Assembly: GCF_000152985.1 (NCBI RefSeq)
Contig: NZ_CH672395.1
Location: forward strand, 3,445,823-3,509,822
DNA length: 64,000 bases
From: Leeuwenhoekiella blandensis MED217
Lineage (GTDB): Bacteria; Bacteroidota; Bacteroidia; Flavobacteriales; Flavobacteriaceae
Reading direction: 5' to 3'
Shown here one piece after another: positions 1 through 64,000 of the stretch. A model generated the notes under the pieces. The model ran no database searches. It worked only from the letters and a program-made list of their open reading frames with translations, and was not told the origin of the DNA. Each line of letters starts with the position of its first letter. Within the stretch, counting starts at the first letter, position 1. The translations under genes were made by a program, and so were the position numbers.

Positions 1-7
1 ATAATCA

Positions 8-37
8 AAAGCAGCCCTATCGGCTGCTTTTTTTATG
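8..37. terminator. Rho-independent terminator, probably bidirectional
   Basis: A GC-rich stem AGCAGCC / GGCTGCT closed by a short loop is followed by a run of seven T on the + strand. It would end a gene entering from the left edge and, less strongly because its A-run is broken, the minus-strand gene that stops at 39. Confidence 0.75.
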
Positions 38-38
38 C

Positions 39-812
39 CTACTCGTTGTCTGACAAGGTCTTTTTAAATGCATCGCGCTGCTCTAGCAAGAACTGGATCA
101 GCGCCAACTCGTTCCCTTGCTCCATCATTTCTTTCGTCAGTCCGTTTTCTGCGACGTATTGAATGTATTGGCCTACACGCTCCTGTTCTATATTCAGATT
201 ATTCTGAAAAAAGGTGTTTGAATACATCTGCGCCAACTCTTCTTCGGTATTCTCTGGAGTGGCTCCATCATCAGATTTTTTGAATATCGCTTTAAATATG
301 TTTACAAAATTGAGTCCATACCTCCAGCGTTGATCATCTATCGCCACATTCTCGGCAGCAGAATACCGGTCGTACTGCGTGTCTTCCATACGGATGTCGC
401 TTCCATCAAAAGGGACCGGATCTATAGTTCGTACACGATTTACATCTGCCACGATATCTCCAGTAAGATCATAAGGACGTACGACAATTTCATCCAATTC
501 ATTTACCGTCTCTCTTAGGGTCACGTTCATTTGCTTGCTGCTTACGATCCCTTGATCAATGATCGCGGTAATGGGTGCAAACTGTACCGATTGGATTACC
601 ACCTCATCGTTGCGGGCTACGGCAATATCAAAGGTACCTTCTTCTGAAGTGATCGTCCCGCGCTGTGCTGTTTTATTATAGATCACAATACCGGCCGCAT
701 CATCTCCTGCAGGAACGATTATCTGACCATCGATCATTACCCGCGCGATCTTTTGGGAAACCGCATCGGCCTGAGTTAAAAACAGTGCAACAAAAAGCAT
801 AAAAAGTCTCAT
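39..812 (-). CDS. Carboxypeptidase-regulatory-like domain surface protein
   Basis: A 257-residue exported protein. Residues 1-19 form a signal peptide. Residues about 25-105 look like a CarboxypepD_reg-like beta-sandwich (an AGIVIYN...GTITSEEGTFDI pattern, then a Leu-Arg-Glu-Thr-Val segment), the fold that Bacteroidota place at the N-terminus of TonB-dependent receptors and of small stand-alone surface proteins. The C-terminal half is acidic and helical, with no recognised domain. It is not a TonB receptor, because no plug or barrel follows. It is transcribed away from pepE with a short gap. The family call rests on the domain pattern; the biological role is unknown. Confidence 0.6.
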   Translation of the reverse strand: MRLFMLFVALFLTQADAVSQKIARVMIDGQIIVPAGDDAAGIVIYNKTAQRGTITSEEGTFDIAVARNDEVVIQSVQFAPITAIIDQGIVSSKQMNVTLRETVNELDEIVVRPYDLTGDIVADVNRVRTIDPVPFDGSDIRMEDTQYDRYSAAENVAIDDQRWRYGLNFVNIFKAIFKKSDDGATPENTEEELAQMYSNTFFQNNLNIEQERVGQYIQYVAENGLTKEMMEQGNELALIQFLLEQRDAFKKTLSDNE

Positions 813-886
813 AAGGAAGGTTTTTTGAAATCTACAATGAAGTTAATAACTAGTAGTTCAAAATTCCCGATAAATGCGCGTAATTT

Positions 887-917
887 TTTGTTAAATCCCT
901 ACAGTCCCCTACCTTTG
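887..917 (+). promoter_or_regulatory. Bacteroidota sigma-A promoter of pepE
   Basis: A TTTG -33 box at 887-890 and TACCTTTG (consensus TAnnTTTG) at 910-917 are separated by 19 bp, the textbook spacing for Bacteroidota. Transcription would start near 923, about 15 bp before the TTG at 939, which makes that TTG the likely translation start. Confidence 0.65.
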
Positions 918-938
918 ACAGTCCTAAACCGAAACCTT

Positions 939-1643
939 TTGAAAAACTTAATTCTCGCCAGTACCTCTACCGTTCACGGTGGCGCTTACCTTGACTATTT
1001 AAAACCGCAATTAGCACAGCATTTTAAAGATGCGAGCCGTATTATTTTTATTCCGTATGCACGGCCGGGTGGGATATCGCACGAATTATACACCGCCAAG
1101 GCGCAAGAGTTTTTCAAGCAATTGAATATTGAAGTCGTAGGCATTCACCAATTTAAGAATCCTGCTGAAGCCATCAGCAAAGCACAAGGCGTGTTTACCG
1201 GTGGCGGCAACACCTTTCTACTGGTAAAACAACTCTATGAGCAAAAAGTGCTTGAAGCGCTGCGCAATCGGTTGTATGAGAATATGCCGTATCTGGGTAC
1301 CAGCGCAGGCACCAATATTGCCGGAGTGAGTATGCAAACCACAAATGATATGCCTATTGTTTATCCGCCTAGTTTTAAAACTTTAGGTGCGGTTCCTTTC
1401 AATATCAATCCGCATTATTTAGATCCTGTAGAAGGCAGCACGCATATGGGTGAAACCCGGGAAACCCGAATTAAAGAATTTCACCATTTCAATGCGCTTC
1501 CTGTAGTCGGGCTGCGTGAAGGCAGCTGGATCGAAGTCAAAAAGCGGGTATACACCTTACGCGGCCCACACAGTGCGCGTATTTTTGAAGCCGATAAGGC
1601 GCCGTATGAATTGCCTACAGACAGCGTAATTACCGTTAGCTAG
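939..1643 (+). CDS. pepE: Peptidase E (alpha-aspartyl dipeptidase)
   Basis: Family S51 dipeptidase that removes N-terminal Asp from dipeptides in the cytoplasm. The open frame runs back to 825, but a good promoter lies at 887-917, inside that extension, so I place the start at the TTG at 939. This gives 234 residues, close to the usual 229. With this numbering the nucleophile is Ser122 in GTSAGT, followed by Asp137 and His159. The spacings of 15 and 22 match those of the characterised Salmonella enzyme (Ser120, Asp135, His157). The TGGGNT motif is also present. It converges with the GNAT gene and overlaps its end by 4 bp. The residues upstream of TTG939 look unlike the family and are probably not translated. 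Confidence 0.88.
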   Translation: MKNLILASTSTVHGGAYLDYLKPQLAQHFKDASRIIFIPYARPGGISHELYTAKAQEFFKQLNIEVVGIHQFKNPAEAISKAQGVFTGGGNTFLLVKQLYEQKVLEALRNRLYENMPYLGTSAGTNIAGVSMQTTNDMPIVYPPSFKTLGAVPFNINPHYLDPVEGSTHMGETRETRIKEFHHFNALPVVGLREGSWIEVKKRVYTLRGPHSARIFEADKAPYELPTDSVITVS

Positions 1644-2068
1644 AGTTTCTTCAAAAAGTGATAGCCTTTGATCACGTAGTTTTCATTCATATAAAACTTG
1701 TGACTGGGAAAGTTATGCACATACGCATTCAGTTCTGAAGTCTCACAACCTTGCTCCCGTGCATAATCGTAAATCCATTGAAAGGCTTGTTTGCCTAAAC
1801 CTTGATTGCGGTATTCGGGTTTAATATAGACGTGATCTACCTCACAGGTTTTACCGGCATAATGCCGCACCGCAAACCATAAGCCAAATACGCCGGCAAG
1901 TTCTCCTTCTACATAGATTCCCCGACATTGATACCGGTGTTCAAACATTTCGGCAAAACGCGCTTTCAGCAGGTCTTCTGCTACGCTATGCTCCATCAAC
2001 TCCTGCACCAGTGGTAAAAAGGTGTTAATGTCTTCTTTATACAAACGGGTGACCGTAATTTTGGACAT
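1640..2068 (-). CDS. GNAT-family N-acetyltransferase
   Basis: A single-domain GNAT protein of 142 residues starting at the ATG whose complement is 2066-2068; a start seven codons upstream is possible but lacks conservation. The acetyl-CoA loop is visible as the RNQGLGKQAF motif, preceded by a beta-strand (CEVDHVYIKPEY), and the C-terminal Asn-Phe-Pro-Ser-His-Lys-Phe-Tyr segment is typical of GNAT strand 5 and helix 4. The substrate cannot be inferred. It overlaps the pepE end tail to tail by 4 bp. Confidence 0.8.
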   Translation of the reverse strand: MSKITVTRLYKEDINTFLPLVQELMEHSVAEDLLKARFAEMFEHRYQCRGIYVEGELAGVFGLWFAVRHYAGKTCEVDHVYIKPEYRNQGLGKQAFQWIYDYAREQGCETSELNAYVHNFPSHKFYMNENYVIKGYHFLKKL

Positions 2069-2070
2069 AA

Positions 2071-2190
2071 TTGCTAATTTTAAAAGCATATCCTTTTCAG
2101 AAAGGTCGAAAAGGTATTAAACAAAAAAGTGTTGCATTACAAGACCATGCGCAGGCAATGAATCTTGAAGTACGCCCACTGAAGTATTGA
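2071..2190 (+). pseudogene. Possible C-terminal remnant of an unknown gene
   Basis: An open stretch of 39 codons without a start codon ends at TGA 2188-2190. It reads like real coding sequence (an SVALQDHAQAMNLEVRPLKY tail). It has no upstream continuation because a stop lies at 2068-2070. It may be what is left of a gene that formerly preceded the small acetyltransferase at 2208. I do not recognise the family. Confidence 0.2.
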
Positions 2191-2207
2191 AAATTGACAC
2201 AAAAATA

Positions 2208-2495
2208 ATGGATTATACTATTCAACACAGAGAAAATGATAAACGCGGAATGTTCTGGATAGAAAGCGAAAGCGGAAAGATCTCAGAACTCACCTATACC
2301 GTGCAAGATAGCAGTACGATCATTGTAGATCATACCGAAACAAAAATGGAATTTGAACATCAGGGATACGCCAGCAAATTACTGGATCACACCGTTGCAT
2401 GGGCGCGTTCTAACAACATCAAAATAGAGCCGCTTTGCCCGTTTGCCGAAGTTAAATTTGATGAGAACCCCGACTACGCCGATGTGCGTGCTTAA
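2208..2495 (+). CDS. Small YjdJ-type GNAT-like acetyltransferase
   Basis: A 95-residue protein of the short GNAT-like (Gcn5-related, YjdJ/COG2388) group. It has an EFEHQGYASKLL acetyl-CoA loop and the typical ending in which a Pro-x-Cys-Pro/Phe-Ala motif (LCPFAEVKF) precedes an Asp-Tyr segment. The first ATG of the domain is at 2208; the frame also opens at a TTG at 2187. It lies 6 bp upstream of the next acetyltransferase and is probably cotranscribed with it. Substrate unknown. Confidence 0.75.
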   Translation: MDYTIQHRENDKRGMFWIESESGKISELTYTVQDSSTIIVDHTETKMEFEHQGYASKLLDHTVAWARSNNIKIEPLCPFAEVKFDENPDYADVRA

Positions 2496-2501
2496 ACCCT
2501 A

Positions 2502-2954
2502 TTGAATTTGACCCAAAAAGATTTTACCGTTAAGCAAATTACAACTGCCGAAACCTATGCTGTGCGGCATCCTGTGCTACGCGCTGGCAGACCTGTCGAG
2601 ACCTGCGCAATGCCGGGTGATGATGCCGAAGATACCTTTCACTTAGGACTTTTTGATGCTGAAAAACTCGTTGGGGTGGTCACCTTTATGAACGCTGCCA
2701 AAACACAATTTACCGGCAAGCAATACCAGCTGCGTGGTATGGCTGTTTTAGAAGCCTATCAAGGTAAAGGTCTCGGCAATATTCTTGTGACCGAAGGTGA
2801 ACGACGACTTAAAGCTCAGGGCTATGACCTACTCTGGTGTAACGCCCGTATTAAAGCACTCAACTTTTATACCCGTAAAGGCTTTAAAATTGAAGGCGAA
2901 CCTTTTGAGATCGAACCCATAGGCACACACTACCTGCTTTATAAAAATTTATGA
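2502..2954 (+). CDS. GNAT-family N-acetyltransferase
   Basis: A 150-residue GNAT protein. The start must be TTG (2502 or 2508), since no ATG precedes the conserved N-terminus (ITTAETYAVRHPVLRAGRP). The acetyl-CoA binding loop is QGKGLGNILV, and the C-terminal NFYTRKGF motif is the usual GNAT helix 4. The N-terminal pattern resembles ElaA-like or YitI-like GNATs acting on small molecules. Its stop overlaps the ATG of the M15 peptidase gene (ATGA arrangement), which indicates translational coupling. Confidence 0.78.
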   Translation: MNLTQKDFTVKQITTAETYAVRHPVLRAGRPVETCAMPGDDAEDTFHLGLFDAEKLVGVVTFMNAAKTQFTGKQYQLRGMAVLEAYQGKGLGNILVTEGERRLKAQGYDLLWCNARIKALNFYTRKGFKIEGEPFEIEPIGTHYLLYKNL

Positions 2955-3688
2955 TGAAACGCAGACGCTTTATACAAACCACCGCTCTGGCAACCACCGC
3001 ATTGAGCAGCTTCCCAAACTGGGCATTCCCTCAAGAAACCTTGAGTGCAGACCAACTTATAGGCCAAGGCAGTCCCGAGCTTATTGAAAAAGACGGCTAC
3101 CGCCTGCGCCCTGCAGTGGCGAAAGCTTTCGATACAATGGCTGCTGCCGCACAACAAGACGGTATTGGTATTCAAGTGGTGTCGAGCTATCGCGATTATG
3201 CGCATCAAAACCGCATTTGGGAACGTAAATTCAAAAGTTATACGCGTAATGGAATGACCGAATTAGAGGCGATCAAAAAGATCATCGAGTACAGCACCAT
3301 TCCCGGGACTTCGCGACACCATTGGGCAACCGATCTCGACATCATTCAGTCGGGAACTGGTGTGACCAGCAATGTGCTTGACCCTGATAAATTTCACGGT
3401 ACTGGTCCGTTTTGCGAACTCAAAGCCTGGCTGGATGAACACGCGGAATCCTTCGGTTTTTATGAGGTGTACACCAATGACTATGGCCGCAAGGGTTTCA
3501 ACTATGAGCCGTGGCATTTTAGCTACGCACCCCTTTCGGTAGGTTATCTTAAACAGTATAAACAATTGGATGTAGCGAAGATCCTTCAGCAGGAACACTT
3601 ACTGGGGAGTGATTCCTTTACTTCAGCATTCATCAACCAGTACCGTACAGAGAATATTTTAGACATCAACCCTGCTCTTTTGAGCTAA
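2951..3688 (+). CDS. M15 family D-Ala-D-Ala carboxypeptidase (VanY-like), exported
   Basis: A 245-residue zinc peptidase predicted to trim peptidoglycan stem peptides in the periplasm. The N-terminus carries an RRRF motif and a hydrophobic segment (residues 4-26), which may be a Tat-type or ordinary signal. The zinc ligands of the M15B family are visible: His123 and Asp130 in SRHHWATDLD, and His189 in the EPWH motif. The SSYRDY motif at residues 78-83 is typical of VanY. It begins with two ATG codons, and the first overlaps the GNAT stop. The M48 protease follows 12 bp downstream, so 2208-4465 looks like one operon. Confidence 0.85.
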   Translation: MMKRRRFIQTTALATTALSSFPNWAFPQETLSADQLIGQGSPELIEKDGYRLRPAVAKAFDTMAAAAQQDGIGIQVVSSYRDYAHQNRIWERKFKSYTRNGMTELEAIKKIIEYSTIPGTSRHHWATDLDIIQSGTGVTSNVLDPDKFHGTGPFCELKAWLDEHAESFGFYEVYTNDYGRKGFNYEPWHFSYAPLSVGYLKQYKQLDVAKILQQEHLLGSDSFTSAFINQYRTENILDINPALLS

Positions 3689-3700
3689 AATCCTTAAAAA

Positions 3701-4465
3701 ATGAAATTAGGCGGAAGAGCACTCAAATTAGTTTTAGGCGTAGCCATCGTTGCTTTTGGCGTTATCCGCTATTGCGGGAGTCAGGAAGAAAACCCGTATA
3801 CCGGCAGAACACAAGCCATTAGTCTTTCTACCGAAGAAGAGATCGCCATCGGTTTACAGAATGCTCCCATAATGGCCGAACAACACGGCGGCTTATACCC
3901 GGATCAGCGCCTGCAAGATCAGGTGGATGCTGTTGGTAAAAAACTGGTAGACAACACCATCGCTCAAGAAACACCCTATACCTATGAATTTCATTTACTC
4001 AGTGATCCCAATACGGTGAATGCCTTTGCGTTACCGGGCGGTCAGATCTTTATTACTTACGCGCTTTATAAACGACTGAACAGCGAAGATCAATTAGCCG
4101 GTATTCTGGGGCACGAGATCGGTCACGTGGTGGGGCGACATTCGGCGGAGCGTATTGCGCAAAGCGAACTTGCCAATACGGTGGCCACCGGGGCGCAAGT
4201 AGGTGCAGACGCGGGAATGCTCGCCAGTCAGTTAGGCCAAACCATCCTGCTTAAAAATGGTCGCGGGGACGAACTCGAAAGTGATGATCTGGGTGTAAAA
4301 TTTATGCTTGAGGCCGGTTACGATCCCGAAGCGCTCATCGAGGTGATGCAGATTCTAAAAGAAGCTGGTGGCGGGCAGCGCATACCGGAGTTTCAGAGCA
4401 GCCACCCTGACCCCGATAATCGTATTGAGAAAATACGTGCCGCTATAACAAAATACCGCAATTGA
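3701..4465 (+). CDS. M48 family zinc metalloprotease
   Basis: A 254-residue periplasmic or membrane-anchored Ste24-like protease related to LoiP/BepA, which handle misfolded envelope proteins. A hydrophobic segment covers residues 8-24 and ends at Cys25; this could be a lipidation site, though the preceding residues (IRY) are not a good lipobox. The catalytic HEIGH is at residues 138-142, and the third ligand is expected in ESDDLG (about 193-198). The C-terminal SSHPDPDNRIEKI motif is a family hallmark. It has no TPR extension, so it resembles LoiP more than BepA. Confidence 0.85.
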   Translation: MKLGGRALKLVLGVAIVAFGVIRYCGSQEENPYTGRTQAISLSTEEEIAIGLQNAPIMAEQHGGLYPDQRLQDQVDAVGKKLVDNTIAQETPYTYEFHLLSDPNTVNAFALPGGQIFITYALYKRLNSEDQLAGILGHEIGHVVGRHSAERIAQSELANTVATGAQVGADAGMLASQLGQTILLKNGRGDELESDDLGVKFMLEAGYDPEALIEVMQILKEAGGGQRIPEFQSSHPDPDNRIEKIRAAITKYRN

Positions 4466-4512
4466 TCTCATTGCAACACACTCCCGAAGCCAACGTTATT
4501 AAAACGCAAAGT

Positions 4513-4545
4513 TTTCGTAATTCGCGTTAAGAGTGATTATCTTTG
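4513..4545 (+). promoter_or_regulatory. Probable promoter of gpmI
   Basis: TATCTTTG at 4538-4545 matches TAnnTTTG. The -33 region about 20 bp upstream is only TTCG. The start codon follows 20 bp after the -7 box. Confidence 0.45.
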
Positions 4546-4564
4546 TAGTACAACTAGAAAAACC

Positions 4565-6082
4565 ATGAATAAGAAAGTCATTTTAATGATCCTCGATGGA
4601 TGGGGATTTGCACCTAATAAAGAAGTCTCTGCAGTAGATCTTGCTGAAACTCCGTTTATTGATTCGTTATACACCAAATATCCACACGCGCAGTTGCTTA
4701 CTCACGGTGGTAATGTAGGCTTGCCTGATGGACAAATGGGAAACAGCGAAGTAGGTCATATGAACCTGGGCGCGGGTCGCATTGTATACCAGGATTTTGC
4801 CAAGATCAACAAGGCGCTTAAAGAAGATAAATTACGCGAACAAAAGGAGCTTAAAGATGCTTTTGCTTACGCGAAAGAGAACAAGAAGCCTATTCACCTT
4901 TTAGGTCTGGTTTCAGACGGTGGGGTGCACGCGCACATCGACCACGCCAAAGGCCTGATCAAAGCGGCCAATGAAGTGGGTGTTGAAGAAGTTTATGTAC
5001 ACGCTTTTACCGATGGTCGTGACGTGGACCCACAAAGCGGCGCCGGCTTTATTGAAGACCTTGATGGGTATGCGAAAGAAAACGGAGCTAAACTGGCGAG
5101 CATCACCGGCCGTTACTTTGCGATGGACCGTGACACCCGTTGGGAGCGTGTTAAGAAAGCCTATGACGCTGCAGTAAAAGGGATCGGGACCAAAACTACA
5201 GATCCGGTTGCTGCGATCAAACAATCCTATGCAGACGGTACTACCGACGAATTCCTAGAACCTTTGGTGATCACCGAAAATGATGCACCCGTTGCCACGA
5301 TCAAAGAAGGCGATGTGGTTTTATTCTTCAACTACCGTACCGACCGTGGACGCGAATTGACACGTATGCTTTCTCAGGAAGACTTCCCTGAGCAGGATAC
5401 TAAAAAACTCGATCTGTACTATGTGACGATGACCAACTACGATCAGACGTTTGAGAACATTCACATCATTTTTGATAAAGACAACCTGACCAATACGATT
5501 GGTGAGGTGGTTGCTGCTGCAGGGAAAAAGCAGATTCGTATTGCGGAGACTGAAAAATACCCACACGTGACGTTCTTCTTTTCGGGAGGACGTGAAAAAG
5601 AATTTGAAGGCGAAACCCGTTTGATCGCAAAATCTCCAGATGTAGCAACTTACGACCTGAAGCCTGAAATGAGCGCCTATGAAGTGCGTGATAAGATCAC
5701 TGCCGAATTGAAAAAAGAAGAAGTAGACTTTGTTTGCCTCAACTTCGCCAATCCGGATATGGTAGGACACACCGGAGTGATCGAAGCTGCCATCGCTGCC
5801 TGCGAAGCGGTAGACAGCTGCGCTAAAGACGTGATCGAGACCGGTCTGGAGCACGGCTACAGTACCATCGTGATCGCCGACCACGGAAACTGCGAAACCA
5901 TGAAAAATGAAGACGGTTCGCCAAACACGGCACACACGATCAACCCGGTGCCGATCATCGTGGTAGACAACGACATCAAGAGCGTAAAAGACGGTATTTT
6001 AGGAAACGTCTCTCCTACCATTTTAGATATGATGGGTGTTGACAAACCTGAAGAAATGGACCAGGAAAGCCTGGTAAGCTAA
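4565..6082 (+). CDS. gpmI: 2,3-bisphosphoglycerate-independent phosphoglycerate mutase
   Basis: A glycolytic enzyme interconverting 3- and 2-phosphoglycerate, 505 residues, the normal iPGM length. The alkaline-phosphatase-like fold starts with VILMILDGWG (metal-binding Asp11). The phosphoserine nucleophile is Ser61 in MGNSEVGHMN, and the C-terminal metal motif is ADHGNCE. The inserted transferase domain includes HAFTDGRDVDP and GRYFAMDRDTRW. A promoter-like TAnnTTTG lies just upstream. The lipoprotein gene follows after 12 bp and may be cotranscribed. Confidence 0.97.
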   Translation: MNKKVILMILDGWGFAPNKEVSAVDLAETPFIDSLYTKYPHAQLLTHGGNVGLPDGQMGNSEVGHMNLGAGRIVYQDFAKINKALKEDKLREQKELKDAFAYAKENKKPIHLLGLVSDGGVHAHIDHAKGLIKAANEVGVEEVYVHAFTDGRDVDPQSGAGFIEDLDGYAKENGAKLASITGRYFAMDRDTRWERVKKAYDAAVKGIGTKTTDPVAAIKQSYADGTTDEFLEPLVITENDAPVATIKEGDVVLFFNYRTDRGRELTRMLSQEDFPEQDTKKLDLYYVTMTNYDQTFENIHIIFDKDNLTNTIGEVVAAAGKKQIRIAETEKYPHVTFFFSGGREKEFEGETRLIAKSPDVATYDLKPEMSAYEVRDKITAELKKEEVDFVCLNFANPDMVGHTGVIEAAIAACEAVDSCAKDVIETGLEHGYSTIVIADHGNCETMKNEDGSPNTAHTINPVPIIVVDNDIKSVKDGILGNVSPTILDMMGVDKPEEMDQESLVS

Positions 6083-6094
6083 AACAAACAAACT

Positions 6095-6676
6095 ATGAAA
6101 ACCTATAAAACAGGCCTTTTAGCCCTTGCACTGGGTGCATTGGTGAGCTGCAAGACCACCACTACGACCAGCGCTTCTAAAGCTCCTGAGGTTCTTGCAG
6201 CACCGGAAGCTCCGGCTAAACCGGCAACGCCACAACAACCGGAAATGCTCACCGGTGCGACCGAGCGTATGGAACTGCAAACCGGTACTTTTGGTTCGTG
6301 GTTTAACCCACGCTATGCCGAGTATGACATCAATAAAGACGTGGTGATGCAACTCAAGCCGCTATTAGAAGATGTAGACGTGACCATTTTTATGGGAACC
6401 TGGTGTGGCGATAGTAAACGCGAGACGCCTCGCTTCTACAAGATCTTAGATGCGGCAGGAAAGACACAAGACATCGAACTCATCACAGTAGATCGCTCTA
6501 AAACCACGCCGGAAGGCTTGGAAAAAGGCAAAGACATCAAGCGCGTACCTACCTTGATCTTTAGTAAGAACGGTACCGAGCTGGGCCGCATTGTAGAATA
6601 TCCTATTGAAAGTCTGGAGCAAGATATGTTGAAGATCTTACAGGGCAAACCGTATAAACACGCCTACGCCGACTAG
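6095..6676 (+). CDS. Thioredoxin-fold lipoprotein with a single active-site Cys
   Basis: A 193-residue lipoprotein with a lipobox ending at Cys19 (GALVSC), followed by a low-complexity Ala/Pro-rich linker (residues 22-50) and a thioredoxin-like domain (about 75-185). Where thioredoxins have CxxC this protein has Trp-Cys-Gly-Asp-Ser (Cys104, Ser107), so it is not a standard dithiol oxidoreductase. The cis-Pro strand is recognisable (KRVPTLIF). It may act as a monothiol redox protein or a structural thioredoxin fold. Downstream it is closed by a clear terminator. Confidence 0.75.
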   Translation: MKTYKTGLLALALGALVSCKTTTTTSASKAPEVLAAPEAPAKPATPQQPEMLTGATERMELQTGTFGSWFNPRYAEYDINKDVVMQLKPLLEDVDVTIFMGTWCGDSKRETPRFYKILDAAGKTQDIELITVDRSKTTPEGLEKGKDIKRVPTLIFSKNGTELGRIVEYPIESLEQDMLKILQGKPYKHAYAD

Positions 6677-6698
6677 GCTCAAGCCAGACAAACTTTAT

Positions 6699-6737
6699 TA
6701 AAAAGCGATAGTTCTTTAGGAGCTGTCGCTTTTTTTA
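6699..6737 (+). terminator. Rho-independent terminator
   Basis: The stem GCGATAG / CTGTCGC, extended by an A-run pairing with a T-run, is followed by seven T. It closes the gpmI-lipoprotein transcript. Confidence 0.85.
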
Positions 6738-6873
6738 TTAGTTAATTTAAAGTAAATGCTTTTCAAGCTCTATTCCAAAACACGCTGTATTAAACTTTAA
6801 GTATAATACAAACCTCTTCTACTTTAGAAACCTTAGCTTTAAAGGAATTACGTTATAAACTATACCTTCCTTT

Positions 6874-8094
6874 ATGAGATGTTCTTTCCTTCTAGTTCTT
6901 ATGTTTTTTGGCATTACAGCAACCGCACAAAACGATATCAGCATTGGCCACACCGAAAGCCTATACTCTGAACTCATGCAAGAAGAGCGTAAACTGGACA
7001 TTCACTTACCACAAAATTACGACACTACAAAAAAGACTTATCCCGTATTATACCTGTTAGACAGCTACTACAATTTTAAACACGTAGTGGGCACGGTAGA
7101 ATATCTGATACTTAACCGAAAGATTCCCGACTTGATCATTGTAGGCATACGCAATACGAACAGAGCTCGAGACCTTACCCCTGACGCTTCAGAAATAGGA
7201 GAATATCATCAAAAAAGATTAGGAACAACCGCTGGAGCAGATGCCTTTTTATCTTTTATCGAAAAAGAACTCATTCCGCATATTGAAAAAAACTATAGAG
7301 CTTCCCCATATCGTATTTTAGAAGGACACTCTTTAGGCGGACTTTTTAGCGTCTATACTATTTTCCAAAAACCGGAACTTTTTAGCAGTCACGTGATCAT
7401 CAGTCCGAGTTTGTGGTACACAAACAAAACCATAGAACAAGCTTTAGAAGATGTATTCCCTGATCCTGCTCCACTTAAAAACACCTCCTACTACGTGTCT
7501 TTAGCTACAGAAAATGGCGGTACCATGCGCGGGAATATTTACAAATTGAACGGTGAGTTTGCCAACTATAGCAATGCGCATAAGGATGCCAACATACGCT
7601 ACAAATACGAGTCTATGCCCTTAGAATCTCACGGATCCCTCGGTCTGCCATCTACCTTTTTTGGGCTTCGCTATATTTTTGAACCTACCCAGTACGAAGT
7701 GCCCAGTACTCCCGAAGCCATTAAAGCTCAAGGCGGACCGCAACAGGCGCTTACAAAAACCTTAGCCTATTTTGACCAACTCTCTGAACAGTATGGTTTT
7801 GAGGTCACCAATGAATATGCGTTAATCGACTTAGGGTATAAATTCATAAAAATTGAGGAGTACAAACCGTACGCCGTAGAAGTATTTACAGAAAATGTAA
7901 AAGCACACCCTAATTCTTTTGATGCCCACTCGACTTTAGGTATGGCGTATGAAGAAATGGATGATTTGCTTAAGGCTAAAGAACACTATGAAAAAGCCTT
8001 AGAACTCGTCTTGGCAACAGGAGATCCCGAATGGACTTTCTATCAAATTGACCTGGATAACATCAACCAAAAGATCGCCAACCAAAAGAAATAG
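6874..8094 (+). CDS. Secreted alpha/beta-hydrolase esterase with a C-terminal TPR-like segment
   Basis: A 406-residue exported protein with a signal peptide in residues 1-18. The catalytic domain belongs to the esterase D / IroE-like group. Ser153 is in GHSLGG, and a likely catalytic His occurs in LESHGS near residue 264. Residues about 335-400 contain a TPR-like helical repeat (HSTLGMAYEEMDDLLKAKEHYEKAL), a fusion often seen in Bacteroidota esterases of this type. The substrate is not deducible; siderophore esters and acyl sugars are known for relatives. Confidence 0.78.
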   Translation: MRCSFLLVLMFFGITATAQNDISIGHTESLYSELMQEERKLDIHLPQNYDTTKKTYPVLYLLDSYYNFKHVVGTVEYLILNRKIPDLIIVGIRNTNRARDLTPDASEIGEYHQKRLGTTAGADAFLSFIEKELIPHIEKNYRASPYRILEGHSLGGLFSVYTIFQKPELFSSHVIISPSLWYTNKTIEQALEDVFPDPAPLKNTSYYVSLATENGGTMRGNIYKLNGEFANYSNAHKDANIRYKYESMPLESHGSLGLPSTFFGLRYIFEPTQYEVPSTPEAIKAQGGPQQALTKTLAYFDQLSEQYGFEVTNEYALIDLGYKFIKIEEYKPYAVEVFTENVKAHPNSFDAHSTLGMAYEEMDDLLKAKEHYEKALELVLATGDPEWTFYQIDLDNINQKIANQKK

Positions 8095-8180
8095 CACTCT
8101 AAAAACCAATCATTTACCCACAAATCCCACGCTTATCCTAAAGAATATGCTTAATTTATAGGTCCATCAAAAAACAGCCT

Positions 8181-9020
8181 ATGCAATCTATTCTTATCCT
8201 GTGTATCACATTTTTGGTCGTTTGTACAACCGCTTATGCGCAAGAAGCTTCCAACTTAGAACCAACGGACTTTACTATCGAGAAAGACCTGCTGCTGCTA
8301 TTTTACGATTGTAAGACCGATGTGGATGATTTGCACTCGATCGCCGGGTTTGCTACCCTCTTATCCCACCCCGATCTGGAACAGCTGAACTATCACGGCG
8401 TCGCCGGAACCTATGGCATTCAGGATGGGCTTTATGTACCGCCAAACACACTGATGCAACAGGCCTATGGCACGCGATGGACGGACGCGCACAACGGTTT
8501 TGCTCAGGCTATCGAGAAGCTACTCCCTATGTTGCTGGAAACCTTACAACAAGATGGCGACCTCTGGATCGCCGAGGCCGGGCAATCTGATTTTTCGGCA
8601 GCGCTGGTCAAAGCAGTACTGCAAAAAGTACCTCAACTTGATTCCCATAAGCGCATTCATATCGTACAACACAGCGACTGGAATGAACGTAAAACGTCAC
8701 CCGAAGCCCTCACTTACGTCAAAGCGACTACCGATTATCGTAAGATCCCGGACGGCAACGCTACAGGTAACGGTTCGCCGGGTTTGCGGGATGCCCAGGT
8801 GAATCCTTTAAACCTGACCTTAAAGAACCGCGAACTTGAAAAGCTCTGGGAGTTGGCTTTTAAACTTTCGGCACAGTACAACGGGAAGGAAGGACGGCAC
8901 AACAACGCAGCGATCGCCAAAGGCGGAGTCGATTTTTCAGACTTAGTCGAAGTATGCTATATTCTAAACCTGCAAGAGCTTAAGGATGCCGAACAATTCT
9001 TTAAAAGGTATGCCTATTAA
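8181..9020 (+). CDS. Exported nucleoside-hydrolase-like protein
   Basis: A 279-residue protein with a signal peptide cleaved near Ala20. The motif DCKTDVDDLHSIAGF, early in the mature part, resembles the Asp-rich calcium site of inosine-uridine nucleoside hydrolases (DxDxxxDD). A later strand with Ala-Glu-Ala-Gly-Gln-Ser and an Asn-Gly-rich loop fit that fold. The overall match is loose, so hydrolase activity on nucleosides is an inference. It may be a divergent member acting on another glycosidic substrate. Confidence 0.5.
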   Translation: MQSILILCITFLVVCTTAYAQEASNLEPTDFTIEKDLLLLFYDCKTDVDDLHSIAGFATLLSHPDLEQLNYHGVAGTYGIQDGLYVPPNTLMQQAYGTRWTDAHNGFAQAIEKLLPMLLETLQQDGDLWIAEAGQSDFSAALVKAVLQKVPQLDSHKRIHIVQHSDWNERKTSPEALTYVKATTDYRKIPDGNATGNGSPGLRDAQVNPLNLTLKNRELEKLWELAFKLSAQYNGKEGRHNNAAIAKGGVDFSDLVEVCYILNLQELKDAEQFFKRYAY

Positions 9021-9188
9021 TTGTAGAACATCCCTAAATTCTGTCTGGCAAATCTTGCAAAACCTTAGGGATTTGTTAAGAATCCCAATAAACACGCTAA
9101 ACTCTTCCTAATTAAATACCGGGACTCATCTCATCTTTTGCGCATTATCTAACTTTAAGAAAATCAACTAACCCTTAAATTTTCATCT

Positions 9189-9644
9189 ATGAAAAACTAT
9201 ACCAAATTTGTCTTGATGCTATTTTGCTCTGCGCTATCGATGTACATCACCATGTATTTCAACACCTATGAGCTGAGTCATATTTTTTTCAGTTGGACGC
9301 GTATGTATATGACTTTTATAGGGATTGGAGGTATGGCGCTGGTTATGTTCTTTTTTATGCGGGGAATGTATACCAACAAAGCCAAAAATATAGGAATTAT
9401 AGGCGGAAGCCTGCTATTGATGGGAGTCTCCACCACCTTGGTACGCACTCAAACGCCCATTGAAGATGTACGCTGGATGAAGGCCATGATCCCTCATCAC
9501 TCGATCGCTATTTTGACCAGTACCCGTGCTGAGATCAAAGATCCTGAAGTACGTCAACTGGCAGATGAAATCATCAAGGCGCAAAAGAAAGAGATCAAGG
9601 AGATGAAACAAATGATCAAAAGACTTGAAGCAGAACAGGAATGA
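9189..9644 (+). CDS. DUF305 family membrane protein
   Basis: A 151-residue protein with three hydrophobic segments (about 8-27, 35-58 and 66-84) followed by the DUF305 ferritin-like helical hairpin. The signature is MKAMIPHHSIAI, followed by EVRQLADEIIKAQKKEI. In the family the Met/His residues bind metal, often copper. It is transcribed with the sialidase-fold gene 20 bp downstream. The exact role is unknown. Confidence 0.85.
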   Translation: MKNYTKFVLMLFCSALSMYITMYFNTYELSHIFFSWTRMYMTFIGIGGMALVMFFFMRGMYTNKAKNIGIIGGSLLLMGVSTTLVRTQTPIEDVRWMKAMIPHHSIAILTSTRAEIKDPEVRQLADEIIKAQKKEIKEMKQMIKRLEAEQE

Positions 9645-9664
9645 TTTAAACCACCTGCCACCTT

Positions 9665-10852
9665 ATGTACAGACTTTTATTCCTCGTGTTTAGCCTATTA
9701 AGTGTTCTGATGTTTTCTTCAGTAGCTCAAGAAACCGCAGCCCCTTTTCGTGTTGCGCCGCTTTTTAATCTGGACAAGCCCAATACCTTAGGCTTAGATG
9801 AAGCTCCCGGAGCGGAAACCTTTACGCTCTTTGCTCCCAAAGCAACGCAGAACACCTACAATCACGGGGTGGTTCTGTTTCCGTTTAAAGACAAATTGTA
9901 CGCGCAGTGGCAGAGTTCGTCTAAAGATGAGGACGGCCCAGACACTCAGGTTATGTACAGCAGCAGTAGTGACGGGCAGCATTGGGACACTCCAAAACCA
10001 CTAACCTCAATGGGAGAGCACGGCATAAAAACCAGCGGCGGCTGGTATAGTGACGGTACGACCTTGATCGCATATATCAATGTATGGCAGGATGCTGAAA
10101 AAGATCCCAAGCAAGGCCATACCGTTTACCGAAGTTCTACAGACGGTATACAGTGGACAGAAGAACGACCGGTAACAGAAGCCTACGGGCAGCCGGTATT
10201 AGGCATCATCGAGCAAGATGTACGCGCTTTACCAAGTGGTCGCTTGCTTACTGCTTTTCACCTGCAACCGGGACTGCAATGCACCCCGTATTATACCGAT
10301 GATCCCCTTGGGGTAAGCGGCTGGACCGCAGGAGCACTACCCCCAATGCCCGGCAGCAGCCCCACGATGAGCCGCGGCATCGAACCTTCCTGGTTTTCCC
10401 GAAGCGACGATGCTGTGGTAATGGTATTTCGGGATCAGGAAAGTTCGTTTAAAAAATTGGCTTCCCTTAGCAAAGATCAGGGGGTTACATGGTCTACACC
10501 CGTACTCATCAACACCCCCGATTCCCGAGCCAAACAAAGCGCAGGGAATTTACCCGACGGCACCGCCTTTATGGTCAACAACCCCACCGGCAGCAAACGC
10601 CGCTTTCCGCTGGTGATCACCTTAAGCGATGACGGGTTTTTCTTCGACAGAGCGTTTAGACTGCGCAGTGGCGGTAATGACCTGCAAGCCTTACGCGTGC
10701 CCGGCAAGTACAAACGCGCCGGCTACAGCTACCCCAAAAGTGTGCTTTGGCAAGAGCACCTGTATGTGGGCTATGCTACCAACAAAGAAGATGTACAGCT
10801 TACGCGTATCCCGATAAGCCATCTCGGTGCAATCAGCGATGGTAATCGCTAG
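9665..10852 (+). CDS. Secreted sialidase-fold (BNR/Asp-box) protein
   Basis: A 395-residue exported protein with a signal peptide (residues 1-21) and a beta-propeller of the sialidase superfamily. Asp-box motifs of the form Ser-x-Asp-x-Gly-x-x-Trp recur (SSDGQHW, SSTDGIQW, SKDQGVTW). It resembles exo-alpha-sialidase / BNR-repeat hydrolases. I cannot verify the arginine triad needed for sialidase activity, so the substrate may be another glycan. Confidence 0.72.
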   Translation: MYRLLFLVFSLLSVLMFSSVAQETAAPFRVAPLFNLDKPNTLGLDEAPGAETFTLFAPKATQNTYNHGVVLFPFKDKLYAQWQSSSKDEDGPDTQVMYSSSSDGQHWDTPKPLTSMGEHGIKTSGGWYSDGTTLIAYINVWQDAEKDPKQGHTVYRSSTDGIQWTEERPVTEAYGQPVLGIIEQDVRALPSGRLLTAFHLQPGLQCTPYYTDDPLGVSGWTAGALPPMPGSSPTMSRGIEPSWFSRSDDAVVMVFRDQESSFKKLASLSKDQGVTWSTPVLINTPDSRAKQSAGNLPDGTAFMVNNPTGSKRRFPLVITLSDDGFFFDRAFRLRSGGNDLQALRVPGKYKRAGYSYPKSVLWQEHLYVGYATNKEDVQLTRIPISHLGAISDGNR

Positions 10853-11024
10853 AAACACAAGCTTCATTTCGAGATCTCCTGAAGGTTTTATTGAGGCAGG
10901 CGTATTGGATGCTTAAGCCTTGCTAATCCATGAATTGATATACACGAGGTGTACTTCAAGGTTTACTAAGCGAAAAAGAGTATCTTCCACAGACCTATTT
11001 AACGATCAAAACACCGCTTAGCAG

Positions 11025-11555
11025 ATGCATCCTTCTTTTCATTGCAATTTATGCGACCACCAAGAAAAAAGTTTGGCTCAGGGAACAACCTGTGCGTTAA
11101 CCGCACGTAAGCCGGAATTCAGCAATACCTGCTCAAAAATCACATTGAACCAGAAGTTTGAAGACCGACTTAAAGAAGTGAACATCCACTACACGAAACT
11201 CCAGAAACAACAGCTACTCACCTACGTTTACTTTTTTGCTTTTTTAAGTATTGGTCTGGCAGTGATCGCCGGTGGCTACCTCTTTGGGGTTTATGTTTAC
11301 GACCAAGGGTTTATTTCAACGGTACCGCTCACCATAATGGCAATAGGCTTAGCTCCACTAGGTATGGCTATAGGCACACTACACAAACACCGCCAAAATT
11401 TAGCTAGCGCAAAAAGGAACAAGGCCAAAGTAGATGCTGTTTTAAAACCCTATAATATTACCTACACCATAGCTATAGACTTTGGCAAAAGCTATCATGG
11501 GGTTCAGGAAGTATATGCCGATTTGAAGCTTAAAGGATTACCCGGAATACGCTAG
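11025..11555 (+). CDS. Membrane protein with an N-terminal Cys4 zinc-knuckle motif
   Basis: A 176-residue protein. Residues 7-36 carry four cysteines in a CxxC...C...C pattern with CALTARKPEF between them, a small motif seen at the N-terminus of many Flavobacteriaceae membrane proteins and probably binding zinc. Two transmembrane helices follow (about 66-90 and 98-120), then a soluble tail. No enzymatic motif is visible. The preceding 172 bp (10853-11024) hold nothing I recognise. Confidence 0.6.
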   Translation: MHPSFHCNLCDHQEKSLAQGTTCALTARKPEFSNTCSKITLNQKFEDRLKEVNIHYTKLQKQQLLTYVYFFAFLSIGLAVIAGGYLFGVYVYDQGFISTVPLTIMAIGLAPLGMAIGTLHKHRQNLASAKRNKAKVDAVLKPYNITYTIAIDFGKSYHGVQEVYADLKLKGLPGIR

Positions 11556-11646
11556 TCCTTAGCTGCACTATTTTATGGATTAAACACAACAGCTAGAGAT
11601 CTTTTTAAAAATCCTATCTTGAGCTATCAATCTTAAAAGTCGTACT

Positions 11647-11865
11647 ATGAACAGCTTTTACCTTCTTGCTTGCTTACTTTTTGTAGTGATCAGCGCTGCC
11701 TTTTATTGTACTACGCACCCACATTTTAAAAAAGCATACGGTAAAAAAGCGTGGAACACGTGGACGCCTCGTGTGTTTTACTGGCAAGGCACATTGGTTG
11801 TGGGAAGCTTAGGCACTTTTGCCGTGCTTTATCTTTTACGTACTGCAGCAGTAGTTTCTTTTTAA
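11647..11865 (+). CDS. Small two-helix membrane protein
   Basis: 72 residues with hydrophobic helices at about 3-20 and 47-68, separated by a basic, Trp-containing loop. No family recognised. It has a good ATG and amino-acid composition typical of real small membrane proteins. Confidence 0.5.
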   Translation: MNSFYLLACLLFVVISAAFYCTTHPHFKKAYGKKAWNTWTPRVFYWQGTLVVGSLGTFAVLYLLRTAAVVSF

Positions 11866-12018
11866 GTTCCTAAAGCGAAAACTACTATGAAAAAATCCTT
11901 AGCCGTTTTTAAGCGGAAAAAAAGCCGCATAAACTCCAGCTTCTTTTATAATCTCTTCTTTTAAAAGCAAAGTATCAGTACCACCGAAACCCATAGCGTC
12001 CCTCCTCAGGAAAAGCCC

Positions 12019-12918
12019 TTGCGGTTGCAAGAATACGGCGTAGGCATTTTTAAAGCTGCTGCTACCAAGTCGGCATTGAAGAAATTGCTGAAGAAAGGCT
12101 ACCTAAGCATTGACGGTAGGCCGGCGAGTACGGCTACCTGGATCAAAGGTGGTGAACAGCTTAGCTTGCGCATACCGCAACAACCGAATAATCAGAAAAA
12201 GCTTCGGTTAGTCTTAGATGTGCTGTATGAAGATGAATTTCTAGCCGTGGTACACAAACCTGCCGGTATCTTAGTCAGTGGCAACAGTTTTAAAACGGTG
12301 GCACGCGCGCTACCGCAAAATCTAAATGCAAGCAGCGCACCCGATGCCTGCACGCCACAACCGGCACACCGTCTGGATTATGCAACTACCGGAGCCGTTT
12401 TAGTAGGTAAAACCCGCGAAAGCATCCGACAGCTGAACCAACTTTTTGAAGACAAAGCAATTACCAAAACCTATTATGCGGTGACCCTTGGCGTGATGCC
12501 CGCGTCAGGAACCATCAATACACCTGTTGACGGTAAAGCAGCCGTTTCTGTGTATACCCTTGTGGCTTCGGTAGCTTCGCCACGTTTTGAACAACTCAAT
12601 CTTGTGCGCCTGCAACCTCAAACCGGACGGCGGCATCAGCTGCGTAAACATCTCGCCGGAATAGGCCATCCCATCTTAGGCGATCGGGACTATTGCCCCA
12701 AAGAACTTCTGCTTCAGGGAAAAGGCATGTATCTGCACGCCTTCAGTCTTCGGTTTAATCACCCGCAAAAACTGCAACCCGTCGCAATTACGGCACCACT
12801 TCCGCAGAAATTTTTAAAATTGTTCCCCAATAGCAACAAAGACATGCTTGAATTGCGCGACACTGCTTCAGGAAACGAAAATACCGACACCTCATCTTTT
12901 AAAAAACCTCTGAAATGA
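12019..12918 (+). CDS. RluA-family pseudouridine synthase with S4 domain
   Basis: An rRNA/tRNA uridine isomerase. An S4-like RNA-binding domain occupies residues 1-50 (SALKKLLKKGYLSIDGRPAS), and the RluA catalytic domain follows with HRLDYATTGAVL, where canonical members have HRLDRxTSG. The catalytic Asp is kept. No ATG fits. The TTG at 12019 is preceded at 7 bp by AGGA and is my preferred start. The frame is open and family-like back to 11965 (ending ETHSVPPQEKPLRLQ), suggesting that the ancestral start lay upstream, possibly at ATC 11974. The stop overlaps the next ATG by 4 bp. Confidence 0.85.
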   Translation: MRLQEYGVGIFKAAATKSALKKLLKKGYLSIDGRPASTATWIKGGEQLSLRIPQQPNNQKKLRLVLDVLYEDEFLAVVHKPAGILVSGNSFKTVARALPQNLNASSAPDACTPQPAHRLDYATTGAVLVGKTRESIRQLNQLFEDKAITKTYYAVTLGVMPASGTINTPVDGKAAVSVYTLVASVASPRFEQLNLVRLQPQTGRRHQLRKHLAGIGHPILGDRDYCPKELLLQGKGMYLHAFSLRFNHPQKLQPVAITAPLPQKFLKLFPNSNKDMLELRDTASGNENTDTSSFKKPLK

Positions 12919-14291
12919 AACATCAATTGCTTTTGACCTTAGGCCTTTTAATGACCAGCTTGAGTTTTGGTCAAACCTATTTCAGCAAACAAGAGGTCAG
13001 AGAAGAACTGAACACACTTAAAAAAACGCTGATCGACGCGCACTATAATGCCTTTGCCTATACCACTCCAGAAGCTTTTGAAGCAGGGTATCAAGATGTA
13101 TACAACAAGATCACGCAGGATTCTCTAAGCCTTTTAGAAACCACAAACCTGCTGCAACAGCTTCCCGCCTTATTGAAGAACGGACACACGCTTATTGATT
13201 TCCCTGCCCCGTCCTACATCGCTTATGCACAAGAAGGCGGTACGGTTTTCCCGCTGGAGCTTGCCTTTGAAGCCGATACGGTGTATGTAAGAAAGAATTG
13301 GTCTACAGAAGCTGAAATTCACCCCGGAACACGGCTGCTACGCATCAATGGGCAGCCCATAACCGAGATCGTCTCCCGCATACGCCCCCAGATCGCTGCC
13401 GAACGTCCCTATTTTAGCAATGCGTTTTTAGAAGGATTTTCTTTCCCGCGCTATTACTGGCAAGTCTTTGGTACACAGGAAAACTTCAGCGTAACGCTGC
13501 AGGAAGACGGTCATCCCAAAACCTACACTTTAGCTGCTATACCCGCGATAGAAGCTTATGAAATGCGTAGAAACGAAGTGATCAACAGCACACAAAAGCT
13601 GCAGTTCTATGAGCAGGCTGCGTATTTGAGTCCGGGCGCTTTTAGTGGTGCGCTTGAAGAATATAAAAGCTTTATCGATTCGGCCTTTACAGCGATCAAC
13701 ACGCGCAAAAGTGCAAACCTTATCATCGACCTGAGAAACAATCCCGGAGGGGATGATGCCTTTAGCGACTATCTGGTAGGCTATCTTGCCCGGCAGCCGT
13801 TTCAATGGAATTCCAGCTTCCGGCTAAAAACGAGCGAAGCGCTTAAAGCACACATCAGGGCCAAGCAAGACACGACTGCTGCCTTTTGGAAGCGGGCACT
13901 CAACCGCCCTAACGGCACGCAATACGCCTATCGTTTTGAGCCTACATCACCCCAACCGGAACACTTGCGGTATACCGGCAAGGTGTATGCACTCATCAAC
14001 CGGCAATCCTATTCGCAGGCCGCAGTGACGGCAGCACAGCTTCAAGACTATAAGTTGGCTACCCTGGTAGGCGAAGAAACCGCAGATTATCCCAGTTTAT
14101 ATGCGTCTGTGTTTCGGTATACCTTACCCATTACCGGTATTGAAGTACAAATTGCCAAAGGCTATATCGTACGTGTAAATGGAAGTGAGCGCGCCGAAGG
14201 GGTACTCCCCGATCTGTTTATTCGTGATCATTTGCTGGATGAAGAAGACGAGATCTTAAACCAACTTTTGAAGCACTTGTCGAAAAGCTGA
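12915..14291 (+). CDS. Exported S41 family (C-terminal processing-like) protease
   Basis: 458 residues with a signal peptide (1-19), a PDZ-like region (about 118-200) and a tail-specific protease core. The core shows NLIIDLRNNPGGDDAFS (residues 268-284) and the nucleophile region NRQSYSQAA (Ser365/Ser367), followed by LVGEETAD. It is translationally coupled to the pseudouridine synthase (ATGA overlap). It probably acts in the periplasm, with unknown targets. Confidence 0.82.
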   Translation: MKHQLLLTLGLLMTSLSFGQTYFSKQEVREELNTLKKTLIDAHYNAFAYTTPEAFEAGYQDVYNKITQDSLSLLETTNLLQQLPALLKNGHTLIDFPAPSYIAYAQEGGTVFPLELAFEADTVYVRKNWSTEAEIHPGTRLLRINGQPITEIVSRIRPQIAAERPYFSNAFLEGFSFPRYYWQVFGTQENFSVTLQEDGHPKTYTLAAIPAIEAYEMRRNEVINSTQKLQFYEQAAYLSPGAFSGALEEYKSFIDSAFTAINTRKSANLIIDLRNNPGGDDAFSDYLVGYLARQPFQWNSSFRLKTSEALKAHIRAKQDTTAAFWKRALNRPNGTQYAYRFEPTSPQPEHLRYTGKVYALINRQSYSQAAVTAAQLQDYKLATLVGEETADYPSLYASVFRYTLPITGIEVQIAKGYIVRVNGSERAEGVLPDLFIRDHLLDEEDEILNQLLKHLSKS

Positions 14292-14349
14292 TCGCTCATT
14301 TTGCAATTCACAGGAAAGTACGAGTTTTGCGGGCAAGTGATCCTTTGTT

Positions 14350-15024
14350 ATGCGCAACACGTTTCAACACCCCTATTTCGCTAAAACTTCAGCCGAACAA
14401 AACCGCTATATGTTATATGCCATAGGCATTACCGTTATACTTGGCATATTGGCTTTTCTTCTCTTCTGGTGGTTGCACCTCTTGTTTGTGGGTATTTTGA
14501 TCTGTTTTATACTCATCACACTTCTGGCTCCCTTTGTAGACGTCCCCGGAATGGTCAAAGCCGGAAAGCTGAGCTATCATTCCGTTTTCCTATTGGCCGA
14601 AGCACCTAAAGACGGCGTGCTTAACCTGCACGGCGGCACCTTGTTTGACTATGTCTATGTTTTAGACTTTAAAGCGTCGGGCAAAGCGCGGACTGCATTT
14701 ATTCTACAACACTACTTAGAAGGGCTTTTGCATCTTATAGCAACCTATGAGCAGCAGGAAGCACCGCTTACCCTCCGCTGGACGAGCTATATCGTGAATC
14801 AACGCACCGCAGCCCGTTTAGGCTTTAAACCCCAACCCAAGGACGGTTTGCAGCAGCTGATTCTCGCCTTTAATTATGGCAATCTCTTAGTGAGTAACTC
14901 GCTGGCCAAAGGCAAACTCAGCTTCCCAAAATTGAGCGCTACGCAGACTTATGAAGCCTCGCTAGAGGATCTTATGGTGCGTAAAGCCTATATCAAACAA
15001 TTGCTCAAGCGTATGCAAGGCTAG
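14350..15024 (+). CDS. Hypothetical two-helix membrane protein
   Basis: 224 residues. Two adjacent transmembrane helices (about 22-43 and 45-66) precede a soluble domain of about 150 residues containing a GTLFDYVYVLDFKASG strand pair and a basic tail. I do not recognise the family. Composition and codon use match the surrounding chromosome. Confidence 0.55.
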   Translation: MRNTFQHPYFAKTSAEQNRYMLYAIGITVILGILAFLLFWWLHLLFVGILICFILITLLAPFVDVPGMVKAGKLSYHSVFLLAEAPKDGVLNLHGGTLFDYVYVLDFKASGKARTAFILQHYLEGLLHLIATYEQQEAPLTLRWTSYIVNQRTAARLGFKPQPKDGLQQLILAFNYGNLLVSNSLAKGKLSFPKLSATQTYEASLEDLMVRKAYIKQLLKRMQG

Positions 15025-15042
15025 CCCCGGCTTCCCGAAAGC

Positions 15043-15675
15043 TTACAACAGCCCTAAATAGGTGCTGTAAGCATAGCTATCGCCTGTAGGAGTGCTGAAG
15101 GTTGCCCAGAAATGTACCGGCGCCGCTGCGAGCGCTTCCGGAAGTTCTAATGCTACCTGTGCGGCAGCACGTGTCGCGCAGGCTTCAAAAAACACATACG
15201 CGCCGGTTTGTGGCACATAGCCCATCACACTCAGCAGATCGTCAGCATGCGCAAAGGCTTGCGTGCTATCGGGCTGCCATTCCAGAAATACTTCGGTATG
15301 CTCCCGTTGCTGTTGTACAGGATGGTAAGCTCTTCGCTTCCCGGTACTGATCAGGAATTTAGGATAGTCGATCACCGGCTTCCCCTGCTCTTGTTTCACC
15401 GCATATGTAAGTGTATAACTGCGTACAGCATCCCTAGCAGTTTTCATTTCAAGCCAATCGGTAAAACTCGTTTTTAAAAACGGATATATCGGTTTAATAA
15501 AATCACCACCACGTGTAAACCGATCACAGCTTTCCTGTCGCTTAGGGGTAAGTTTCTTCTTCTTGTAAACCGGCTTGCTACGCACAATAGTTTTCCCATT
15601 TTTGTCTTGTACGAATACTACCGGACCAACCAGCCCGGACCACATTCCTCCACCGTTATTTGACATCATTCCCAT
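15043..15675 (-). CDS. DUF6266 family protein
   Basis: 210 residues. The N-terminus, with a Gly-rich start, GPVVFVQDKNGKTIVRSKPV and a following basic segment with Arg-Gln, matches the DUF6266 pattern of Bacteroidota (short Gly-x-x-Gly-x-Val-Gly-Pro start, then a beta-rich domain). No signal peptide. Function unknown. It is the last ordinary chromosomal gene before the AT-rich cassette island and is transcribed away from it. Confidence 0.6.
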   Translation of the reverse strand: MGMMSNNGGGMWSGLVGPVVFVQDKNGKTIVRSKPVYKKKKLTPKRQESCDRFTRGGDFIKPIYPFLKTSFTDWLEMKTARDAVRSYTLTYAVKQEQGKPVIDYPKFLISTGKRRAYHPVQQQREHTEVFLEWQPDSTQAFAHADDLLSVMGYVPQTGAYVFFEACATRAAAQVALELPEALAAAPVHFWATFSTPTGDSYAYSTYLGLL

Positions 15676-15689
15676 AATAGTTTTAATTT

Positions 15690-15998
15690 ATTGATTATCA
15701 GGTAACTAAGCTAAATGCAAATTAGGAAATAACCTAATATTCATTTGATTTTGTTCGCCCTTTAATCATTGATTATCCGTTAATTAAGCATTGTTTGCCC
15801 ATAAACACTGGGGTTTAATGGTAAAACAACGGATAAACTATGGATGAATAATGGTTAAAGCACGCAGGAATTGCGTACAAAACCCAGTGCTTTAACCTGT
15901 TTTAGCGCTGGGTTTTACGGCGTGATTTTGCCAATAACAGAAAATGAAAAAGAGCAATAAAAAGTGTTGATATCCCGACAGGGACTCTGATAATCAAC
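15690..15998. repeat. Intergenic region at the island edge with repeated TTGATTATC motifs and hairpins
   Basis: No gene is visible in 15676-16041. Two 22-bp direct repeats start ATTGATTATC (15690-15711 and 15768-15789), and an inverted copy of the core lies at 15987-15997. The 11-bp inverted repeat GGTTAAAGCAC at 15853-15863 pairs with 15887-15898. An overlapping hairpin AACCCAGTGCT / AGCGCTGGGTT (15881-15914) ends in TTTTA. Competing stems of this kind at the head of a cassette array could be regulatory or a recombination site. Confidence 0.45.
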
Positions 15999-16034
15999 TA
16001 TATTTGTGCTGATATAACAAGTTGGCAATAATAT
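15999..16034 (+). promoter_or_regulatory. Promoter-like -7 box and head-of-array junction (attI-like)
   Basis: TATATTTG at 15999-16006 fits the -7 consensus. The -33 position is poor. Transcription starting near 16012 would read straight into the first unit, whose left boundary GTTGGCAATAA starts at 16021. The position is analogous to the cassette promoter and attI of integrons, but no integrase gene is adjacent. Confidence 0.4.
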
Positions 16035-16041
16035 GTAAAAA

Positions 16042-16647
16042 ATGGACCTAAAAAGAATAATTTTAATTCTGATATTACTTTCTAAAATTTCAACTTTTTC
16101 TCAAGAAAAATATGAATATAAGATTGGAAAAAAATGGAATGGAAATAGAGAAGTTTATTCAATTATTAAAGACGGTGATACAATTTTAAAATTAGATAGC
16201 TCAAAGTATTTAAATACACTTCAGAATAAATTTAACCATTTTGCAATTTTTGAAATAAAAGGAAAAGGCGGTTGGAGTGCAATTGACATTAATGAAAATT
16301 ACTTATTTCAGGTTTATAATAGATTGCAAGGAGAACCATTTCCTGACTATTTAAAAGAAAATCGAATTCGAATTGTAGGTGAAAATAATAAAATTGGATT
16401 TGCAAACTCTCTTGGAGAAATTATAATCAAACCACAATTTAAACGAGTAACAGAATTTGACAATGGATTTGCAATATTTCAATCCGAATGTGTCAAAATT
16501 AAGAACGACGAAAATAAAGGTGAACACCCAGGAGTTAGATATGAATGTGAAAAAATTGGATATATAGATAAAAATGGGAATATTATACAGATTGGAGATT
16601 TTGACTTTAACGAATTAAGACGCCGAATTAATTGGAATGGAAATTAA
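16042..16647 (+). CDS. Exported WG-repeat-like protein (cassette 1)
   Basis: 201 residues with a signal peptide (1-20). Two stretches look like WG repeats: KIGFANSLGEIIIKPQF followed by Val-Thr-Glu-Phe-Asp-Asn-Gly, and KIGYIDKNGNII. WG-repeat proteins form beta-propeller-like folds of unknown function. Base composition is far more AT-rich than the chromosome to the left. It is the single gene of the first unit (16021-16662), whose ends match each other over the 7-base arm exactly. Confidence 0.6.
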   Translation: MDLKRIILILILLSKISTFSQEKYEYKIGKKWNGNREVYSIIKDGDTILKLDSSKYLNTLQNKFNHFAIFEIKGKGGWSAIDINENYLFQVYNRLQGEPFPDYLKENRIRIVGENNKIGFANSLGEIIIKPQFKRVTEFDNGFAIFQSECVKIKNDENKGEHPGVRYECEKIGYIDKNGNIIQIGDFDFNELRRRINWNGN

Positions 16648-16651
16648 AATA

Positions 16652-16793
16652 CTATTGCCAACACCGGCTATAGTTCATTGCTACGGAATTTTCAACCGAA
16701 AATTCCACGCAAATTTGCTATATTAGTCGCTACGGCGGAAAATTCTACCGAATTTTCACGCAACGAAACCATAGCCAAACACGTTGTAAAACA
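16652..16793 (+). repeat. attC-like junction 1
   Basis: It begins with C-TATTGCC-AAC (16652-16662), the complement of its own unit start at 16021, and ends with GTT-GTAAAAC-A (16783-16793), the start of unit 2. In between, GGCTATAGTT pairs with AACCATAGCC, forming an imperfect inverted repeat over about 120 bp. Confidence 0.7.
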
Positions 16794-16807
16794 TTTACGA
16801 AAAACGA

Positions 16808-17587
16808 ATGAACAAAAATTTAACCTTCCTATTTCTGACTTTAATTTGCTTAACTGCATTTGGACAAAATGCATCGGAATTGAATGAACAAGCAAAAAAG
16901 CTAATAGAAACTCAAGAATTCGCAAAAGCAGTTCCGATTTTAAAACAAGCAGCGGAATTGGGAAATGCTGAATCTCAATATAATTTGGGTTATTGCTATA
17001 GAGCTGGTACTGGAATCGAACAAAATATTGAAAAAGGAATTTATTGGTTCTCAAAATCTGCTGAACAGGGATTTAATGATGGACTTTACCAAATGATGAT
17101 GGCTTATGGAAATGGAGATGGAGTTAAACAAGACTATAACAAAGCTTTTGAATTTGGTTTAAAATGTGCTGAAAATGGAGACGGAACTTGTATGTGGAAT
17201 GTGATTAATTGTTACTATTCTGGAATGGGAGTTGAAAAAAATATGGATAAAATGTTGGAATGGGCAACTCGTCTTGGAAAATTAGAAAATCCAGAAAATT
17301 TAACAAAAAGCGGATATATAACTTCTGTTCGTTTACAACTCGCACAAATGTATAGAGATGGAGGAGAATTGGAAAAAGACTTATTTAAAAGTTATCAATG
17401 GTTTTTGATATTTAATGAATTTAAAAAAGACTTCTCTTATATTAAACAACAACAGATTGTAAAAGAAATCGAAGAATTAGAAACGAAACTGACTTCAGAC
17501 CAAAAGGCTAATGGACAGAAAGAAGCTGAAAAATTATTGGGTAGACCATTAAAAAATATGGAAAATCTATACAAAGCTGAATTATAA
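16808..17587 (+). CDS. Exported Sel1-repeat protein (cassette 2)
   Basis: 259 residues, signal peptide in 1-18. Several Sel1/TPR-like repeats of about 36 residues follow (AESQYNLGYCYRAGTGIEQN, then EKGIYWFSKSAEQG, then YNKAFEFGLKCAENGDG). Sel1 proteins mediate protein contacts. It is the single gene of unit 2 (16783-17602). It is AT-rich, and its left and right unit arms match 7/7. Confidence 0.75.
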   Translation: MNKNLTFLFLTLICLTAFGQNASELNEQAKKLIETQEFAKAVPILKQAAELGNAESQYNLGYCYRAGTGIEQNIEKGIYWFSKSAEQGFNDGLYQMMMAYGNGDGVKQDYNKAFEFGLKCAENGDGTCMWNVINCYYSGMGVEKNMDKMLEWATRLGKLENPENLTKSGYITSVRLQLAQMYRDGGELEKDLFKSYQWFLIFNEFKKDFSYIKQQQIVKEIEELETKLTSDQKANGQKEAEKLLGRPLKNMENLYKAEL

Positions 17588-17591
17588 AAAA

Positions 17592-17731
17592 CGTTTTACA
17601 ACACCGTATATAATTTATTGCTAGTTCTAGCCTACTTACGAAAATCCTCGCGGATTTTCTATTCGGTTTTTATTTGCTAAATTAGGTACTTAAACCACGC
17701 AACAAACCATATACAAACACGTTAGCAAACA
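17592..17731 (+). repeat. attC-like junction 2
   Basis: It starts C-GTTTTAC-AAC (17592-17602) and ends GTT-AGCAAAC-A (17721-17731). The inner arms ACCGTATATAATTTATTGC and GCAACAAACCATATAC are inverted copies. The overall design equals that of junction 1. Confidence 0.7.
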
Positions 17732-17737
17732 TTTAAA

Positions 17738-18148
17738 ATGAAAATACCGTACAAAAAGAAAAGAGATTTTATTAGTTTAATTTCAGCGATTCTGTGGGGA
17801 ATCTACGCTGGATATGGATTTACGAAAGAATCACCTAACACTTTTGACTATTTAGCATTGATTTGTTCAGTAGGATACTTTTTATATTTCTTATTTGATA
17901 AAAAAATATATTATTTAACTATTCGCGATGGAATTATAAAAACTCGAAAAATATTCGGAAAGTCAATCCCTTTATCCAAAATAAAAAGAATCATTCTAAA
18001 TGACAATAAATATATACTGATAACGGACAAATCAGAAATACAAATTGACACTAAAATAATCGACTCTGAAACTCTAAATAAATTCAACGCTGAATTGGAA
18101 AAATTGAATGTTGAATGGAATAAAAAAACGTTTGCCAACAATGTATAA
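17738..18148 (+). CDS. Membrane protein with a PH-like soluble domain (cassette 3)
   Basis: 136 residues: two transmembrane helices (about 10-27 and 38-55) followed by a beta-rich domain (YYLTIRDGIIKTRKIFGKSI...) resembling bacterial PH (bPH) domains. The stop codon TAA is supplied by the following junction (GTATAA), so the unit end and gene end overlap. The function is unknown. Confidence 0.55.
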   Translation: MKIPYKKKRDFISLISAILWGIYAGYGFTKESPNTFDYLALICSVGYFLYFLFDKKIYYLTIRDGIIKTRKIFGKSIPLSKIKRIILNDNKYILITDKSEIQIDTKIIDSETLNKFNAELEKLNVEWNKKTFANNV

Positions 18149-18260
18149 CCGCAATTACGGCGGATTCGACTACGTCCGAATCCACTCGGAATTGCTAAAA
18201 CCTGTGCTAAACCGAAAATTAACGCTTACTAACCCGTAACTGACGGTTATACGAGACCGT
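18129..18260 (+). repeat. attC-like junction 3, left part, cut by IS1182
   Basis: It starts C-GTTTGCC-AAC (18129-18139; 6/7 to its own start at 17721). GTATAACCG near 18143 pairs with CGGTTATAC near 18243. The palindrome contains an inner hairpin ATTCGACTACGTCCGAAT. The IS1182 element enters after ACCGT at 18260, and the junction resumes at 21110. Confidence 0.65.
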
Positions 18261-19383
18261 CAGACTGTCTCAAAACTTAGGATATTTCATTTAAAAAGAT
18301 TAATTTCATGAATGGAATATCAACAAGGACAACCCCGCGAGCAACTTACCCTGTACACCACCTGTTTAGACGATATGATCCCTCAAGATAATAGTGTTCG
18401 TCTGATCGATCAATTTGTAAACCTATTAGATCTTCAAGCGCTGGGCTTTCAATCCAAAGCCTCACAGGGCAGACCTCCCTATGATCCTGCAGATTTATTG
18501 AAGCTTTACATTTACGGCTATATGAACCGGATGCGCTCTTCCCGCATCTTAGAAAAAGAATGCCTGCGCAATATCGAGGTCATCTGGTTGATCAAAAACC
18601 TACAGCCTGATCATAATACTATTGCCCGATTTAGAAAAGACAACCCAAAGGCTATTAAGCGCGTGTTCCGCCAGAGCGTGCAACTCGCACGTAACTTCAA
18701 CCTGATCGGGGCTACGCTCATCGCCGGTGATTCTACTAAGCTCAGAGCCCAAAACAGCAAGAAGAATAACTACAACAAAAAGAAGATACAGCGCCATCTG
18801 GATTACATTGATAAAAAACTCGAAGAACATAACCGGGAACTGGCTAATGCTGATGGAGATCACAAAGAAGAAGTACAACAGCAAATACACACCCGTAAAG
18901 CTCAACGTGTAAAATACCAGCAGATAAAAAACCAACTGGAGCAGGATACCTCTTCTCCCAATCCGCAACTATCGACCTCTGACCCTGACAGCAGACATCA
19001 AATTGTACGCGGGACCGTTACCGAAGTATGCTACACTGCACAAACCACCGTAGATGCTCAAAATAAAATCCTGATCGATTATAAACTCACCAACGCCAAT
19101 GATAAAAAAGCAATGGGCGGTATGCTCGCCAGAGCTAAAACCATCTTACGCACAACCCACTTCACCGCCCTTTATGACAAAGGGTATCACACCGGAAGTG
19201 AGTTTCATACAGCAGATCATTTAGGCATTGCTACCTTGGTTGCCATACCTGCTATTGGAAGAAAAAGTCAGGCACCAAACCCCAGATACAACGCAGAGTA
19301 TTTTAACTATAACTCAGATCCAGACACTTATACCTGTCCGCAGGGACATACACTAACTGTAAGCTTCCCCAGACTAGAACTGC

Positions 19384-20181
19384 TTAATCTTCCAAAACTG
19401 GTTTAAAATTATTGTTTTTCATTCTCTTGGGGCTAGCCCCAAGAGAATGGAGTTTTGCGTATTGCACTGGTGCTATTTTGCCCAGTGAGTCATGGGGACG
19501 ATATTTATTGTAATCTTCCATCCATATTTGAGTTTGTTCCCTTACCTGATCAATGTTTTCAAAGATATATTTATCTAGGACACCTCTGCGATAGGAGCCA
19601 TTAAAGCGTTCTACAAAAGCATTTTGAGTAGGTTTGCCTGGTTGTATGTATTTAAATTCAATTTCATGCATTTTACTCCATTCAGCAGTTAGGTTTGCTA
19701 TGAATTCAGGACCATTGTCCATCCTGATCCTATTTGGCTTACCTCGTCGGTTAATTAGGTGATTAAGTACCCAGACTACCCGATTACTGGTTAAAGAAAA
19801 GTCTACTTCAATATGTAGTGCCTCTCGATTAAAATCGTCTATTACGTTAAAAGATCTAAAACGTCTCTTGTTTTCTAGGACATCGCTTACGAAATCAATA
19901 CTCCAAGTATCATTCAATTCTTCAGGAATCTCCAAAGGCTCCTGTATACGCGCGGGCAGGCGCTTCTTTGCTTTTCTTCTTAAAGGAAGCCCTAAAGATA
20001 CATACACCCTGTGTACCCGCTTATGATTCCAAGGCTTTCCTTCGTTACGGATACGCCAGTAGGCTTTCCAGAAACCCTCTTCTGAATGTTCTTCTGCTTT
20101 GTCTCTAAGAGCTTGTTCTATAGGAGTATCATCCTTGGGTAAAGGTTTGTAATAATAAACACTTTTACTCATATTAAGCAC
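19384..20181 (-). CDS. IS3-A OrfB, DDE transposase
   Basis: 265 residues from the first in-frame ATG. It has the rve integrase core with the DDE residues in [20 protein letters not shown] and [14 protein letters not shown]. The frame stays open upstream to overlap OrfA, so the active product is presumably the OrfAB fusion made by -1 frameshifting at the A-run complementary to 20253-20260. Confidence 0.93.
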
Positions 20182-20246
20182 TCGGCACGCCCTACTGATG
20201 CCGTAGCGGATAAGTTCTTTAGCTATGGTGCGTTTACGGCAGGGCT

Positions 20247-20513
20247 TTAGAGCTTTTTTTCAATAATCTCTTTTGCCATTTGGTGGTCTAGTGCTAAAGA
20301 GGCATACATCTGCTTTAGACGGGCGTTTTCAGCTTCGAGCTCCTTAATACGCTTAAGTTCTTTGCTGCTCATACCAGCGTATTTAGAACGCCATTTATAA
20401 AAGGTAGAGGTACTGACACCGTATTCGCGGCTAATTTCTTCAACACTCTTACCGTTGTCGAACTCCTTTAAAATTTTTGCAATCTGTGTAGGTGTGAATT
20501 TGCTTCGTCTCAT
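20247..20513 (-). CDS. IS3-A OrfA, helix-turn-helix protein
   Basis: 88 residues with an N-terminal HTH ([20 protein letters not shown]...[19 protein letters not shown]) and a C-terminal leucine-zipper-like helix. It ends with Glu-Lys-Lys-Leu on an A-rich slippery sequence of the A_AAA_AAG type, the usual -1 frameshift signal of IS3 elements. Confidence 0.9.
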
Positions 20514-21122
20514 ACTGTTTAAAATTAAGAATTATTACACTTCTAAACAGTTCGGTTTGAAGGGAAGCTTACATAACCTCTAACGGGACCCAGTACAAAG
20601 CACGTAACTACACTTTTAAACAATACAAAACCAAAGCCTGCAAGACCTGTGTGGTGCGGGAGAACTGTACCACTTCAAAAGTCAATGGAAAAGTAATACA
20701 GCGCAGTCAGTACACCCAGAACATTCAGGATAATGCCAAACGTATTGCTCAAAGCGGTGAACTCTACAAAAGGCGGCAAGCACTAGTTGAGCATCCTTAC
20801 GGCACCATAAAGCGTCAATGGGGATTTAATCATATCTTGACCAAAAAAGGAATACAAGCTGCTTCAGCAGATTTAGGTCTTATGCTGCTAGCTTATAATC
20901 TTAAAAGACTGTTCAAGCTAAAAGTATCTCTTGAGGCAGCGATAAAACATAGTTTTTTAAGTGTTTTAAAGCTATTAGAGGGCTTAGAGAGGCTCAAACC
21001 TAAAGTATATCACCAAAATACCCAAAACACCTCATATGCAGTTTTTGTTGGATATCGCATACACTTCAACTACTTTTAAAACATAAAAAGGTAGTTTTGA
21101 GACAGACTGCCGTTAGGGTGCA

Positions 21123-21524
21123 TTAGTGCAAATCCCAATGTATCAACTTACCTTTAAAGTCTTTATCAAACCAATCAAAAAAATCGTTGGTTCTCGTAAA
21201 ACCATCATTTGCCGAAAGCATATCTACAGAAAAACTAGAAGATTTTAGTTTACAATCAAACCAAATAGCTTGTCCTAATAATTCATTATTCACAAACACA
21301 TTTGCTGTAGTTTTTCTATCCTCATATTTGTATTTAACTTCAAAAGGTTCAATTAAAGTACAAACACCATCGGCAAATTGGTTATAGGCTTTTGTTCTTA
21401 TGCCAGTAGCAAAATGTATTTTATTACCTACTTTCCAACGATTTTTTTTGTCCTCTCTAATAGTGTGTTTCTTACTACCAGCTTTTATCTTTTCTACAAA
21501 TTGTTTTTTAAATCCTAGTACCAT
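21123..21524 (-). CDS. ASCH-like domain protein, reversed in its cassette (cassette 4)
   Basis: 133 residues from the ATG complementary to 21522-21524; an upstream in-frame start at 21548 lies in the unit end and is unlikely. The N-terminus MVLGFKKQFVEKIKAG...HTIREDKK with Trp-Lys-Val-Gly-Asn and a following beta-barrel strand resembles ASCH/PUA-like domains that bind RNA or nucleotides. It is on the minus strand, unlike the other cassette genes. The unit is 21112-21546, and its arms AGGGTGC and GCACCCT match 7/7. Confidence 0.6.
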   Translation of the reverse strand: MVLGFKKQFVEKIKAGSKKHTIREDKKNRWKVGNKIHFATGIRTKAYNQFADGVCTLIEPFEVKYKYEDRKTTANVFVNNELLGQAIWFDCKLKSSSFSVDMLSANDGFTRTNDFFDWFDKDFKGKLIHWDLH

Positions 21525-21535
21525 TTTTAAAATAA

Positions 21536-21677
21536 CGCACCCTAACAAAGTATAAAAACAAAAGCCTGTTAAGGTGCTTAATTTTAAAGCTTTTGCGTGT
21601 TTATTAATACCATTTTGTTAACGCCAACAAAAAGGTCTATTTATGGCTTCAATTTTTATACAACACGTTGTAAGTAA
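21536..21677 (+). repeat. attC-like junction 4
   Basis: It starts C-GCACCCT-AAC (21536-21546) and ends GTT-GTAAGTA-A (21667-21677). AGTATAAAAA near 21550 pairs with TTTTTATAC near 21655. The orientation is the same as in the other junctions even though the gene of this unit is reversed. Confidence 0.7.
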
Positions 21678-21792
21678 TGCGAAAATCCAGCCACACAAAC
21701 AGCACATTTAGTTTTTCCCAACGCAAAACCCAACTCTGAAAAACTAAAAGAGCTGTGTCTTGCCAACGCTCGGGAAAATTCAATCGGAATTA

Positions 21793-21838
21793 TTTGTTTG
21801 CAAGAATTTGACAGACTATATTTGACACTTATTGTCAA
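21793..21838 (+). promoter_or_regulatory. Promoter with overlapping palindromic operator of the C-protein gene
   Basis: TTTG at 21793-21796, 20 bp, then TATATTTG at 21817-21824. The perfect palindrome TTGACA-N5-TGTCAA (21822-21838) overlaps and follows the -7 box, and a further TTTGACA half site lies at 21807-21813. Such duplicated half sites are expected for autoregulation by a restriction-modification controller protein. Confidence 0.6.
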
Positions 21839-21852
21839 GTTAAAATCTTCAA

Positions 21853-22161
21853 ATGGAAACAATCGGACAAATTTTACGAAACAAAAGACAAGAACTTGGA
21901 TTACTATTAAGACAAGTATCTGCCTATGTCGATATTGACCAAGCCATTTTGAGCAAAATTGAGCGAAACGAACGAAAACCAACCAAAGAAATGTTGGAAA
22001 AACTCGCTGAAATTTTAGAGCTCGATAAGAATGAACTTTTAGTACAATATATCAGCGACAAAATTGCGTACGAAATAGCAGATGAAGACTGTGCAAGCAA
22101 AGCTCTAAAAGTTGCGGAAAAGAAAATCAAATATTTAAAATCACAACCAGTCCAGAACTAA
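21853..22161 (+). CDS. XRE-family controller-like regulator (cassette 5)
   Basis: 102 residues with an N-terminal helix-turn-helix (IGQILRNKRQELGLLLRQVSAYVDID...LSKIERNERKP). It sits 2 bp before the DNA methyltransferase gene, and a palindrome overlaps its promoter, the classic arrangement of a C protein that times expression of a restriction-modification locus. It is somewhat longer than typical C proteins (about 80). It lies within a 3.3-kb unit (21667-25003). Confidence 0.8.
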   Translation: METIGQILRNKRQELGLLLRQVSAYVDIDQAILSKIERNERKPTKEMLEKLAEILELDKNELLVQYISDKIAYEIADEDCASKALKVAEKKIKYLKSQPVQN

Positions 22162-22163
22162 AT

Positions 22164-22958
22164 ATGCGAACACTTACAAAAGATATTGAAAATACAAATG
22201 TGATTGAGGAACCTCAATTAGCTGTCAAATTTTATCCAAAAAAGAAAGAAAGCACAGAAAAAGATAAATCCACTCTAAATATGCTATCGCTTTTTTCGGG
22301 TTGTGGTGGAATGGACTTGGGTTTTGAGGGACAGTTTTCTGTTTTAAAATCTTCAGTTAATGAAATTTTAAGCCCTAACTTTATCGAAAAGGAACTTGAA
22401 AACAACTTTGTTGAGCTAAAGAAAACACGGTTTAAAACTGTTTTTGCGAATGATATTCTCAAAGACGCAAGAAACGCTTGGGTACATTACTTTGCTAAAA
22501 GAGGACACAACGCAGAGGATTTTCAAACGGACAGTATCGTGGATTTAGTTAAACTACACCAAAGTGGCACAAATGTATTTCCTAAAGATATTGACATTGT
22601 AACAGGTGGATTTCCTTGTCAAGACTTTAGCGTAGCAGGAAAAAGAAAAGGTTTCAACTCTCACAAAAACCACAAGGGAGAACTTAACACAAAAACTTGT
22701 GCCACAGAAGAAACCCGAGGGAAACTCTATATGTGGATGAAACAAGTAATTGAAATTACTCAACCTAAAATATTTGTTGCTGAAAACGTAAAAGGTTTAG
22801 TAAATCTCTCTAATGTTAAAGACATCATCCAAAGTGATTTTTCGAGTATTGGAGATAATGGATATTTGGGCGTTACCCTATCGGGTCGGGCTATCTGTTA
22901 CAAGTCCTCGCTCGTTCCTCGCTGTGGGCTTTCCACTTCTATCCCTAACGCAGCTTAA
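22164..22958 (+). pseudogene. C5-cytosine DNA methyltransferase, truncated at the C-terminus
   Basis: Motif I (LFSGCGGMDLGF, residues 43-54), motif IV with the catalytic Cys152 (GGFPCQDFSVAGKRKGF) and motif VI (FVAENVKGL) are present. After Tyr234 the sequence abruptly becomes LGVTLSGRAICYKSS..., the translation of an unrelated palindromic element (22868-22951). The target recognition region and motifs VIII-X are missing, so activity is very unlikely. About 100-150 residues are lost compared with the family. Confidence 0.88.
22868..22951 (+). repeat. GGGCGTTACCC...CCCTAACGC element
   Basis: An 84-bp GC-richer element with GCGTTA at one end and TAACGC at the other. It marks the breakpoint where the methyltransferase gene stops and a foreign segment with an HNH nuclease begins. 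I recall similar GGGCGTTACCC sequences as dispersed intergenic elements in Bacteroidota; I cannot search for this. It may be another class of cassette junction. Confidence 0.55.
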
Positions 22959-22968
22959 CAACATAAAA

Positions 22969-23124
22969 ATGGATTTAGATTTAATACAAGATGCATTGGA
23001 AAGTAGTTTGTCATTATTAAATGATGAATTTGAGAGCATTGAACTTGATGAATTAAAAAAAGAGTACTTATTGACCATTCAAAAAATTGAAACGGCTTTA
23101 ACTTCCTTAAAAGAAAATGGGTAG
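22969..23124 (+). CDS. Small acidic helical protein upstream of HNH nuclease
   Basis: 51 residues starting 17 bp after the palindromic element. It is acidic and helix-rich (LIQDALESSLSLLNDEF...). It overlaps the HNH gene by 8 bp and so is coupled to it. It may be a partner or inhibitor of the nuclease; this is inferred from context only. Confidence 0.5.
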   Translation: MDLDLIQDALESSLSLLNDEFESIELDELKKEYLLTIQKIETALTSLKENG

Positions 23125-23896
23125 AAGACTTTGGACAAGGGAAGAGTTTATGCTTGTAATGAATTTGTATACCAAAATTCGTTATGGACAATTCAACAAT
23201 AGAAATTCTGAAGTCATCAAATTAGCTGAACTAATTGGTAAAACACCAGGCGCTGTAGCTTATAAATTAGTTCATCTTTCCAGTCAAGACCCATATCACC
23301 AAAATCGAGGTATAAAAGGATTGGCAAATCCTGGCAAAAATGCAATTGAGATTTATAAAGAATTTCAAGATAATTGGGACGAAATGCTTTACCAAAGTGA
23401 AGTTCTTCTTGCTAAATACAAAAACAAAACTATCGAACAGGAATATTCAGGATGGGAAGATGCTGATTTGGATATTTTAAAGAGCAAAAAGGGTTTAGAT
23501 AAAGAGAGATGGGTAAAAACACGAGTGAACCAGTCATTGTTCAGAAAAATAACCTTAAATAATTATTCCAATTCTTGTGCTATCTGTGGTCTCAATATTG
23601 ACGGACTATTAGTAGCAAGTCATATTTTGAAGTGGTCTGAAAATCAAAATGAAAGGCTGAATCCTGAAAACGGTTTATGCCTTTCAAGTATTCACGATAA
23701 AGCCTTTGAGCTGGGTTATATTGGTATTACAGGAGATTATATAATTAAAATTTCAGAAGAATTAGCAACTGTTTCAGAAGAAACTTATGTTGCAATGTTT
23801 AGCAGGCATCAAAATCAAAAGATAATTATGCCTGATAAATTTTATCCAAATCCCACATTTTTGGATAGTCACTTTCAATCTACTTTCCGAAAGTAA
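23117..23896 (+). CDS. HNH endonuclease, restriction-type
   Basis: 259 residues. The N-terminal part (1-100) is a helical DNA-binding-like region seen in restriction-type HNH proteins. The C-terminal HNH domain has Cys154-x-x-Cys157, ASHIL with His169, NPENGLCL and the SIHDKAF helix (His193). It was brought in with the 22868 element and now sits between the two halves of an older restriction-modification locus. It probably cuts DNA; no cognate methyltransferase is intact here. Confidence 0.75.
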   Translation: MGRRLWTREEFMLVMNLYTKIRYGQFNNRNSEVIKLAELIGKTPGAVAYKLVHLSSQDPYHQNRGIKGLANPGKNAIEIYKEFQDNWDEMLYQSEVLLAKYKNKTIEQEYSGWEDADLDILKSKKGLDKERWVKTRVNQSLFRKITLNNYSNSCAICGLNIDGLLVASHILKWSENQNERLNPENGLCLSSIHDKAFELGYIGITGDYIIKISEELATVSEETYVAMFSRHQNQKIIMPDKFYPNPTFLDSHFQSTFRK

Positions 23897-23971
23897 TTAC
23901 ACGCAAAGAAATCACCAGCTACAATAGAAAAGCTAAAAGGCAACAGGCTTGAACCTTACACAAGAGATGTA

Positions 23972-24874
23972 ATGAGCGAGTTGGCAATCGGAACACCTTT
24001 CGAAAATTCAATCGAATTAATTGGTGGACAAAAGTTTCCAGATATTGTCGCTAAAAAATTCTATGGTATTGAGGTAAAATCTACAACTCAAAATCATTGG
24101 AAAACAACGGGAAATAGCGTAATGGAATCAACAAGAGTTGAAGATGTAGAGAGAATCTTTATGCTATTTGGCAAACTCGGCAAACCGATTGAATTTAAGT
24201 GTAGAGCATACGAAGAATGTTTATCGGAAGTTGTGGTAACTCATTCGCCACGATATTTAATCGATATGAACTTGGAAAAAGGCAAAACGATTTTTGACAA
24301 AATCAAAACACCTTATGATACGCTTCGCAAAAAGAAAAATCCAATTAAACCGATTACCGAATACTACAAAAGTAAACTAAAGCCAGGGCAAGATTTATGG
24401 TGGATTCAAGATACAGAACAGGCATCCAATCTTGTAATTGATATTTGGAACAATTTAAGTCGGACTGATAAACAACAAATCAAAAACCGAGCAATGGTTT
24501 GCTTTCCAGAAGTTTTTAGTAATCGTAGTGACAAATTTGCACGACTTATAATTTGGCTTGTAACCAGAGAATCTATTGTTTGTCCAAATGTGAGAGATTT
24601 ATTTACAGCAGGTGGAAAAGATGACTATTTGATTAAAAACAAAACGTATAAAGATATCCCAAGAGTTTTCATTAAACTTTTTGATAACATCGATTCAGTT
24701 TTGGAAGTTTTGATAAACACATCATCACTTGAATTAGCTGAATATTGGGATATAAAAACAACCGAAAAGAAAAAAATTATGGATTGGATTGACTTAATTG
24801 CTTTTAACTCAAAGTCGGTTCAAGGAGCAAATCATTTGGATATAAAGAAAATGTTAACGGAATTAATACTCTGA
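23972..24874 (+). CDS. Type II restriction endonuclease, PD-(D/E)XK, N-terminus probably lost
   Basis: 300 residues from the first ATG. Catalytic residues are visible as Pro23-Asp24...Glu34-Val-Lys36 (FPDIVAKKFYGIEVK), the PD-x9-E-x-K core. The reading frame is open and protein-like upstream to 23897 (KKSPATIEKLKGNRLEPYTRDV), indicating that the true start was further left and was removed when the HNH segment replaced the methyltransferase end. The unit closes at 25003 with an arm matching its start at 21667. Confidence 0.7.
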   Translation: MSELAIGTPFENSIELIGGQKFPDIVAKKFYGIEVKSTTQNHWKTTGNSVMESTRVEDVERIFMLFGKLGKPIEFKCRAYEECLSEVVVTHSPRYLIDMNLEKGKTIFDKIKTPYDTLRKKKNPIKPITEYYKSKLKPGQDLWWIQDTEQASNLVIDIWNNLSRTDKQQIKNRAMVCFPEVFSNRSDKFARLIIWLVTRESIVCPNVRDLFTAGGKDDYLIKNKTYKDIPRVFIKLFDNIDSVLEVLINTSSLELAEYWDIKTTEKKKIMDWIDLIAFNSKSVQGANHLDIKKMLTELIL

Positions 24875-24992
24875 TGGAATTGCCATCGCTAAAAGCCATA
24901 CACATTTACAGTCGCTCAATCCAGCGCATCACCAAAACTGTAAAAGAGTATGTCTTTGCGAACGCTGAAAACCAATCTGAATGGAAAAAGCA

Positions 24993-25133
24993 CTACTTAC
25001 AACATTGTATAAAAATAATAGCGGTTTAATCGCTAAAATGAAAGTGAAATATATAAACCAAAAGACAGTAACAAACCGAAAAGTAAGTGCGTAAAAGTCC
25101 GCTACTATTCTTATACGTTACCGTTACCATACA
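24993..25133 (+). repeat. attC-like junction 5
   Basis: It starts C-TACTTAC-AAC (24993-25003), matching 7/7 the unit start 3.3 kb upstream at 21667, and ends GTT-ACCATAC-A (25123-25133). GTATAAAAATAATAGCGG pairs with CCGCTACTATTCTTATAC. Confidence 0.7.
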
Positions 25134-25134
25134 T

Positions 25135-25408
25135 TTGAGAAAAACAGTTCTAATATTAATTTTTAGTCTTTTGATAAACTTTGTGATTTCACAGGAAATT
25201 CACTCTGAATATGTTTTCAAAAAAGAAAAAACTAAATCGGAAATTGGTAGCGGAATAAAATGGAATTATATCGATTCTGATAGTTTAGTGCTTTACGAAA
25301 ACGGAACTTTTCATCGGACTAAATTCTACCATTATCACGAAATAATTTATTCGGAATTAAAAGGAGAATGGAAAATTAAAAATGACACTCTGATTCTGAA
25401 TATAAAAC
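25135..25408 (+). pseudogene. Exported protein gene cut by IS3-B (cassette 6)
   Basis: It starts at TTG 25135, directly behind the unit start, with a signal peptide (RKTVLILIFSLLINFVISQ). It runs 91 codons to the IS, after which it gains DLQQKTGL from the element. The downstream flank (from 26696) would add only Arg-Ile before a stop, and no target duplication is seen, so the C-terminus seems to have been deleted. Family unknown; it resembles small lipocalin-like stress proteins of Bacteroidota only in its GEWKIKNDTLIL motif. Confidence 0.65.
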
Positions 25409-25446
25409 TGGACTTGCAACAAAAAACTGGACTTTAAGTTGAGTGA

Positions 25447-26301
25447 CTATGCTGCTAGTTTTTGATTATACATATCTATTTCAAATTCTTTAATAGTTCT
25501 GTTTCCTAAGTAGGAATGTCTTCTTCTGGTATTGTACCAGGTTTCTATCCACTGAAAGATAGATAACTCTGCCTGTGATTTAAGCTTGTATTTATGCCAA
25601 TATACCCATTCTACTTTCAGAGATTTAAAAAAGGATTCAGCTACGGCATTGTCCCAGCAATTACCTTTTCTACTCATCGATTGTTTTACCAGGTCATTAT
25701 AGCTTTTAAGTAGATTAGTAAATCTTTGGCTGGCATATTGGATACCTTGGTCTGAATGGAATATCAAAGGTTGTGTTAGTGTGGTATTTTTAATAGCCAT
25801 CTGCCAAGCTTTTATAACAGTATCCTCAGTATTTAGGGTATCACTTAAAGCCCATCCTATAACTTTTCTATTGAATAGATCAATGATCACTGTTAGGTAA
25901 CTCCAACCCTGATTGGTCTGAACATAGGTAATATCGCTTACCCATACTTGATTAGCCCTGGCTACATTAAAGCATTGGTTCAACAAGTTTGGTGCTATGG
26001 GATATTTATGGTTACTATCGGTGGTGGCTTTAAACTTACGCTTCCTCTTAGCGTATAAATAGTTTGCCTTCATTATACGGGCTACCCGAGGCTTTGATAC
26101 CTTAAAGCCCAAAGCTTTCAATTCAGCCTTTATTCTAGGAGCTCCATAGCTTTGGTGACTATCTTCAAATATATCTTTGATTAATGAAGAGAGCTTCTGA
26201 TTTTCTTTCCAAAGGGTGCTAGGACCAGATTTCAACCAGTGGTAATAACCGCTTTTACTCACGGCTAACATAGTGCACATCTTCTCAACAGGAAATTTCA
26301 T
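25447..26301 (-). CDS. IS3-B OrfB, DDE transposase
   Basis: 284 residues. HTH_21 region (KMCTMLAVSKSGYYHW), then the rve core with VWVSDITYVQ, HSDQGIQYAS and NCWDNAVAESFFKSLK carrying the DDE triad. The frame is open upstream (YRFIKQHR), so it is normally made as an OrfAB fusion by -1 frameshift on the A-rich end of OrfA. Confidence 0.93.
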   Translation of the reverse strand: MKFPVEKMCTMLAVSKSGYYHWLKSGPSTLWKENQKLSSLIKDIFEDSHQSYGAPRIKAELKALGFKVSKPRVARIMKANYLYAKRKRKFKATTDSNHKYPIAPNLLNQCFNVARANQVWVSDITYVQTNQGWSYLTVIIDLFNRKVIGWALSDTLNTEDTVIKAWQMAIKNTTLTQPLIFHSDQGIQYASQRFTNLLKSYNDLVKQSMSRKGNCWDNAVAESFFKSLKVEWVYWHKYKLKSQAELSIFQWIETWYNTRRRHSYLGNRTIKEFEIDMYNQKLAA

Positions 26302-26312
26302 ACGATGCTGTT

Positions 26313-26627
26313 TTATGAACCTGTATTTTTCTTGTCGCTCGCGGAGAAGATGCCAATCGCCTTTTTTAAGATATCACGTTCTAATTCGGCTTCTTTGAGC
26401 TGTTTCTTTAAACGGGCTATCTCTTTTTGTTGATCGGTCATTTTAGGGTTACCACGGCCGGGAAAACTATTTTTACCATAATTCTTTTGCTCTTTACGCC
26501 ACCGGTAAAGAACAGCAGGTAAGATATCCAGGTCCTCACAAACCTGTGCTACACTGCCTTTGGCGTAACTTAATTCTACTGCTTTTTGCTTAAACTCTAA
26601 AGTGTAATGTTTGGCTTTACGTCTCAT
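26313..26627 (-). CDS. IS3-B OrfA
   Basis: 104 residues from the ATG of MRRKAKHYTLEFKQ; the open frame extends 8 codons further upstream. HTH (FKQKAVELSYAKGSVAQVCEDL...AVLYRWRKE) and coiled coil (ARLKKQLKEAELERDILKKA). Confidence 0.9.
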   Translation of the reverse strand: MRRKAKHYTLEFKQKAVELSYAKGSVAQVCEDLDILPAVLYRWRKEQKNYGKNSFPGRGNPKMTDQQKEIARLKKQLKEAELERDILKKAIGIFSASDKKNTGS

Positions 26628-26723
26628 GATTGCTAAGTTAACAACTTGCAATAATATTCATTCAACTCTATGTCCAGTCTAATGTAGTAATTCCAGAATT
26701 TGAAACGTGTGAAAAAATAAAAA

Positions 26724-26855
26724 CGTATGGTAACAATGTATAACCGCAATTACGGCGGATTCGACTGCGTCCGAATCCACTCGGAATTGCTAACGCCAGT
26801 TTTTAACCGAAATTCATTAACTTTAATCCCGTAACTGACGGTTATACGAGACCGT
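26724..26855 (+). repeat. attC-like junction 6, left part, cut by IS1182
   Basis: It starts C-GTATGGT-AAC (26724-26734), 7/7 to its unit start at 25123. The body is nearly the same as junction 3 (GTATAACCGCAATTACGG and the inner hairpin around CGTCC) but differs in the middle, so the two are separate sites. IS1182 again enters after ACCGT. Confidence 0.7.
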
Positions 26856-28484
26856 CAGACTGTCTCAAAACTTAGGATATTTCATTTAAAAAGATTAATT
26901 TCATGAATGGAATATCAACAAGGACAACCCCGCGAGCAACTTACCCTGTACACCACCTGTTTAGACGATATGATCCCTCAAGATAATAGTGTTCGTCTGA
27001 TCGATCAATTTGTAAACCTATTAGATCTTCAAGCGCTGGGCTTTCAATCCAAAGCCTCACAGGGCAGACCTCCCTATGATCCTGCAGATTTATTGAAGCT
27101 TTACATTTACGGCTATATGAACCGGATGCGCTCTTCCCGCATCTTAGAAAAAGAATGCCTGCGCAATATCGAGGTCATCTGGTTGATCAAAAACCTACAG
27201 CCTGATCATAATACTATTGCCCGATTTAGAAAAGACAACCCAAAGGCTATTAAGCGCGTGTTCCGCCAGAGCGTGCAACTCGCACGTAACTTCAACCTGA
27301 TCGGGGCTACGCTCATCGCCGGTGATTCTACTAAGCTCAGAGCCCAAAACAGCAAGAAGAATAACTACAACAAAAAGAAGATACAGCGCCATCTGGATTA
27401 CATTGATAAAAAACTCGAAGAACATAACCGGGAACTGGCTAATGCTGATGGAGATCACAAAGAAGAAGTACAACAGCAAATACACACCCGTAAAGCTCAA
27501 CGTGTAAAATACCAGCAGATAAAAAACCAACTGGAGCAGGATACCTCTTCTCCCAATCCGCAACTATCGACCTCTGACCCTGACAGCAGACATCAAATTG
27601 TACGCGGGACCGTTACCGAAGTATGCTACACTGCACAAACCACCGTAGATGCTCAAAATAAAATCCTGATCGATTATAAACTCACCAACGCCAATGATAA
27701 AAAAGCAATGGGCGGTATGCTCGCCAGAGCTAAAACCATCTTACGCACAACCCACTTCACCGCCCTTTATGACAAAGGGTATCACACCGGAAGTGAGTTT
27801 CATACAGCAGATCATTTAGGCATTGCTACCTTGGTTGCCATACCTGCTATTGGAAGAAAAAGTCAGGCACCAAACCCCAGATACAACGCAGAGTATTTTA
27901 ACTATAACTCAGATCCAGACACTTATACCTGTCCGCAGGGACATACACTAACCTCTAACGGGACCCAGTACAAAGCACGTAACTACACTTTTAAACAATA
28001 CAAAACCAAAGCCTGCAAGACCTGTGTGGTGCGGGAGAACTGTACCACTTCAAAAGTCAATGGAAAAGTAATACAGCGCAGTCAGTACACCCAGAACATT
28101 CAGGATAATGCCAAACGTATTGCTCAAAGCGGTGAACTCTACAAAAGGCGGCAAGCACTAGTTGAGCATCCTTACGGCACCATAAAGCGTCAATGGGGAT
28201 TTAATCATATCTTGACCAAAAAAGGAATACAAGCTGCTTCAGCAGATTTAGGTCTTATGCTGCTAGCTTATAATCTTAAAAGACTGTTCAAGCTAAAAGT
28301 ATCTCTTGAGGCAGCGATAAAACATAGTTTTTTAAGTGTTTTAAAGCTATTAGAGGGCTTAGAGAGGCTCAAACCTAAAGTATATCACCAAAATACCCAA
28401 AACACCTCATATGCAGTTTTTGTTGGATATCGCATACACTTCAACTACTTTTAAAACATAAAAAGGTAGTTTTGAGACAGACTG
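26856..28484 (+). mobile_element. IS1182-family element, copy 2, intact (1629 bp)
   Basis: Inverted repeats as in copy 1; CCGT duplications at 26852-26855 and 28485-28488. Inserted at the same base of a junction as copy 1, immediately before the GTT of the next unit. Confidence 0.93.
26907..28454 (+). CDS. IS1182-family transposase
   Basis: 515 residues, an intact DDE transposase of the IS5/IS1182 type. It has an N-terminal DUF772-like domain (RQPYDPADLLKLYIYGYMN region, with catalytic Asp in AGDSTKLRAQN), a coiled insertion with Lys/Asn-rich helices, DKGYH for the second Asp region, four cysteines in YTCPQGH and KACKTCVVRENC, and the C-terminal YGTIKRQWGFNHILTKKG containing the last acidic/Tyr region. 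The start at 26907 is preceded by an overlapping out-of-frame ATG. Confidence 0.94.
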   Translation: MEYQQGQPREQLTLYTTCLDDMIPQDNSVRLIDQFVNLLDLQALGFQSKASQGRPPYDPADLLKLYIYGYMNRMRSSRILEKECLRNIEVIWLIKNLQPDHNTIARFRKDNPKAIKRVFRQSVQLARNFNLIGATLIAGDSTKLRAQNSKKNNYNKKKIQRHLDYIDKKLEEHNRELANADGDHKEEVQQQIHTRKAQRVKYQQIKNQLEQDTSSPNPQLSTSDPDSRHQIVRGTVTEVCYTAQTTVDAQNKILIDYKLTNANDKKAMGGMLARAKTILRTTHFTALYDKGYHTGSEFHTADHLGIATLVAIPAIGRKSQAPNPRYNAEYFNYNSDPDTYTCPQGHTLTSNGTQYKARNYTFKQYKTKACKTCVVRENCTTSKVNGKVIQRSQYTQNIQDNAKRIAQSGELYKRRQALVEHPYGTIKRQWGFNHILTKKGIQAASADLGLMLLAYNLKRLFKLKVSLEAAIKHSFLSVLKLLEGLERLKPKVYHQNTQNTSYAVFVGYRIHFNYF

Positions 28485-28498
28485 CCGTTGCCTGCAAT

Positions 28499-28930
28499 AT
28501 GAAAAAACTGCTACTCATATTAATTTCGATTCTGATTTTTAGTTGTAAAACTGAAAAACAAAAAACGGAATTGGATAGTGGTTCAATTGAAAATCAAACG
28601 GACATAATTATTGACCCAATTGAATACCCTGCAAAGTTTAAATACGGCCTTGACAGTATTCCGAAAATAATATACTCGAATATGAATCTGACTGACGAAA
28701 AAGGAACAGTTTGGATTTCAATTAAAATAGATAGTACTGGAAATCTTGAGAAACCAAAAATAATGAAAAGTGAAAATGAAAAATTAAACTCGGAAGCTCT
28801 AAGATTGGCTGAATTAATCCCAAATGAATGGAGCCCAGCCGAATTAGGTGCTGAACGAATAAAAATTGCTTCGAAATATAATTTTCCAATAAAATTCGAC
28901 GAAGCAGTAAAAATCTTATACTCGGAATGA
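28499..28930 (+). CDS. Lipoprotein with TonB-C-like domain (cassette 7)
   Basis: 143 residues from the ATG immediately after the unit start at 28487. Lipobox ISILIFSC (Cys16). The second half (GTVWISIKIDSTGNLEKPKI...EALRLAELIPNEWSPA) has the pattern of TonB C-terminal domains, common in small Bacteroidota lipoproteins. Unit arms GCCTGCA / TGCAGGC match 7/7. Confidence 0.65.
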   Translation: MKKLLLILISILIFSCKTEKQKTELDSGSIENQTDIIIDPIEYPAKFKYGLDSIPKIIYSNMNLTDEKGTVWISIKIDSTGNLEKPKIMKSENEKLNSEALRLAELIPNEWSPAELGAERIKIASKYNFPIKFDEAVKILYSE

Positions 28931-28941
28931 AAAATAAAATA

Positions 28942-29167
28942 CTGCAGGCAACAATGTATCCTATGAAAAGCCCTAGTCCAGTTCTTTAAAGTTAATATTT
29001 TATTTTTAATTACCTCATAATGTTGATTTTGGGGTGTTGAATCGTTGATAATTCCGATAGGATTATCAATCATTCAATACCTATATAACTTGCTCGGCAT
29101 TACTGAAACAAGTTCAGCACAGGCTCTATATGTGATACGCGCATCTTAGCGGTTCACCAGTACTCGT
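28942..29167 (+). repeat. attC-like junction 7 and unassigned intergenic sequence
   Basis: C-TGCAGGC-AAC at 28942-28952 closes unit 7. The other half of the palindrome is not clear, and the stretch to 29167 contains no gene. It includes a near-palindrome TTGATAATTCC / GGATTATCAA (29041-29069), the same TTGATTATC-type core repeated at the head of the island. Confidence 0.45.
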
Positions 29168-29321
29168 TACACAATTCTATAATTTCTAATAAAGCCTATT
29201 CATTTAAATCTTAACGACATCACCTAAAAACCTTAAACACTTCATATGTAGTTTTTGTTGGATATCGCAGTGACTTCAACTACTTTTAAAACATAAACAG
29301 GTAGTTTTGAGACCCACTGCC
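29168..29321 (+). repeat. IS1182-type right-end relic 1
   Basis: From about 29227 the sequence follows the last 110 bp of IS1182 (TTTTTGTTGGATATCGC, then ACTTCAACTACTTTTAAAAC, then GGTAGTTTTGAGAC) with scattered differences and no left end. It is followed by CCGTT, the start of unit 8. Two other copies (33894, 36427) are closer to this one than to the intact IS and share its left 60 bp, so it behaves as a repeat family of its own. Confidence 0.7.
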
Positions 29322-29348
29322 GTTGTGCGTCATTTTAAAAACCAAATC

Positions 29349-29783
29349 GTGAAATTCATTAAACTGATTTTATTGCTTACTTTTTTAAGTTCGTGCTCAA
29401 CAAATAAATCGGTTGTTGGCTTATATGGCAAATGTGAAAAAAGTTACACTGCTTGTTCTCAAATTGAACTGAAAGATGACAATACTTTCGAATATTACAA
29501 TTCAAATGAGCTTGGAAAGGAAAAAATAACTACAGGGACTTGGACTAAAATTTCGATGGATACATTGAAATTAGTTTTTAAAGGAGAATTTAAAAATCAA
29601 GAAAACTTAAGCAAAATAGAAAATGATTCAATTATAGATTCGGATTTAATAATATCTCAAATACCATATCTCTCGGATGGTAAAGTCCTTATTGGAAAAA
29701 GAAACTTGAGTTTTAATATTGATAAGGGTTGGAGCAGATTTGTGTTAATAAAAACACGAATTAAAAACAAACGATGGAATTAA
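29349..29783 (+). CDS. Lipoprotein (cassette 8)
   Basis: 144 residues from a GTG at 29349; the frame is open upstream through the junction but not conserved. Lipobox TFLSSC. It has a lipocalin-like repeating beta pattern (FEYYNSNELGKEKITTGTWTKI), as in many small Bacteroidota lipoproteins. The unit spans 29322-29800, and its arms match 6/7. Confidence 0.6.
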   Translation: MKFIKLILLLTFLSSCSTNKSVVGLYGKCEKSYTACSQIELKDDNTFEYYNSNELGKEKITTGTWTKISMDTLKLVFKGEFKNQENLSKIENDSIIDSDLIISQIPYLSDGKVLIGKRNLSFNIDKGWSRFVLIKTRIKNKRWN

Positions 29784-29788
29784 AAAAA

Positions 29789-29829
29789 CGAACGCACAAC
29801 GACGTGTTACACAAAAACGTTGTGTGCAA
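29789..29829 (+). repeat. Minimal attC-like junction 8
   Basis: The unit end AACGCAC-AAC (29791-29800) and the next unit start GTT-GTGTGCA-A (29819-29829) are separated by only 18 bp containing GTGTTACAC, itself a palindrome. It is among the shortest junctions in the array. Confidence 0.6.
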
Positions 29830-29837
29830 TACCTGAA

Positions 29838-30143
29838 ATGAAAATCGTTCAAACTACAATAATCACAATTCTATTGCTGTTTCTGACTATATTTTTGGCT
29901 GGAGGAGGCCACGGAACTTATATTCCTGCGAAACTGATTTACCCTTTCACAATGTTAATTGCGGAATTCAAAAACGAAATCGGAATTGTTGGAATTTTAA
30001 TAGCAATCATACAGATTCCAACTTATGCTCTGATTCTGAATAACAAACCGAACTGGAAATATTACTTACTCGGAATTCATTGCATTGCGGTAATTATTGG
30101 ATTATACATTGGACTTGCAACAAAAAACTGGACTTTAAGTTGA
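29838..30143 (+). CDS. Small membrane protein, C-terminus altered by IS3-B insertion (cassette 9)
   Basis: 101 residues as now read: three or four hydrophobic helices (about 4-22, 30-45, 48-67 and 80-96). IS3-B copy 2 entered at 30110. Removing it and one CAT duplication restores an ending Asn-Asn-Gly-Ser-Phe-stop at 31416-31418, whereas the present frame ends GLATKNWTLS inside the element. Only the last five residues are changed, so the protein may still work. Confidence 0.6.
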   Translation: MKIVQTTIITILLLFLTIFLAGGGHGTYIPAKLIYPFTMLIAEFKNEIGIVGILIAIIQIPTYALILNNKPNWKYYLLGIHCIAVIIGLYIGLATKNWTLS

Positions 30144-30147
30144 GTGA

Positions 30148-31002
30148 CTATGCTGCTAGTTTTTGATTATACATATCTATTTCAAATTCTTTAATAGTTC
30201 TGTTTCCTAAGTAGGAATGTCTTCTTCTGGTATTGTACCAGGTTTCTATCCACTGAAAGATAGATAACTCTGCCTGTGATTTAAGCTTGTATTTATGCCA
30301 ATATACCCATTCTACTTTCAGAGATTTAAAAAAGGATTCAGCTACGGCATTGTCCCAGCAATTACCTTTTCTACTCATCGATTGTTTTACCAGGTCATTA
30401 TAGCTTTTAAGTAGATTAGTAAATCTTTGGCTGGCATATTGGATACCTTGGTCTGAATGGAATATCAAAGGTTGTGTTAGTGTGGTATTTTTAATAGCCA
30501 TCTGCCAAGCTTTTATAACAGTATCCTCAGTATTTAGGGTATCACTTAAAGCCCATCCTATAACTTTTCTATTGAATAGATCAATGATCACTGTTAGGTA
30601 ACTCCAACCCTGATTGGTCTGAACATAGGTAATATCGCTTACCCATACTTGATTAGCCCTGGCTACATTAAAGCATTGGTTCAACAAGTTTGGTGCTATG
30701 GGATATTTATGGTTACTATCGGTGGTGGCTTTAAACTTACGCTTCCTCTTAGCGTATAAATAGTTTGCCTTCATTATACGGGCTACCCGAGGCTTTGATA
30801 CCTTAAAGCCCAAAGCTTTCAATTCAGCCTTTATTCTAGGAGCTCCATAGCTTTGGTGACTATCTTCAAATATATCTTTGATTAATGAAGAGAGCTTCTG
30901 ATTTTCTTTCCAAAGGGTGCTAGGACCAGATTTCAACCAGTGGTAATAACCGCTTTTACTCACGGCTAACATAGTGCACATCTTCTCAACAGGAAATTTC
31001 AT
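30148..31002 (-). CDS. IS3-B OrfB, DDE transposase
   Basis: 284 residues, identical to the OrfB at 25447-26301, with the same DDE motifs and open upstream frame for fusion with OrfA. Confidence 0.93.
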   Translation of the reverse strand: MKFPVEKMCTMLAVSKSGYYHWLKSGPSTLWKENQKLSSLIKDIFEDSHQSYGAPRIKAELKALGFKVSKPRVARIMKANYLYAKRKRKFKATTDSNHKYPIAPNLLNQCFNVARANQVWVSDITYVQTNQGWSYLTVIIDLFNRKVIGWALSDTLNTEDTVIKAWQMAIKNTTLTQPLIFHSDQGIQYASQRFTNLLKSYNDLVKQSMSRKGNCWDNAVAESFFKSLKVEWVYWHKYKLKSQAELSIFQWIETWYNTRRRHSYLGNRTIKEFEIDMYNQKLAA

Positions 31003-31013
31003 ACGATGCTGTT

Positions 31014-31328
31014 TTATGAACCTGTATTTTTCTTGTCGCTCGCGGAGAAGATGCCAATCGCCTTTTTTAAGATATCACGTTCTAATTCGGCTTCTTTGAG
31101 CTGTTTCTTTAAACGGGCTATCTCTTTTTGTTGATCGGTCATTTTAGGGTTACCACGGCCGGGAAAACTATTTTTACCATAATTCTTTTGCTCTTTACGC
31201 CACCGGTAAAGAACAGCAGGTAAGATATCCAGGTCCTCACAAACCTGTGCTACACTGCCTTTGGCGTAACTTAATTCTACTGCTTTTTGCTTAAACTCTA
31301 AAGTGTAATGTTTGGCTTTACGTCTCAT
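31014..31328 (-). CDS. IS3-B OrfA
   Basis: 104 residues, identical to the OrfA at 26313-26627. Confidence 0.9.
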   Translation of the reverse strand: MRRKAKHYTLEFKQKAVELSYAKGSVAQVCEDLDILPAVLYRWRKEQKNYGKNSFPGRGNPKMTDQQKEIARLKKQLKEAELERDILKKAIGIFSASDKKNTGS

Positions 31329-31421
31329 GATTGCTAAGTTAACAACTTGCAATAATATTCATTCAACTCTATGTCCAGTCTAATGTAGTAATTCCACATT
31401 AACAACGGTTCATTCTAAAAT

Positions 31422-31646
31422 ATGTTTGGTTTTTTAATTATATCATTCTTTATACTTTTTTTCGGAGCTTTTATCTATTTTGGTTATTATCAAGATTATA
31501 AAAGAAATCCGAAAGAATTTATTAGAAGTATTATCGGAATGCCAATTGGACTTTTAGCAAGTTTTTTCGGACTCAATTCAATTGATGAAAGACTTAAAAA
31601 ATGGGCAAATAACTCGGAATTGAAAAACAATGATCCTAAAAAATAA
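31422..31646 (+). CDS. Small membrane protein (cassette 9, second gene)
   Basis: 74 residues with one long N-terminal helix (3-24) followed by a basic loop and a second weakly hydrophobic helix (SIIGMPIGLLASFFGL). It starts 3 bp after the restored stop of the previous gene. Unit 9 has poorly matching arms (start 29819, end 31660), so this gene may originally have belonged to another unit. Confidence 0.5.
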   Translation: MFGFLIISFFILFFGAFIYFGYYQDYKRNPKEFIRSIIGMPIGLLASFFGLNSIDERLKKWANNSELKNNDPKK

Positions 31647-31649
31647 AAA

Positions 31650-31742
31650 CGTCAGCCAACACCGGTAACCGTTGCACAAGACTGTAAAACGCAATATTAT
31701 GAACATAAAAAAGCCGCTTTTAAGCGTTTTTTTTATGTTCAT
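31650..31742 (+). repeat. Minimal junction 9 followed by a 44-bp near-perfect palindrome
   Basis: C-GTCAGCC-AAC (31650-31660) is followed 10 bp later by GTT-GCACAAG-A (31671-31681), a new unit start with no gene behind it. At 31699-31742, ATGAACATAAAAAA pairs with TTTTTTATGTTCAT around an inner CGCTTTTAAGCG, a terminator-like hairpin. Confidence 0.6.
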
Positions 31743-31860
31743 TTAGATTTAGACAAAATTCAAAACTCTTAAAATGGATTTATCGATGTTTGTTAGTCTA
31801 CTTTTCAGAGAAAAAATGAAGCGCGCATCCTTGCTCCGTTTTCGTTCGCTTTTGGGTGAA
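31743..31860 (+). repeat. Dispersed repeat B, copy 1
   Basis: The segment ATTTAGACAAAATTCAAAACTC to GAAGCGCGCATCCTTGCTCC recurs, diverged, at 37385-37495. In both places it follows a junction with GCACAAG and an AAGCG hairpin. No coding capacity; perhaps the remains of an IS or a gene shared by two units. Confidence 0.5.
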
Positions 31861-31867
31861 CTTTAGA

Positions 31868-31978
31868 TCGTTGTCTTATCACCTAAAAATCAAAACACCT
31901 CATATACAGTTTTTGTTGGATATCGCGGTGACTTCACTACTTTTAAAGTATAGACAGGTGGTTTTGAGACAGACTGCC
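31868..31978 (+). repeat. IS1182-type right-end relic 2
   Basis: ATCACCTAAAAATCAAAACACC...GGTGGTTTTGAGACAGACTG closely follows the intact IS1182 right end and keeps the terminal GAGACAGACTG. It is followed by CCGTT at 31977, the start of unit 10. No left part of the element remains. Confidence 0.75.
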
Positions 31979-32117
31979 GTTGTAAACAATTATGAAATCG
32001 AGATTCGTATTAATATTATTTCTAATTATTCCACTTTTTGGTATCGGACAGGGTTTTGAGCTGAAAAAACCAATTGTTGCGGAACTGAATGTGTAAGCTT
32101 CCCCAGACTAGAACTGC

Positions 32118-32915
32118 TTAATCTTCCAAAACTGGTTTAAAATTATTGTTTTTCATTCTCTTGGGGCTAGCCCCAAGAGAATGGAGTTTTGCGTATTGCA
32201 CTGGTGCTATTTTGCCCAGTGAGTCATGGGGACGATATTTATTGTAATCTTCCATCCATATTTGAGTTTGTTCCCTTACCTGATCAATGTTTTCAAAGAT
32301 ATATTTATCTAGGACACCTCTGCGATAGGAGCCATTAAAGCGTTCTACAAAAGCATTTTGAGTAGGTTTGCCTGGTTGTATGTATTTAAATTCAATTTCA
32401 TGCATTTTACTCCATTCAGCAGTTAGGTTTGCTATGAATTCAGGACCATTGTCCATCCTGATCCTATTTGGCTTACCTCGTCGGTTAATTAGGTGATTAA
32501 GTACCCAGACTACCCGATTACTGGTTAAAGAAAAGTCTACTTCAATATGTAGTGCCTCTCGATTAAAATCGTCTATTACGTTAAAAGATCTAAAACGTCT
32601 CTTGTTTTCTAGGACATCGCTTACGAAATCAATACTCCAAGTATCATTCAATTCTTCAGGAATCTCCAAAGGCTCCTGTATACGCGCGGGCAGGCGCTTC
32701 TTTGCTTTTCTTCTTAAAGGAAGCCCTAAAGATACATACACCCTGTGTACCCGCTTATGATTCCAAGGCTTTCCTTCGTTACGGATACGCCAGTAGGCTT
32801 TCCAGAAACCCTCTTCTGAATGTTCTTCTGCTTTGTCTCTAAGAGCTTGTTCTATAGGAGTATCATCCTTGGGTAAAGGTTTGTAATAATAAACACTTTT
32901 ACTCATATTAAGCAC
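32118..32915 (-). CDS. IS3-A OrfB, DDE transposase
   Basis: 265 residues, identical to the OrfB at 19384-20181. Fusion with OrfA by -1 frameshift is expected at 32987-32994. Confidence 0.93.
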
Positions 32916-32980
32916 TCGGCACGCCCTACTGATGCCGTAGCGGATAAGTTCTTTAGCTATGGTGCGTTTACGGCAGGGCT

Positions 32981-33247
32981 TTAGAGCTTTTTTTCAATAA
33001 TCTCTTTTGCCATTTGGTGGTCTAGTGCTAAAGAGGCATACATCTGCTTTAGACGGGCGTTTTCAGCTTCGAGCTCCTTAATACGCTTAAGTTCTTTGCT
33101 GCTCATACCAGCGTATTTAGAACGCCATTTATAAAAGGTAGAGGTACTGACACCGTATTCGCGGCTAATTTCTTCAACACTCTTACCGTTGTCGAACTCC
33201 TTTAAAATTTTTGCAATCTGTGTAGGTGTGAATTTGCTTCGTCTCAT
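32981..33247 (-). CDS. IS3-A OrfA, helix-turn-helix protein
   Basis: 88 residues, identical to the OrfA at 20247-20513, with the same slippery 3' end. Confidence 0.9.
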
Positions 33248-33718
33248 ACTGTTTAAAATTAAGAATTATTACACTTCTAAACAGTTCGGTTTGAAGGGAA
33301 GCTTACAAATGCGGAATTGAAAAAAACGAACTACTCACAGGATGTGACTTACTTATATCTAATTCGGAATTATAAAGCGGAATCTGAAAAATTGGATATT
33401 AAAAAATATGATTATCCTGATTACAATATTTGTGCATTTAAACAAAAATTTGAACATGGAATTGTTTACTCGGAAGAACAGTGTAGAGAAGCAGGTGGAA
33501 TAATAACAAAACTGATTTTACCGAAAACCGACAAAGAAAGCTTAAACCAATGGGTTGAATTAATTTTTAAAAGTTCGCCAATGGACATAGAACACGGATG
33601 GAATTCAGAGAAAACCAAATTTGGTCCGACTGACGATGGTGTTGGATGCTACTTTGAAATTAAGGAAACTGAAAACAATACTGAAATTGAAATGTATTGC
33701 GGTTGTTAAATTGGATTT

Positions 33719-33871
33719 ATGGTATTTACTAAAGAAACAAAGGACAACGAATTTTACGTGTATATGAATGGAAAGCTGATTTACAAAAGATGGTTAAAAA
33801 CAGGTCAATCAAAAGTTTTTGACTTAATGGCTTATGACAAATACACAGAATATTCCTTAAATGATAATTAA
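33719..33871 (+). CDS. Small protein, second gene of cassette 10
   Basis: 50 residues (MVFTKETKDNEFYVYMNGKL...), starting 9 bp after the interrupted gene and ending just before the unit end at 33878. Soluble, beta-rich pattern. Codon use fits the array. It could be a separate small gene or a displaced C-terminal domain of the interrupted gene. Confidence 0.45.
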   Translation: MVFTKETKDNEFYVYMNGKLIYKRWLKTGQSKVFDLMAYDKYTEYSLNDN

Positions 33872-33877
33872 AAATAA

Positions 33878-33893
33878 CTATTTACAACACTAA
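33878..33893 (+). repeat. Minimal junction 10
   Basis: C-TATTTAC-AAC (33878-33888; 6/7 to the unit start at 31979), then ACTAATAACC and a GTTACACAA sequence. As in junctions 9, 12 and 13, the gap between AAC and the following GTT-like sequence is only 10 bp. Confidence 0.5.
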
Positions 33894-34055
33894 TAACCGT
33901 TACACAATTCTATAATATCTAACAAAGCCTATTCATTTAAATCTCAAGGACATCACCTAAAAACTTTAAACCCCTCATATGCAGCTTTTGTTGGATATCG
34001 CAGTCACTTCAACTACTTTTAAAACATAAACAGGTAGTTTTGAAGACCCACTGCC
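33894..34055 (+). repeat. IS1182-type right-end relic 3
   Basis: Nearly the same as relic 1 over its whole length (CCTATTCATTTAAATCT...GACATCACCTAAAAAC...GGTAGTTTTGAAGACCCACTGC). Followed by CCGTT at the start of unit 11 (34056). Confidence 0.72.
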
Positions 34056-34076
34056 GTTACCTGCAAGCTGAAAAAA

Positions 34077-34481
34077 ATGAGTGAAGTCAAGATTGATGTT
34101 TATCACAAAGAAGAGAAAGTGACAACTACTCTTTACGTTGAACAGTTATCTGAAAATAGATTTCGGATGATTGACAATGACTTTTGCAACCCTAAACTGA
34201 CTTTGGGTACGGAATTTGAAACGAGAATTAACGAAGACCAAAAGCACGTGATAACAAAAATCACAAAGGAATCGGAATTTATTACTCGCAGATTTGGATT
34301 GACACCAAACCATAAAGAATCAGACTATCGAATGCTTGGGGAGGAATTGACAAAAAGAGGTGGGTTTTGGCAAGTTGACCTTGGGAGTATTGCCATTGTA
34401 AACATATCAAAAGATTTCGAATTTGACATCGACCAAGTCATCAAAGAATTAGATTTAAAACTGGTAGAAATAACCGAATGA
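34077..34481 (+). CDS. Hypothetical protein (cassette 11, first gene)
   Basis: 134 residues, soluble, no signal peptide, mixed alpha/beta (VTTTLYVEQLSENRFRMIDND...). Its stop overlaps the ATG of the next gene by 4 bp, so the two genes are translated together. Pairs of small overlapping soluble genes in accessory islands are often toxin-immunity or immunity-only modules, but I recognise no such domain here. Confidence 0.55.
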   Translation: MSEVKIDVYHKEEKVTTTLYVEQLSENRFRMIDNDFCNPKLTLGTEFETRINEDQKHVITKITKESEFITRRFGLTPNHKESDYRMLGEELTKRGGFWQVDLGSIAIVNISKDFEFDIDQVIKELDLKLVEITE

Positions 34482-34738
34482 AATACTTTAAACGAAATTG
34501 GAATGAAACCCGTGGAGACCAATATGACAGTTGGGGGAAATCAGTTTGGCTTTTCGAGACGGACAATAACGGAGAAGTTTTAAGACAAATTGAGATTTAT
34601 GACAATGGAAAAGTCTTAAAATATGATAACCAAAATATTGAGGACGAATTTGGAATGCTTGCCGACCAAAATATTGATTTGACCGAATTTAATGAGTTTA
34701 CAATAAAAAAAGAAGAGTTTGAAAATAAATGGAAATAA
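34478..34738 (+). CDS. DUF6881-like protein (cassette 11, second gene)
   Basis: 86 residues. The pattern YFKRNW...VWLFETDNNGEVLRQIEIYDNGKVLKYD...FTIKKEEFENKW resembles the DUF6881 family, which is frequently found next to polymorphic-toxin or immunity loci. It is translationally coupled to the upstream gene. The unit end follows at 34743-34753. Confidence 0.5.
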   Translation: MKYFKRNWNETRGDQYDSWGKSVWLFETDNNGEVLRQIEIYDNGKVLKYDNQNIEDEFGMLADQNIDLTEFNEFTIKKEEFENKWK

Positions 34739-34742
34739 AAGC

Positions 34743-34753
34743 CAGCGTACAAC
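34743..34753 (+). repeat. Unit end 11 (left half junction) abutting IS110
   Basis: C-AGCGTAC-AAC closes the unit. The rest of the junction is missing, because sequence belonging to the IS110 element starts within about 30 bp. The arm does not match the start at 34056, so this unit may be composite. Confidence 0.4.
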
Positions 34754-34781
34754 AAAGAACTGAGTTAAAATCCAAGAGTAT

Positions 34782-35747
34782 TTAGTTCAATTTTGTCGCA
34801 TAATTTGGGTCATAGGGCAAGCCGCTCTTTGCGATTGCAAAAGCTTGTTTTATTAGTTTATTTATAACTGCTATTAGTGCTAGCTTTTTACTTTTGCCTT
34901 TTGCTATAATACGTTCATAAATTTTCCTACAGGCAGTATTGTATTTACTTGCAGAGAAGGCACATAAAAACAAAAGATTTCTGAGTTTTTGGTTACCCAT
35001 TTTACTGATTCTGCTTTTACCCCTGACACTGCTCCCTGATTGCCGTATGGTGGGCGTTGTGCCTGCAAAGCTACAAAGCTGCGATGCAGTTTCAAATTTG
35101 GTAAAACCATCAGTTAACACGATCAATAAAGCTGCTGTTTTATCTCCTAAACCTGGGATACTCTTTAAATTAGTCAACTGTTGCTGGTGCTCTGCTTTAA
35201 CTAGAGATAATAAGCGCGTTTCTAGGGATTTTATCTCTTTATCCAATATCTTTTTTGATCTGTTCAATGATCTAAAAACCGCTTTTGAAGGTATACCTAA
35301 AGCTTGCTCTCCGTGAATTTTATTCTTTAGCTGAGTGCGCTGTTTTAAGTACAGCTCTAATAAACGTAGAAGTTGTAGAGATTCTGCTTGATTCTGATCC
35401 TTTCCCGTATATAAAGGCACTGGGTTGATCAAAGCATAGTCACATATGGCTTTAGCATCACTCTTATCGGTCTTTACTTTAGATAAACGCATCTGTATAA
35501 ACCTCTTTACAGATAATGGATTTACTACAGAAACCGGTTGGCCAGATTCAAACAGGAATTGTGCTAAACAATAATGATAATAACCGGTTGCTTCCATAAC
35601 GACAATTGCTGATTTTTCAAGCTCTTTAATGAACTTTTTGAACCCGGCAACAGTATTAGGGTATTGACGGTAAAAGCCTGTTGTATTTGCTACATCAAAG
35701 ACATCTTTGCTAATATCTACTCCATAAGTTTCACTATATTTACTCAT
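34782..35747 (-). CDS. IS110-family transposase (DEDD recombinase)
   Basis: 321 residues. The N-terminal RuvC-like DEDD domain starts YGVDISKDVFDVA, with VVMEATGYYH and the KTDKSDAKAICDYA motif. The C-terminal Transposase_20 domain contains LKSIPGLGDKTAALLIV and GTTPTIRQSGSSVRGKSRISKMG, which holds the conserved Ser nucleophile region. It appears intact. Confidence 0.93.
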   Translation of the reverse strand: MSKYSETYGVDISKDVFDVANTTGFYRQYPNTVAGFKKFIKELEKSAIVVMEATGYYHYCLAQFLFESGQPVSVVNPLSVKRFIQMRLSKVKTDKSDAKAICDYALINPVPLYTGKDQNQAESLQLLRLLELYLKQRTQLKNKIHGEQALGIPSKAVFRSLNRSKKILDKEIKSLETRLLSLVKAEHQQQLTNLKSIPGLGDKTAALLIVLTDGFTKFETASQLCSFAGTTPTIRQSGSSVRGKSRISKMGNQKLRNLLFLCAFSASKYNTACRKIYERIIAKGKSKKLALIAVINKLIKQAFAIAKSGLPYDPNYATKLN

Positions 35748-35965
35748 AACAATTAGATTTTGGAAAGGACGATCTACTTGGTGTTCAACAACTTTAAATC
35801 GAGGTTAGCGCCTCACAGAACTGATCGAAATCTAAGTAGAAAAGAGCAGTGATTATCAATGTTGACGGAATCTGAAGTTCCAACGGCTATAGTAACCTTA
35901 ACCTGCTCTTTTGTTCTTTCTGATTAATGCTATAATTTAAACAGAATCAAACTTAAGATGGCTAC
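35748..35965 (-). ncRNA. Candidate bridge-RNA region of the IS110 element
   Basis: The non-coding segment lies 5' of the transposase, where IS110-group elements encode the bridge (seek) RNA that guides target choice. A 10-bp perfect inverted repeat AAAAGAGCAG (35840-35849) / CTGCTCTTTT (35903-35912) encloses a smaller stem GGAA-N7-TTCC near 35868-35882. The RNA itself is inferred from position and structure only. Confidence 0.45.
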
Positions 35966-35977
35966 AATTTGACAGAA

Positions 35978-36406
35978 TTGCGAAAAATTAAATTTAATAA
36001 AAAACTCATATTAGTACTGACATTTATTTGCGGAATGATATCCTGTAATTCTTATAAAAATCTTCCACAATGACAATCAAATATCTCATTCCATTCTGCA
36101 TTCGAAAACGATACTTTGACTGTTAAAGTAAATGACAGTATACGCTTTAAAAATCATCGGATTGAAATGATTCCTGAATTGGGAATTTCTAAAAATGCAT
36201 CAATCTATGTAAAAGGAAAAGAGTTTCGAGTTTCTGGAACTTTTAAAACGATCGAAATAATTGACAAAGAGTTAGGTTTAAAAATTAATAGGACTTTAAA
36301 GTTTGACACAATTTTAAAAGCCAAAAACGGACGATATATTGACATTGGAGCGAATAATGAAAAAACACTAATCGAACAGCGAAAAAAAATAAGAATAGTT
36401 GAATAA
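35978..36406 (+). pseudogene. Lipoprotein gene with an internal TGA stop (cassette 12)
   Basis: From TTG 35978 the frame encodes a lipoprotein signal (KKLILVLTFICGMISC) and reaches TGA at 36071-36073. The same frame continues as NISFHSAFENDTLTVKVNDS to 36406. The continuous family-like reading on both sides indicates one nonsense change. The left boundary of its unit is missing next to IS110; the right end C-TAAGCAC-AAC is at 36411-36421. Confidence 0.7.
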
Positions 36407-36426
36407 AAAACTAAGCACAACATTGG

Positions 36427-36588
36427 TAACCGTTGCACAAGCTCTTAATTTCTAATAAAACCTATTTATTTAAACCTCAAGGACATCACCTAAAAACTTT
36501 AAACCCTTCATATGCAGTTTTTGTTGGATATCGCAGTCACTTCAACTACTTTTAAAACATAAACAGGTAGTTTTGTAGATCTACTGCT
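36427..36588 (+). repeat. IS1182-type right-end relic 4
   Basis: Follows relics 1 and 3 closely (CCTATTTATTTAAACCT...GACATCACCTAAAAACTTTAAACCC...GGTAGTTTTGTAGATCTACTGC). Followed by a CTGTT junction at 36587, where the other sites have CCGTT. Confidence 0.7.
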
Positions 36589-36605
36589 GTTGACAGCAAG
36601 TGAAA

Positions 36606-37289
36606 ATGACACACGTAATTCAAATATTTAAATCAGTCGAGAGAATTGAGAAGCTCGACTATTCGACCGAGTCTCGACAACTTCTTGACAAATGGGGAGA
36701 CAGTTTTGTTTCAAAGACAGGCTACTTGACAGACAGTACTTTGCTTCTTCCAATTAACAAGGAACAAGAGCCTGATCTAAAAACTGCTGACCTTGTAATT
36801 ATTCAAGACATTAACGGTTTTGACCCCTTCCTTGTCGAAAAGTCTTGGGACAAGACAAATTGGCCCAGTTGGTTTAAAAACAGCAGAAAAAACGATGTGC
36901 TATCTGCAAACCGACAGCTTATATGTTTCAACCGACTTTTAAGAAAAGGGACTTTTGAAATATTCAAAATAGAGAAAAATGAGTCTGGAACATTTGACCT
37001 TCATTTGAACTATTCAGCCAACGAATTTCATATTGGTATTCCAAAGCGAGACGACCACAAAATAGCAGAACTTAAACTTGGTAAGCCTATTAGATACAAA
37101 GTGAATGGAAAATCAGATTTTACTATGACTGGGAGAAAACAACGGACTTTTGTAGAATACGATTACATATTTGAATATTTAGGCCAGGCAGACAAAATGG
37201 AATTCAGGGATTTGAACAAAATCGGAAAAACTAAGTCGATACCAACTGATAACTACAAACTCGTTGACGAGAGAAAAATATTAAAATAA
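36606..37289 (+). CDS. Hypothetical soluble protein (cassette 13)
   Basis: 227 residues from the ATG at 36606 (a GTG two codons earlier is also possible). No signal peptide or membrane helix. Contains ADLVIIQDINGFDPFLVEKSW and a C-terminal beta-rich part (RTFVEYDYIFEYLGQ). Family not recognised. The unit spans 36589-37305; its arms match only 4/7. Confidence 0.5.
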   Translation: MTHVIQIFKSVERIEKLDYSTESRQLLDKWGDSFVSKTGYLTDSTLLLPINKEQEPDLKTADLVIIQDINGFDPFLVEKSWDKTNWPSWFKNSRKNDVLSANRQLICFNRLLRKGTFEIFKIEKNESGTFDLHLNYSANEFHIGIPKRDDHKIAELKLGKPIRYKVNGKSDFTMTGRKQRTFVEYDYIFEYLGQADKMEFRDLNKIGKTKSIPTDNYKLVDERKILK

Positions 37290-37294
37290 TACAC

Positions 37295-37502
37295 CAGCAG
37301 CCAACACGGGTAAGCGTCGCACAAGTCCATAACTTCTAGAAGTGCCTAATTTTTTCAACCGCTTTTAAGCGGTTTTCTTTTTTCTACCATATAGATTTAG
37401 ACAGAATTCAGAACTCTTAAAACCGATTTATCGCTGTTTGTCAATCTGTTTTTCAGAAAAAAATAAAGCGCGCACTCCTGCTCCGCTTTTGGGTGGTCTT
37501 GA
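37295..37502 (+). repeat. Junction 13, hairpin and dispersed repeat B copy 2
   Basis: C-AGCAGCC-AAC at 37295-37305, then ACGGGTAAGC and GTCGCACAAG, a decayed GTTGCACAAG. A terminator-like hairpin AACCGCTTTTAAGCGGTT lies near 37360-37378. From 37385 the repeat shared with 31743-31860 follows. This is the last recognisable junction of the array. Confidence 0.5.
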
Positions 37503-37593
37503 GGTTGTTAAATCCCAATATACCCAGAAGTAGGTATTGACACATATTGGACGCATACTTATATTCGAAATCTATTTTTTAAATTTTCCATTT

Positions 37594-37998
37594 ATGAAAC
37601 TATCAAAGACCCTATTAACACTAACAATCATAGTGTCTTGTGTGTCTATGATTCAGGCCCAAAAGATCGTACAGTTCAGTGAGTATAAAATCTATAAAAA
37701 CGAATATGGCCACACAAAGATCAGGATTGAACCGCACACCAGAAACACCGATATAGGTGCAGATGCCTCTAAGTATCAAAAGAGTTCCAACGTCTATGGC
37801 GTTTTGATCTGCTATAGTATAAATGGCGAAAAAAAGGCTAAGCTTCTAGATATGACCTATAAACTAAAAAATAAAGGCTATTACGAATATGGTCTCTCTT
37901 ACAGCAGTAATTCTAAAGTAGGATCAGTAAGCGTCACGTATTTTAATATGGTTGATGATCCGGAAAGTAAGTGGCCTAAAAAGGGGGATTGCTTTTAA
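37594..37998 (+). CDS. Small exported hypothetical protein
   Basis: 134 residues from the ATG at 37594, which is preceded by an AT-rich leader; the frame is open upstream but not signal-like. Signal peptide 1-22 (LLTLTIIVSCVSMIQA). The mature part is basic and beta-rich with a single C-terminal Cys. A possible promoter is TTG at 37537 and TATATTCG about 20 bp later. Base composition is intermediate between island and chromosome. Confidence 0.5.
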   Translation: MKLSKTLLTLTIIVSCVSMIQAQKIVQFSEYKIYKNEYGHTKIRIEPHTRNTDIGADASKYQKSSNVYGVLICYSINGEKKAKLLDMTYKLKNKGYYEYGLSYSSNSKVGSVSVTYFNMVDDPESKWPKKGDCF

Positions 37999-38332
37999 AT
38001 GGGTTGCGTAGCACAACTTGTAAGCAGACTGAAAGATCCCTATTTCAACAATTGCCTTATGGATCTTTACAAATTCAGCAGGTCTTTAGTAATTTAAGAG
38101 CATACCGTATACCCTCCTAAAAGTCATCGTAAAACTTATAACATAATTAGTAAGACCAATATTTAACTTGTATAAACATTATGCCTTTATGAAGATGTGA
38201 CAAAAGCTTAAACACAGCTTTAAATAGTTGAACAAAGACAGTTTACAAGCTGATAATGAAAACTTTGTAAGTTAATTCACATCGTAATTAATTTAAATTC
38301 TCACACGTATTGCTTCATTTAAAATAACACTT
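37999..38332. other. Intergenic region without recognisable gene
   Basis: 334 bp, AT-rich. A short inverted repeat AAAGATCC / GGATCTTT lies near 38021-38060. No open frame of coding character and no junction motif seen; it probably carries the promoter of the large gene downstream. Confidence 0.4.
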
Positions 38333-41300
38333 ATGATTAAAAACATACGCTTCCTTTTCATTCTAGTTTTTACGATACTATCAAATAATTTAAGAGCTCA
38401 AGACGATGATTTACAAACCATTTATTTTGATGGTTATTCTGACGGCTATGAAATAACAGCCGAAGCTGATATTTATAGCAAAGTTGGCAGTTTTCGGAGG
38501 GAAATGGAGAGTGGAGTTGGATGCTTAGAAATAACTTTGAAGGAATTTAGAATAACATCTATCTATGTAGATGGAACTTTTTATAGTGATAACGATACGT
38601 TTCCCGATATAGAGATGCCTGACGGTAGTTACGGAGGACTCTATAAAGGTTTTTCTATCCCTTTCTCAAATGATGGCGCACTCCCTAAAATAAAATTTGA
38701 AGTAAGAAATATCCCTGATAATGTTTTTAGCATAAGAACACCTTCAGAAGTTGGACCAAAAGGTAGTTGCGTTTTCTTTGATGTTCCTGGAAGTGTAGAT
38801 GAAGGTGAAGAAAATTGGAAACACGCAGTTGTTGGAAATCACGAAATACTCAGTTTAGTAGGTGGTGAAGCAACAACACTTGCTTCAACGATTAGGAATT
38901 ATTTAAAAATAAAAGACAATGCTTCTCGCTTAAAACAGAAGCAAGCAGAAAATAAAGAGGAAGAAAAAAATAGGAATGAGGAAGAAAATAAGAATGACGA
39001 ATCTGTAAATGAGAGGTCTTCTATGAATCAAAGCGACCGTGAATACGCCCAAAGAAAATCACGCGAGCAAAGACAAAAAGACTTTATCAAACGTCAAAAT
39101 GAGGAAATAGAAGCTAAAGAAAAAATATATAAAGAAAGTGTATTAGGAGCTACAGACCGTCTTGCCGGAGCTGTTAAAACCATGATGGATGAAAATGAAG
39201 CTGCGCGAAAGAAAAAAGCTGAAGAAGAATATCAAAGAAACTTAGCCCGTGAGAAAAGATTAGAGAATAATATGAATCAAGCGGCTGAAAAAATTTCTTC
39301 ATTTTACTGTGCCATCAATAAATTGATAGGTAGCGTTTCAGATAGTAGTGAATGTTCCTATAACGAACGCAAGAATGTCTACGCCCCAGATGATGACAAA
39401 AAACATTCATTAGGCTATACTTTAAAAAATGCAGAAAATAGGAATGATGAGTTCCTATACGTAAGTTATCTCCATTTGAGGCCGCTTTCTGATAAGAACA
39501 ATAATTATTCATTTAAGTATACCTATACGCAGCCTGCAAAAACACCAGTTGCCCAAATTAATAACCTAAGTGGTAATTCACTTGAAAAATACATTCAGCT
39601 CATCGAAAAAGCTACACAAGAAACCTTAACCAAGGTACGGAACCTTAATGGTTTACTGGGCAGTGATATTACATTACTATTATTTGAAAACAATAAAGAA
39701 AACCTAAACAAAACACTTGATCAAATTTCAGATTTATCCACGCTACCGATCACAACAACCAGCAACGATTATCTAGCAAATTGGGAATACTTAAATTTTG
39801 AAAAAGGTCTGGATCTGGTTGATCTTATTAAAAATGATCATTTGAACAAAGCAACTGACATAGTACTCAAAACCAAAGATAATGAGCTAGTTTTTCTAAA
39901 TAATGGCAAGTTTATAGTCTTAAAGAACTATGAGCTTTTAAATGATTATTTAAATTTAGGAGATGGAGAGCTTGCACAAAATAAGCCGCTTCCTAAGATA
40001 AAAGGTGAGTACCTTGAGATTTCAGATTGGCAACGTATAGTAATGTTTCAATTTTTTAGACACAGGAATATCTACCTAAATATTGAAGGTACAAGTTATC
40101 CTGCAGTAACCAATTACGGCTATAAGCCTCAATCTCGAAAAAAAGTACCTCTCGCATTTTGGGACATGGGTGATGTGAGCGGCAGGGCCAATAACTTTCT
40201 GTATATCTATAAAAAAGCTGATGATCTTTACGGAGATCCTGAGAATCTAAATTTTTATTTCCCTATTGACGCAGATGCTTATCTCCATACCGGAAAATAC
40301 AGACCTGCCATTGGTTTTGGGACCTACTCAACAGTTCAGAAAGATAATTACGCCCATATTGAGTTTAAATATATTGGAGGGATGGACTGGACCGCAGCTA
40401 TAGAATTAAAAGGCCTAGAAAAGGTAGATAAGGTAAAAGGAAAATTAAGGCTGATTACAGATTCTAACTCAAACTCATGGAGTACGCGTCCATATAAAAG
40501 TAAGGAGCCGTACGATTTTGGGATAGGATACAAAGAAAAGAAAAAAGATAAAATTTTATCTGAAAGCGAGCCCACTAAATTTATAAAATACCGTATTAAA
40601 GATTGGGAATTGATCTATGTGTACGACGTTTTGAAACCTAGAGAAAACGGTGCGGTCAGCTGGCTGGCAATCTCCAATGGGTATAACACTTTTTTCCCGG
40701 ACAGATTAAAAAGTAATGAGGCCTACAAAGCATACGATAATCAGAATGCATTTTTTGAATCGCATATCAATGGATATAAAGAAAAATTAAATCTGACTGA
40801 TTTAGAAGATTTTAATCTGCTATACAACGACTTACTGAAAAAGAATAGTGAAATAGGCGGATATGAAAAAACTATAGGTTATAACCGCAAAAATATCATG
40901 AGAAATCTCGAAATTTTAAATAAGAGTCAAGACGAAATTACAAACCAAGATGAACCTAAAGAAAAGGAGGCTTGGGTTGCTCATGAAACAGCTGACTTTA
41001 AAATTGAGTTTCCTGACAGTTGGGAATTGAACACCAATACACCTGATGCAGCTACTTTTCACCTATATTCAAATAATTCTGCTATTCGTATGGAGATGGG
41101 TGAAAAACCTCAAACATTGACTTATGAAAACTTACTTGAAACAAATGGTATTCTTAACGGTCTTGAAAATTCAATTGAAGATTTTATTGTCCTAAAAAAT
41201 GAAACAATCAAGAAGGATGATAAACAATACATTCAAGTGATTTGGAAAGGGAAAAAAGCAGGTCAAACCTTAGAAACTGAAATGCGATTCTATTTGACAA

Positions 41301-41398
41301 ACGATAAGATCTTTGCTATAACGCAAATTTCGTGGGAAAATAAAACTGCTGCCGATCAAAATACAATTAACAATGTGCTTGATAGCTTTGAATTTTGA
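38333..41398 (+). CDS. Large exported protein with charged coiled-coil and C-terminal PsbP/DcrB-like domain
   Basis: 1021 residues with a signal peptide (1-22). The N-terminal region is beta-rich. Residues about 195-330 are extremely charged (Lys/Glu/Arg/Gln) and predicted coiled coil. A central region of about 500 residues is unassigned. The last 140 residues (AWVAHETADFKIEFPDSWEL...MRFYLTNDKIFAITQIS) look like a DcrB/PsbP-type domain. No enzymatic motif recognised. It is a single gene with long flanking gaps. It may be a periplasmic or surface structural protein. Confidence 0.55.
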   Translation: MIKNIRFLFILVFTILSNNLRAQDDDLQTIYFDGYSDGYEITAEADIYSKVGSFRREMESGVGCLEITLKEFRITSIYVDGTFYSDNDTFPDIEMPDGSYGGLYKGFSIPFSNDGALPKIKFEVRNIPDNVFSIRTPSEVGPKGSCVFFDVPGSVDEGEENWKHAVVGNHEILSLVGGEATTLASTIRNYLKIKDNASRLKQKQAENKEEEKNRNEEENKNDESVNERSSMNQSDREYAQRKSREQRQKDFIKRQNEEIEAKEKIYKESVLGATDRLAGAVKTMMDENEAARKKKAEEEYQRNLAREKRLENNMNQAAEKISSFYCAINKLIGSVSDSSECSYNERKNVYAPDDDKKHSLGYTLKNAENRNDEFLYVSYLHLRPLSDKNNNYSFKYTYTQPAKTPVAQINNLSGNSLEKYIQLIEKATQETLTKVRNLNGLLGSDITLLLFENNKENLNKTLDQISDLSTLPITTTSNDYLANWEYLNFEKGLDLVDLIKNDHLNKATDIVLKTKDNELVFLNNGKFIVLKNYELLNDYLNLGDGELAQNKPLPKIKGEYLEISDWQRIVMFQFFRHRNIYLNIEGTSYPAVTNYGYKPQSRKKVPLAFWDMGDVSGRANNFLYIYKKADDLYGDPENLNFYFPIDADAYLHTGKYRPAIGFGTYSTVQKDNYAHIEFKYIGGMDWTAAIELKGLEKVDKVKGKLRLITDSNSNSWSTRPYKSKEPYDFGIGYKEKKKDKILSESEPTKFIKYRIKDWELIYVYDVLKPRENGAVSWLAISNGYNTFFPDRLKSNEAYKAYDNQNAFFESHINGYKEKLNLTDLEDFNLLYNDLLKKNSEIGGYEKTIGYNRKNIMRNLEILNKSQDEITNQDEPKEKEAWVAHETADFKIEFPDSWELNTNTPDAATFHLYSNNSAIRMEMGEKPQTLTYENLLETNGILNGLENSIEDFIVLKNETIKKDDKQYIQVIWKGKKAGQTLETEMRFYLTNDKIFAITQISWENKTAADQNTINNVLDSFEF

Positions 41399-41724
41399 TT
41401 TCAAAGTTGGTAATGTTTTTTAGAGAAAGCAGCGTATTTGGTGATTAAAGTTAAGTTTAATGGAACTGAGTAGTAAATTGATTGATTTTCAAATCTTTTG
41501 CATTAGCTCTGATTCATAAAGAATATCACTATTCTTTCCCTAAAGCTCGTTAGAACTAGTTAGCTTTCTTAATCCAGCATAACATTTAATTTAAATAATT
41601 ACTTTAAAGACCAGAGAGCAATGCCACTTAATATAGTACACACTTGCTAAAATGAAACATCAAAGTTTGTTGGTATTTGACAGTTTAGTATCTTAAAAAG
41701 CACCATCCATACTCCTAGAAACTC
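41399..41724. other. Intergenic region without recognisable gene
   Basis: 326 bp, AT-rich. I see no open frame of coding character, no junction motif and no strong hairpin. Confidence 0.4.
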
Positions 41725-42567
41725 ATGAAACAAGGCTTAACGATTCTTACTGCTATTAGTGTTTTGATATTTGGCCTAAAAAGCTTTGGGCAATCAAGTT
41801 GGGAGGTTCAGCAAAAAATCACGTTGGACAGATACACCAGTTACCAAGGCACTATCGAAAACGGGAGAAAGTTTCAGTTATACCTCGTTCCTTCTTCTCA
41901 GGCGTGTCCCAAGGAACAAGGACCATCAAGAAGAATCAGGGTTGAGGGTTGGTATCGCATCGATAACGGTTTAAAAACACCACTTATAGGTTTTAGTAGC
42001 GACGAAATCTGTAACAACTCCTTAACCTTGTTTGTTCCACAAAAGCGAAGCGAAGCTTTTGTAGATGAGCATTGTAAACCCCTAAATACAAAAGAACGCT
42101 TTGAACAACTTCCTCGTGAACGCCCCGGTATATTGGTATGGAACAAGGCTAATGGTCAAAAACAAAAAATAAAGCTGCAGCAAGTACATCCATTTAGCTG
42201 GAACACACAAGCCCAGATAGCAATACACGCAAACGGACTATTGCTTAAAACCGTTGACCTGAGTGCGCTATCAAAAAACACGTTTATCGAACAAGTTGAA
42301 ATAATTGGTAAAAAACACATCAACAATAAATTCCATGTATTACTAAAATATGCGCATCGATCCAAACCCGGTTCCTATGGCCGAGGAATGTGTGCTAATG
42401 GTATAGAAGAATTTATTGCACACCTGGTCATCAATCAGGATTGTGAAGTTGCTCTTTTTGAACAAGAGCGGTTAAACAGTTGTCTTTTACAACTTGATGG
42501 GAATACTGTAAATTACGATCCTAAGCATCCCGAACTTGGGATAGCAACCAACACAAGGGCGCATTAA
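41725..42567 (+). CDS. Exported hypothetical protein
   Basis: 280 residues with a signal peptide (1-22, GLKSFGQ). The mature part has five or six cysteines, which may pair (SSQACPKEQ, DEICNNS, DEHCKPL, GMCANG, NQDCEV, LNSCLL). No family recognised. Probably periplasmic. Confidence 0.5.
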   Translation: MKQGLTILTAISVLIFGLKSFGQSSWEVQQKITLDRYTSYQGTIENGRKFQLYLVPSSQACPKEQGPSRRIRVEGWYRIDNGLKTPLIGFSSDEICNNSLTLFVPQKRSEAFVDEHCKPLNTKERFEQLPRERPGILVWNKANGQKQKIKLQQVHPFSWNTQAQIAIHANGLLLKTVDLSALSKNTFIEQVEIIGKKHINNKFHVLLKYAHRSKPGSYGRGMCANGIEEFIAHLVINQDCEVALFEQERLNSCLLQLDGNTVNYDPKHPELGIATNTRAH

Positions 42568-42680
42568 TTTTGGTAGTTCAGCCCTGAATTATGTTTCGTA
42601 CGCTAAGCCAAGCTTTTAATTGAGCAATATGTAATAGCTTTATAGTTAAAAGAATACACCTAATCCTAGAATAGAACGTC

Positions 42681-43301
42681 ATCAAAAAGAACGAAATTAT
42701 ACTACAACCCCTTCGACTCGAAGCCGGGTGGCAAGTCGACTACAATCAATGGTATGAAGTAGACCCTATTGAAGGTTTTGAAAGCTATTTTGAAGGCTCT
42801 AGTTTGCTCATCCTTAAAAATCCAGACCGATTAAAATTCATTGACGTCGAATGGCGACCGGAAAGGGATTTGAGTGGAAGCTTTCATCTTACGGTTTTAA
42901 ACTATTTAGAAGATTACGACAACCGCCTTAACACGTTTGAGGTCAATCCCGATTGGGATAATCCAATTCTGGAGATTTCTATACACTCAAGGTTAGCTTT
43001 GGTAAACCAATTAGAAGAATTAATGCGTATTTTACCTCCGTACGAAGACCCAAGAATGACACTTCAACGGGGCGTCGTTGATGATACTTCGGAGTCCTAC
43101 AGACTGGAGCTCATTACCAACGGAATCTCGACAGAACTCGTTGGCAAGATCATTGAAAACGGAAGTGCTCAAATTCAGAATCACTGTTTAGATCATCCTG
43201 AGATCACCAGAGATCTTATCAAACAATTTGCTGAAAATGGGATTACCAAAAAGGTCAAGAACAAAGCCAATACAAAACTAAAAAGCAAACGGTGGCGGTA
43301 G
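42681..43301 (+). CDS. Immunity-like hypothetical protein, start codon uncertain (ATC)
   Basis: The frame from 42678 to 43301 is protein-like throughout. It starts IKKNEIILQPLRLEAGWQVDYNQWYEVDPIEG, a pattern (Gly-Trp-x-Val-x-x-Asn-x-x-Tyr-Glu-Val-Asp-Pro) I associate with small immunity-type proteins of Bacteroidota. No ATG, GTG or TTG precedes this segment after the stop at 42672-42677; the first usual start is TTG 42804, which would lose 41 residues. Either ATC 42681 is used or an ATG was mutated. As read it has about 206 residues. Confidence 0.5.
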   Translation: MKKNEIILQPLRLEAGWQVDYNQWYEVDPIEGFESYFEGSSLLILKNPDRLKFIDVEWRPERDLSGSFHLTVLNYLEDYDNRLNTFEVNPDWDNPILEISIHSRLALVNQLEELMRILPPYEDPRMTLQRGVVDDTSESYRLELITNGISTELVGKIIENGSAQIQNHCLDHPEITRDLIKQFAENGITKKVKNKANTKLKSKRWR

Positions 43302-43340
43302 TCAAAACAAAATGCTTATTGAGTTCAAATTACATGTAAT

Positions 43341-43380
43341 TCAATTACTTTTAAAGTATTAAAGAGGTGGTTTTCGCTGG
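43341..43380 (+). repeat. Weak IS1182-type right-end relic 5
   Basis: ATTCAATTACTTTTAAAGTATTAAAGAGGTGGTTTT resembles the last 45 bp of IS1182 and of relic 2, without the terminal GAGACAGACTG. Located directly before the next gene. Confidence 0.4.
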
Positions 43381-43394
43381 CACCAATTTGAGAA

Positions 43395-43841
43395 ATGACA
43401 AAATACATTAAAATATTTGTTCTGTTTTTAACTCTATCTGCTTGCGGACAAAATACGAATGGAATGAAAACACCTGAAAATGCAAATGAGAAATTTGCAG
43501 AATTTATCGCAAAGAAAAAGTTCATAGCTAAAAATCATTATGCTGGTATCGCTGACGAAAAAATGCGACCGATTTTTACAGAGAAAGTTAATCGTGCTGC
43601 TGCTGACTTTAAAAATGTAGCGGAATCTGAAAATCCGACTGAGAAAAAATATCAAGAGAAAATTAAAATTGGACTTTCAAGGTTTGCCGAGGTTTATATG
43701 GAATTGGACACTGAAGACCGAGAAAGAGTATGTACTTACTTTGAGGAATTAATGGACATTGTAGGTTTAGAAAGTTCAAATGGACAACTAAATAGATTTA
43801 TGTATGGTTTTGACCCAAACGAAATGACAAATAAAAATTAA
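43395..43841 (+). CDS. DUF4844-like lipoprotein
   Basis: 148 residues with a lipobox ending at Cys17 (LFLTLSAC). The helical mature part starts ANEKFAEFIAKKKFIAKNHYAGIADEKMRP, resembling DUF4844 proteins of Bacteroidota, which have no known function. Flanked on both sides by IS1182-type relics, so it may be a remnant of the same kind of mobile unit although no clear arms remain. Confidence 0.5.
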   Translation: MTKYIKIFVLFLTLSACGQNTNGMKTPENANEKFAEFIAKKKFIAKNHYAGIADEKMRPIFTEKVNRAAADFKNVAESENPTEKKYQEKIKIGLSRFAEVYMELDTEDRERVCTYFEELMDIVGLESSNGQLNRFMYGFDPNEMTNKN

Positions 43842-43891
43842 AAAACCTATGCACAGCTCCATATAAACACCTGATCATTCATCTTCGTTAC

Positions 43892-43968
43892 CTCAAAGAC
43901 TTTAGGTTGGATATCGCCCTGCTTCAACTAGTTTAAAATGCAAAGAGGTAGTTTTGAGCATTACTACC
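43892..43968 (+). repeat. IS1182-type right-end relic 6
   Basis: GGTTGGATATCGCCCTGCTTCAACTAGTTTAAAAT...GGTAGTTTTGAGCATTACTACCGTT aligns with the last 75 bp of IS1182, diverged. It marks the right edge of the disturbed region; the ordinary chromosome resumes with the AraC regulator. Confidence 0.6.
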
Positions 43969-44048
43969 GTTTCAATACTTCAAAATGCTAAAAACATCAA
44001 ACAAAAGAAGTTGTACCTTAGCCGTAACCTGAACGCGCAGCGCATTTC

Positions 44049-44879
44049 ATGAACAACCTCTTCCATATTTTCAAAGTTGATGCCCAAGAAGCACAACGCA
44101 TTGCTCAACTGCCTAATGCTCCGCATAATCACGATTTTGAGGAGTTATTGATCGGTATTGAAGGTCAACTGGAGCATTTTATAGATTTTGAAAATGTGAC
44201 CATCAACGCACCTTTTGTAAGTTTTGTGACCAAAAATAAAACGCATCGCGTGCTCCCAAAAGCGGTTGACGGCAAGTGTAGTATATGGGGCATTCGCTTT
44301 AAAAGTGAGTTTATCCCCGAAACTGCATTTCAGTTGTATGCCTTGTATCACAATCACGCCAATCTTGAGGTAGCAAATGCGCATACGTTTAAACGCTTGA
44401 TCACCCTCATCACTATGATGTATGAAGAGTATCAACAAGAACAGATTGATTATGCATTGATCCGGCAGCTGCTAAGTGTTCTATTGACGATGATCGAACG
44501 GGAGCGCAAGCAAAGTGACCCGGAAACCGCTTCTCAAAAAAACCAACAGATCGCCTTTGGTAACTTTCTACAAATCTTAGAAAAACACTACAAACAACCC
44601 CACGGGGTTGAGTTTTATGCCGAAAAACTCTTTATGACCTCCCGCAACCTCAATCTCATTTGCCACGCTATATTAGAACAAAGTGTCTCTGAGATCATTG
44701 AGACCCGAAAGCTCACCGAGGCTAAAAACCTTTTGATCACAACCGATCAAACTATCTCTGAGATCGCCTACCAGTTGGGCTATAAGGAAGGCTCCTACTT
44801 CTCGAAAGTCTTTAAGAAAAAGTCGGGACAGTCTCCCGGGGAATTCCGCGAGGAGATGAGAAACACGCTTATTTCCTAA
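44049..44879 (+). CDS. AraC-family transcriptional regulator
   Basis: 276 residues: an N-terminal cupin-like sensing domain (HNHDFEELLIGIEGQLEH...) and a C-terminal double helix-turn-helix (VEFYAEKLFMTSRNLNLICHAI and ISEIAYQLGYKEGSYFSKVFKKKSGQSPGEFR). It precedes the YceI and SnoaL-like genes on the same strand and probably controls them. Confidence 0.9.
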   Translation: MNNLFHIFKVDAQEAQRIAQLPNAPHNHDFEELLIGIEGQLEHFIDFENVTINAPFVSFVTKNKTHRVLPKAVDGKCSIWGIRFKSEFIPETAFQLYALYHNHANLEVANAHTFKRLITLITMMYEEYQQEQIDYALIRQLLSVLLTMIERERKQSDPETASQKNQQIAFGNFLQILEKHYKQPHGVEFYAEKLFMTSRNLNLICHAILEQSVSEIIETRKLTEAKNLLITTDQTISEIAYQLGYKEGSYFSKVFKKKSGQSPGEFREEMRNTLIS

Positions 44880-44964
44880 AATTACCCAACAGCTTCCGAA
44901 TAGTATAAAAGTCGGAGCACTATCGATTCTCATCTTTGTAGTCGTAATTAAAAACACTATAAAA

Positions 44965-45549
44965 ATGAAACGTTTAAACTTGATTGTCACAGCAATCTTT
45001 CTTTTTGGAGCATGGCTTTCAAATGCTCAGACACAACCTGAAATCTGGAAAAATGACCCGCCGCATTCACAGCTGTATTTTACAGTTACACACTTAGGAT
45101 TTAACAAGATCAGCGGAACTTTTGATGATACTGTTATCGAAGTAACCGCTACTGAAGCAGATTTTAGCGATGCGCGTTTTGAAGTAACAGCACAGACCAA
45201 TTCTATAAATACGTTAGTTGAAGCTCGAAACAACCACCTGAAAAGTGCCGACTTTTTTGATATTGAAACCTATCCTACGTTGACCTTTACCAGCACCAAC
45301 CTCAAGAAAAAAGGAAAAAATAAATACAAACTTACCGGTGATCTTACGATGCACGGCGTGACTAAACCGGTAACGCTAGATTTGGTTTACCAAGGTGAAA
45401 CCGTAAACCCAATGAGTTCAAAACAAACCATTGCCTTTAAAGCGACAGGAACTTTAAAACGTTCAGATTACGCCATAGGCGGAAGTTTTCCTGAAGCGAT
45501 CATTAGCGATGAAGTACACATAGAATTTAATGGCGAATTTGTGCAGTAA
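44965..45549 (+). CDS. YceI-family lipid-binding periplasmic protein
   Basis: 194 residues with a signal peptide (1-22). It has the YceI lipocalin-like barrel (DPPHSQLYFTVTHLGFNKISGTF...HLKSADFFDIETYPTLTFTS...GDLTMHGVTKPV). YceI proteins bind isoprenoid or fatty lipids. A -7-like CATCTTTG lies about 35 bp upstream. The SnoaL-like gene follows after 39 bp. Confidence 0.93.
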   Translation: MKRLNLIVTAIFLFGAWLSNAQTQPEIWKNDPPHSQLYFTVTHLGFNKISGTFDDTVIEVTATEADFSDARFEVTAQTNSINTLVEARNNHLKSADFFDIETYPTLTFTSTNLKKKGKNKYKLTGDLTMHGVTKPVTLDLVYQGETVNPMSSKQTIAFKATGTLKRSDYAIGGSFPEAIISDEVHIEFNGEFVQ

Positions 45550-45588
45550 GCCGGGTTCATTTCTATATCACTTCTTTAATATAAATCT

Positions 45589-46161
45589 ATGAAAACACTA
45601 CATAAACTAGTCGCTGTACTCGTATCAGGAACCTTCTTGGTAAGTTGTTCCGACACAAATTCTGAAGCCTTAGAAGCTAAAATAGCCTCACTCGAGACCG
45701 AATTGCAAGCCTATAAAGCTGCTGAATGTCTTACGCAAGAACGCCTTATAGCTTTTGACACCCTGGATTTTGAGTTTTATACCAATCAAAAGTGGGAGGG
45801 TTTTAGTCAAAGTCATACCGATGATATTGTGGTTTATAATGCCGACGGAAGCATTTCTAAAGGCTTATACCCTAACCATATCGACGATCTAAAACCTATG
45901 TTTGTTTTTGCTCCAGATACCAAAATAAAATTACATCCTGTAAAATTTGGCACCGGCGATTGGACCGCTGTGATCGGCGAGTTAGAAGGAACATTTACAG
46001 AACCTATGCCCATAGCTGCTGGTAAAAGCATTCCACCTACCGGTAAAAAATTCAAACTCAAAATGGCTACGATTGGCCATTGGGACGGCACCAAAATGAC
46101 CGAAGAATATTTGTTCTACGACAACTTATCCTTTATGAAGCAAATTGGCCTTGCAGAATAA
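45589..46161 (+). CDS. SnoaL-like (ester cyclase) lipoprotein
   Basis: 190 residues. Lipobox ending at Cys20 (SGTFLVSC), a short coiled-coil (SEALEAKIASLETELQAY), then a NTF2/SnoaL-like domain (LDFEFYTNQKWEGFSQSHTDDIVVYNADGS...KMTEEYLFYDNLSFMKQIGL). It is most likely cotranscribed with the YceI gene and ends at the terminator at 46194. Confidence 0.75.
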   Translation: MKTLHKLVAVLVSGTFLVSCSDTNSEALEAKIASLETELQAYKAAECLTQERLIAFDTLDFEFYTNQKWEGFSQSHTDDIVVYNADGSISKGLYPNHIDDLKPMFVFAPDTKIKLHPVKFGTGDWTAVIGELEGTFTEPMPIAAGKSIPPTGKKFKLKMATIGHWDGTKMTEEYLFYDNLSFMKQIGLAE

Positions 46162-46193
46162 GTCGGTTTCAAGATCAGCAACATAATACCCTA

Positions 46194-46232
46194 TAAAAGT
46201 GGACAGGCGAGTTGCCTGTCCGCTTTTATTAT
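46194..46232 (+). terminator. Rho-independent terminator
   Basis: AAAAGTGGACAGGC pairs with GCCTGTCCGCTTTT around a GAGTT loop. Confidence 0.88.
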
Positions 46233-46365
46233 TCAGAAGCAGGAAACTACCTCAAAACGATCATCAGATGCTTCGGTATAGGCAAAGCGATAGAAAATAC
46301 TATCTTTAGTACTGTAAATGAATTCTATACGAGCGTTTTACCTCGTAAAGACGTGCACTACACCT

Positions 46366-47121
46366 ATGATCAGCATCTTTAGAAAAATCAGACAGCAACT
46401 CGTATCTCAAAATAAATTCAGCAAGTATTTGATCTATGCGATCGGCGAAATCATACTCGTGGTTATTGGCATCCTGATCGCCTTAAAAATTGATAACTGG
46501 AACGAACGCATCCAACAGGATAAAGAAGAACTGAAAATCCTGAAGAGCTTACACAAGGCGATCACTATTAATATTGAAGAATTCCATACGACCTTTGATG
46601 CGCAGATCAACAGAAACGGAAGCCTGCAACAAGCCATCTTTACCGAAATTTCAAACCTGCCGCTTCCGCATCTTGATTCGTTGATCACTACCAATGTTAA
46701 AAACCATACCTTCGATCCTTCGACCGGTATTTACAATGCGATGATCAATTCGGGTAAGATCCAGTTGATCTCTAACGATTCGCTCAAGAACAAAATTTCC
46801 AAGCTTGATGACCGGGTAAAAGACTATCAGGAAAGTGAAGATGAGATCACCGCCTATACCAAAGCGCATTTAGAGACCTATTTTATAGACCACTACACCA
46901 TCGATCCCGAAGTTTTAGCCCGGCTGAGAGCACGCACAGAAGAAGAGAAAAAGACCGACAGCCTTGCTTACGTTCAGGTTTTCAATGCTCAAGAAGTCAA
47001 GAATATGTACATTTTATTGCTGAATAAAATGAGCGAAGTCATCACCAAAGGAGAAGACCTGGAAGCTGAATATACAAGCTTAGCCCAAGCCTTAAAAAAG
47101 GAAATAGCATTGAAGGATTGA
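46366..47121 (+). CDS. DUF6090 family membrane-anchored protein
   Basis: 251 residues from the ATG at 46366, the start that gives the family N-terminus (FRKIRQQLVSQNKFSKYLIYAIGEIILVVIGILIALKID). The single transmembrane helix (about 22-43) is followed by a long helical soluble part. DUF6090 proteins occur in multiple copies in flavobacteria; their function is unknown. A paralogue lies at 48915. Confidence 0.85.
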   Translation: MISIFRKIRQQLVSQNKFSKYLIYAIGEIILVVIGILIALKIDNWNERIQQDKEELKILKSLHKAITINIEEFHTTFDAQINRNGSLQQAIFTEISNLPLPHLDSLITTNVKNHTFDPSTGIYNAMINSGKIQLISNDSLKNKISKLDDRVKDYQESEDEITAYTKAHLETYFIDHYTIDPEVLARLRARTEEEKKTDSLAYVQVFNAQEVKNMYILLLNKMSEVITKGEDLEAEYTSLAQALKKEIALKD

Positions 47122-47337
47122 TGAAAACTTTGGCTTTCTGGTGATTCTTTCAAATGACAAAATTGAAAGTTTCGCTAAAAAATAATTCCGAACGATTTTC
47201 AACAAGCAATAAGGCTATAAATTATTCGGCATCAAATCGTTTCGTTTAACTGCTCTTACCACAGTATTTTCATTCTTAAATCGTGGCACGATTTTTTCGC
47301 TCTGAATTACAATCAAAAAACGAAAAAAACCAGTTAG

Positions 47338-48633
47338 ATGTTCAAAAAACTACACCTTAGCCTGCTTCTTTTCAGCCTTGCTTTACTTGTCGCCTCTTGT
47401 GAACGCGATGATGAGATGCTTCAGCAACCTGATTTCAGTATCAAGCCGTCGCTTAATTTTAAAATTGAAAGCAGCTATGCCAACGGCTGGATCAAAAATG
47501 CCCGCTATCAAAGTCTAGATGCTACTCCTACTGAAGTTTTTGAATATTACGAGAACGGGTACATCAAATCGGCTCAGGTGTACGCCAGCTACCCCAATCA
47601 ATATATGTATATGGAAATTAGCCGTAGTGAAGACAATTTGCCCTTATGGTCAAAATACTACCGCCCTGATGGTTCGTTATGGTTTAAAACCGAATATGTA
47701 GACGGACTGCCAAAACAAAAAACCATCATAGATGCTTCGGCCACTACTGTTTATGAATACGCAAACGGCGAACTTCAACAGATCACACGCACTGACGAAG
47801 TGGCAAACAGCAGTAGTACAACGACGTTCGATAGGGAAGCCAACACAAGACAGCTTAAAGTCGTACAAAATGACGAAGTTGTTCTGGATCAAGAATACCC
47901 TTACCACGAGGCTATGGGAGCCGGGATAGACACCAAAACGCATACGCCGCTGGGAAATCCTTTTAGTGGTGCTGAGACTTCGTATCTGCCGCTTAATCAA
48001 AGTTTTTCGCAAAGTGTTACTTGGGAGCGTGATGCAGACCCGATAAGTATGATGTTTCCGTATCGCTTGTTTGATGCGTTTTACAATCCCGGCAACTATT
48101 TTGCAACACAGTTTAGCGTTGCAACCCAATTGTATCAGTCGGTTATCGAGCAATATCCGGTTACCGAAAATGGAGTCCTGCTTGGTGGTGGCAAATATGA
48201 AGCAGGTATCGACCGGTTAGCAAATTCTTTTGAAATACGCGATTCTCTGGCTCAAGTTCGTGACAACGATCCTGAGCGTTACAAGCTTCAATACGGAAAT
48301 GAGTATCTGCATAAAATAGGCTACGGAAAGTATTTCTTTATTATTGGTGCCCTGCGCAACTTACCTACAGACGAGGCTGCCCAACGTGCGATCAAGGCAG
48401 CAGCACAGAAAAAACTCAACAGTGTCACCCAAGAAGGCATTAGTCTCACTGCTGAAGAAGAAGAGCTCTTGGCAAAAGTGTGGTTTGAAGTGAAGTTTTT
48501 TTCTACACTTAAATCCCACACCAACGGTGTTGTGATCGAGAGTGTAAATGATTATGAGCAAGCCTTGCAGGAGATCAATGATGCAGAACCTTCAGTCATC
48601 CAATTGGAGTATCGCAGCATCAACGATTTGTAA
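47338..48633 (+). CDS. Hypothetical lipoprotein
   Basis: 431 residues with a lipobox ending at Cys20 (LALLVASC). The first half has MORN-like/YD-like hairpins (FEYYENGYIKSAQVYAS, KYYRPDGSLWFKTEYVDG). The second half is helical. Probably anchored in the outer membrane or surface exposed. No enzymatic signature. Confidence 0.6.
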   Translation: MFKKLHLSLLLFSLALLVASCERDDEMLQQPDFSIKPSLNFKIESSYANGWIKNARYQSLDATPTEVFEYYENGYIKSAQVYASYPNQYMYMEISRSEDNLPLWSKYYRPDGSLWFKTEYVDGLPKQKTIIDASATTVYEYANGELQQITRTDEVANSSSTTTFDREANTRQLKVVQNDEVVLDQEYPYHEAMGAGIDTKTHTPLGNPFSGAETSYLPLNQSFSQSVTWERDADPISMMFPYRLFDAFYNPGNYFATQFSVATQLYQSVIEQYPVTENGVLLGGGKYEAGIDRLANSFEIRDSLAQVRDNDPERYKLQYGNEYLHKIGYGKYFFIIGALRNLPTDEAAQRAIKAAAQKKLNSVTQEGISLTAEEEELLAKVWFEVKFFSTLKSHTNGVVIESVNDYEQALQEINDAEPSVIQLEYRSINDL

Positions 48634-48684
48634 ACGGTAAAGCCGATGGCTTTCTTGGTTACAACAAACTCCGTAATTAGCTGA

Positions 48685-48813
48685 AGCAAAACGGCAAACA
48701 GCCTCATCTTCTACAACTTCCTCGAAGACAAAGAGCACGCTGACGCCTTACGCATCGCTGTAAATCATGTTTTTAAAAGCATCAACGACAAAAAACTAAG
48801 CCTAAGAACATAA
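48685..48813 (+). pseudogene. Remnant of a C-terminal coding region
   Basis: 42 open codons (SLIFYNFLEDKEHADALRIAVNHVFKSINDKK...) with typical protein composition, starting just after a TGA and without a start codon. It is probably the end of a decayed gene; family unknown. Confidence 0.25.
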
Positions 48814-48914
48814 AATGGACATTTCTAAAGCGCGTTTTTGAGCGTCTCCATTTCACTTAAAACACTATATTTGAGCTACATATAGCTTCACAAAACTGAA
48901 GCTACAACCTTGAT

Positions 48915-49682
48915 ATGAAGTTTTTCAGAAAGATCAGACTGAATTTACTTGCTAAGCAAAAGTTTTCAAAATATCTCATCTACGCACTTGGTGAGATCAT
49001 TCTGGTGGTGATCGGGATTTTGATCGCTCTGGCTATTGACAACAGCAACCAAAACCGGATCAACAACGACAATGAAAACATATATCTCTTAGGATTAGAA
49101 CAAGAATTTCAAGCAAGCAAAACGAAATTAACCGAATTGATCGCGGTAAATCAAACCAATTATTCAGGCTCCAAAAAGATTCTCAATTATATGCTCAATA
49201 CACAAAGCGCGCCTACAGAAGGTGAATTCTCGCGCTTATTGTACAACACGTTTTCTAAAGACATAAGATTTAATCCCAATAACTCGCTCTTACAGGAAAT
49301 GATCAATTCTGGTAATCTTAAAAACTTATCAGACCCTGAATTGCGAAAAAAGCTTACCAACTGGATTGCCACTTTAGAAGATATTTCAAGGCAAGAAAAT
49401 GACCTCAGCGTTCAGCGCGAGAAAGTATTGGATATGTTTAGAACCCATGATACCAGCTTACGTACTATTTTTGAGCAAACCGGCGTTAACGACATCCTTG
49501 AATTGCCAAAGAGCGCGACGAGCCTCAGCAACCTGCACTTATTAGAATCAACAACATTTGAAAATAACATTCTGATGTTTATGCTTACCAGTTACTCTAC
49601 AGAACAGGCACATTACCTACCGTTGCTTGACGATCTGGATACGATTCTATCCACAATCCAAAAGCAGATCAGACGGTCTTAA
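48915..49682 (+). CDS. DUF6090 family membrane-anchored protein
   Basis: 255 residues, paralogue of the gene at 46366, with the same N-terminal pattern (RLNLLAKQKFSKYLIYALGEIILVVIGILIAL) and a helical soluble domain. A TATATTTG box lies at 48866-48873 with TTTG 25 bp upstream, longer than the usual spacing. Confidence 0.85.
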   Translation: MKFFRKIRLNLLAKQKFSKYLIYALGEIILVVIGILIALAIDNSNQNRINNDNENIYLLGLEQEFQASKTKLTELIAVNQTNYSGSKKILNYMLNTQSAPTEGEFSRLLYNTFSKDIRFNPNNSLLQEMINSGNLKNLSDPELRKKLTNWIATLEDISRQENDLSVQREKVLDMFRTHDTSLRTIFEQTGVNDILELPKSATSLSNLHLLESTTFENNILMFMLTSYSTEQAHYLPLLDDLDTILSTIQKQIRRS

Positions 49683-49765
49683 AAAATACCTTCTACCTGA
49701 AAAAAGATTGAATTTTCCATACTTAAAACAAAAAAGAAGTCCATTTTTGCCCCCTTTACCTTATT

Positions 49766-50434
49766 ATGACAAATAATACCTCTCCAAGCAACAAGCTTCT
49801 TTTTTCAATTTTTATAGGGCTTTTCCTTTTAACCTTCAGTAATCTTAACGCACAATACAGCTGGACACAGGGTCAACTTCTACTTAAAAATGGAGACACC
49901 TTAAGTGGAGAAATCAGACTCCCTGTTGTTTCAAAAAACGTAGTGAATTTTGGTGGAAAAGAAAAAGTACGTTACCGTAAAACCTCTGAAGCTAAAACAA
50001 CAAAGTTTAAGGAAGAGGATGTTGCTAAGATTATCTTTCATAAAGACCAAAACACAGCTACCTTTATCTACGTCCCTACTTCCAAACGAAAAAAGGAAAT
50101 CTTTGAAATTGTTACTCGCGGAAAAGCAACGCTTTATGCCCGCAGAGTAAGTGTCTCCGGAGCTACTCCTATGTTTGGAGCAGCTGCAGCAACCGGAATG
50201 GGACCTCTTAATTACTGGAGCTATTCTTTTGACAACTACAATGAGTTTTATGTAATGCGTTCGGGAGAAACGGTCGCTTCTCCATTAATTACCATAAGGC
50301 TTTCACGTTCCTTTAGAAAACGAGCTATAGATTATTTTGACGACTGCTCATCCCTAACTCAAAAGTTGGAGCAAAAACTTTATGAGGAAGAAGACATAAA
50401 GACGGTTATTGAAACCTATAACGCTTGTGAATAA
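49766..50434 (+). CDS. Exported hypothetical protein
   Basis: 222 residues with a signal peptide (about 10-29, ending NLNAQ). The mature part starts WTQGQLLLKNGDTLSGEIRLP, a beta pattern common in Bacteroidota proteins of unknown function, and contains a Gly/Ala-rich hydrophobic patch (PMFGAAAATGMGPL). Confidence 0.55.
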   Translation: MTNNTSPSNKLLFSIFIGLFLLTFSNLNAQYSWTQGQLLLKNGDTLSGEIRLPVVSKNVVNFGGKEKVRYRKTSEAKTTKFKEEDVAKIIFHKDQNTATFIYVPTSKRKKEIFEIVTRGKATLYARRVSVSGATPMFGAAAATGMGPLNYWSYSFDNYNEFYVMRSGETVASPLITIRLSRSFRKRAIDYFDDCSSLTQKLEQKLYEEEDIKTVIETYNACE

Positions 50435-50779
50435 TTATAAACGTAGATGGTAATTATTTTTTTCGCCTTCTGTCTTAACCTTAGCATTCTCGCAAACTCC
50501 CTCAGAGCAAGCCTGTTTGCCGACAAGAGTAGGCCCATGAGGCATTGGTTGAAAACGACTTTTCAATTTCGAGGCATTCCGATAGTTATCGGGACGGAGT
50601 ATTAAATCCTTTGGCGGTGCCAATAAACTTCCAAATCCGGCAGGTAAGCTAAACAGTTCTTATTATATTCGGCGCCAAACGTAAACTATCTCCTAGATCG
50701 TGAGGTACGCGTTAGAAAAATATCAATTGCTAGGCATACTTCGGGGATTCAACCCCTGTGATGCCCATAAAACAAGCTA
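50435..50779. other. Intergenic region without convincing gene
   Basis: 345 bp. A minus-strand open frame of 62 codons exists but lacks family-like features. The sequence around 50500-50590 (CTCAGAGCAAGCCTGTTTGC, GCATTGGTTGAAAACGACTT) looks like a dispersed intergenic repeat; this cannot be checked here. Confidence 0.35.
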
Positions 50780-53293
50780 ATGGCTAAAGAAGGATATGTG
50801 GTCGTGCAAGGCGCCCGCCAGAATAATCTCAAGAATGTTTCTGTTGAAATTCCGCGGGATGCTCTCGTAGTGTTTACCGGTATTTCGGGCTCCGGAAAAT
50901 CATCCTTAGCCTTTGGCACCTTATACGCCGAAGCACAACGAAGGTATTTAGAGTCGGTTTCGCCCTACGCGCGCAGATTGTTCAACCAAATGCCCATTCC
51001 TGAAGTAGATGCTATTGACGGACTACCGCCTGCCGTAGCGCTACAGCAGCAACGCAGTTCGGGTTCTACCCGATCTACAGTAGGTTCGGTGACTACGCTT
51101 TCTAACTTGCTGCGTATGTTATATTCCCGCGCAGGAAACTATCCGGAAGGTCAAGAACTTTTATATGCCGACGCCTTCTCAACCAATACGCCCGAAGGAG
51201 CCTGCCCGGAGTGTCACGGTTTAGGAAAAGTGTATTCCGTAACCGAAAAAAGCTTGGTTCCTGACGATAGCTTAACTATTAGAGAACGGGCGATTGCTGC
51301 CTGGCCCAAAGCCTGGCAAGGCAAAAACCTGAGGGACATTCTGGTCACCTTGGGGTATGATGTAGATATCCCGTGGAAAGAACTTCCGCAGGAAGAAAAA
51401 GACTGGATTCTATTTACTGAAGAAACCCCTACCGTACCGGTCTTCCGTGATCGCAGTCCGCAAGAAGTACAGCAAGCGCTAAAGAACAACGAGCAACCCA
51501 GCTATAAAGGCACTTACACCAGCGCAAAAAATTACATTCTACACACCTATGCCAATTCGCCCAGCGCATCGATGAAAAAGCGCGTGTCTGAATATATGGT
51601 GGGCAGCACCTGCCCGACGTGTAACGGTAAACGCCTGCGCCCCGAATCACTTTCAGTAACTTTTGCAGGTTATGATATTGCCGAGATCGCTCAGCTTCCG
51701 CTAAAGCAATTGAATGCTATTTTCAAACCTTACAGTGAAGGTTCGGCTTCAGCATTAAAAAAACTGGCAAAAACCAATCAGGAAAAAGTTTTGGTCACCC
51801 AACGCATCGCCGAAGATTTTGTAAGCCGTATTGAAGTGCTGCTCGATCTTGGATTAGGTTATTTAGCACTCGACCGAAATACCCCAACGCTCTCTCCCGG
51901 AGAACATCAACGCCTGCGACTTGCTACACAAGTAAGAAGTAATTTATTTGGTGTTGTTTATGTTTTAGACGAACCTTCGGCAGGGTTGCATCCAGCAGAT
52001 ACGGCTGCTTTATTACGCACCTTAGCGATGCTGAAGGATGGCGGAAATTCAATTTTTGTGGTAGAACACGAACTCGATGTGGTACGCCAAGCCGACTGGA
52101 TCGTTGATGTAGGTCCAGACGCCGGCGAAGGTGGCGGCAGGATTTTGTACAGTGGCCCACCGGAAGGTTTAAAAGACTGCGCTGCTTCAAAAACAAGAGC
52201 GCATTTGTTTAATGAAAATCCTTTTCAGCAAACTTCACGTAAAAAACCTCAACATTGGCTCAAACTTGAAGGTGTCACGCGCAACAACCTTAACCAACTC
52301 GATGCGGCTTTTCCCATTGGGGCGCTGACCTCAGTTACCGGAGTTTCCGGTTCAGGGAAAAGTAGCTTGGTTAGTCAAGCGCTGGTAGAGTTAATGAAGA
52401 TACACTTAGGAAACCCGACTTCTGAAGAAAACGAAGAGTCCGAAGAACTCTTGCAACAGGAAACGGAACAGCCTCTTTCAGGAAGTATTACCGCAGGAAG
52501 CGAGCATCTCAAACGTATGGTGCTCGTAAATCAAAAACCCATAGGTAGAACGCCGCGTTCTAATCTTGCGACGTACACCGGACTTTTTGATACCGTACGC
52601 AAACTTTTTGCTAAGACCGATCTGGCAAAATCGAGAAAATACAAAGCCGGACGCTTTTCGTTTAATGTGGGTAAAGGCCGTTGCCCCAATTGTGAAGGAG
52701 AAGGTGCAGTAATGGTAGAATTGTTGTTTTTACCCAGCGTTTATGCGCCTTGTCCCGTATGTGATGGCACCCGCTACAATGCCGAAACTTTAGAAGTTAC
52801 CTACAACGATAAAAACATTGCCGAAGTACTGAATATGACCGTAACCGAGGCTACCGATTTCTTTAAGGCTGAAGCTCGGGTGCATCAACCGCTTCAATTG
52901 CTAGAGGATGTTGGCTTGGGGTATTTGCGTTTGGGACAACCCGCTACCGAACTTTCGGGTGGAGAAGCACAGCGTATCAAGTTGGCCAAAGAACTGCAAC
53001 GCCAAAACAATGGTAAAACACTATACGTACTTGACGAACCTACAACCGGCCTGCACCCTACCGATGTTGAAAAATTACAATTGCAACTCAATCATTTGGT
53101 GGAAGCAGGAAACACTGTAGTTCTTGTTGAGCACGATATGCAGGTGATTGCAGCAAGTGATTGGGTGATTGATATGGGACCCGGCGCAGGTGACGAAGGA
53201 GGTACTATTGTTATTGCCGGCACTCCCGAAGAAATTGCTGTAAGCAAGACAAGCAAGACAGCATCCTATCTGCAAGAGGTTTTAAGAGGATAA
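50780..53293 (+). CDS. UvrA2-like ABC excinuclease paralogue
   Basis: 837 residues, about 100 shorter than UvrA, as in the UvrA2/DrrC-like class linked to drug tolerance rather than UvrB-dependent repair. Two ABC domains: Walker [13 protein letters not shown] and [11 protein letters not shown]; signatures [12 protein letters not shown] (degenerate against SGGE) and [15 protein letters not shown]; Walker B regions [13 protein letters not shown] and [13 protein letters not shown]. Zinc-binding Cys pairs are at [14 protein letters not shown] and CPNCEGEG...CPVCDG. The UvrB-binding region appears reduced. Confidence 0.85.
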
Positions 53294-53301
53294 TGCACTA
53301 C

Positions 53302-53360
53302 GGTCTTTATATTTTCTAAGTATCTTTAGTTGAAGAATTTTAAATCCAACTAAAGACCGC
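53302..53360 (+). promoter_or_regulatory. Mutually exclusive hairpins in the leader of the TSUP gene
   Basis: CAACTAAAGACCG (53348-53360) can pair either with TCTTTAGTTG (53324-53333, 10 bp perfect) or with CGGTCTTTA (53302-53310, 9 bp perfect). The alternatives share TAAAGA, immediately before the start codon. It could be a transcript-end hairpin for uvrA2 or a leader switch. Confidence 0.4.
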
Positions 53361-53363
53361 TTT

Positions 53364-54098
53364 ATGAAAGACATCAGCGTTGTTTTTTTACTCTTGGCTC
53401 TAATTGCTGAGATTATCGGAACCATAGGTGGTTTTGGATCTTCGGTGTTTTTTGTGCCTATTGGTAATTTTTACTTTGATTTTTATTCGGTGTTAGGGCT
53501 TACCGCAGTCTTTCACCTATCAAGCAATTTGAGTAAGATCTTTCTCTTTAAAAAAGGCGTAGATAAAAAACTGGTGCTTCGGTTGGGTATTCCTTCGGTA
53601 CTCTTTGTGATCATTGGTGGCTACTTATCAAAGCTGCTTCAAGTACATTTTCTTGAAATTATTCTGGGTATTTTTCTCGTAGGTTTTAGTTTGCTCTTTC
53701 TGATCAAAAGTGAAATCGTTTTTAAACCCAGCGCGCGAAATGCAATAGTTGGTGGCTCACTCTCAGGATTTTCTGCCGGACTTCTAGGAACCGGAGGTGC
53801 CATACGCGGCTTGACCATGGCTGCTTTCAATCTGGAAAAAAGTGCTTTTATAGCGACCTCAGCCTTGATTGATTTTGCCATTGATTTCTCCCGAACTATT
53901 GTGTATTACAACAACGGCTACATTCACAAAGAAGAACTGAAGTATGTTCCGTTCCTGTTTGTAATCGGTTTGCTTGGCACGTGGATCGGAAAGAAAATAC
54001 TGGTCTACATTCCGCAGAAAAACTTCAGAAAGCTTTCACTCTCTTTTATTTTGTTGATAGGAATTGTCACGATCGTGCAACTCTTTATTACCGACTAA
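53364..54098 (+). CDS. TSUP family (TauE/SafE) membrane transporter
   Basis: 244 residues, seven or eight hydrophobic helices. The TSUP repeats are recognisable: ALIAEIIGTIGGFGSSVFFVP and, in the second half, GFSAGLLGTGGAIRGLTM, the paired Gly-rich motifs of the family. It transports sulfur-containing or organic anions in relatives; the substrate is unknown here. It overlaps the Nudix gene end by 4 bp, tail to tail. Confidence 0.85.
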   Translation: MKDISVVFLLLALIAEIIGTIGGFGSSVFFVPIGNFYFDFYSVLGLTAVFHLSSNLSKIFLFKKGVDKKLVLRLGIPSVLFVIIGGYLSKLLQVHFLEIILGIFLVGFSLLFLIKSEIVFKPSARNAIVGGSLSGFSAGLLGTGGAIRGLTMAAFNLEKSAFIATSALIDFAIDFSRTIVYYNNGYIHKEELKYVPFLFVIGLLGTWIGKKILVYIPQKNFRKLSLSFILLIGIVTIVQLFITD

Positions 54099-54802
54099 AT
54101 TTTAGTGTATAAATAAGGATTTCTGCCCGGGGTATCCTTTTTCAATTTGGGTAAGCGCTTAAAGAGTCCCGATGCCAACATCTTTTTCTGAAAGCGGCTT
54201 CGGTCTATATTTTCTTCCAAGATATGTTGATGCAATTGATGCAATTGCGGCATCGTAAACTTTTCCGGCAGGAGATTATAACTTAAATGCTCTAAGCCCA
54301 CTTCTTCTTTTAAAGTTTGTCTTGCTTTGTGCAGAATGGCCTCGTGATCCATCGTGATCTTAGGCAATTTGTCAAACGCAAACCACCCAAATTCCTCATC
54401 AAAATCTTGAATAGCCGGCTGGGTTTCTTCGTAATTCACTAGTGAATAGTACGTGAGCGTTACAAAGCGTTTATTGATCCAATAGTCTGGATTCCACTTA
54501 ACCTGACCTCTTTCAAAATGAGCTTTCCAAACATCGCCAAAGGCTCTAGAGCCGTCTCCAAAAACCGATAAAAACCGCAAATAAGGATCTGTGAGTCCGG
54601 TTCTGCTTCTCAACACGCGTTCAACAGCTGTATCTACACTTTCTTCCATTCCTATAAATCCGCCAGGAAGCATCCATTCATCAGCAATGCGCAACAATAA
54701 ACACTTTAGTTTATCCTCGTGATATGCGATGATCACTAAGTCTGTAGAAAGGTGTGGGATGAAGTGCTTATGCCCTTCACTGAGAAATTGCTCGTAATTC
54801 AT
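54095..54802 (-). CDS. NrtR/AraR-type Nudix-domain transcriptional regulator
   Basis: 235 residues: a Nudix domain (residues 18-150) followed by a winged-helix-like C-terminus (LPEKFTMPQLHQLHQHILEENIDRSRFQKKM). The Nudix box keeps Gly48, Glu54, Arg62 and Gly69, but the catalytic Glu positions are Val63, Ser66 and Arg67, so hydrolase activity is lost, as in sugar-sensing Nudix regulators of Bacteroidota. It is divergent from a GH3 glycosidase, with paired operator-like palindromes between. It probably represses that gene until a sugar or sugar phosphate is bound. Confidence 0.88.
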   Translation of the reverse strand: MNYEQFLSEGHKHFIPHLSTDLVIIAYHEDKLKCLLLRIADEWMLPGGFIGMEESVDTAVERVLRSRTGLTDPYLRFLSVFGDGSRAFGDVWKAHFERGQVKWNPDYWINKRFVTLTYYSLVNYEETQPAIQDFDEEFGWFAFDKLPKITMDHEAILHKARQTLKEEVGLEHLSYNLLPEKFTMPQLHQLHQHILEENIDRSRFQKKMLASGLFKRLPKLKKDTPGRNPYLYTKI

Positions 54803-54818
54803 AATTCAAAAATAATAA

Positions 54819-54875
54819 TTTGTGACTATTTGACACAATTATTATTTTTCTATATTTGTGGCGTATCGACACAAA
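54819..54875. promoter_or_regulatory. Twin operators overlapping the GH3 promoter
   Basis: Two palindromes of the form TTGTG-N9-CACAA lie at 54819-54839 and 54855-54875, with centres 36 bp apart. A promoter with TTTG at 54829-54832 and TATATTTG at 54851-54858 overlaps both: the -33 box is inside the first palindrome and the -7 box runs into the second. This arrangement fits repression of the GH3 gene and autoregulation by the divergent Nudix regulator. Confidence 0.7.
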
Positions 54876-54885
54876 TAATCGTATT

Positions 54886-57294
54886 ATGAAAAAAATTTTA
54901 CGCATCACCTTAAAAGCGCTCGGCATACTTGTAGCTATCGCACTGATCGTCGGCGTGATAGGCTACCTTTATGTAAGCAACACCTTCTTAAGTTTTGAAG
55001 ATGATTATGCCGAAAATAAAAACCTAAAAGAGCTTACCCTTGCCGATAACACCTTCATCGATCGCAATGGAAATGGCGCTTTAGACGTTTATGAAGACGA
55101 TCGCAATCCTATCGAAATGCGCGTCGCAGATGTTTTAAAGCAAATGACTATTGAAGAAAAAATTCATTTACTCAAAGGTTCAGGGCTTGCTTCAGCAATG
55201 GGAATTCGTGATGACGGTATTCCCGGTGTTGTGGGTACGATAGTGGCTACACCCCGTTTGGGACTTCCCGAGGTTAATCTTTCAGACGGCCCTGCCGGAC
55301 TGCGTATTGAACCCATACGTGAGGGGATTGACCGCACGTTTTATTGTACTGCATTCCCCATTGCAACCTTGCTCGCTTCTACCTGGAACACCGATCTAGT
55401 GACCGAAGTTGGCGATGCGATGGGTAATGAAGCTTTAGAATATGGAATTGATGTGATTCTAGGCCCGGGTGCCAACATACACCGTCATCCTTTTTGCGGG
55501 CGTAATTTTGAATATTATTCTGAAGATCCTGTGGTTACCGGAAAAATAGGAGCCGCTATGGTAAACGGTATCGAAGCCAATGGCGTGGGAACTTCGGTTA
55601 AGCACTTTGTTGCTAACAATCAGGAAACCAATCGTAATTATAACGACACACGCGTTTCTGACCGTGCGATGCGCGAGATCTACCTTAAAGGTTTTGAGAT
55701 CATTGTAAAAGATGCCCAACCGTGGACGATTATGTCCTCGTACAATAAAGTGAACGGCACCTATACTTCAGAAAGTAAAGATTTACTCACCGATATTCTA
55801 AGAGACGAATGGGATTTTGAAGGACTTGTAATGTCTGACTGGTTTGGTGGAAACGATGCTGTAGCGATGGTTAATGCAGGAAATGATCTTTTAGAGCCGG
55901 GAACCAAAAAACAATGGGATGCGCTAGAAGAAGGCTATGAAGATGGAAGCATAACCGAAGAAGCTATCGACACAGCGGTATCTCGCATTTTAACCTTGGT
56001 TTTCAAATCTCAGAAAATGCAAGGCTATGCGTATAGCGAAAAACCAGACCTTAAAGCACATGCAGCGATCACGCGCAAATCGGCTTCAGAAGGTATGGTT
56101 TTGCTTAAAAATGAAGCCACTTTGCCCCTAGCCCAAAATTTGAATGTTGCCTTAATCGGGGTTACTTCTTATGATTTTATCGCCGGCGGTACCGGATCTG
56201 GAGATGTGAATGAAGCCTACACGGTTTCTCTGGAAGAAGGACTGCAAAACAATGGCTACACGATTAATAAAGTTGCCAAGAAAACTTATGAAGATCACAA
56301 AGCGGCTAATGAAGAAGCCTTTAAAAAGCCCGAAGGTATGAATGCCATGTTTTCGCCTTTCACCCCTCCTCAAATTGAATACACAGATGCATTGATGCAA
56401 GATATTGTAAACTCTAGCGACGTGGCTGTCGTGACCATTGGCCGTAATAGTGGTGAAGGTGGTGATCGTGTTGTTAAAGACGACTGGTTACTTTCACAGC
56501 TTGAACAAGAAATGCTCAACAAAACAACCGAAGCCTTTCACAAAGCGGGTAAAAAAGTTGTAGTGGTGCTCAACATTGGCGGTGTTATTGAAACGGCTTC
56601 TTGGAAAGCACAACCAGATGCTATTCTTCTTGCTTGGCAAGGTGGTCAGGAAGGCGGGAATGCTGTAGCTGACATTCTAGACGGAAAAGTGAATCCTAGT
56701 GGAAAACTTACGATGACTTTTCCTGTAAATATTGAAGATCACGCGAGTCACGCCAACTTTCCATTAGATGGAAAACCGATGCAAATGACCGATATGCTTT
56801 GGGGAAAAGCTGAAAAACCAGAGGATGAGCAAGAAAAAGATGTAGATTTTACTACGTATGAAGAAGGAATTTATGTTGGCTACAGACACTTTGATACCCA
56901 AAAGCTTGACGTTTCTTACCCGTTCGGTTTTGGGTTGTCTTATACTGATTTCGCAGTAAGCGAGGTCACCTCAAGCCTTGAAAATAATGTGATCAACGTT
57001 ACTGCGACAATTCAAAATATAGGAGCCAATGCCGGTAAAGAAGTGGTTCAAGTGTATGTCGCAAAACCTGAAACTGCTATAGACCGCGCAGCTCAAGAAT
57101 TAAAAGCTTTTGCTAAAACTTCACTTTTAGCACCGGAAGCTTCAGAAACCCTCACCCTTCAAATTCCGGTTAACGAATTAAGCTATTGGAATGAAAACAC
57201 AAACAACTGGAGTTTAGAATCCGGAACGTATAGAATTAAAGTAGGAACCTCAAGCAGAAATATCGCACAAGAAGTGGAAATCACGCTAGAGTAA
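54886..57294 (+). CDS. GH3 family beta-glucosidase-like glycosidase
   Basis: 802 residues from the ATG at 54886, 28 bp after the -7 box; the open frame extends 10 codons upstream but into the operator. The N-terminal membrane helix (residues 4-28) anchors it to the periplasmic face. It has a GH3 N-domain with SVKHFVANNQETNR and the nucleophile Asp in LVMSDWFGG, a GH3 C-domain (GEGGDRVVKDDW region) and a C-terminal fibronectin III-like domain (GKEVVQVYVAKPETA). The substrate is a beta-linked glucoside or oligosaccharide, probably sensed through the neighbouring regulator. Confidence 0.9.
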   Translation: MKKILRITLKALGILVAIALIVGVIGYLYVSNTFLSFEDDYAENKNLKELTLADNTFIDRNGNGALDVYEDDRNPIEMRVADVLKQMTIEEKIHLLKGSGLASAMGIRDDGIPGVVGTIVATPRLGLPEVNLSDGPAGLRIEPIREGIDRTFYCTAFPIATLLASTWNTDLVTEVGDAMGNEALEYGIDVILGPGANIHRHPFCGRNFEYYSEDPVVTGKIGAAMVNGIEANGVGTSVKHFVANNQETNRNYNDTRVSDRAMREIYLKGFEIIVKDAQPWTIMSSYNKVNGTYTSESKDLLTDILRDEWDFEGLVMSDWFGGNDAVAMVNAGNDLLEPGTKKQWDALEEGYEDGSITEEAIDTAVSRILTLVFKSQKMQGYAYSEKPDLKAHAAITRKSASEGMVLLKNEATLPLAQNLNVALIGVTSYDFIAGGTGSGDVNEAYTVSLEEGLQNNGYTINKVAKKTYEDHKAANEEAFKKPEGMNAMFSPFTPPQIEYTDALMQDIVNSSDVAVVTIGRNSGEGGDRVVKDDWLLSQLEQEMLNKTTEAFHKAGKKVVVVLNIGGVIETASWKAQPDAILLAWQGGQEGGNAVADILDGKVNPSGKLTMTFPVNIEDHASHANFPLDGKPMQMTDMLWGKAEKPEDEQEKDVDFTTYEEGIYVGYRHFDTQKLDVSYPFGFGLSYTDFAVSEVTSSLENNVINVTATIQNIGANAGKEVVQVYVAKPETAIDRAAQELKAFAKTSLLAPEASETLTLQIPVNELSYWNENTNNWSLESGTYRIKVGTSSRNIAQEVEITLE

Positions 57295-57323
57295 TCCTGC
57301 TGAATTTTGATTGATGTTAATTG

Positions 57324-57359
57324 TAAAAGTCCTGATTCCTGTGATCAGGGCTTTTTTTA
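57324..57359 (+). terminator. Rho-independent terminator
   Basis: AAAGTCCTGAT pairs with ATCAGGGCTTT, followed by a run of T. It closes the GH3 transcript. Confidence 0.85.
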
Positions 57360-57923
57360 TTCCTCTTCTTTCAACTTCTTAAGCGATCGATTTAAACTGC
57401 GGACAGAAATTCCCAGATAGGCAGAAAGGTCTGCTTTTGATATCTCGATATTTTCAGTCTCTTGGAGTTTTAGAATGCGTTGAAGTCCGTTTTCAGAAGT
57501 ATATAATTTCTGAAAAGAAGCTTTTTTACTGGTATTGGTAATACGTTCTGCATAGGCATTTATGATGAGGCGATTCAGCTTAAGATCTGTATTCAGCAAG
57601 TTTAGAAAACAAGTTTTAGTGAGTTTATAAGCTTCTACTTTGTTTAATGCCTGCACCGAACATAACCGCGGTTCGTCGCGTATCAATTCTAATTCTCCTA
57701 AAATTTCACCTGTACTTAAAAATGCCAGAATATATTCTTTCCCGTTTTCTTCCACCAGACTTATTTTACAAAGACCGCTTTTCAGAATAAAAACATGTTG
57801 CGCAGCAGATCCTTGATGCATCAGCATCTCTTTCGCATTAAATTCTACCAGCGATACTCCAGCTGTGTCCTGCGTATAGAGCTCTTCTACAAAATTCAGA
57901 AAATTAGAAGCTTCTTGAAACAT
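57357..57923 (-). CDS. Crp/Fnr-family transcriptional regulator
   Basis: 188 residues: a cyclic-nucleotide-binding fold (NAKEMLMHQGSAAQHVFILKSGLCKIS...LSTGEILGELELI) and a C-terminal HTH (ISKADLSAYLGISVRSLNRSLKKLKEE). No cysteine cluster, so it is not an Fnr oxygen sensor. It is divergent from the CAT-like gene with about 70 bp between and may regulate it. Confidence 0.88.
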   Translation of the reverse strand: MFQEASNFLNFVEELYTQDTAGVSLVEFNAKEMLMHQGSAAQHVFILKSGLCKISLVEENGKEYILAFLSTGEILGELELIRDEPRLCSVQALNKVEAYKLTKTCFLNLLNTDLKLNRLIINAYAERITNTSKKASFQKLYTSENGLQRILKLQETENIEISKADLSAYLGISVRSLNRSLKKLKEEE

Positions 57924-57993
57924 AGTTTAGTTGGGACACATGTCCTTGTTTAAGGTTTATTGCCTTTTGAAATTTGCACAAACAAAATTAAGC

Positions 57994-58620
57994 ATGATAG
58001 AAGAAATAGCCCTAGAAACCTATACCCGAAAAGAACAATTTAATTTTTTTAAAGATTTTGAAGAACCCTTTTTTGGGATAACAACCACAGTAGATCTCAC
58101 CAGAGCTTACGCTTACTGCAAAGCCAACGCATTACCCATTTTCGCCTATTATCTGCACGCGGCGAATACCGCCGTAAACGCGATCCCCAATTTTAGGCAG
58201 CGCATTCATAAAGGTAAAATTATAGCTTATGAGCGTATTGATGTTTCTACTACTATAGCGCGACCAGATCATACCTTTGGCTTCTCGATGATCAAACATG
58301 AAGCTGATTTTAATCTTTTTAAAACCCATTTTTCTGCTGAAAAAGAACGCGTTCAAAGCACAACCCAACTGATGCCTCATGGCATGACAGATCAAGTAGT
58401 TCACTATTCTGCGTTGCCGTGGTTTAATTTTAGTGCAGTTTCTCACGCACGCAAGTTTTCAATTAACGACAGTTGCCCTAAGATCACATTTGGTAAAATT
58501 CAGCAAGACGCGGGACAGGTGACTTTGCCGGTTTCTGTTCACGCACATCACGCCTTAGTAGACGGTTACCACGTTGGACTTTTGATGGAAGCGATGCAAA
58601 AGGCACTTGACCGCCAGTAA
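57994..58620 (+). CDS. CatA-like (chloramphenicol O-acetyltransferase type) protein
   Basis: 208 residues from the ATG at 57994, which gives the family start; an open frame runs 21 codons further up. The catalytic region HAHHALVDGYHVG (His186) matches the HHxxxDGxH motif of CAT enzymes, and the N-terminal YTRKEQFNFFKDFEEPFFGITTTVD is typical. Such chromosomal CatA-like proteins in Bacteroidota often do not confer resistance; whether it modifies chloramphenicol cannot be told. Confidence 0.85.
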   Translation: MIEEIALETYTRKEQFNFFKDFEEPFFGITTTVDLTRAYAYCKANALPIFAYYLHAANTAVNAIPNFRQRIHKGKIIAYERIDVSTTIARPDHTFGFSMIKHEADFNLFKTHFSAEKERVQSTTQLMPHGMTDQVVHYSALPWFNFSAVSHARKFSINDSCPKITFGKIQQDAGQVTLPVSVHAHHALVDGYHVGLLMEAMQKALDRQ

Positions 58621-58667
58621 TTTGCAATTGAATTTTTCACTAGCTTTAGGAGGTTAATCTTAAACTT

Positions 58668-59042
58668 ATGAATACAACTGAAGCTAAAAACGTCGACGAA
58701 TATATCGCAGAATTTCCTGAGGAGGTTCAAGAAAAAATGAAGTTGATGCGTAGCCTTATCCAGCAGGTTGCTCCAGAAGCGGCCGAAAGTATTGCTTATC
58801 ATATGCCGGCTTACAAATTGAATAAGAAGCCAATGGTTTATTTTGGCGGATTTGCAAATCACTTAGGGTTCTATGCAACTCCGGTGACTCACGAGCATTT
58901 TAAGGATCAATTATCAGATTATAAAAAGGGAAAAGGATCGGTACAGTTTCCGCATAGCGAACCGCTTCCAGAACAGCTCATCAAAGAAATGATTCAGTTC
59001 AAAGTAAATGACCTATCAAAGGCTTCAAATAGCTCACTATAA
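58668..59042 (+). CDS. DUF1801 (YdhG-like) protein
   Basis: 124 residues of the DUF1801 / iron-chaperone-like family (VDEYIAEFPEEVQEKMKLMRSLIQQVAPEAAESIAYHMPAYKLN...GFYATP). A strong AGGAGG lies at 58648-58653, but 14 bp from the ATG, longer than optimal. It follows the CAT-like gene by 47 bp and may be cotranscribed. Confidence 0.88.
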   Translation: MNTTEAKNVDEYIAEFPEEVQEKMKLMRSLIQQVAPEAAESIAYHMPAYKLNKKPMVYFGGFANHLGFYATPVTHEHFKDQLSDYKKGKGSVQFPHSEPLPEQLIKEMIQFKVNDLSKASNSSL

Positions 59043-59076
59043 GCGTCGAAGCATTAAATCCTGATCAATAAGCAAA

Positions 59077-59814
59077 TCAACGTTCTAAAATCGCTGCGAC
59101 ACGCTGCACATCTTTCACCTCAAAAAAGCGCACCACCTTTGCGACCACTTGTAAAAGCTTACTCTTTGGGTTTACAATCTTTACGGCTAAAGCTGCGATT
59201 ACCTGATCACGGTCAGCGATTGCTTCTTCTTTTTTAACGGCTGCGGCATATTCATTGGCAAATAGCCAAGCCCCGTCCCTAGCTATATTAATGCTAAAAG
59301 AGACCAACTTATCTTCCTTTCCTTTACCTACCAATTCTAGTAATTTAAACAGCGGCGACACTTTGCCTATGGCAGCTTTTACATCGGCAACCATCGCAGC
59401 TAGTACTTCGTTGATCTTATTAAAATCTCGTTCAAAATCAGCCAAACCATGAGCCCCGGTAGTTTCAGCAGCTGCAATCCCTAAATCGAGATTGATGTGC
59501 GCATTTATGCCCAAAAGCAGGTGTTGCATCACTAGCGCTTCAGAAACTTTAAAGGCGTTGAGCCAACTTTCAGTAGGAGGATTTCCTGCTTTGTAGTGTT
59601 GATAGGCTTCGATATAGCGATTGGCAAAAATGACATCTAATTTTTCCATCCGCGCGTTATCGTCAAATTCTTCAGCTTCAATTCCGGCCTTAATGCGCTT
59701 AGTTACCCGATTATAAAGAATTGGAAAAAATGCCATAGCGCTGTTGTTTTGTTTTTCGGTAAGGATAATAGCGTCCAGTTGCTCAATGACCTGATCGATG
59801 GTTTGTGCTTTCAT
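59077..59814 (-). CDS. DUF5995 family protein
   Basis: 245 residues, all-helical. It contains FFPILYNRVTKRIKAGI, RYIEAYQHYKAG and LLLGINAHINLDLGIAAAET, the pattern of DUF5995, an uncharacterised family common in flavobacteria. The His-Asn-His-like LLGINAHINLDL suggests a metal or active site. Single gene; the gap to ldhA (59815-59988) shows only AT-rich sequence. Confidence 0.75.
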   Translation of the reverse strand: MKAQTIDQVIEQLDAIILTEKQNNSAMAFFPILYNRVTKRIKAGIEAEEFDDNARMEKLDVIFANRYIEAYQHYKAGNPPTESWLNAFKVSEALVMQHLLLGINAHINLDLGIAAAETTGAHGLADFERDFNKINEVLAAMVADVKAAIGKVSPLFKLLELVGKGKEDKLVSFSINIARDGAWLFANEYAAAVKKEEAIADRDQVIAALAVKIVNPKSKLLQVVAKVVRFFEVKDVQRVAAILER

Positions 59815-59988
59815 TTGAAGAAGATTAAAAGGAAATTAAGCTTAATGCAGTTTCTTAATAGTTATGTGACTTTAAATTTCGAAAATATTTACAAACATCA
59901 CAGCATCAAATAATTAGTTTCTTAGTTTAAGTAAAACTTTGGTTTGAGCCCGAAATAAAATAACTTAGAGTGCTTAAACCTTCTCCTT

Positions 59989-60981
59989 ATGAACATCGCT
60001 TTCTTCAGTACAAAAAAATACGATCAGGATTTCTTTGACAGTACAAATACTGATTTCAACCATCAACTCACCTTTTTTGAGACTGGATTAAATGAGCATA
60101 CTGCTTCGCTAACCAAGGATTTTAATGCTGTTTGTGTTTTTGTGAATGACGACCTCAACGCAGCCACTATAGACCTATTAGCTAAAAATGGTATTCAACT
60201 CATCGCTTTACGCTGCGCCGGTTTTAACAATGTAGATTTGAAAGCAGCAGCAGAAAAGAATATCAAAGTGGTACGTGTGCCTGCATATTCGCCACAGGCA
60301 GTCGCCGAGCACGCGGTTGCTTTGATTCTCACACTCAATCGAAAAACGCATAAAGCGTATAATCGGGTGCGTGAAAATAATTTTTCTTTAGAAAAACTTA
60401 CCGGATTTAACCTCTACGGAAAAACCGTTGGGGTCATTGGTACAGGGATCATCGGGCAATGTTTTGCCAAAATTATGCTAGGTTTTGGATGTAAGGTCTT
60501 GGCTTATGACATTAAACCGAATGAGGAATTGAAAAGTTCTGGTGTTGAATATGTTGAACTTGAAAAGCTATTAAAAGCGTCAGATATCATCTCGCTGCAT
60601 TGTCCGCTTAACGAACATACACATCATCTTATAGATGGCAACGCCTTTGAAAAAATGAAAGACGGAGCGATGCTCATCAATACCGGCCGTGGGGCTTTAA
60701 TTGATACTTCGGCAGTGGTTGAAGCCTTAAAAAGTGAAAAGCTAGGCTATCTGGGCATCGATGTCTACGAGCAAGAATCAGGCTTATTTTTTAATGATCT
60801 TTCTGAAACGGTCAATAAAGACGATGATTTTTTAAGATTAATGTCCTTTCCTAATGTGCTCATTACCGGCCACCAGGGCTTTTTTACTAAAGAAGCCTTA
60901 GAGCAAATTGCGCAGGTAACACTTCAAAACCTTACTGATTTCGAAAACGGAGCTGCCTTAGAAAACGAGGTTAAAGCTTAA
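59989..60981 (+). CDS. ldhA: D-lactate dehydrogenase (D-2-hydroxyacid dehydrogenase)
   Basis: 330 residues, the usual length. NAD-binding GVIGTGIIGQ (Rossmann motif), the catalytic Arg region GFNNVDL, NTGRGALIDTSAVVEAL with the Glu, and GHQGFFTKEAL with the catalytic His. It reduces pyruvate to D-lactate in fermentative or low-oxygen conditions. It overlaps the tail-spike-like gene by 4 bp, end to end. Confidence 0.92.
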   Translation: MNIAFFSTKKYDQDFFDSTNTDFNHQLTFFETGLNEHTASLTKDFNAVCVFVNDDLNAATIDLLAKNGIQLIALRCAGFNNVDLKAAAEKNIKVVRVPAYSPQAVAEHAVALILTLNRKTHKAYNRVRENNFSLEKLTGFNLYGKTVGVIGTGIIGQCFAKIMLGFGCKVLAYDIKPNEELKSSGVEYVELEKLLKASDIISLHCPLNEHTHHLIDGNAFEKMKDGAMLINTGRGALIDTSAVVEALKSEKLGYLGIDVYEQESGLFFNDLSETVNKDDDFLRLMSFPNVLITGHQGFFTKEALEQIAQVTLQNLTDFENGAALENEVKA

Positions 60982-62789
60982 TTAATTGCTTTTTCTAAAG
61001 CCTCGATGCGTTTTAGAAGCGCATCGTATTTGGCGTCTTGTGCTTCAACCTGTTTCTTTAAGTTTTGGATTTCCTTATCTTTTTCTGTCAATTCTTGAAT
61101 TGCTTTGATCATTGGTGCGATCAAATCAGTATAACGCACCGATAAGTAATGTTCTTCAGACCCATCCTCTGATATAAGCCCGGCACCATCATAACCAGTA
61201 TCAGCTAAAACCTGCTGAAGCTCCTGTGCGATAACACCCCATTCTTTTGTATTATCTGCATTGCTTTTACGCACATACTCTACCGGTCTGATTTGATTTA
61301 TAAAATCTAAACCTAACGGAAGAGTTGCTATCTCTTCTTTGTAACGCCTATCTGAAGTAGTCGATAATGCCACTTGAGCTTCTACGACTGTTATGGCGGT
61401 ATTTCCTAAGCGTATTTTATTACTGACGCCAATTCTAACTCCAGAACCTATTGCAATCGCATTGGTCAATCCTGTAACTGTTGCGTCGGCATCATAGCCA
61501 ATAATAACATTATTGCTCCCAGTTGCATTAGTATTAAATGCCCACCTTCCTAAAGCTATGTTGTTACTTCCTGAAGTATTCTCATCTAGTGCATCATGGC
61601 CTAAGGCAATATTTTCTGAGCCACTTGTATTATTGTAGAGTGTAGAATAGCCAATTGCAGTGTTATACGTCCCGGTATTGGTGAGGCGCATAGTATTAAA
61701 ACCAATTCCCACATTGCCATCTGCTTTTGAGTTCCTCAACGCTTCATAGCCCAAAGCTGTGTTGCGATGTCCTCCTTGACTGTCGTACATGGCAGCAAAA
61801 CCAATTGCTGTATTATAACTACCGGTTGTATTATTATTTAATGCTTCAGAACCTATGCCTGTGTTTTTTTCGCCAGTTGTATTAGCGATCATAGCGTTTT
61901 TACCCACGGCGGTGTTTTGGATTGAAGTGGTATTTGAAGCCAAGGCATTTTTACCAACTGCTGTATTTTGGCCTCCTGTCGTATTCACGCGCATTGCTTC
62001 TCTCCCGATGGCTACATTTTCATAACCCGTGGTATTAAAAAGCATCACATCTTTCCCTATGGCAACATTCTCATTTCCGGTTGTGGTATTAAGCATCGCA
62101 TCTTTTCCTAATGCAGTATTAGAATTTCCGGTGGTTGTATTTCTTAATGCACGAAAGCCCAAAGCTGTATTATCATTGTTTGTACCGTTGTGTAATGCCT
62201 CATACCCTACAGCTGTATTTTGATTTCCTGTAACAGAAGTATAAAGGGCTCTATAACCTACAGCAGTACTGTTTGAATTGGTTGCATTTAATAAGGCTTG
62301 TGTACCCAGAGCAACATTATTGTTACTTGTGTTCACATTTCCGGCTTGATAGCCATAAAAGGTTTGTGTCTTTGAGATTCTACCTGCCTTAGTATTATGT
62401 ATTCTAAAATTTAAAGGAACATCATCTGTAGTTCCTAAAAAATTAGTACCGTCTATCGTTGTGGTATTTCCGGTTAAAGACCAGCCTGTTTGCCCCGTAG
62501 TTAAACCAATCCATTTGGTTTGCGGGTTACTCCAGTAATAAAACCCAATAGGATTACTTCCGGAAGCTGTTGCTAAAAAAACAAGCATACCATTTTGGTC
62601 GGCACCCGGATTAGTAGCAGGAAAATCTGAAAGTCTTGGGATCAACAAACCATCTGTATTGGTTGGTGCGCTTATGCTGGTAGCAGAAATGTCTAACTGT
62701 GATTTTGGAGAGGTTGTCCCGATGCCGACTTGAGCAACGAGGGAAGACACACTCAAAAATAGTGTGTAAATGAGTAATTTTTGTTTCAT
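60978..62789 (-). CDS. Surface protein with adhesin-head repeats and self-cleaving S74 chaperone domain
   Basis: 603 residues from the ATG at 62789. Signal peptide (1-19). A head region follows, made of many 23-24-residue repeats of the form Asn-Thr-Ala-x-Gly-x-x-Ala-Leu-x-Asn-Thr-Thr-Gly, as in trimeric autotransporter (YadA/Hia) heads and phage tail spikes. Next comes the intramolecular chaperone domain: the Ser-Lys dyad of S74 peptidases is in SDRRYKEEIATLPLGLDFI, and the end (EKDKEIQNLKKQVEAQDAKYDALLKRI) is coiled coil. No phage genes are near, so it is more likely a host surface fibre. Confidence 0.88.
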   Translation of the reverse strand: MKQKLLIYTLFLSVSSLVAQVGIGTTSPKSQLDISATSISAPTNTDGLLIPRLSDFPATNPGADQNGMLVFLATASGSNPIGFYYWSNPQTKWIGLTTGQTGWSLTGNTTTIDGTNFLGTTDDVPLNFRIHNTKAGRISKTQTFYGYQAGNVNTSNNNVALGTQALLNATNSNSTAVGYRALYTSVTGNQNTAVGYEALHNGTNNDNTALGFRALRNTTTGNSNTALGKDAMLNTTTGNENVAIGKDVMLFNTTGYENVAIGREAMRVNTTGGQNTAVGKNALASNTTSIQNTAVGKNAMIANTTGEKNTGIGSEALNNNTTGSYNTAIGFAAMYDSQGGHRNTALGYEALRNSKADGNVGIGFNTMRLTNTGTYNTAIGYSTLYNNTSGSENIALGHDALDENTSGSNNIALGRWAFNTNATGSNNVIIGYDADATVTGLTNAIAIGSGVRIGVSNKIRLGNTAITVVEAQVALSTTSDRRYKEEIATLPLGLDFINQIRPVEYVRKSNADNTKEWGVIAQELQQVLADTGYDGAGLISEDGSEEHYLSVRYTDLIAPMIKAIQELTEKDKEIQNLKKQVEAQDAKYDALLKRIEALEKAIN

Positions 62790-62941
62790 GGTGATCTGGG
62801 GTTTAACCAAGTAAAACTAATCTTATAATCAATAAACTATCTTGATTTTTATCAAAAAACTAAAAGGTTTTACTTAGGCTGATAATTTAATAAGAACAAT
62901 CAATATGTACAAGTTAAAAAAGCCTAAAATATGAAACTAAA

Positions 62942-62975
62942 AAAGGCAATCCGATACGGACTGCCTTTACTTAAT
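62942..62975 (-). terminator. Rho-independent terminator of katG
   Basis: AAAGGCAATCCG / CGGACTGCCTTT with one mismatch; on the minus strand it is followed by a T-run (complement of 62935-62944). Confidence 0.8.
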
Positions 62976-62993
62976 TCAATAGAAACTGTTGTT

Positions 62994-64000
<1,007 letters not shown>

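Follow-up and report, generated by a model that had tools for sequence, protein, structure and literature searches.

The window, a 64,000-nucleotide stretch of the Leeuwenhoekiella blandensis MED217 genome, contains between 16021 and 37305 a row of units whose two ends are specific to each unit, and the question raised by this locus is which recombination system assembled it. According to the earlier note, each unit begins GTT-N7-A and ends C-N7'-AAC, where N7' is the reverse complement of the N7 of the same unit and not of its neighbour. Very probably the locus is an array of integron-type cassettes that has lost its own integrase gene by deletion but kept the attI-like site, and a tyrosine recombinase without the I2 region of IntI (I2-less) is proposed as the enzyme.

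All twelve pairs of starts and ends in the window were re-read and gave the same match counts as first reported: 7/7 in the units starting at 16021, 16783, 21112, 21667, 25123, and 28487, 6/7 in those at 17721, 29322, and 31979, 4/7 at 36589, 3/7 at 29819, and 2/7 at 34056. In the 12 × 12 matrix no start matched the end of another unit at 7/7, and two cross-unit matches reached 6/7: the start at 21667 against the end of unit 31979, and that at 34056 against the end of unit 28487. The six 7/7 pairs compare with a mean of 0.26 and a maximum of 2 in 100 dinucleotide shuffles of 15901-38000, and pairs with at least 6/7 plus 3/3 past the A numbered 8 versus a mean of 0.10 and a maximum of 1 in the same shuffles, or 1, 0, and 0 in the reversed, complemented, and direct plus-strand controls. 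The window outside the array yielded no 7/7 pair and a single pair of at least 6/7 plus 3/3, on the minus strand. The claimed complementarity within units was thus borne out far above chance, and it extends further than claimed, since arms of 9-10 bp are followed by a fixed A (start)/C (end) step, equal to G.T on the bottom strand, and then by 3 bp. This distal 3/3 match accompanies cassettes 1 to 7 and 10 and is kept even in the poor-N7 units 34056 and 36589; four of the twelve units fall below 6/7 plus 3/3.

The same start/end rule recurs in related arrays of other genomes, where, of 138 cassettes detected without use of their arms (none from the window, 62 from one genome, G014), 91 agreed with their own end at no fewer than 9 of 10 positions and 5 with the start of the next unit. 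In a canonical control of 34 cassettes from 5 of 20 canonical IntI loci, own-end complementarity was 82% at position 8 (28% shuffled) and 59% at position 9 (30% shuffled), and at or near background from position 10 on. Complementarity of the cassette with itself, including positions 8 and 9, is therefore also classical, and what is new is the distal 3-bp helix behind the conserved G.T step, the site pattern, and the recombinase without the I2 region.

The palindromic junctions which the earlier note placed between units were searched with a covariance model (R1), which found six full attC-like sites in the window, two of them in its training set. Each cassette is a single gene, or a short operon, with an attC-like spacer of about 121 nt behind it; the units below lie on the plus strand and the sites on the minus strand. 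Cassette 1 (16021..16662) encodes a WG-repeat protein and is followed by site 1 (16660..16785; 72.6 bits, E 7.9e-12), a predicted bottom-strand hairpin, and cassette 2 (17602 being its last base, from 16783) carries Sel1 repeats and is followed by site 2 (17600..17723; 116.7 bits, in the training set). Cassette 3 (17721..18139) has no Pfam match, and at the end of its site 3 (18137..18261; 78.7 bits) begins an insertion sequence (18261..21109, plus strand; CCGT on both sides), which we take to be of IS1182 type, partly from the Pfam match of a second copy, and which is interrupted by a putative second insertion sequence (~19358-20573). Cassette 4 (21112..21546), whose ORF lies on the minus strand without a Pfam match, is followed by site 4 (21544..21669; 65.0 bits, in the training set). 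Cassette 5 (21667..25003), in which the 7/7 arms do span 3.3 kb, contains an HTH protein, a C5 methylase fragment, an HNH protein, and a 300-aa ORF, probably a restriction-modification set, and its site 5 (25001..25125; 72.4 bits) coincides with a weak match on the top strand (E 0.02). Cassette 6 (25123..26734) contains an IS3-type element (rve domain), and the second IS1182-type element (26856-28484) begins at the end of its site 6 (26732..26856; 76.1 bits).

Further downstream lie cassette 7 (28487..28952; TonB C-terminal domain match) and cassette 8 (29322..29800), the latter separated from unit 9 by an 18-base junction (29801..29818, plus strand) with GTGT/ACAC arms and no R1 match. Unit 9 (29819..31660), damaged or composite, holds a copy of the IS3-type element, and cassette 10 (31979..33888) a putative insertion sequence, from 32092 on, of which the inner element at ~19358-20573 is a copy. 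Unit 11 (34056..34753) and the last unit (36589..37305) complete the row. Where the pairing fails, at 29819/31660 and 34056/34753, the units may be hybrids or cassettes that insertion sequences have damaged. An Rfam scan of 14800-39000 gave sub-threshold matches alone (Flavo-1 once, COG3860 twice), none of them attC-like.

The earlier note saw no integrase, and indeed the window array has no such gene, with six R1 sites present and all TIGR02249 and PF00589 matches outside the window, as in a CALIN (at least two attC sites, no integrase nearby); however, it does not belong to an integrase-free system. A tyrosine recombinase gene, sought elsewhere in the genome, is intact at 2.7559-2.7571 Mb, 0.7 Mb away, upstream of its own array and co-oriented with it. 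The segment preceding this gene (L064 10691-10797, the ORF starting at L064 10900) has a copy in the window at 15755..15861 (plus strand; 101/107 identical), followed by a scar (15862..15923, plus strand) which by sequence comparison replaces the integrase gene and is common to the third platform of the genome. Next comes the 3' end of the integrase gene with the attI-like site (15924..16020, plus strand; 91% identity with the intact platform across 99 bases), ending GATATAACAA|GTT, so the window retains the 3' end and the upstream flank of a deleted integrase gene. The attI-like site, whose place is beside the integrase gene as in canonical integrons, has ten copies in five congeneric genomes; they agree as far as GTT and then all differ, with ten different starts that all read GTT-N7-A. 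Behind five of them stands a cassette whose end matches, in four cases by the rule and in one at 8/9 with an R1 site beyond; after four others no matching end was found within 6 kb, and one further contig stops after 497 bases. Because only these five have a matched cassette, our confidence in the integron-type reading is slightly lowered.

The deleted gene, the many insertion sequences, and the several units with unmatched arms would also suit a dead remnant, in which sites and attI are relics and recombination is over. This is a possible state of the window array, though we are inclined to doubt it, since the same genome keeps an intact integrase, attI is preserved in three of its platforms, each with a different first cassette, and 7/7 arms are kept in six of the first seven units.

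For an integron-type array the borders of duplicated cassettes are informative. In G014, 11 copies of one cassette are alike over gene and 3' spacer, identity ending within CGTT on both sides; they have nine different right neighbours, and two copies are followed by another copy of the cassette itself. Eight G014 cassettes have a 98-100% identical copy in the other G014 array (among the 45 listed of 100 inter-locus pairs), the alignments starting 0-23 bases before the unit and, in seven of eight measured, ending 3-13 bases past the next G of GTT. By comparison, gene and 3' site are thus transferred as a unit with a crossover at GTT. The crossover would fall within the CGTT common to most attC-like sites, of which attI shares GTT, and therefore the gene and its downstream spacer would move together. 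In one genome, two arrays each extend over about 48 kb, and among 16 stretches L053, L057, L058, and L063 had no array, with at most one pair each that may be due to chance.

In the excised circle the two ends of a cassette would pair with each other, and the bottom strand would fold to a hairpin with a 9-10 bp R stem, the G.T step and 3 bp on its outer side, and then, inwards, an asymmetric unpaired spacer (3 versus 6 nt) and a 16-bp L stem. The computed folds agree with this picture, including the unpaired central spacer. Over 195 spacers the excess of own over shuffled pairing was 0.26-0.54 at six position pairs, and in the L stem (statistics and consensus from 51 of 64 listed sites) 97.2% of cells were paired versus 78.1% shuffled, with a covariation score of 0.491 versus 0.141 shuffled and at most 0.146 in slid controls. 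The 16 L'' columns of this consensus are all paired, leaving no extrahelical base on the R''-L'' arm. Wobbles in the L stem numbered 435 on the bottom and 15 on the top strand, and at arm position 11 they were 92 and 0 (n = 96 sites), so that conserved G.T steps would favour the bottom strand over the top. Among 96 closed sites the bottom-strand fold was the more stable in 94 with DNA parameters and in 96 with RNA parameters, the latter partly built in because RNA parameters favour G.U pairs; the own arm was better than that of the neighbour in 95, partly built in as well because these sites were chosen for good arms. Together with the duplicate borders and the attI-like site, the covarying hairpins support the original suggestion that the units follow the same logic as integron cassettes whose attC is folded.

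R1 matches amount to 25 sites in three arrays of this genome, and R1 sites are present in 15 of 24 tested GTDB loci with a related recombinase and arm-matched units; none was found in L191 or L215, and no similar site in phage records. The right-half pattern TATACNAANACGTT, seen in 42 of 60 genomes, was unusable as a count of arrays since the reversed control pattern is also common, the genomes standing out being G014 (19 versus 5), G002 (11 versus 3), and G044 (11 versus 6).

Xer enzymes act on double-strand substrates, and the best PDB sequence matches of the recombinase are XerA and XerC-like proteins (5hxy, 4a8e), with which it shares the core and catalytic domains. A Xer-like recombinase moving cassettes as double-stranded DNA through inverted repeats, without hairpins, is nevertheless improbable, because the arms vary by cassette yet remain complementary once the circle is closed, positions of the L stem covary, and its G.T steps favour one strand. 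Unlike XerA and XerC-like proteins, the recombinase is linked to cassette arrays and attI and has an N-terminal addition, and it falls below the Xer equivalog cut-offs (own protein; TIGR02224 181.7/335 and TIGR02225 169.2/330 bits).

Matched units lie downstream on the strand of the recombinase at 34 of 40 loci, and at 27 of these the first one comes within 206 nt; of the six other loci, five end within 206 nt of the gene. A related recombinase occurs at E<=1e-60 in 92 of 199 family genomes. Less favourable to the integron-type reading, arm-matched units lie downstream in 28 of 80 GTDB loci with related recombinases; 61 of these loci have a downstream stretch of 1000 nt or more, and 24 of those show such units. 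In the region that contains I2 in IntI, the protein is shorter by about 42 residues, the motif distance being 63-64 in 37 of 40 family proteins measured versus 105 in 12 of 13 IntI, and about 98-111 residues precede its SAM-like domain. A further point against the reading is that array-linked recombinases as one clade were rejected (p-AU 6.4e-5), as was a clade of these with IntI and two opposite-strand ones (p-AU 4.3e-5); the array-link labels in this test are incomplete because contigs are short. As a separate observation, five GTDB proteins without an arm-matched unit (L197, L201, L206, L213, L214) had a motif distance of 111-113, that of L201 being 72 by another motif rule.

A canonical integron, or a plain attC cluster fed by an undetected IntI with I2, would share the cassette logic, the crossover motif, and the own-end complementarity; surveys, in their available parts, record integrons or intI genes for Bacteroidota or for the Bacteroidetes/Chlorobi group, and the Spirochaetota genome of L215 carries a canonical IntI besides its I2-less recombinase. 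This explanation is very improbable, since TIGR02249 found canonical IntI in 0 of 199 family genomes at E<=1e-70 (14 control genomes were likewise empty), as against 101 of 274 genomes of the gammaproteobacterial class sample at 1e-100, the linked recombinases scored 183 and 197 versus the cut-off of 265 bits with the match split in two pieces, and R1 gave 0 sites when run on 215,058 bases from 14 of the 20 canonical loci. The weakest alternative, that the junctions are insertion-sequence products and the unit pattern a by-product of target choice, draws on IS1182-type elements whose start coincides exactly with the end of an attC-like site nine times in the three arrays, and is hardly credible given that four of the six window R1 sites lack such an element at the crossover, that 25 R1 sites compare with nine elements, and that the element sits inside a finished site (GACCGT left, CCGTT right). 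The IS1111-attC group also comprises insertion sequences aimed at attC; here the elements are of IS1182 type and sit at the crossover, flanked on each side by CCGT.

Returning to the integron-type reading, we infer that the I2-less recombinase of the intact platform would recombine attC and attI sites, acting in trans on those of the window array as well, with the bottom strand as its likely substrate, and may be active today. Sedentary chromosomal integrons, with the V. cholerae superintegron as the type, combine IntI with attI and attC sites. The arrays described here resemble them in mostly co-oriented one-gene cassettes, an attC behind each gene, a crossover at GTT, own-cassette R-arm complementarity, a bottom-strand hairpin with an unpaired central spacer, and attI before the first cassette. 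They differ in the absent I2 region and the residues before the SAM-like domain, in a recombinase gene upstream of and co-oriented with the cassettes, whose 3' end attI overlaps (own clade), in the distal 3-bp helix behind the G.T step, and in a 16-bp consensus stem without an unpaired base on the L'' arm. Like CALIN, attC clusters without integrase according to the available text of PMC9024848, the window array lacks an integrase gene; unlike them, it keeps attI and an integrase scar, and its sites are built differently.

That Bacteroidota can carry integrons was known before, and the IntegronFinder 2.0 survey, in the part available, names one complete integron in Bacteroidetes, in Salinibacter. 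I2-less relatives have been noticed as well, because the survey of the integron-like tyrosine recombinase subgroup calls the catalytic-domain insertion not fully conserved (PMC8138268); unlike here, its available text ties no cassette arrays or attC to such members. A search of titles and abstract starts found no I2-less integrons or such Bacteroidota arrays, which is weak evidence of novelty because bioRxiv preprints and most subscription papers lay outside it. In Riemerella anatipestifer, by the accessible part of PMC13148043, aph(3')-IVb with 27 bp of 5' and 140 bp of 3' sequence integrated after transformation without flanking homology, and the 3' stretch is said to fold like attC; that case, likened to ours by description, speaks for the integron-type reading and differs from the window array in concerning a single gene with no recombinase named there.

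Apparently, then, the array belongs to a widespread integron-like gene-capture system of Bacteroidota, overlooked so far. We consider it rather likely that this is a large integron system of the phylum's own, in which an I2-less tyrosine recombinase acts on folded single-stranded attC, the strand being chosen by G.T steps in the stems and not by extrahelical bases read by I2, and that IntI with I2 is a derived branch of a wider and older set of recombinases. In the available text of PMC7790495 cassette capture is said to require the I2 helix, and single-strand recombination by integrases is traced to it, direct proof of its role being unavailable as its removal abolishes IntI1 function. With recombinases that are I2-less by nature and linked to hairpin cassettes, one could test directly how single-strand cassette recombination arose, and, if the reading is true, they would counter the view that the gain of I2 created it. 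In that case the system may also be the unnamed route in Riemerella (PMC13148043, as far as its available text describes it), and a large gene-exchange network of Bacteroidota would have been overlooked.

In the window array (16021..37305) the earlier note had described twelve cassettes beginning with GTT-N7-A and ending with C-N7'-AAC, mostly with N7' complementary to N7 of the same unit, and re-reading of these start/end pairs gave the same matches. When the comparison was extended along the window pairs the arm proved to be fuller than N7, with a start of the form GTT-N7-A-N3 and an end of the form N3'-C-N7'-AAC, i.e., 10 bp, a fixed A/C step, and 3 bp more. Pairs of this kind were far rarer in 100 dinucleotide shuffles: the array holds six 7/7 pairs where the shuffles averaged 0.26 (maximum 2), and eight pairs of at least 6/7 plus 3/3 where they averaged 0.10 (maximum 1), while the non-array part of the window contained no 7/7 pair. 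Among the control patterns on the plus strand the reversed one gave one pair and the complemented and direct ones none; two starts of the window set matched a foreign end at 6/7.

The same pattern search in other genomes yielded matched units, for example dozens in G014, a member of the family, which possesses two minus-strand arrays at about 2.215–2.263 and 2.745–2.794 Mb, and 7, 4, 2, and 7 matched pairs in four loci of three further genomes (L059, L060, L061, and L062, respectively), array borders in these genomes being defined by pattern rules. The spacers, that is, the attC-like junctions 3' of the genes, were then detected from their own ends alone with the arms unused, which avoids circularity. 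This detection gave 200 spacers, 195 of them at 117–125 nt (a uniformity partly built in, since 85–150 nt were permitted and 117 preferred), and 138 bounded cassettes; G014 contributed 62 of these cassettes, the window none. In this arm-free set the cassette's end agreed at nine or more of ten positions with its own start in 91/138 cases and with the start of the next unit in 5/138, which bears out the own-unit rule proposed from the window. The low-scoring cassettes were often intervals with room for two cassettes or carried one extra base near position 10. The distal helix (positions 12–14) matched in 81, 83, and 70% of the 138 cassettes versus 58, 51, and 44% after shuffling.

The extent of the presumed moving unit is indicated by a 438-bp cassette of G014 present in 11 copies. 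These share one stretch, which opens with the CGTT at the cassette start, takes in the gene and its 3' spacer, and closes at the following CGTT; outside it the copies diverge. Their right neighbours are different in nine cases and another copy of the same cassette in two. Because the copies share exactly this stretch, the attC-like spacer is assigned to the gene 5' of it and the crossover is placed within CGTT, the same assignment and the same place as in integrons. When 391 units were compared with one another, 196 pairs emerged; many of these alignments set in at most 30 bases 5' of the unit and stop 3 to 24 bases past the next G of GTT, while others extend into neighbours or similar spacers, the 3' side not being measurable in 23. 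At least eight cassettes are common to both G014 arrays with 98–100% identity, as counted among 45 of the 100 interlocus pairs.

Classical integrons served as a control: 5 of 20 canonical loci supplied 34 units, taken in chains of at least five. These units were detected by a 7-nt core, so that positions 1–7 match by construction, and own-end agreement beyond it was 82% at position 8, 59% at position 9, 38% at position 10 (shuffled 24%), and 35% at position 11 (shuffled 34%). Since the canonical control agrees at positions 8-9, complementarity within the cassette is already a classical trait and is not special to these arrays; the distal helix, in contrast, was not seen in the canonical control.

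Within the 195 spacers, pairing joins position i on the left to position i+3 on the right, so that 3 versus 6 bases adjoining AAC/GTT stay unpaired, with an excess of own over shuffled pairing of 0.26–0.54 at six pairs, and an inner pair 23/27 points to a change of register. For the 16-bp stem, examined in 51 of 64 listed sites, paired cells amounted to 97.2% versus 78.1% in shuffled sets, both-sided changes occurred in 11 pairs versus 8.0, and the covariation score was 0.491 versus 0.141, slid controls not exceeding 0.146. The non-Watson-Crick steps in the stems favour one strand: in the L stem 435 cells were G.T on the bottom strand, 15 were G.T on the top strand, and 446 formed neither kind of pair. 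At arm position 11 bottom-strand G.T was found in 92/96 sites and top-strand G.T in 0/96, these sites having been picked from the 138 for good arms, with position 11 not a selection criterion. Folding of closed-circle sites with DNA parameters was better for the bottom strand in 94/96, and the own arm was better than the neighbour's in 95/96, an outcome which the selection of the 96 cassettes favours.

The covariance model R1 of attC-like sites identified 25 sites in the arrays of the own genome (6 in the window; 3 of the 25 belong to its training set), all opposite to the cassette strand, with one additional weak top-strand echo in the window. In 24 loci of other records it found 55 sites in 15 loci, again all opposite to the cassettes, and none in the other nine, including L191 and L215 from Bacillota and Spirochaetota; no site was found in 215,058 bases of 14 of the 20 canonical integron loci.

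The window array had been proposed to lack an integrase, and there is indeed no integrase gene in it; what the region holds is a scar, in which the gene is missing between the platform flanks and 62 other bases stand instead. In the sequence before unit 1 the intact platform is matched at its integrase 3' end and its attI, and a 107-base stretch farther upstream matches the segment preceding the integrase gene there. The same scar is present in the third platform of the genome, at 2.241 Mb. In G014 the attI of the integrase-less array likewise matches that of the integrase-bearing one in 100/101 bases. Ten attI copies from five genomes of the genus agree as far as GTT, apart from an additional A in one; the starts behind them differ in all ten, and every one fits GTT-N7-A. 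A cassette with a matching end lies behind five of them (three in the own genome and two in the congener G144, of which one matches at 8 of 9), none was found behind four, and in one the contig stops after 497 bases. In the own genome the final codons of the integrase gene are already part of attI. The pre-integrase segment of about 107 bases (window 15755–15861) has an additional own-genome copy (C1:3855120–3855225) and occurs in congeners, at several places without adjoining attI match.

A tyrosine recombinase, sought elsewhere in the genome, was found beside the second array: its 405-aa gene ends 30 bases 5' of the first cassette (2,757,147), and a 390-aa relative lies directly upstream of one G014 array. 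Nothing in the single contig of 4,244,565 bases exceeded the curated IntI cut-off, the own and the G014 proteins scoring 183 and 197 bits, respectively, with TIGR02249 (cut-off 265) in a match split in two pieces. The spacing between a KDR-type motif and HxLRH, measured in 37 of 40 family proteins and in 12 of 13 canonical IntI, amounts to 63-64 residues in the former and 105 in the latter. Because the profile match has its gap there, the 42-residue deficit of the family recombinases is read as covering I2, the additional domain of canonical IntI. At 1e-70 TIGR02249 was positive in 0/199 family genomes, where the built-in controls were empty too; at 1e-100 it was positive in 101/274 genomes sampled from the class of a gammaproteobacterium. 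Canonical IntI were monophyletic (support 100) in a quick tree of 79 proteins and joined the two opposite-strand proteins at 92, and the array-linked Bacteroidota recombinases were scattered over several places. A single clade of the latter was rejected by topology test.

Insertion sequences also lie at the junctions; their family names follow Pfam domains where available and are otherwise tentative. The own genome has ten copies of a 24-base terminus of an IS1182-type element. Nine of them are located within the three arrays, where GACCGT always precedes the terminus and its position coincides exactly with the end of an R1 site; the remaining copy, outside the arrays, likewise follows CCGT. 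Behind nine intact right ends stands CCGTT. The element lies at the attC-like crossover with CCGT on both sides at window 18261–21109 and 26856–28484 and in the loci L277, L064 (the intact platform), L278, and L065, and diverged right ends are seen at further window junctions. Downstream of the second array (L065, 9948–11290) an IS91-type transposase fragment adjoins a second Xer-like tyrosine recombinase of 280 aa. Within cassette 5, at window 22164–23896, a methylase ORF stops early and is followed by a below-threshold Flavo-1 RNA match (22880–22959, minus strand) and an HNH-protein ORF, which may represent an element inserted into the methylase gene. The 18-base junction of cassettes 8 and 9 (29801–29818) keeps the GTGT/ACAC arms and 3 and 6 unpaired bases and is perhaps a minimal attC.

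Relatives of the recombinase at E ≤ 1e-60 were present in 92/199 family genomes, and in 34 of 40 fetched loci at least one matched unit lay downstream on the same strand, at not more than 206 nt from the gene in 27 and at 552–1588 nt in 7; a unit upstream was found in one of the 40 and a unit on the other strand in three. Of the six loci lacking a downstream unit, five are on contigs that stop no more than 206 nt from the gene, and L101 simply has none. Downstream arm-matched units also accompany 28 of the 80 GTDB loci with related proteins, these 28 belonging to Flavobacteriaceae, Cyclobacteriaceae, Spirosomataceae, Hymenobacteraceae, Marinilabiliaceae, and other or unclassified Bacteroidota, with one Peptococcaceae assembly as a weak case. 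Proteins without I2 in one Bacillota and one Spirochaetota assembly are accompanied by four and two arm-matched units on the opposite strand, respectively, with longer arms of 9 + 2 + 7 or 9 when read by eye (L191 and L215), and the same Spirochaetota genome has a canonical IntI at another place. Similar sites were also observed on plasmids, namely, NZ_CP092416 (Flagellimonas), together with a related recombinase, CP116298 and CP116296 (Tenacibaculum), and NZ_AP025294 (Persicobacter). According to these plasmid sequences, mobile forms of the system may exist in Bacteroidota.
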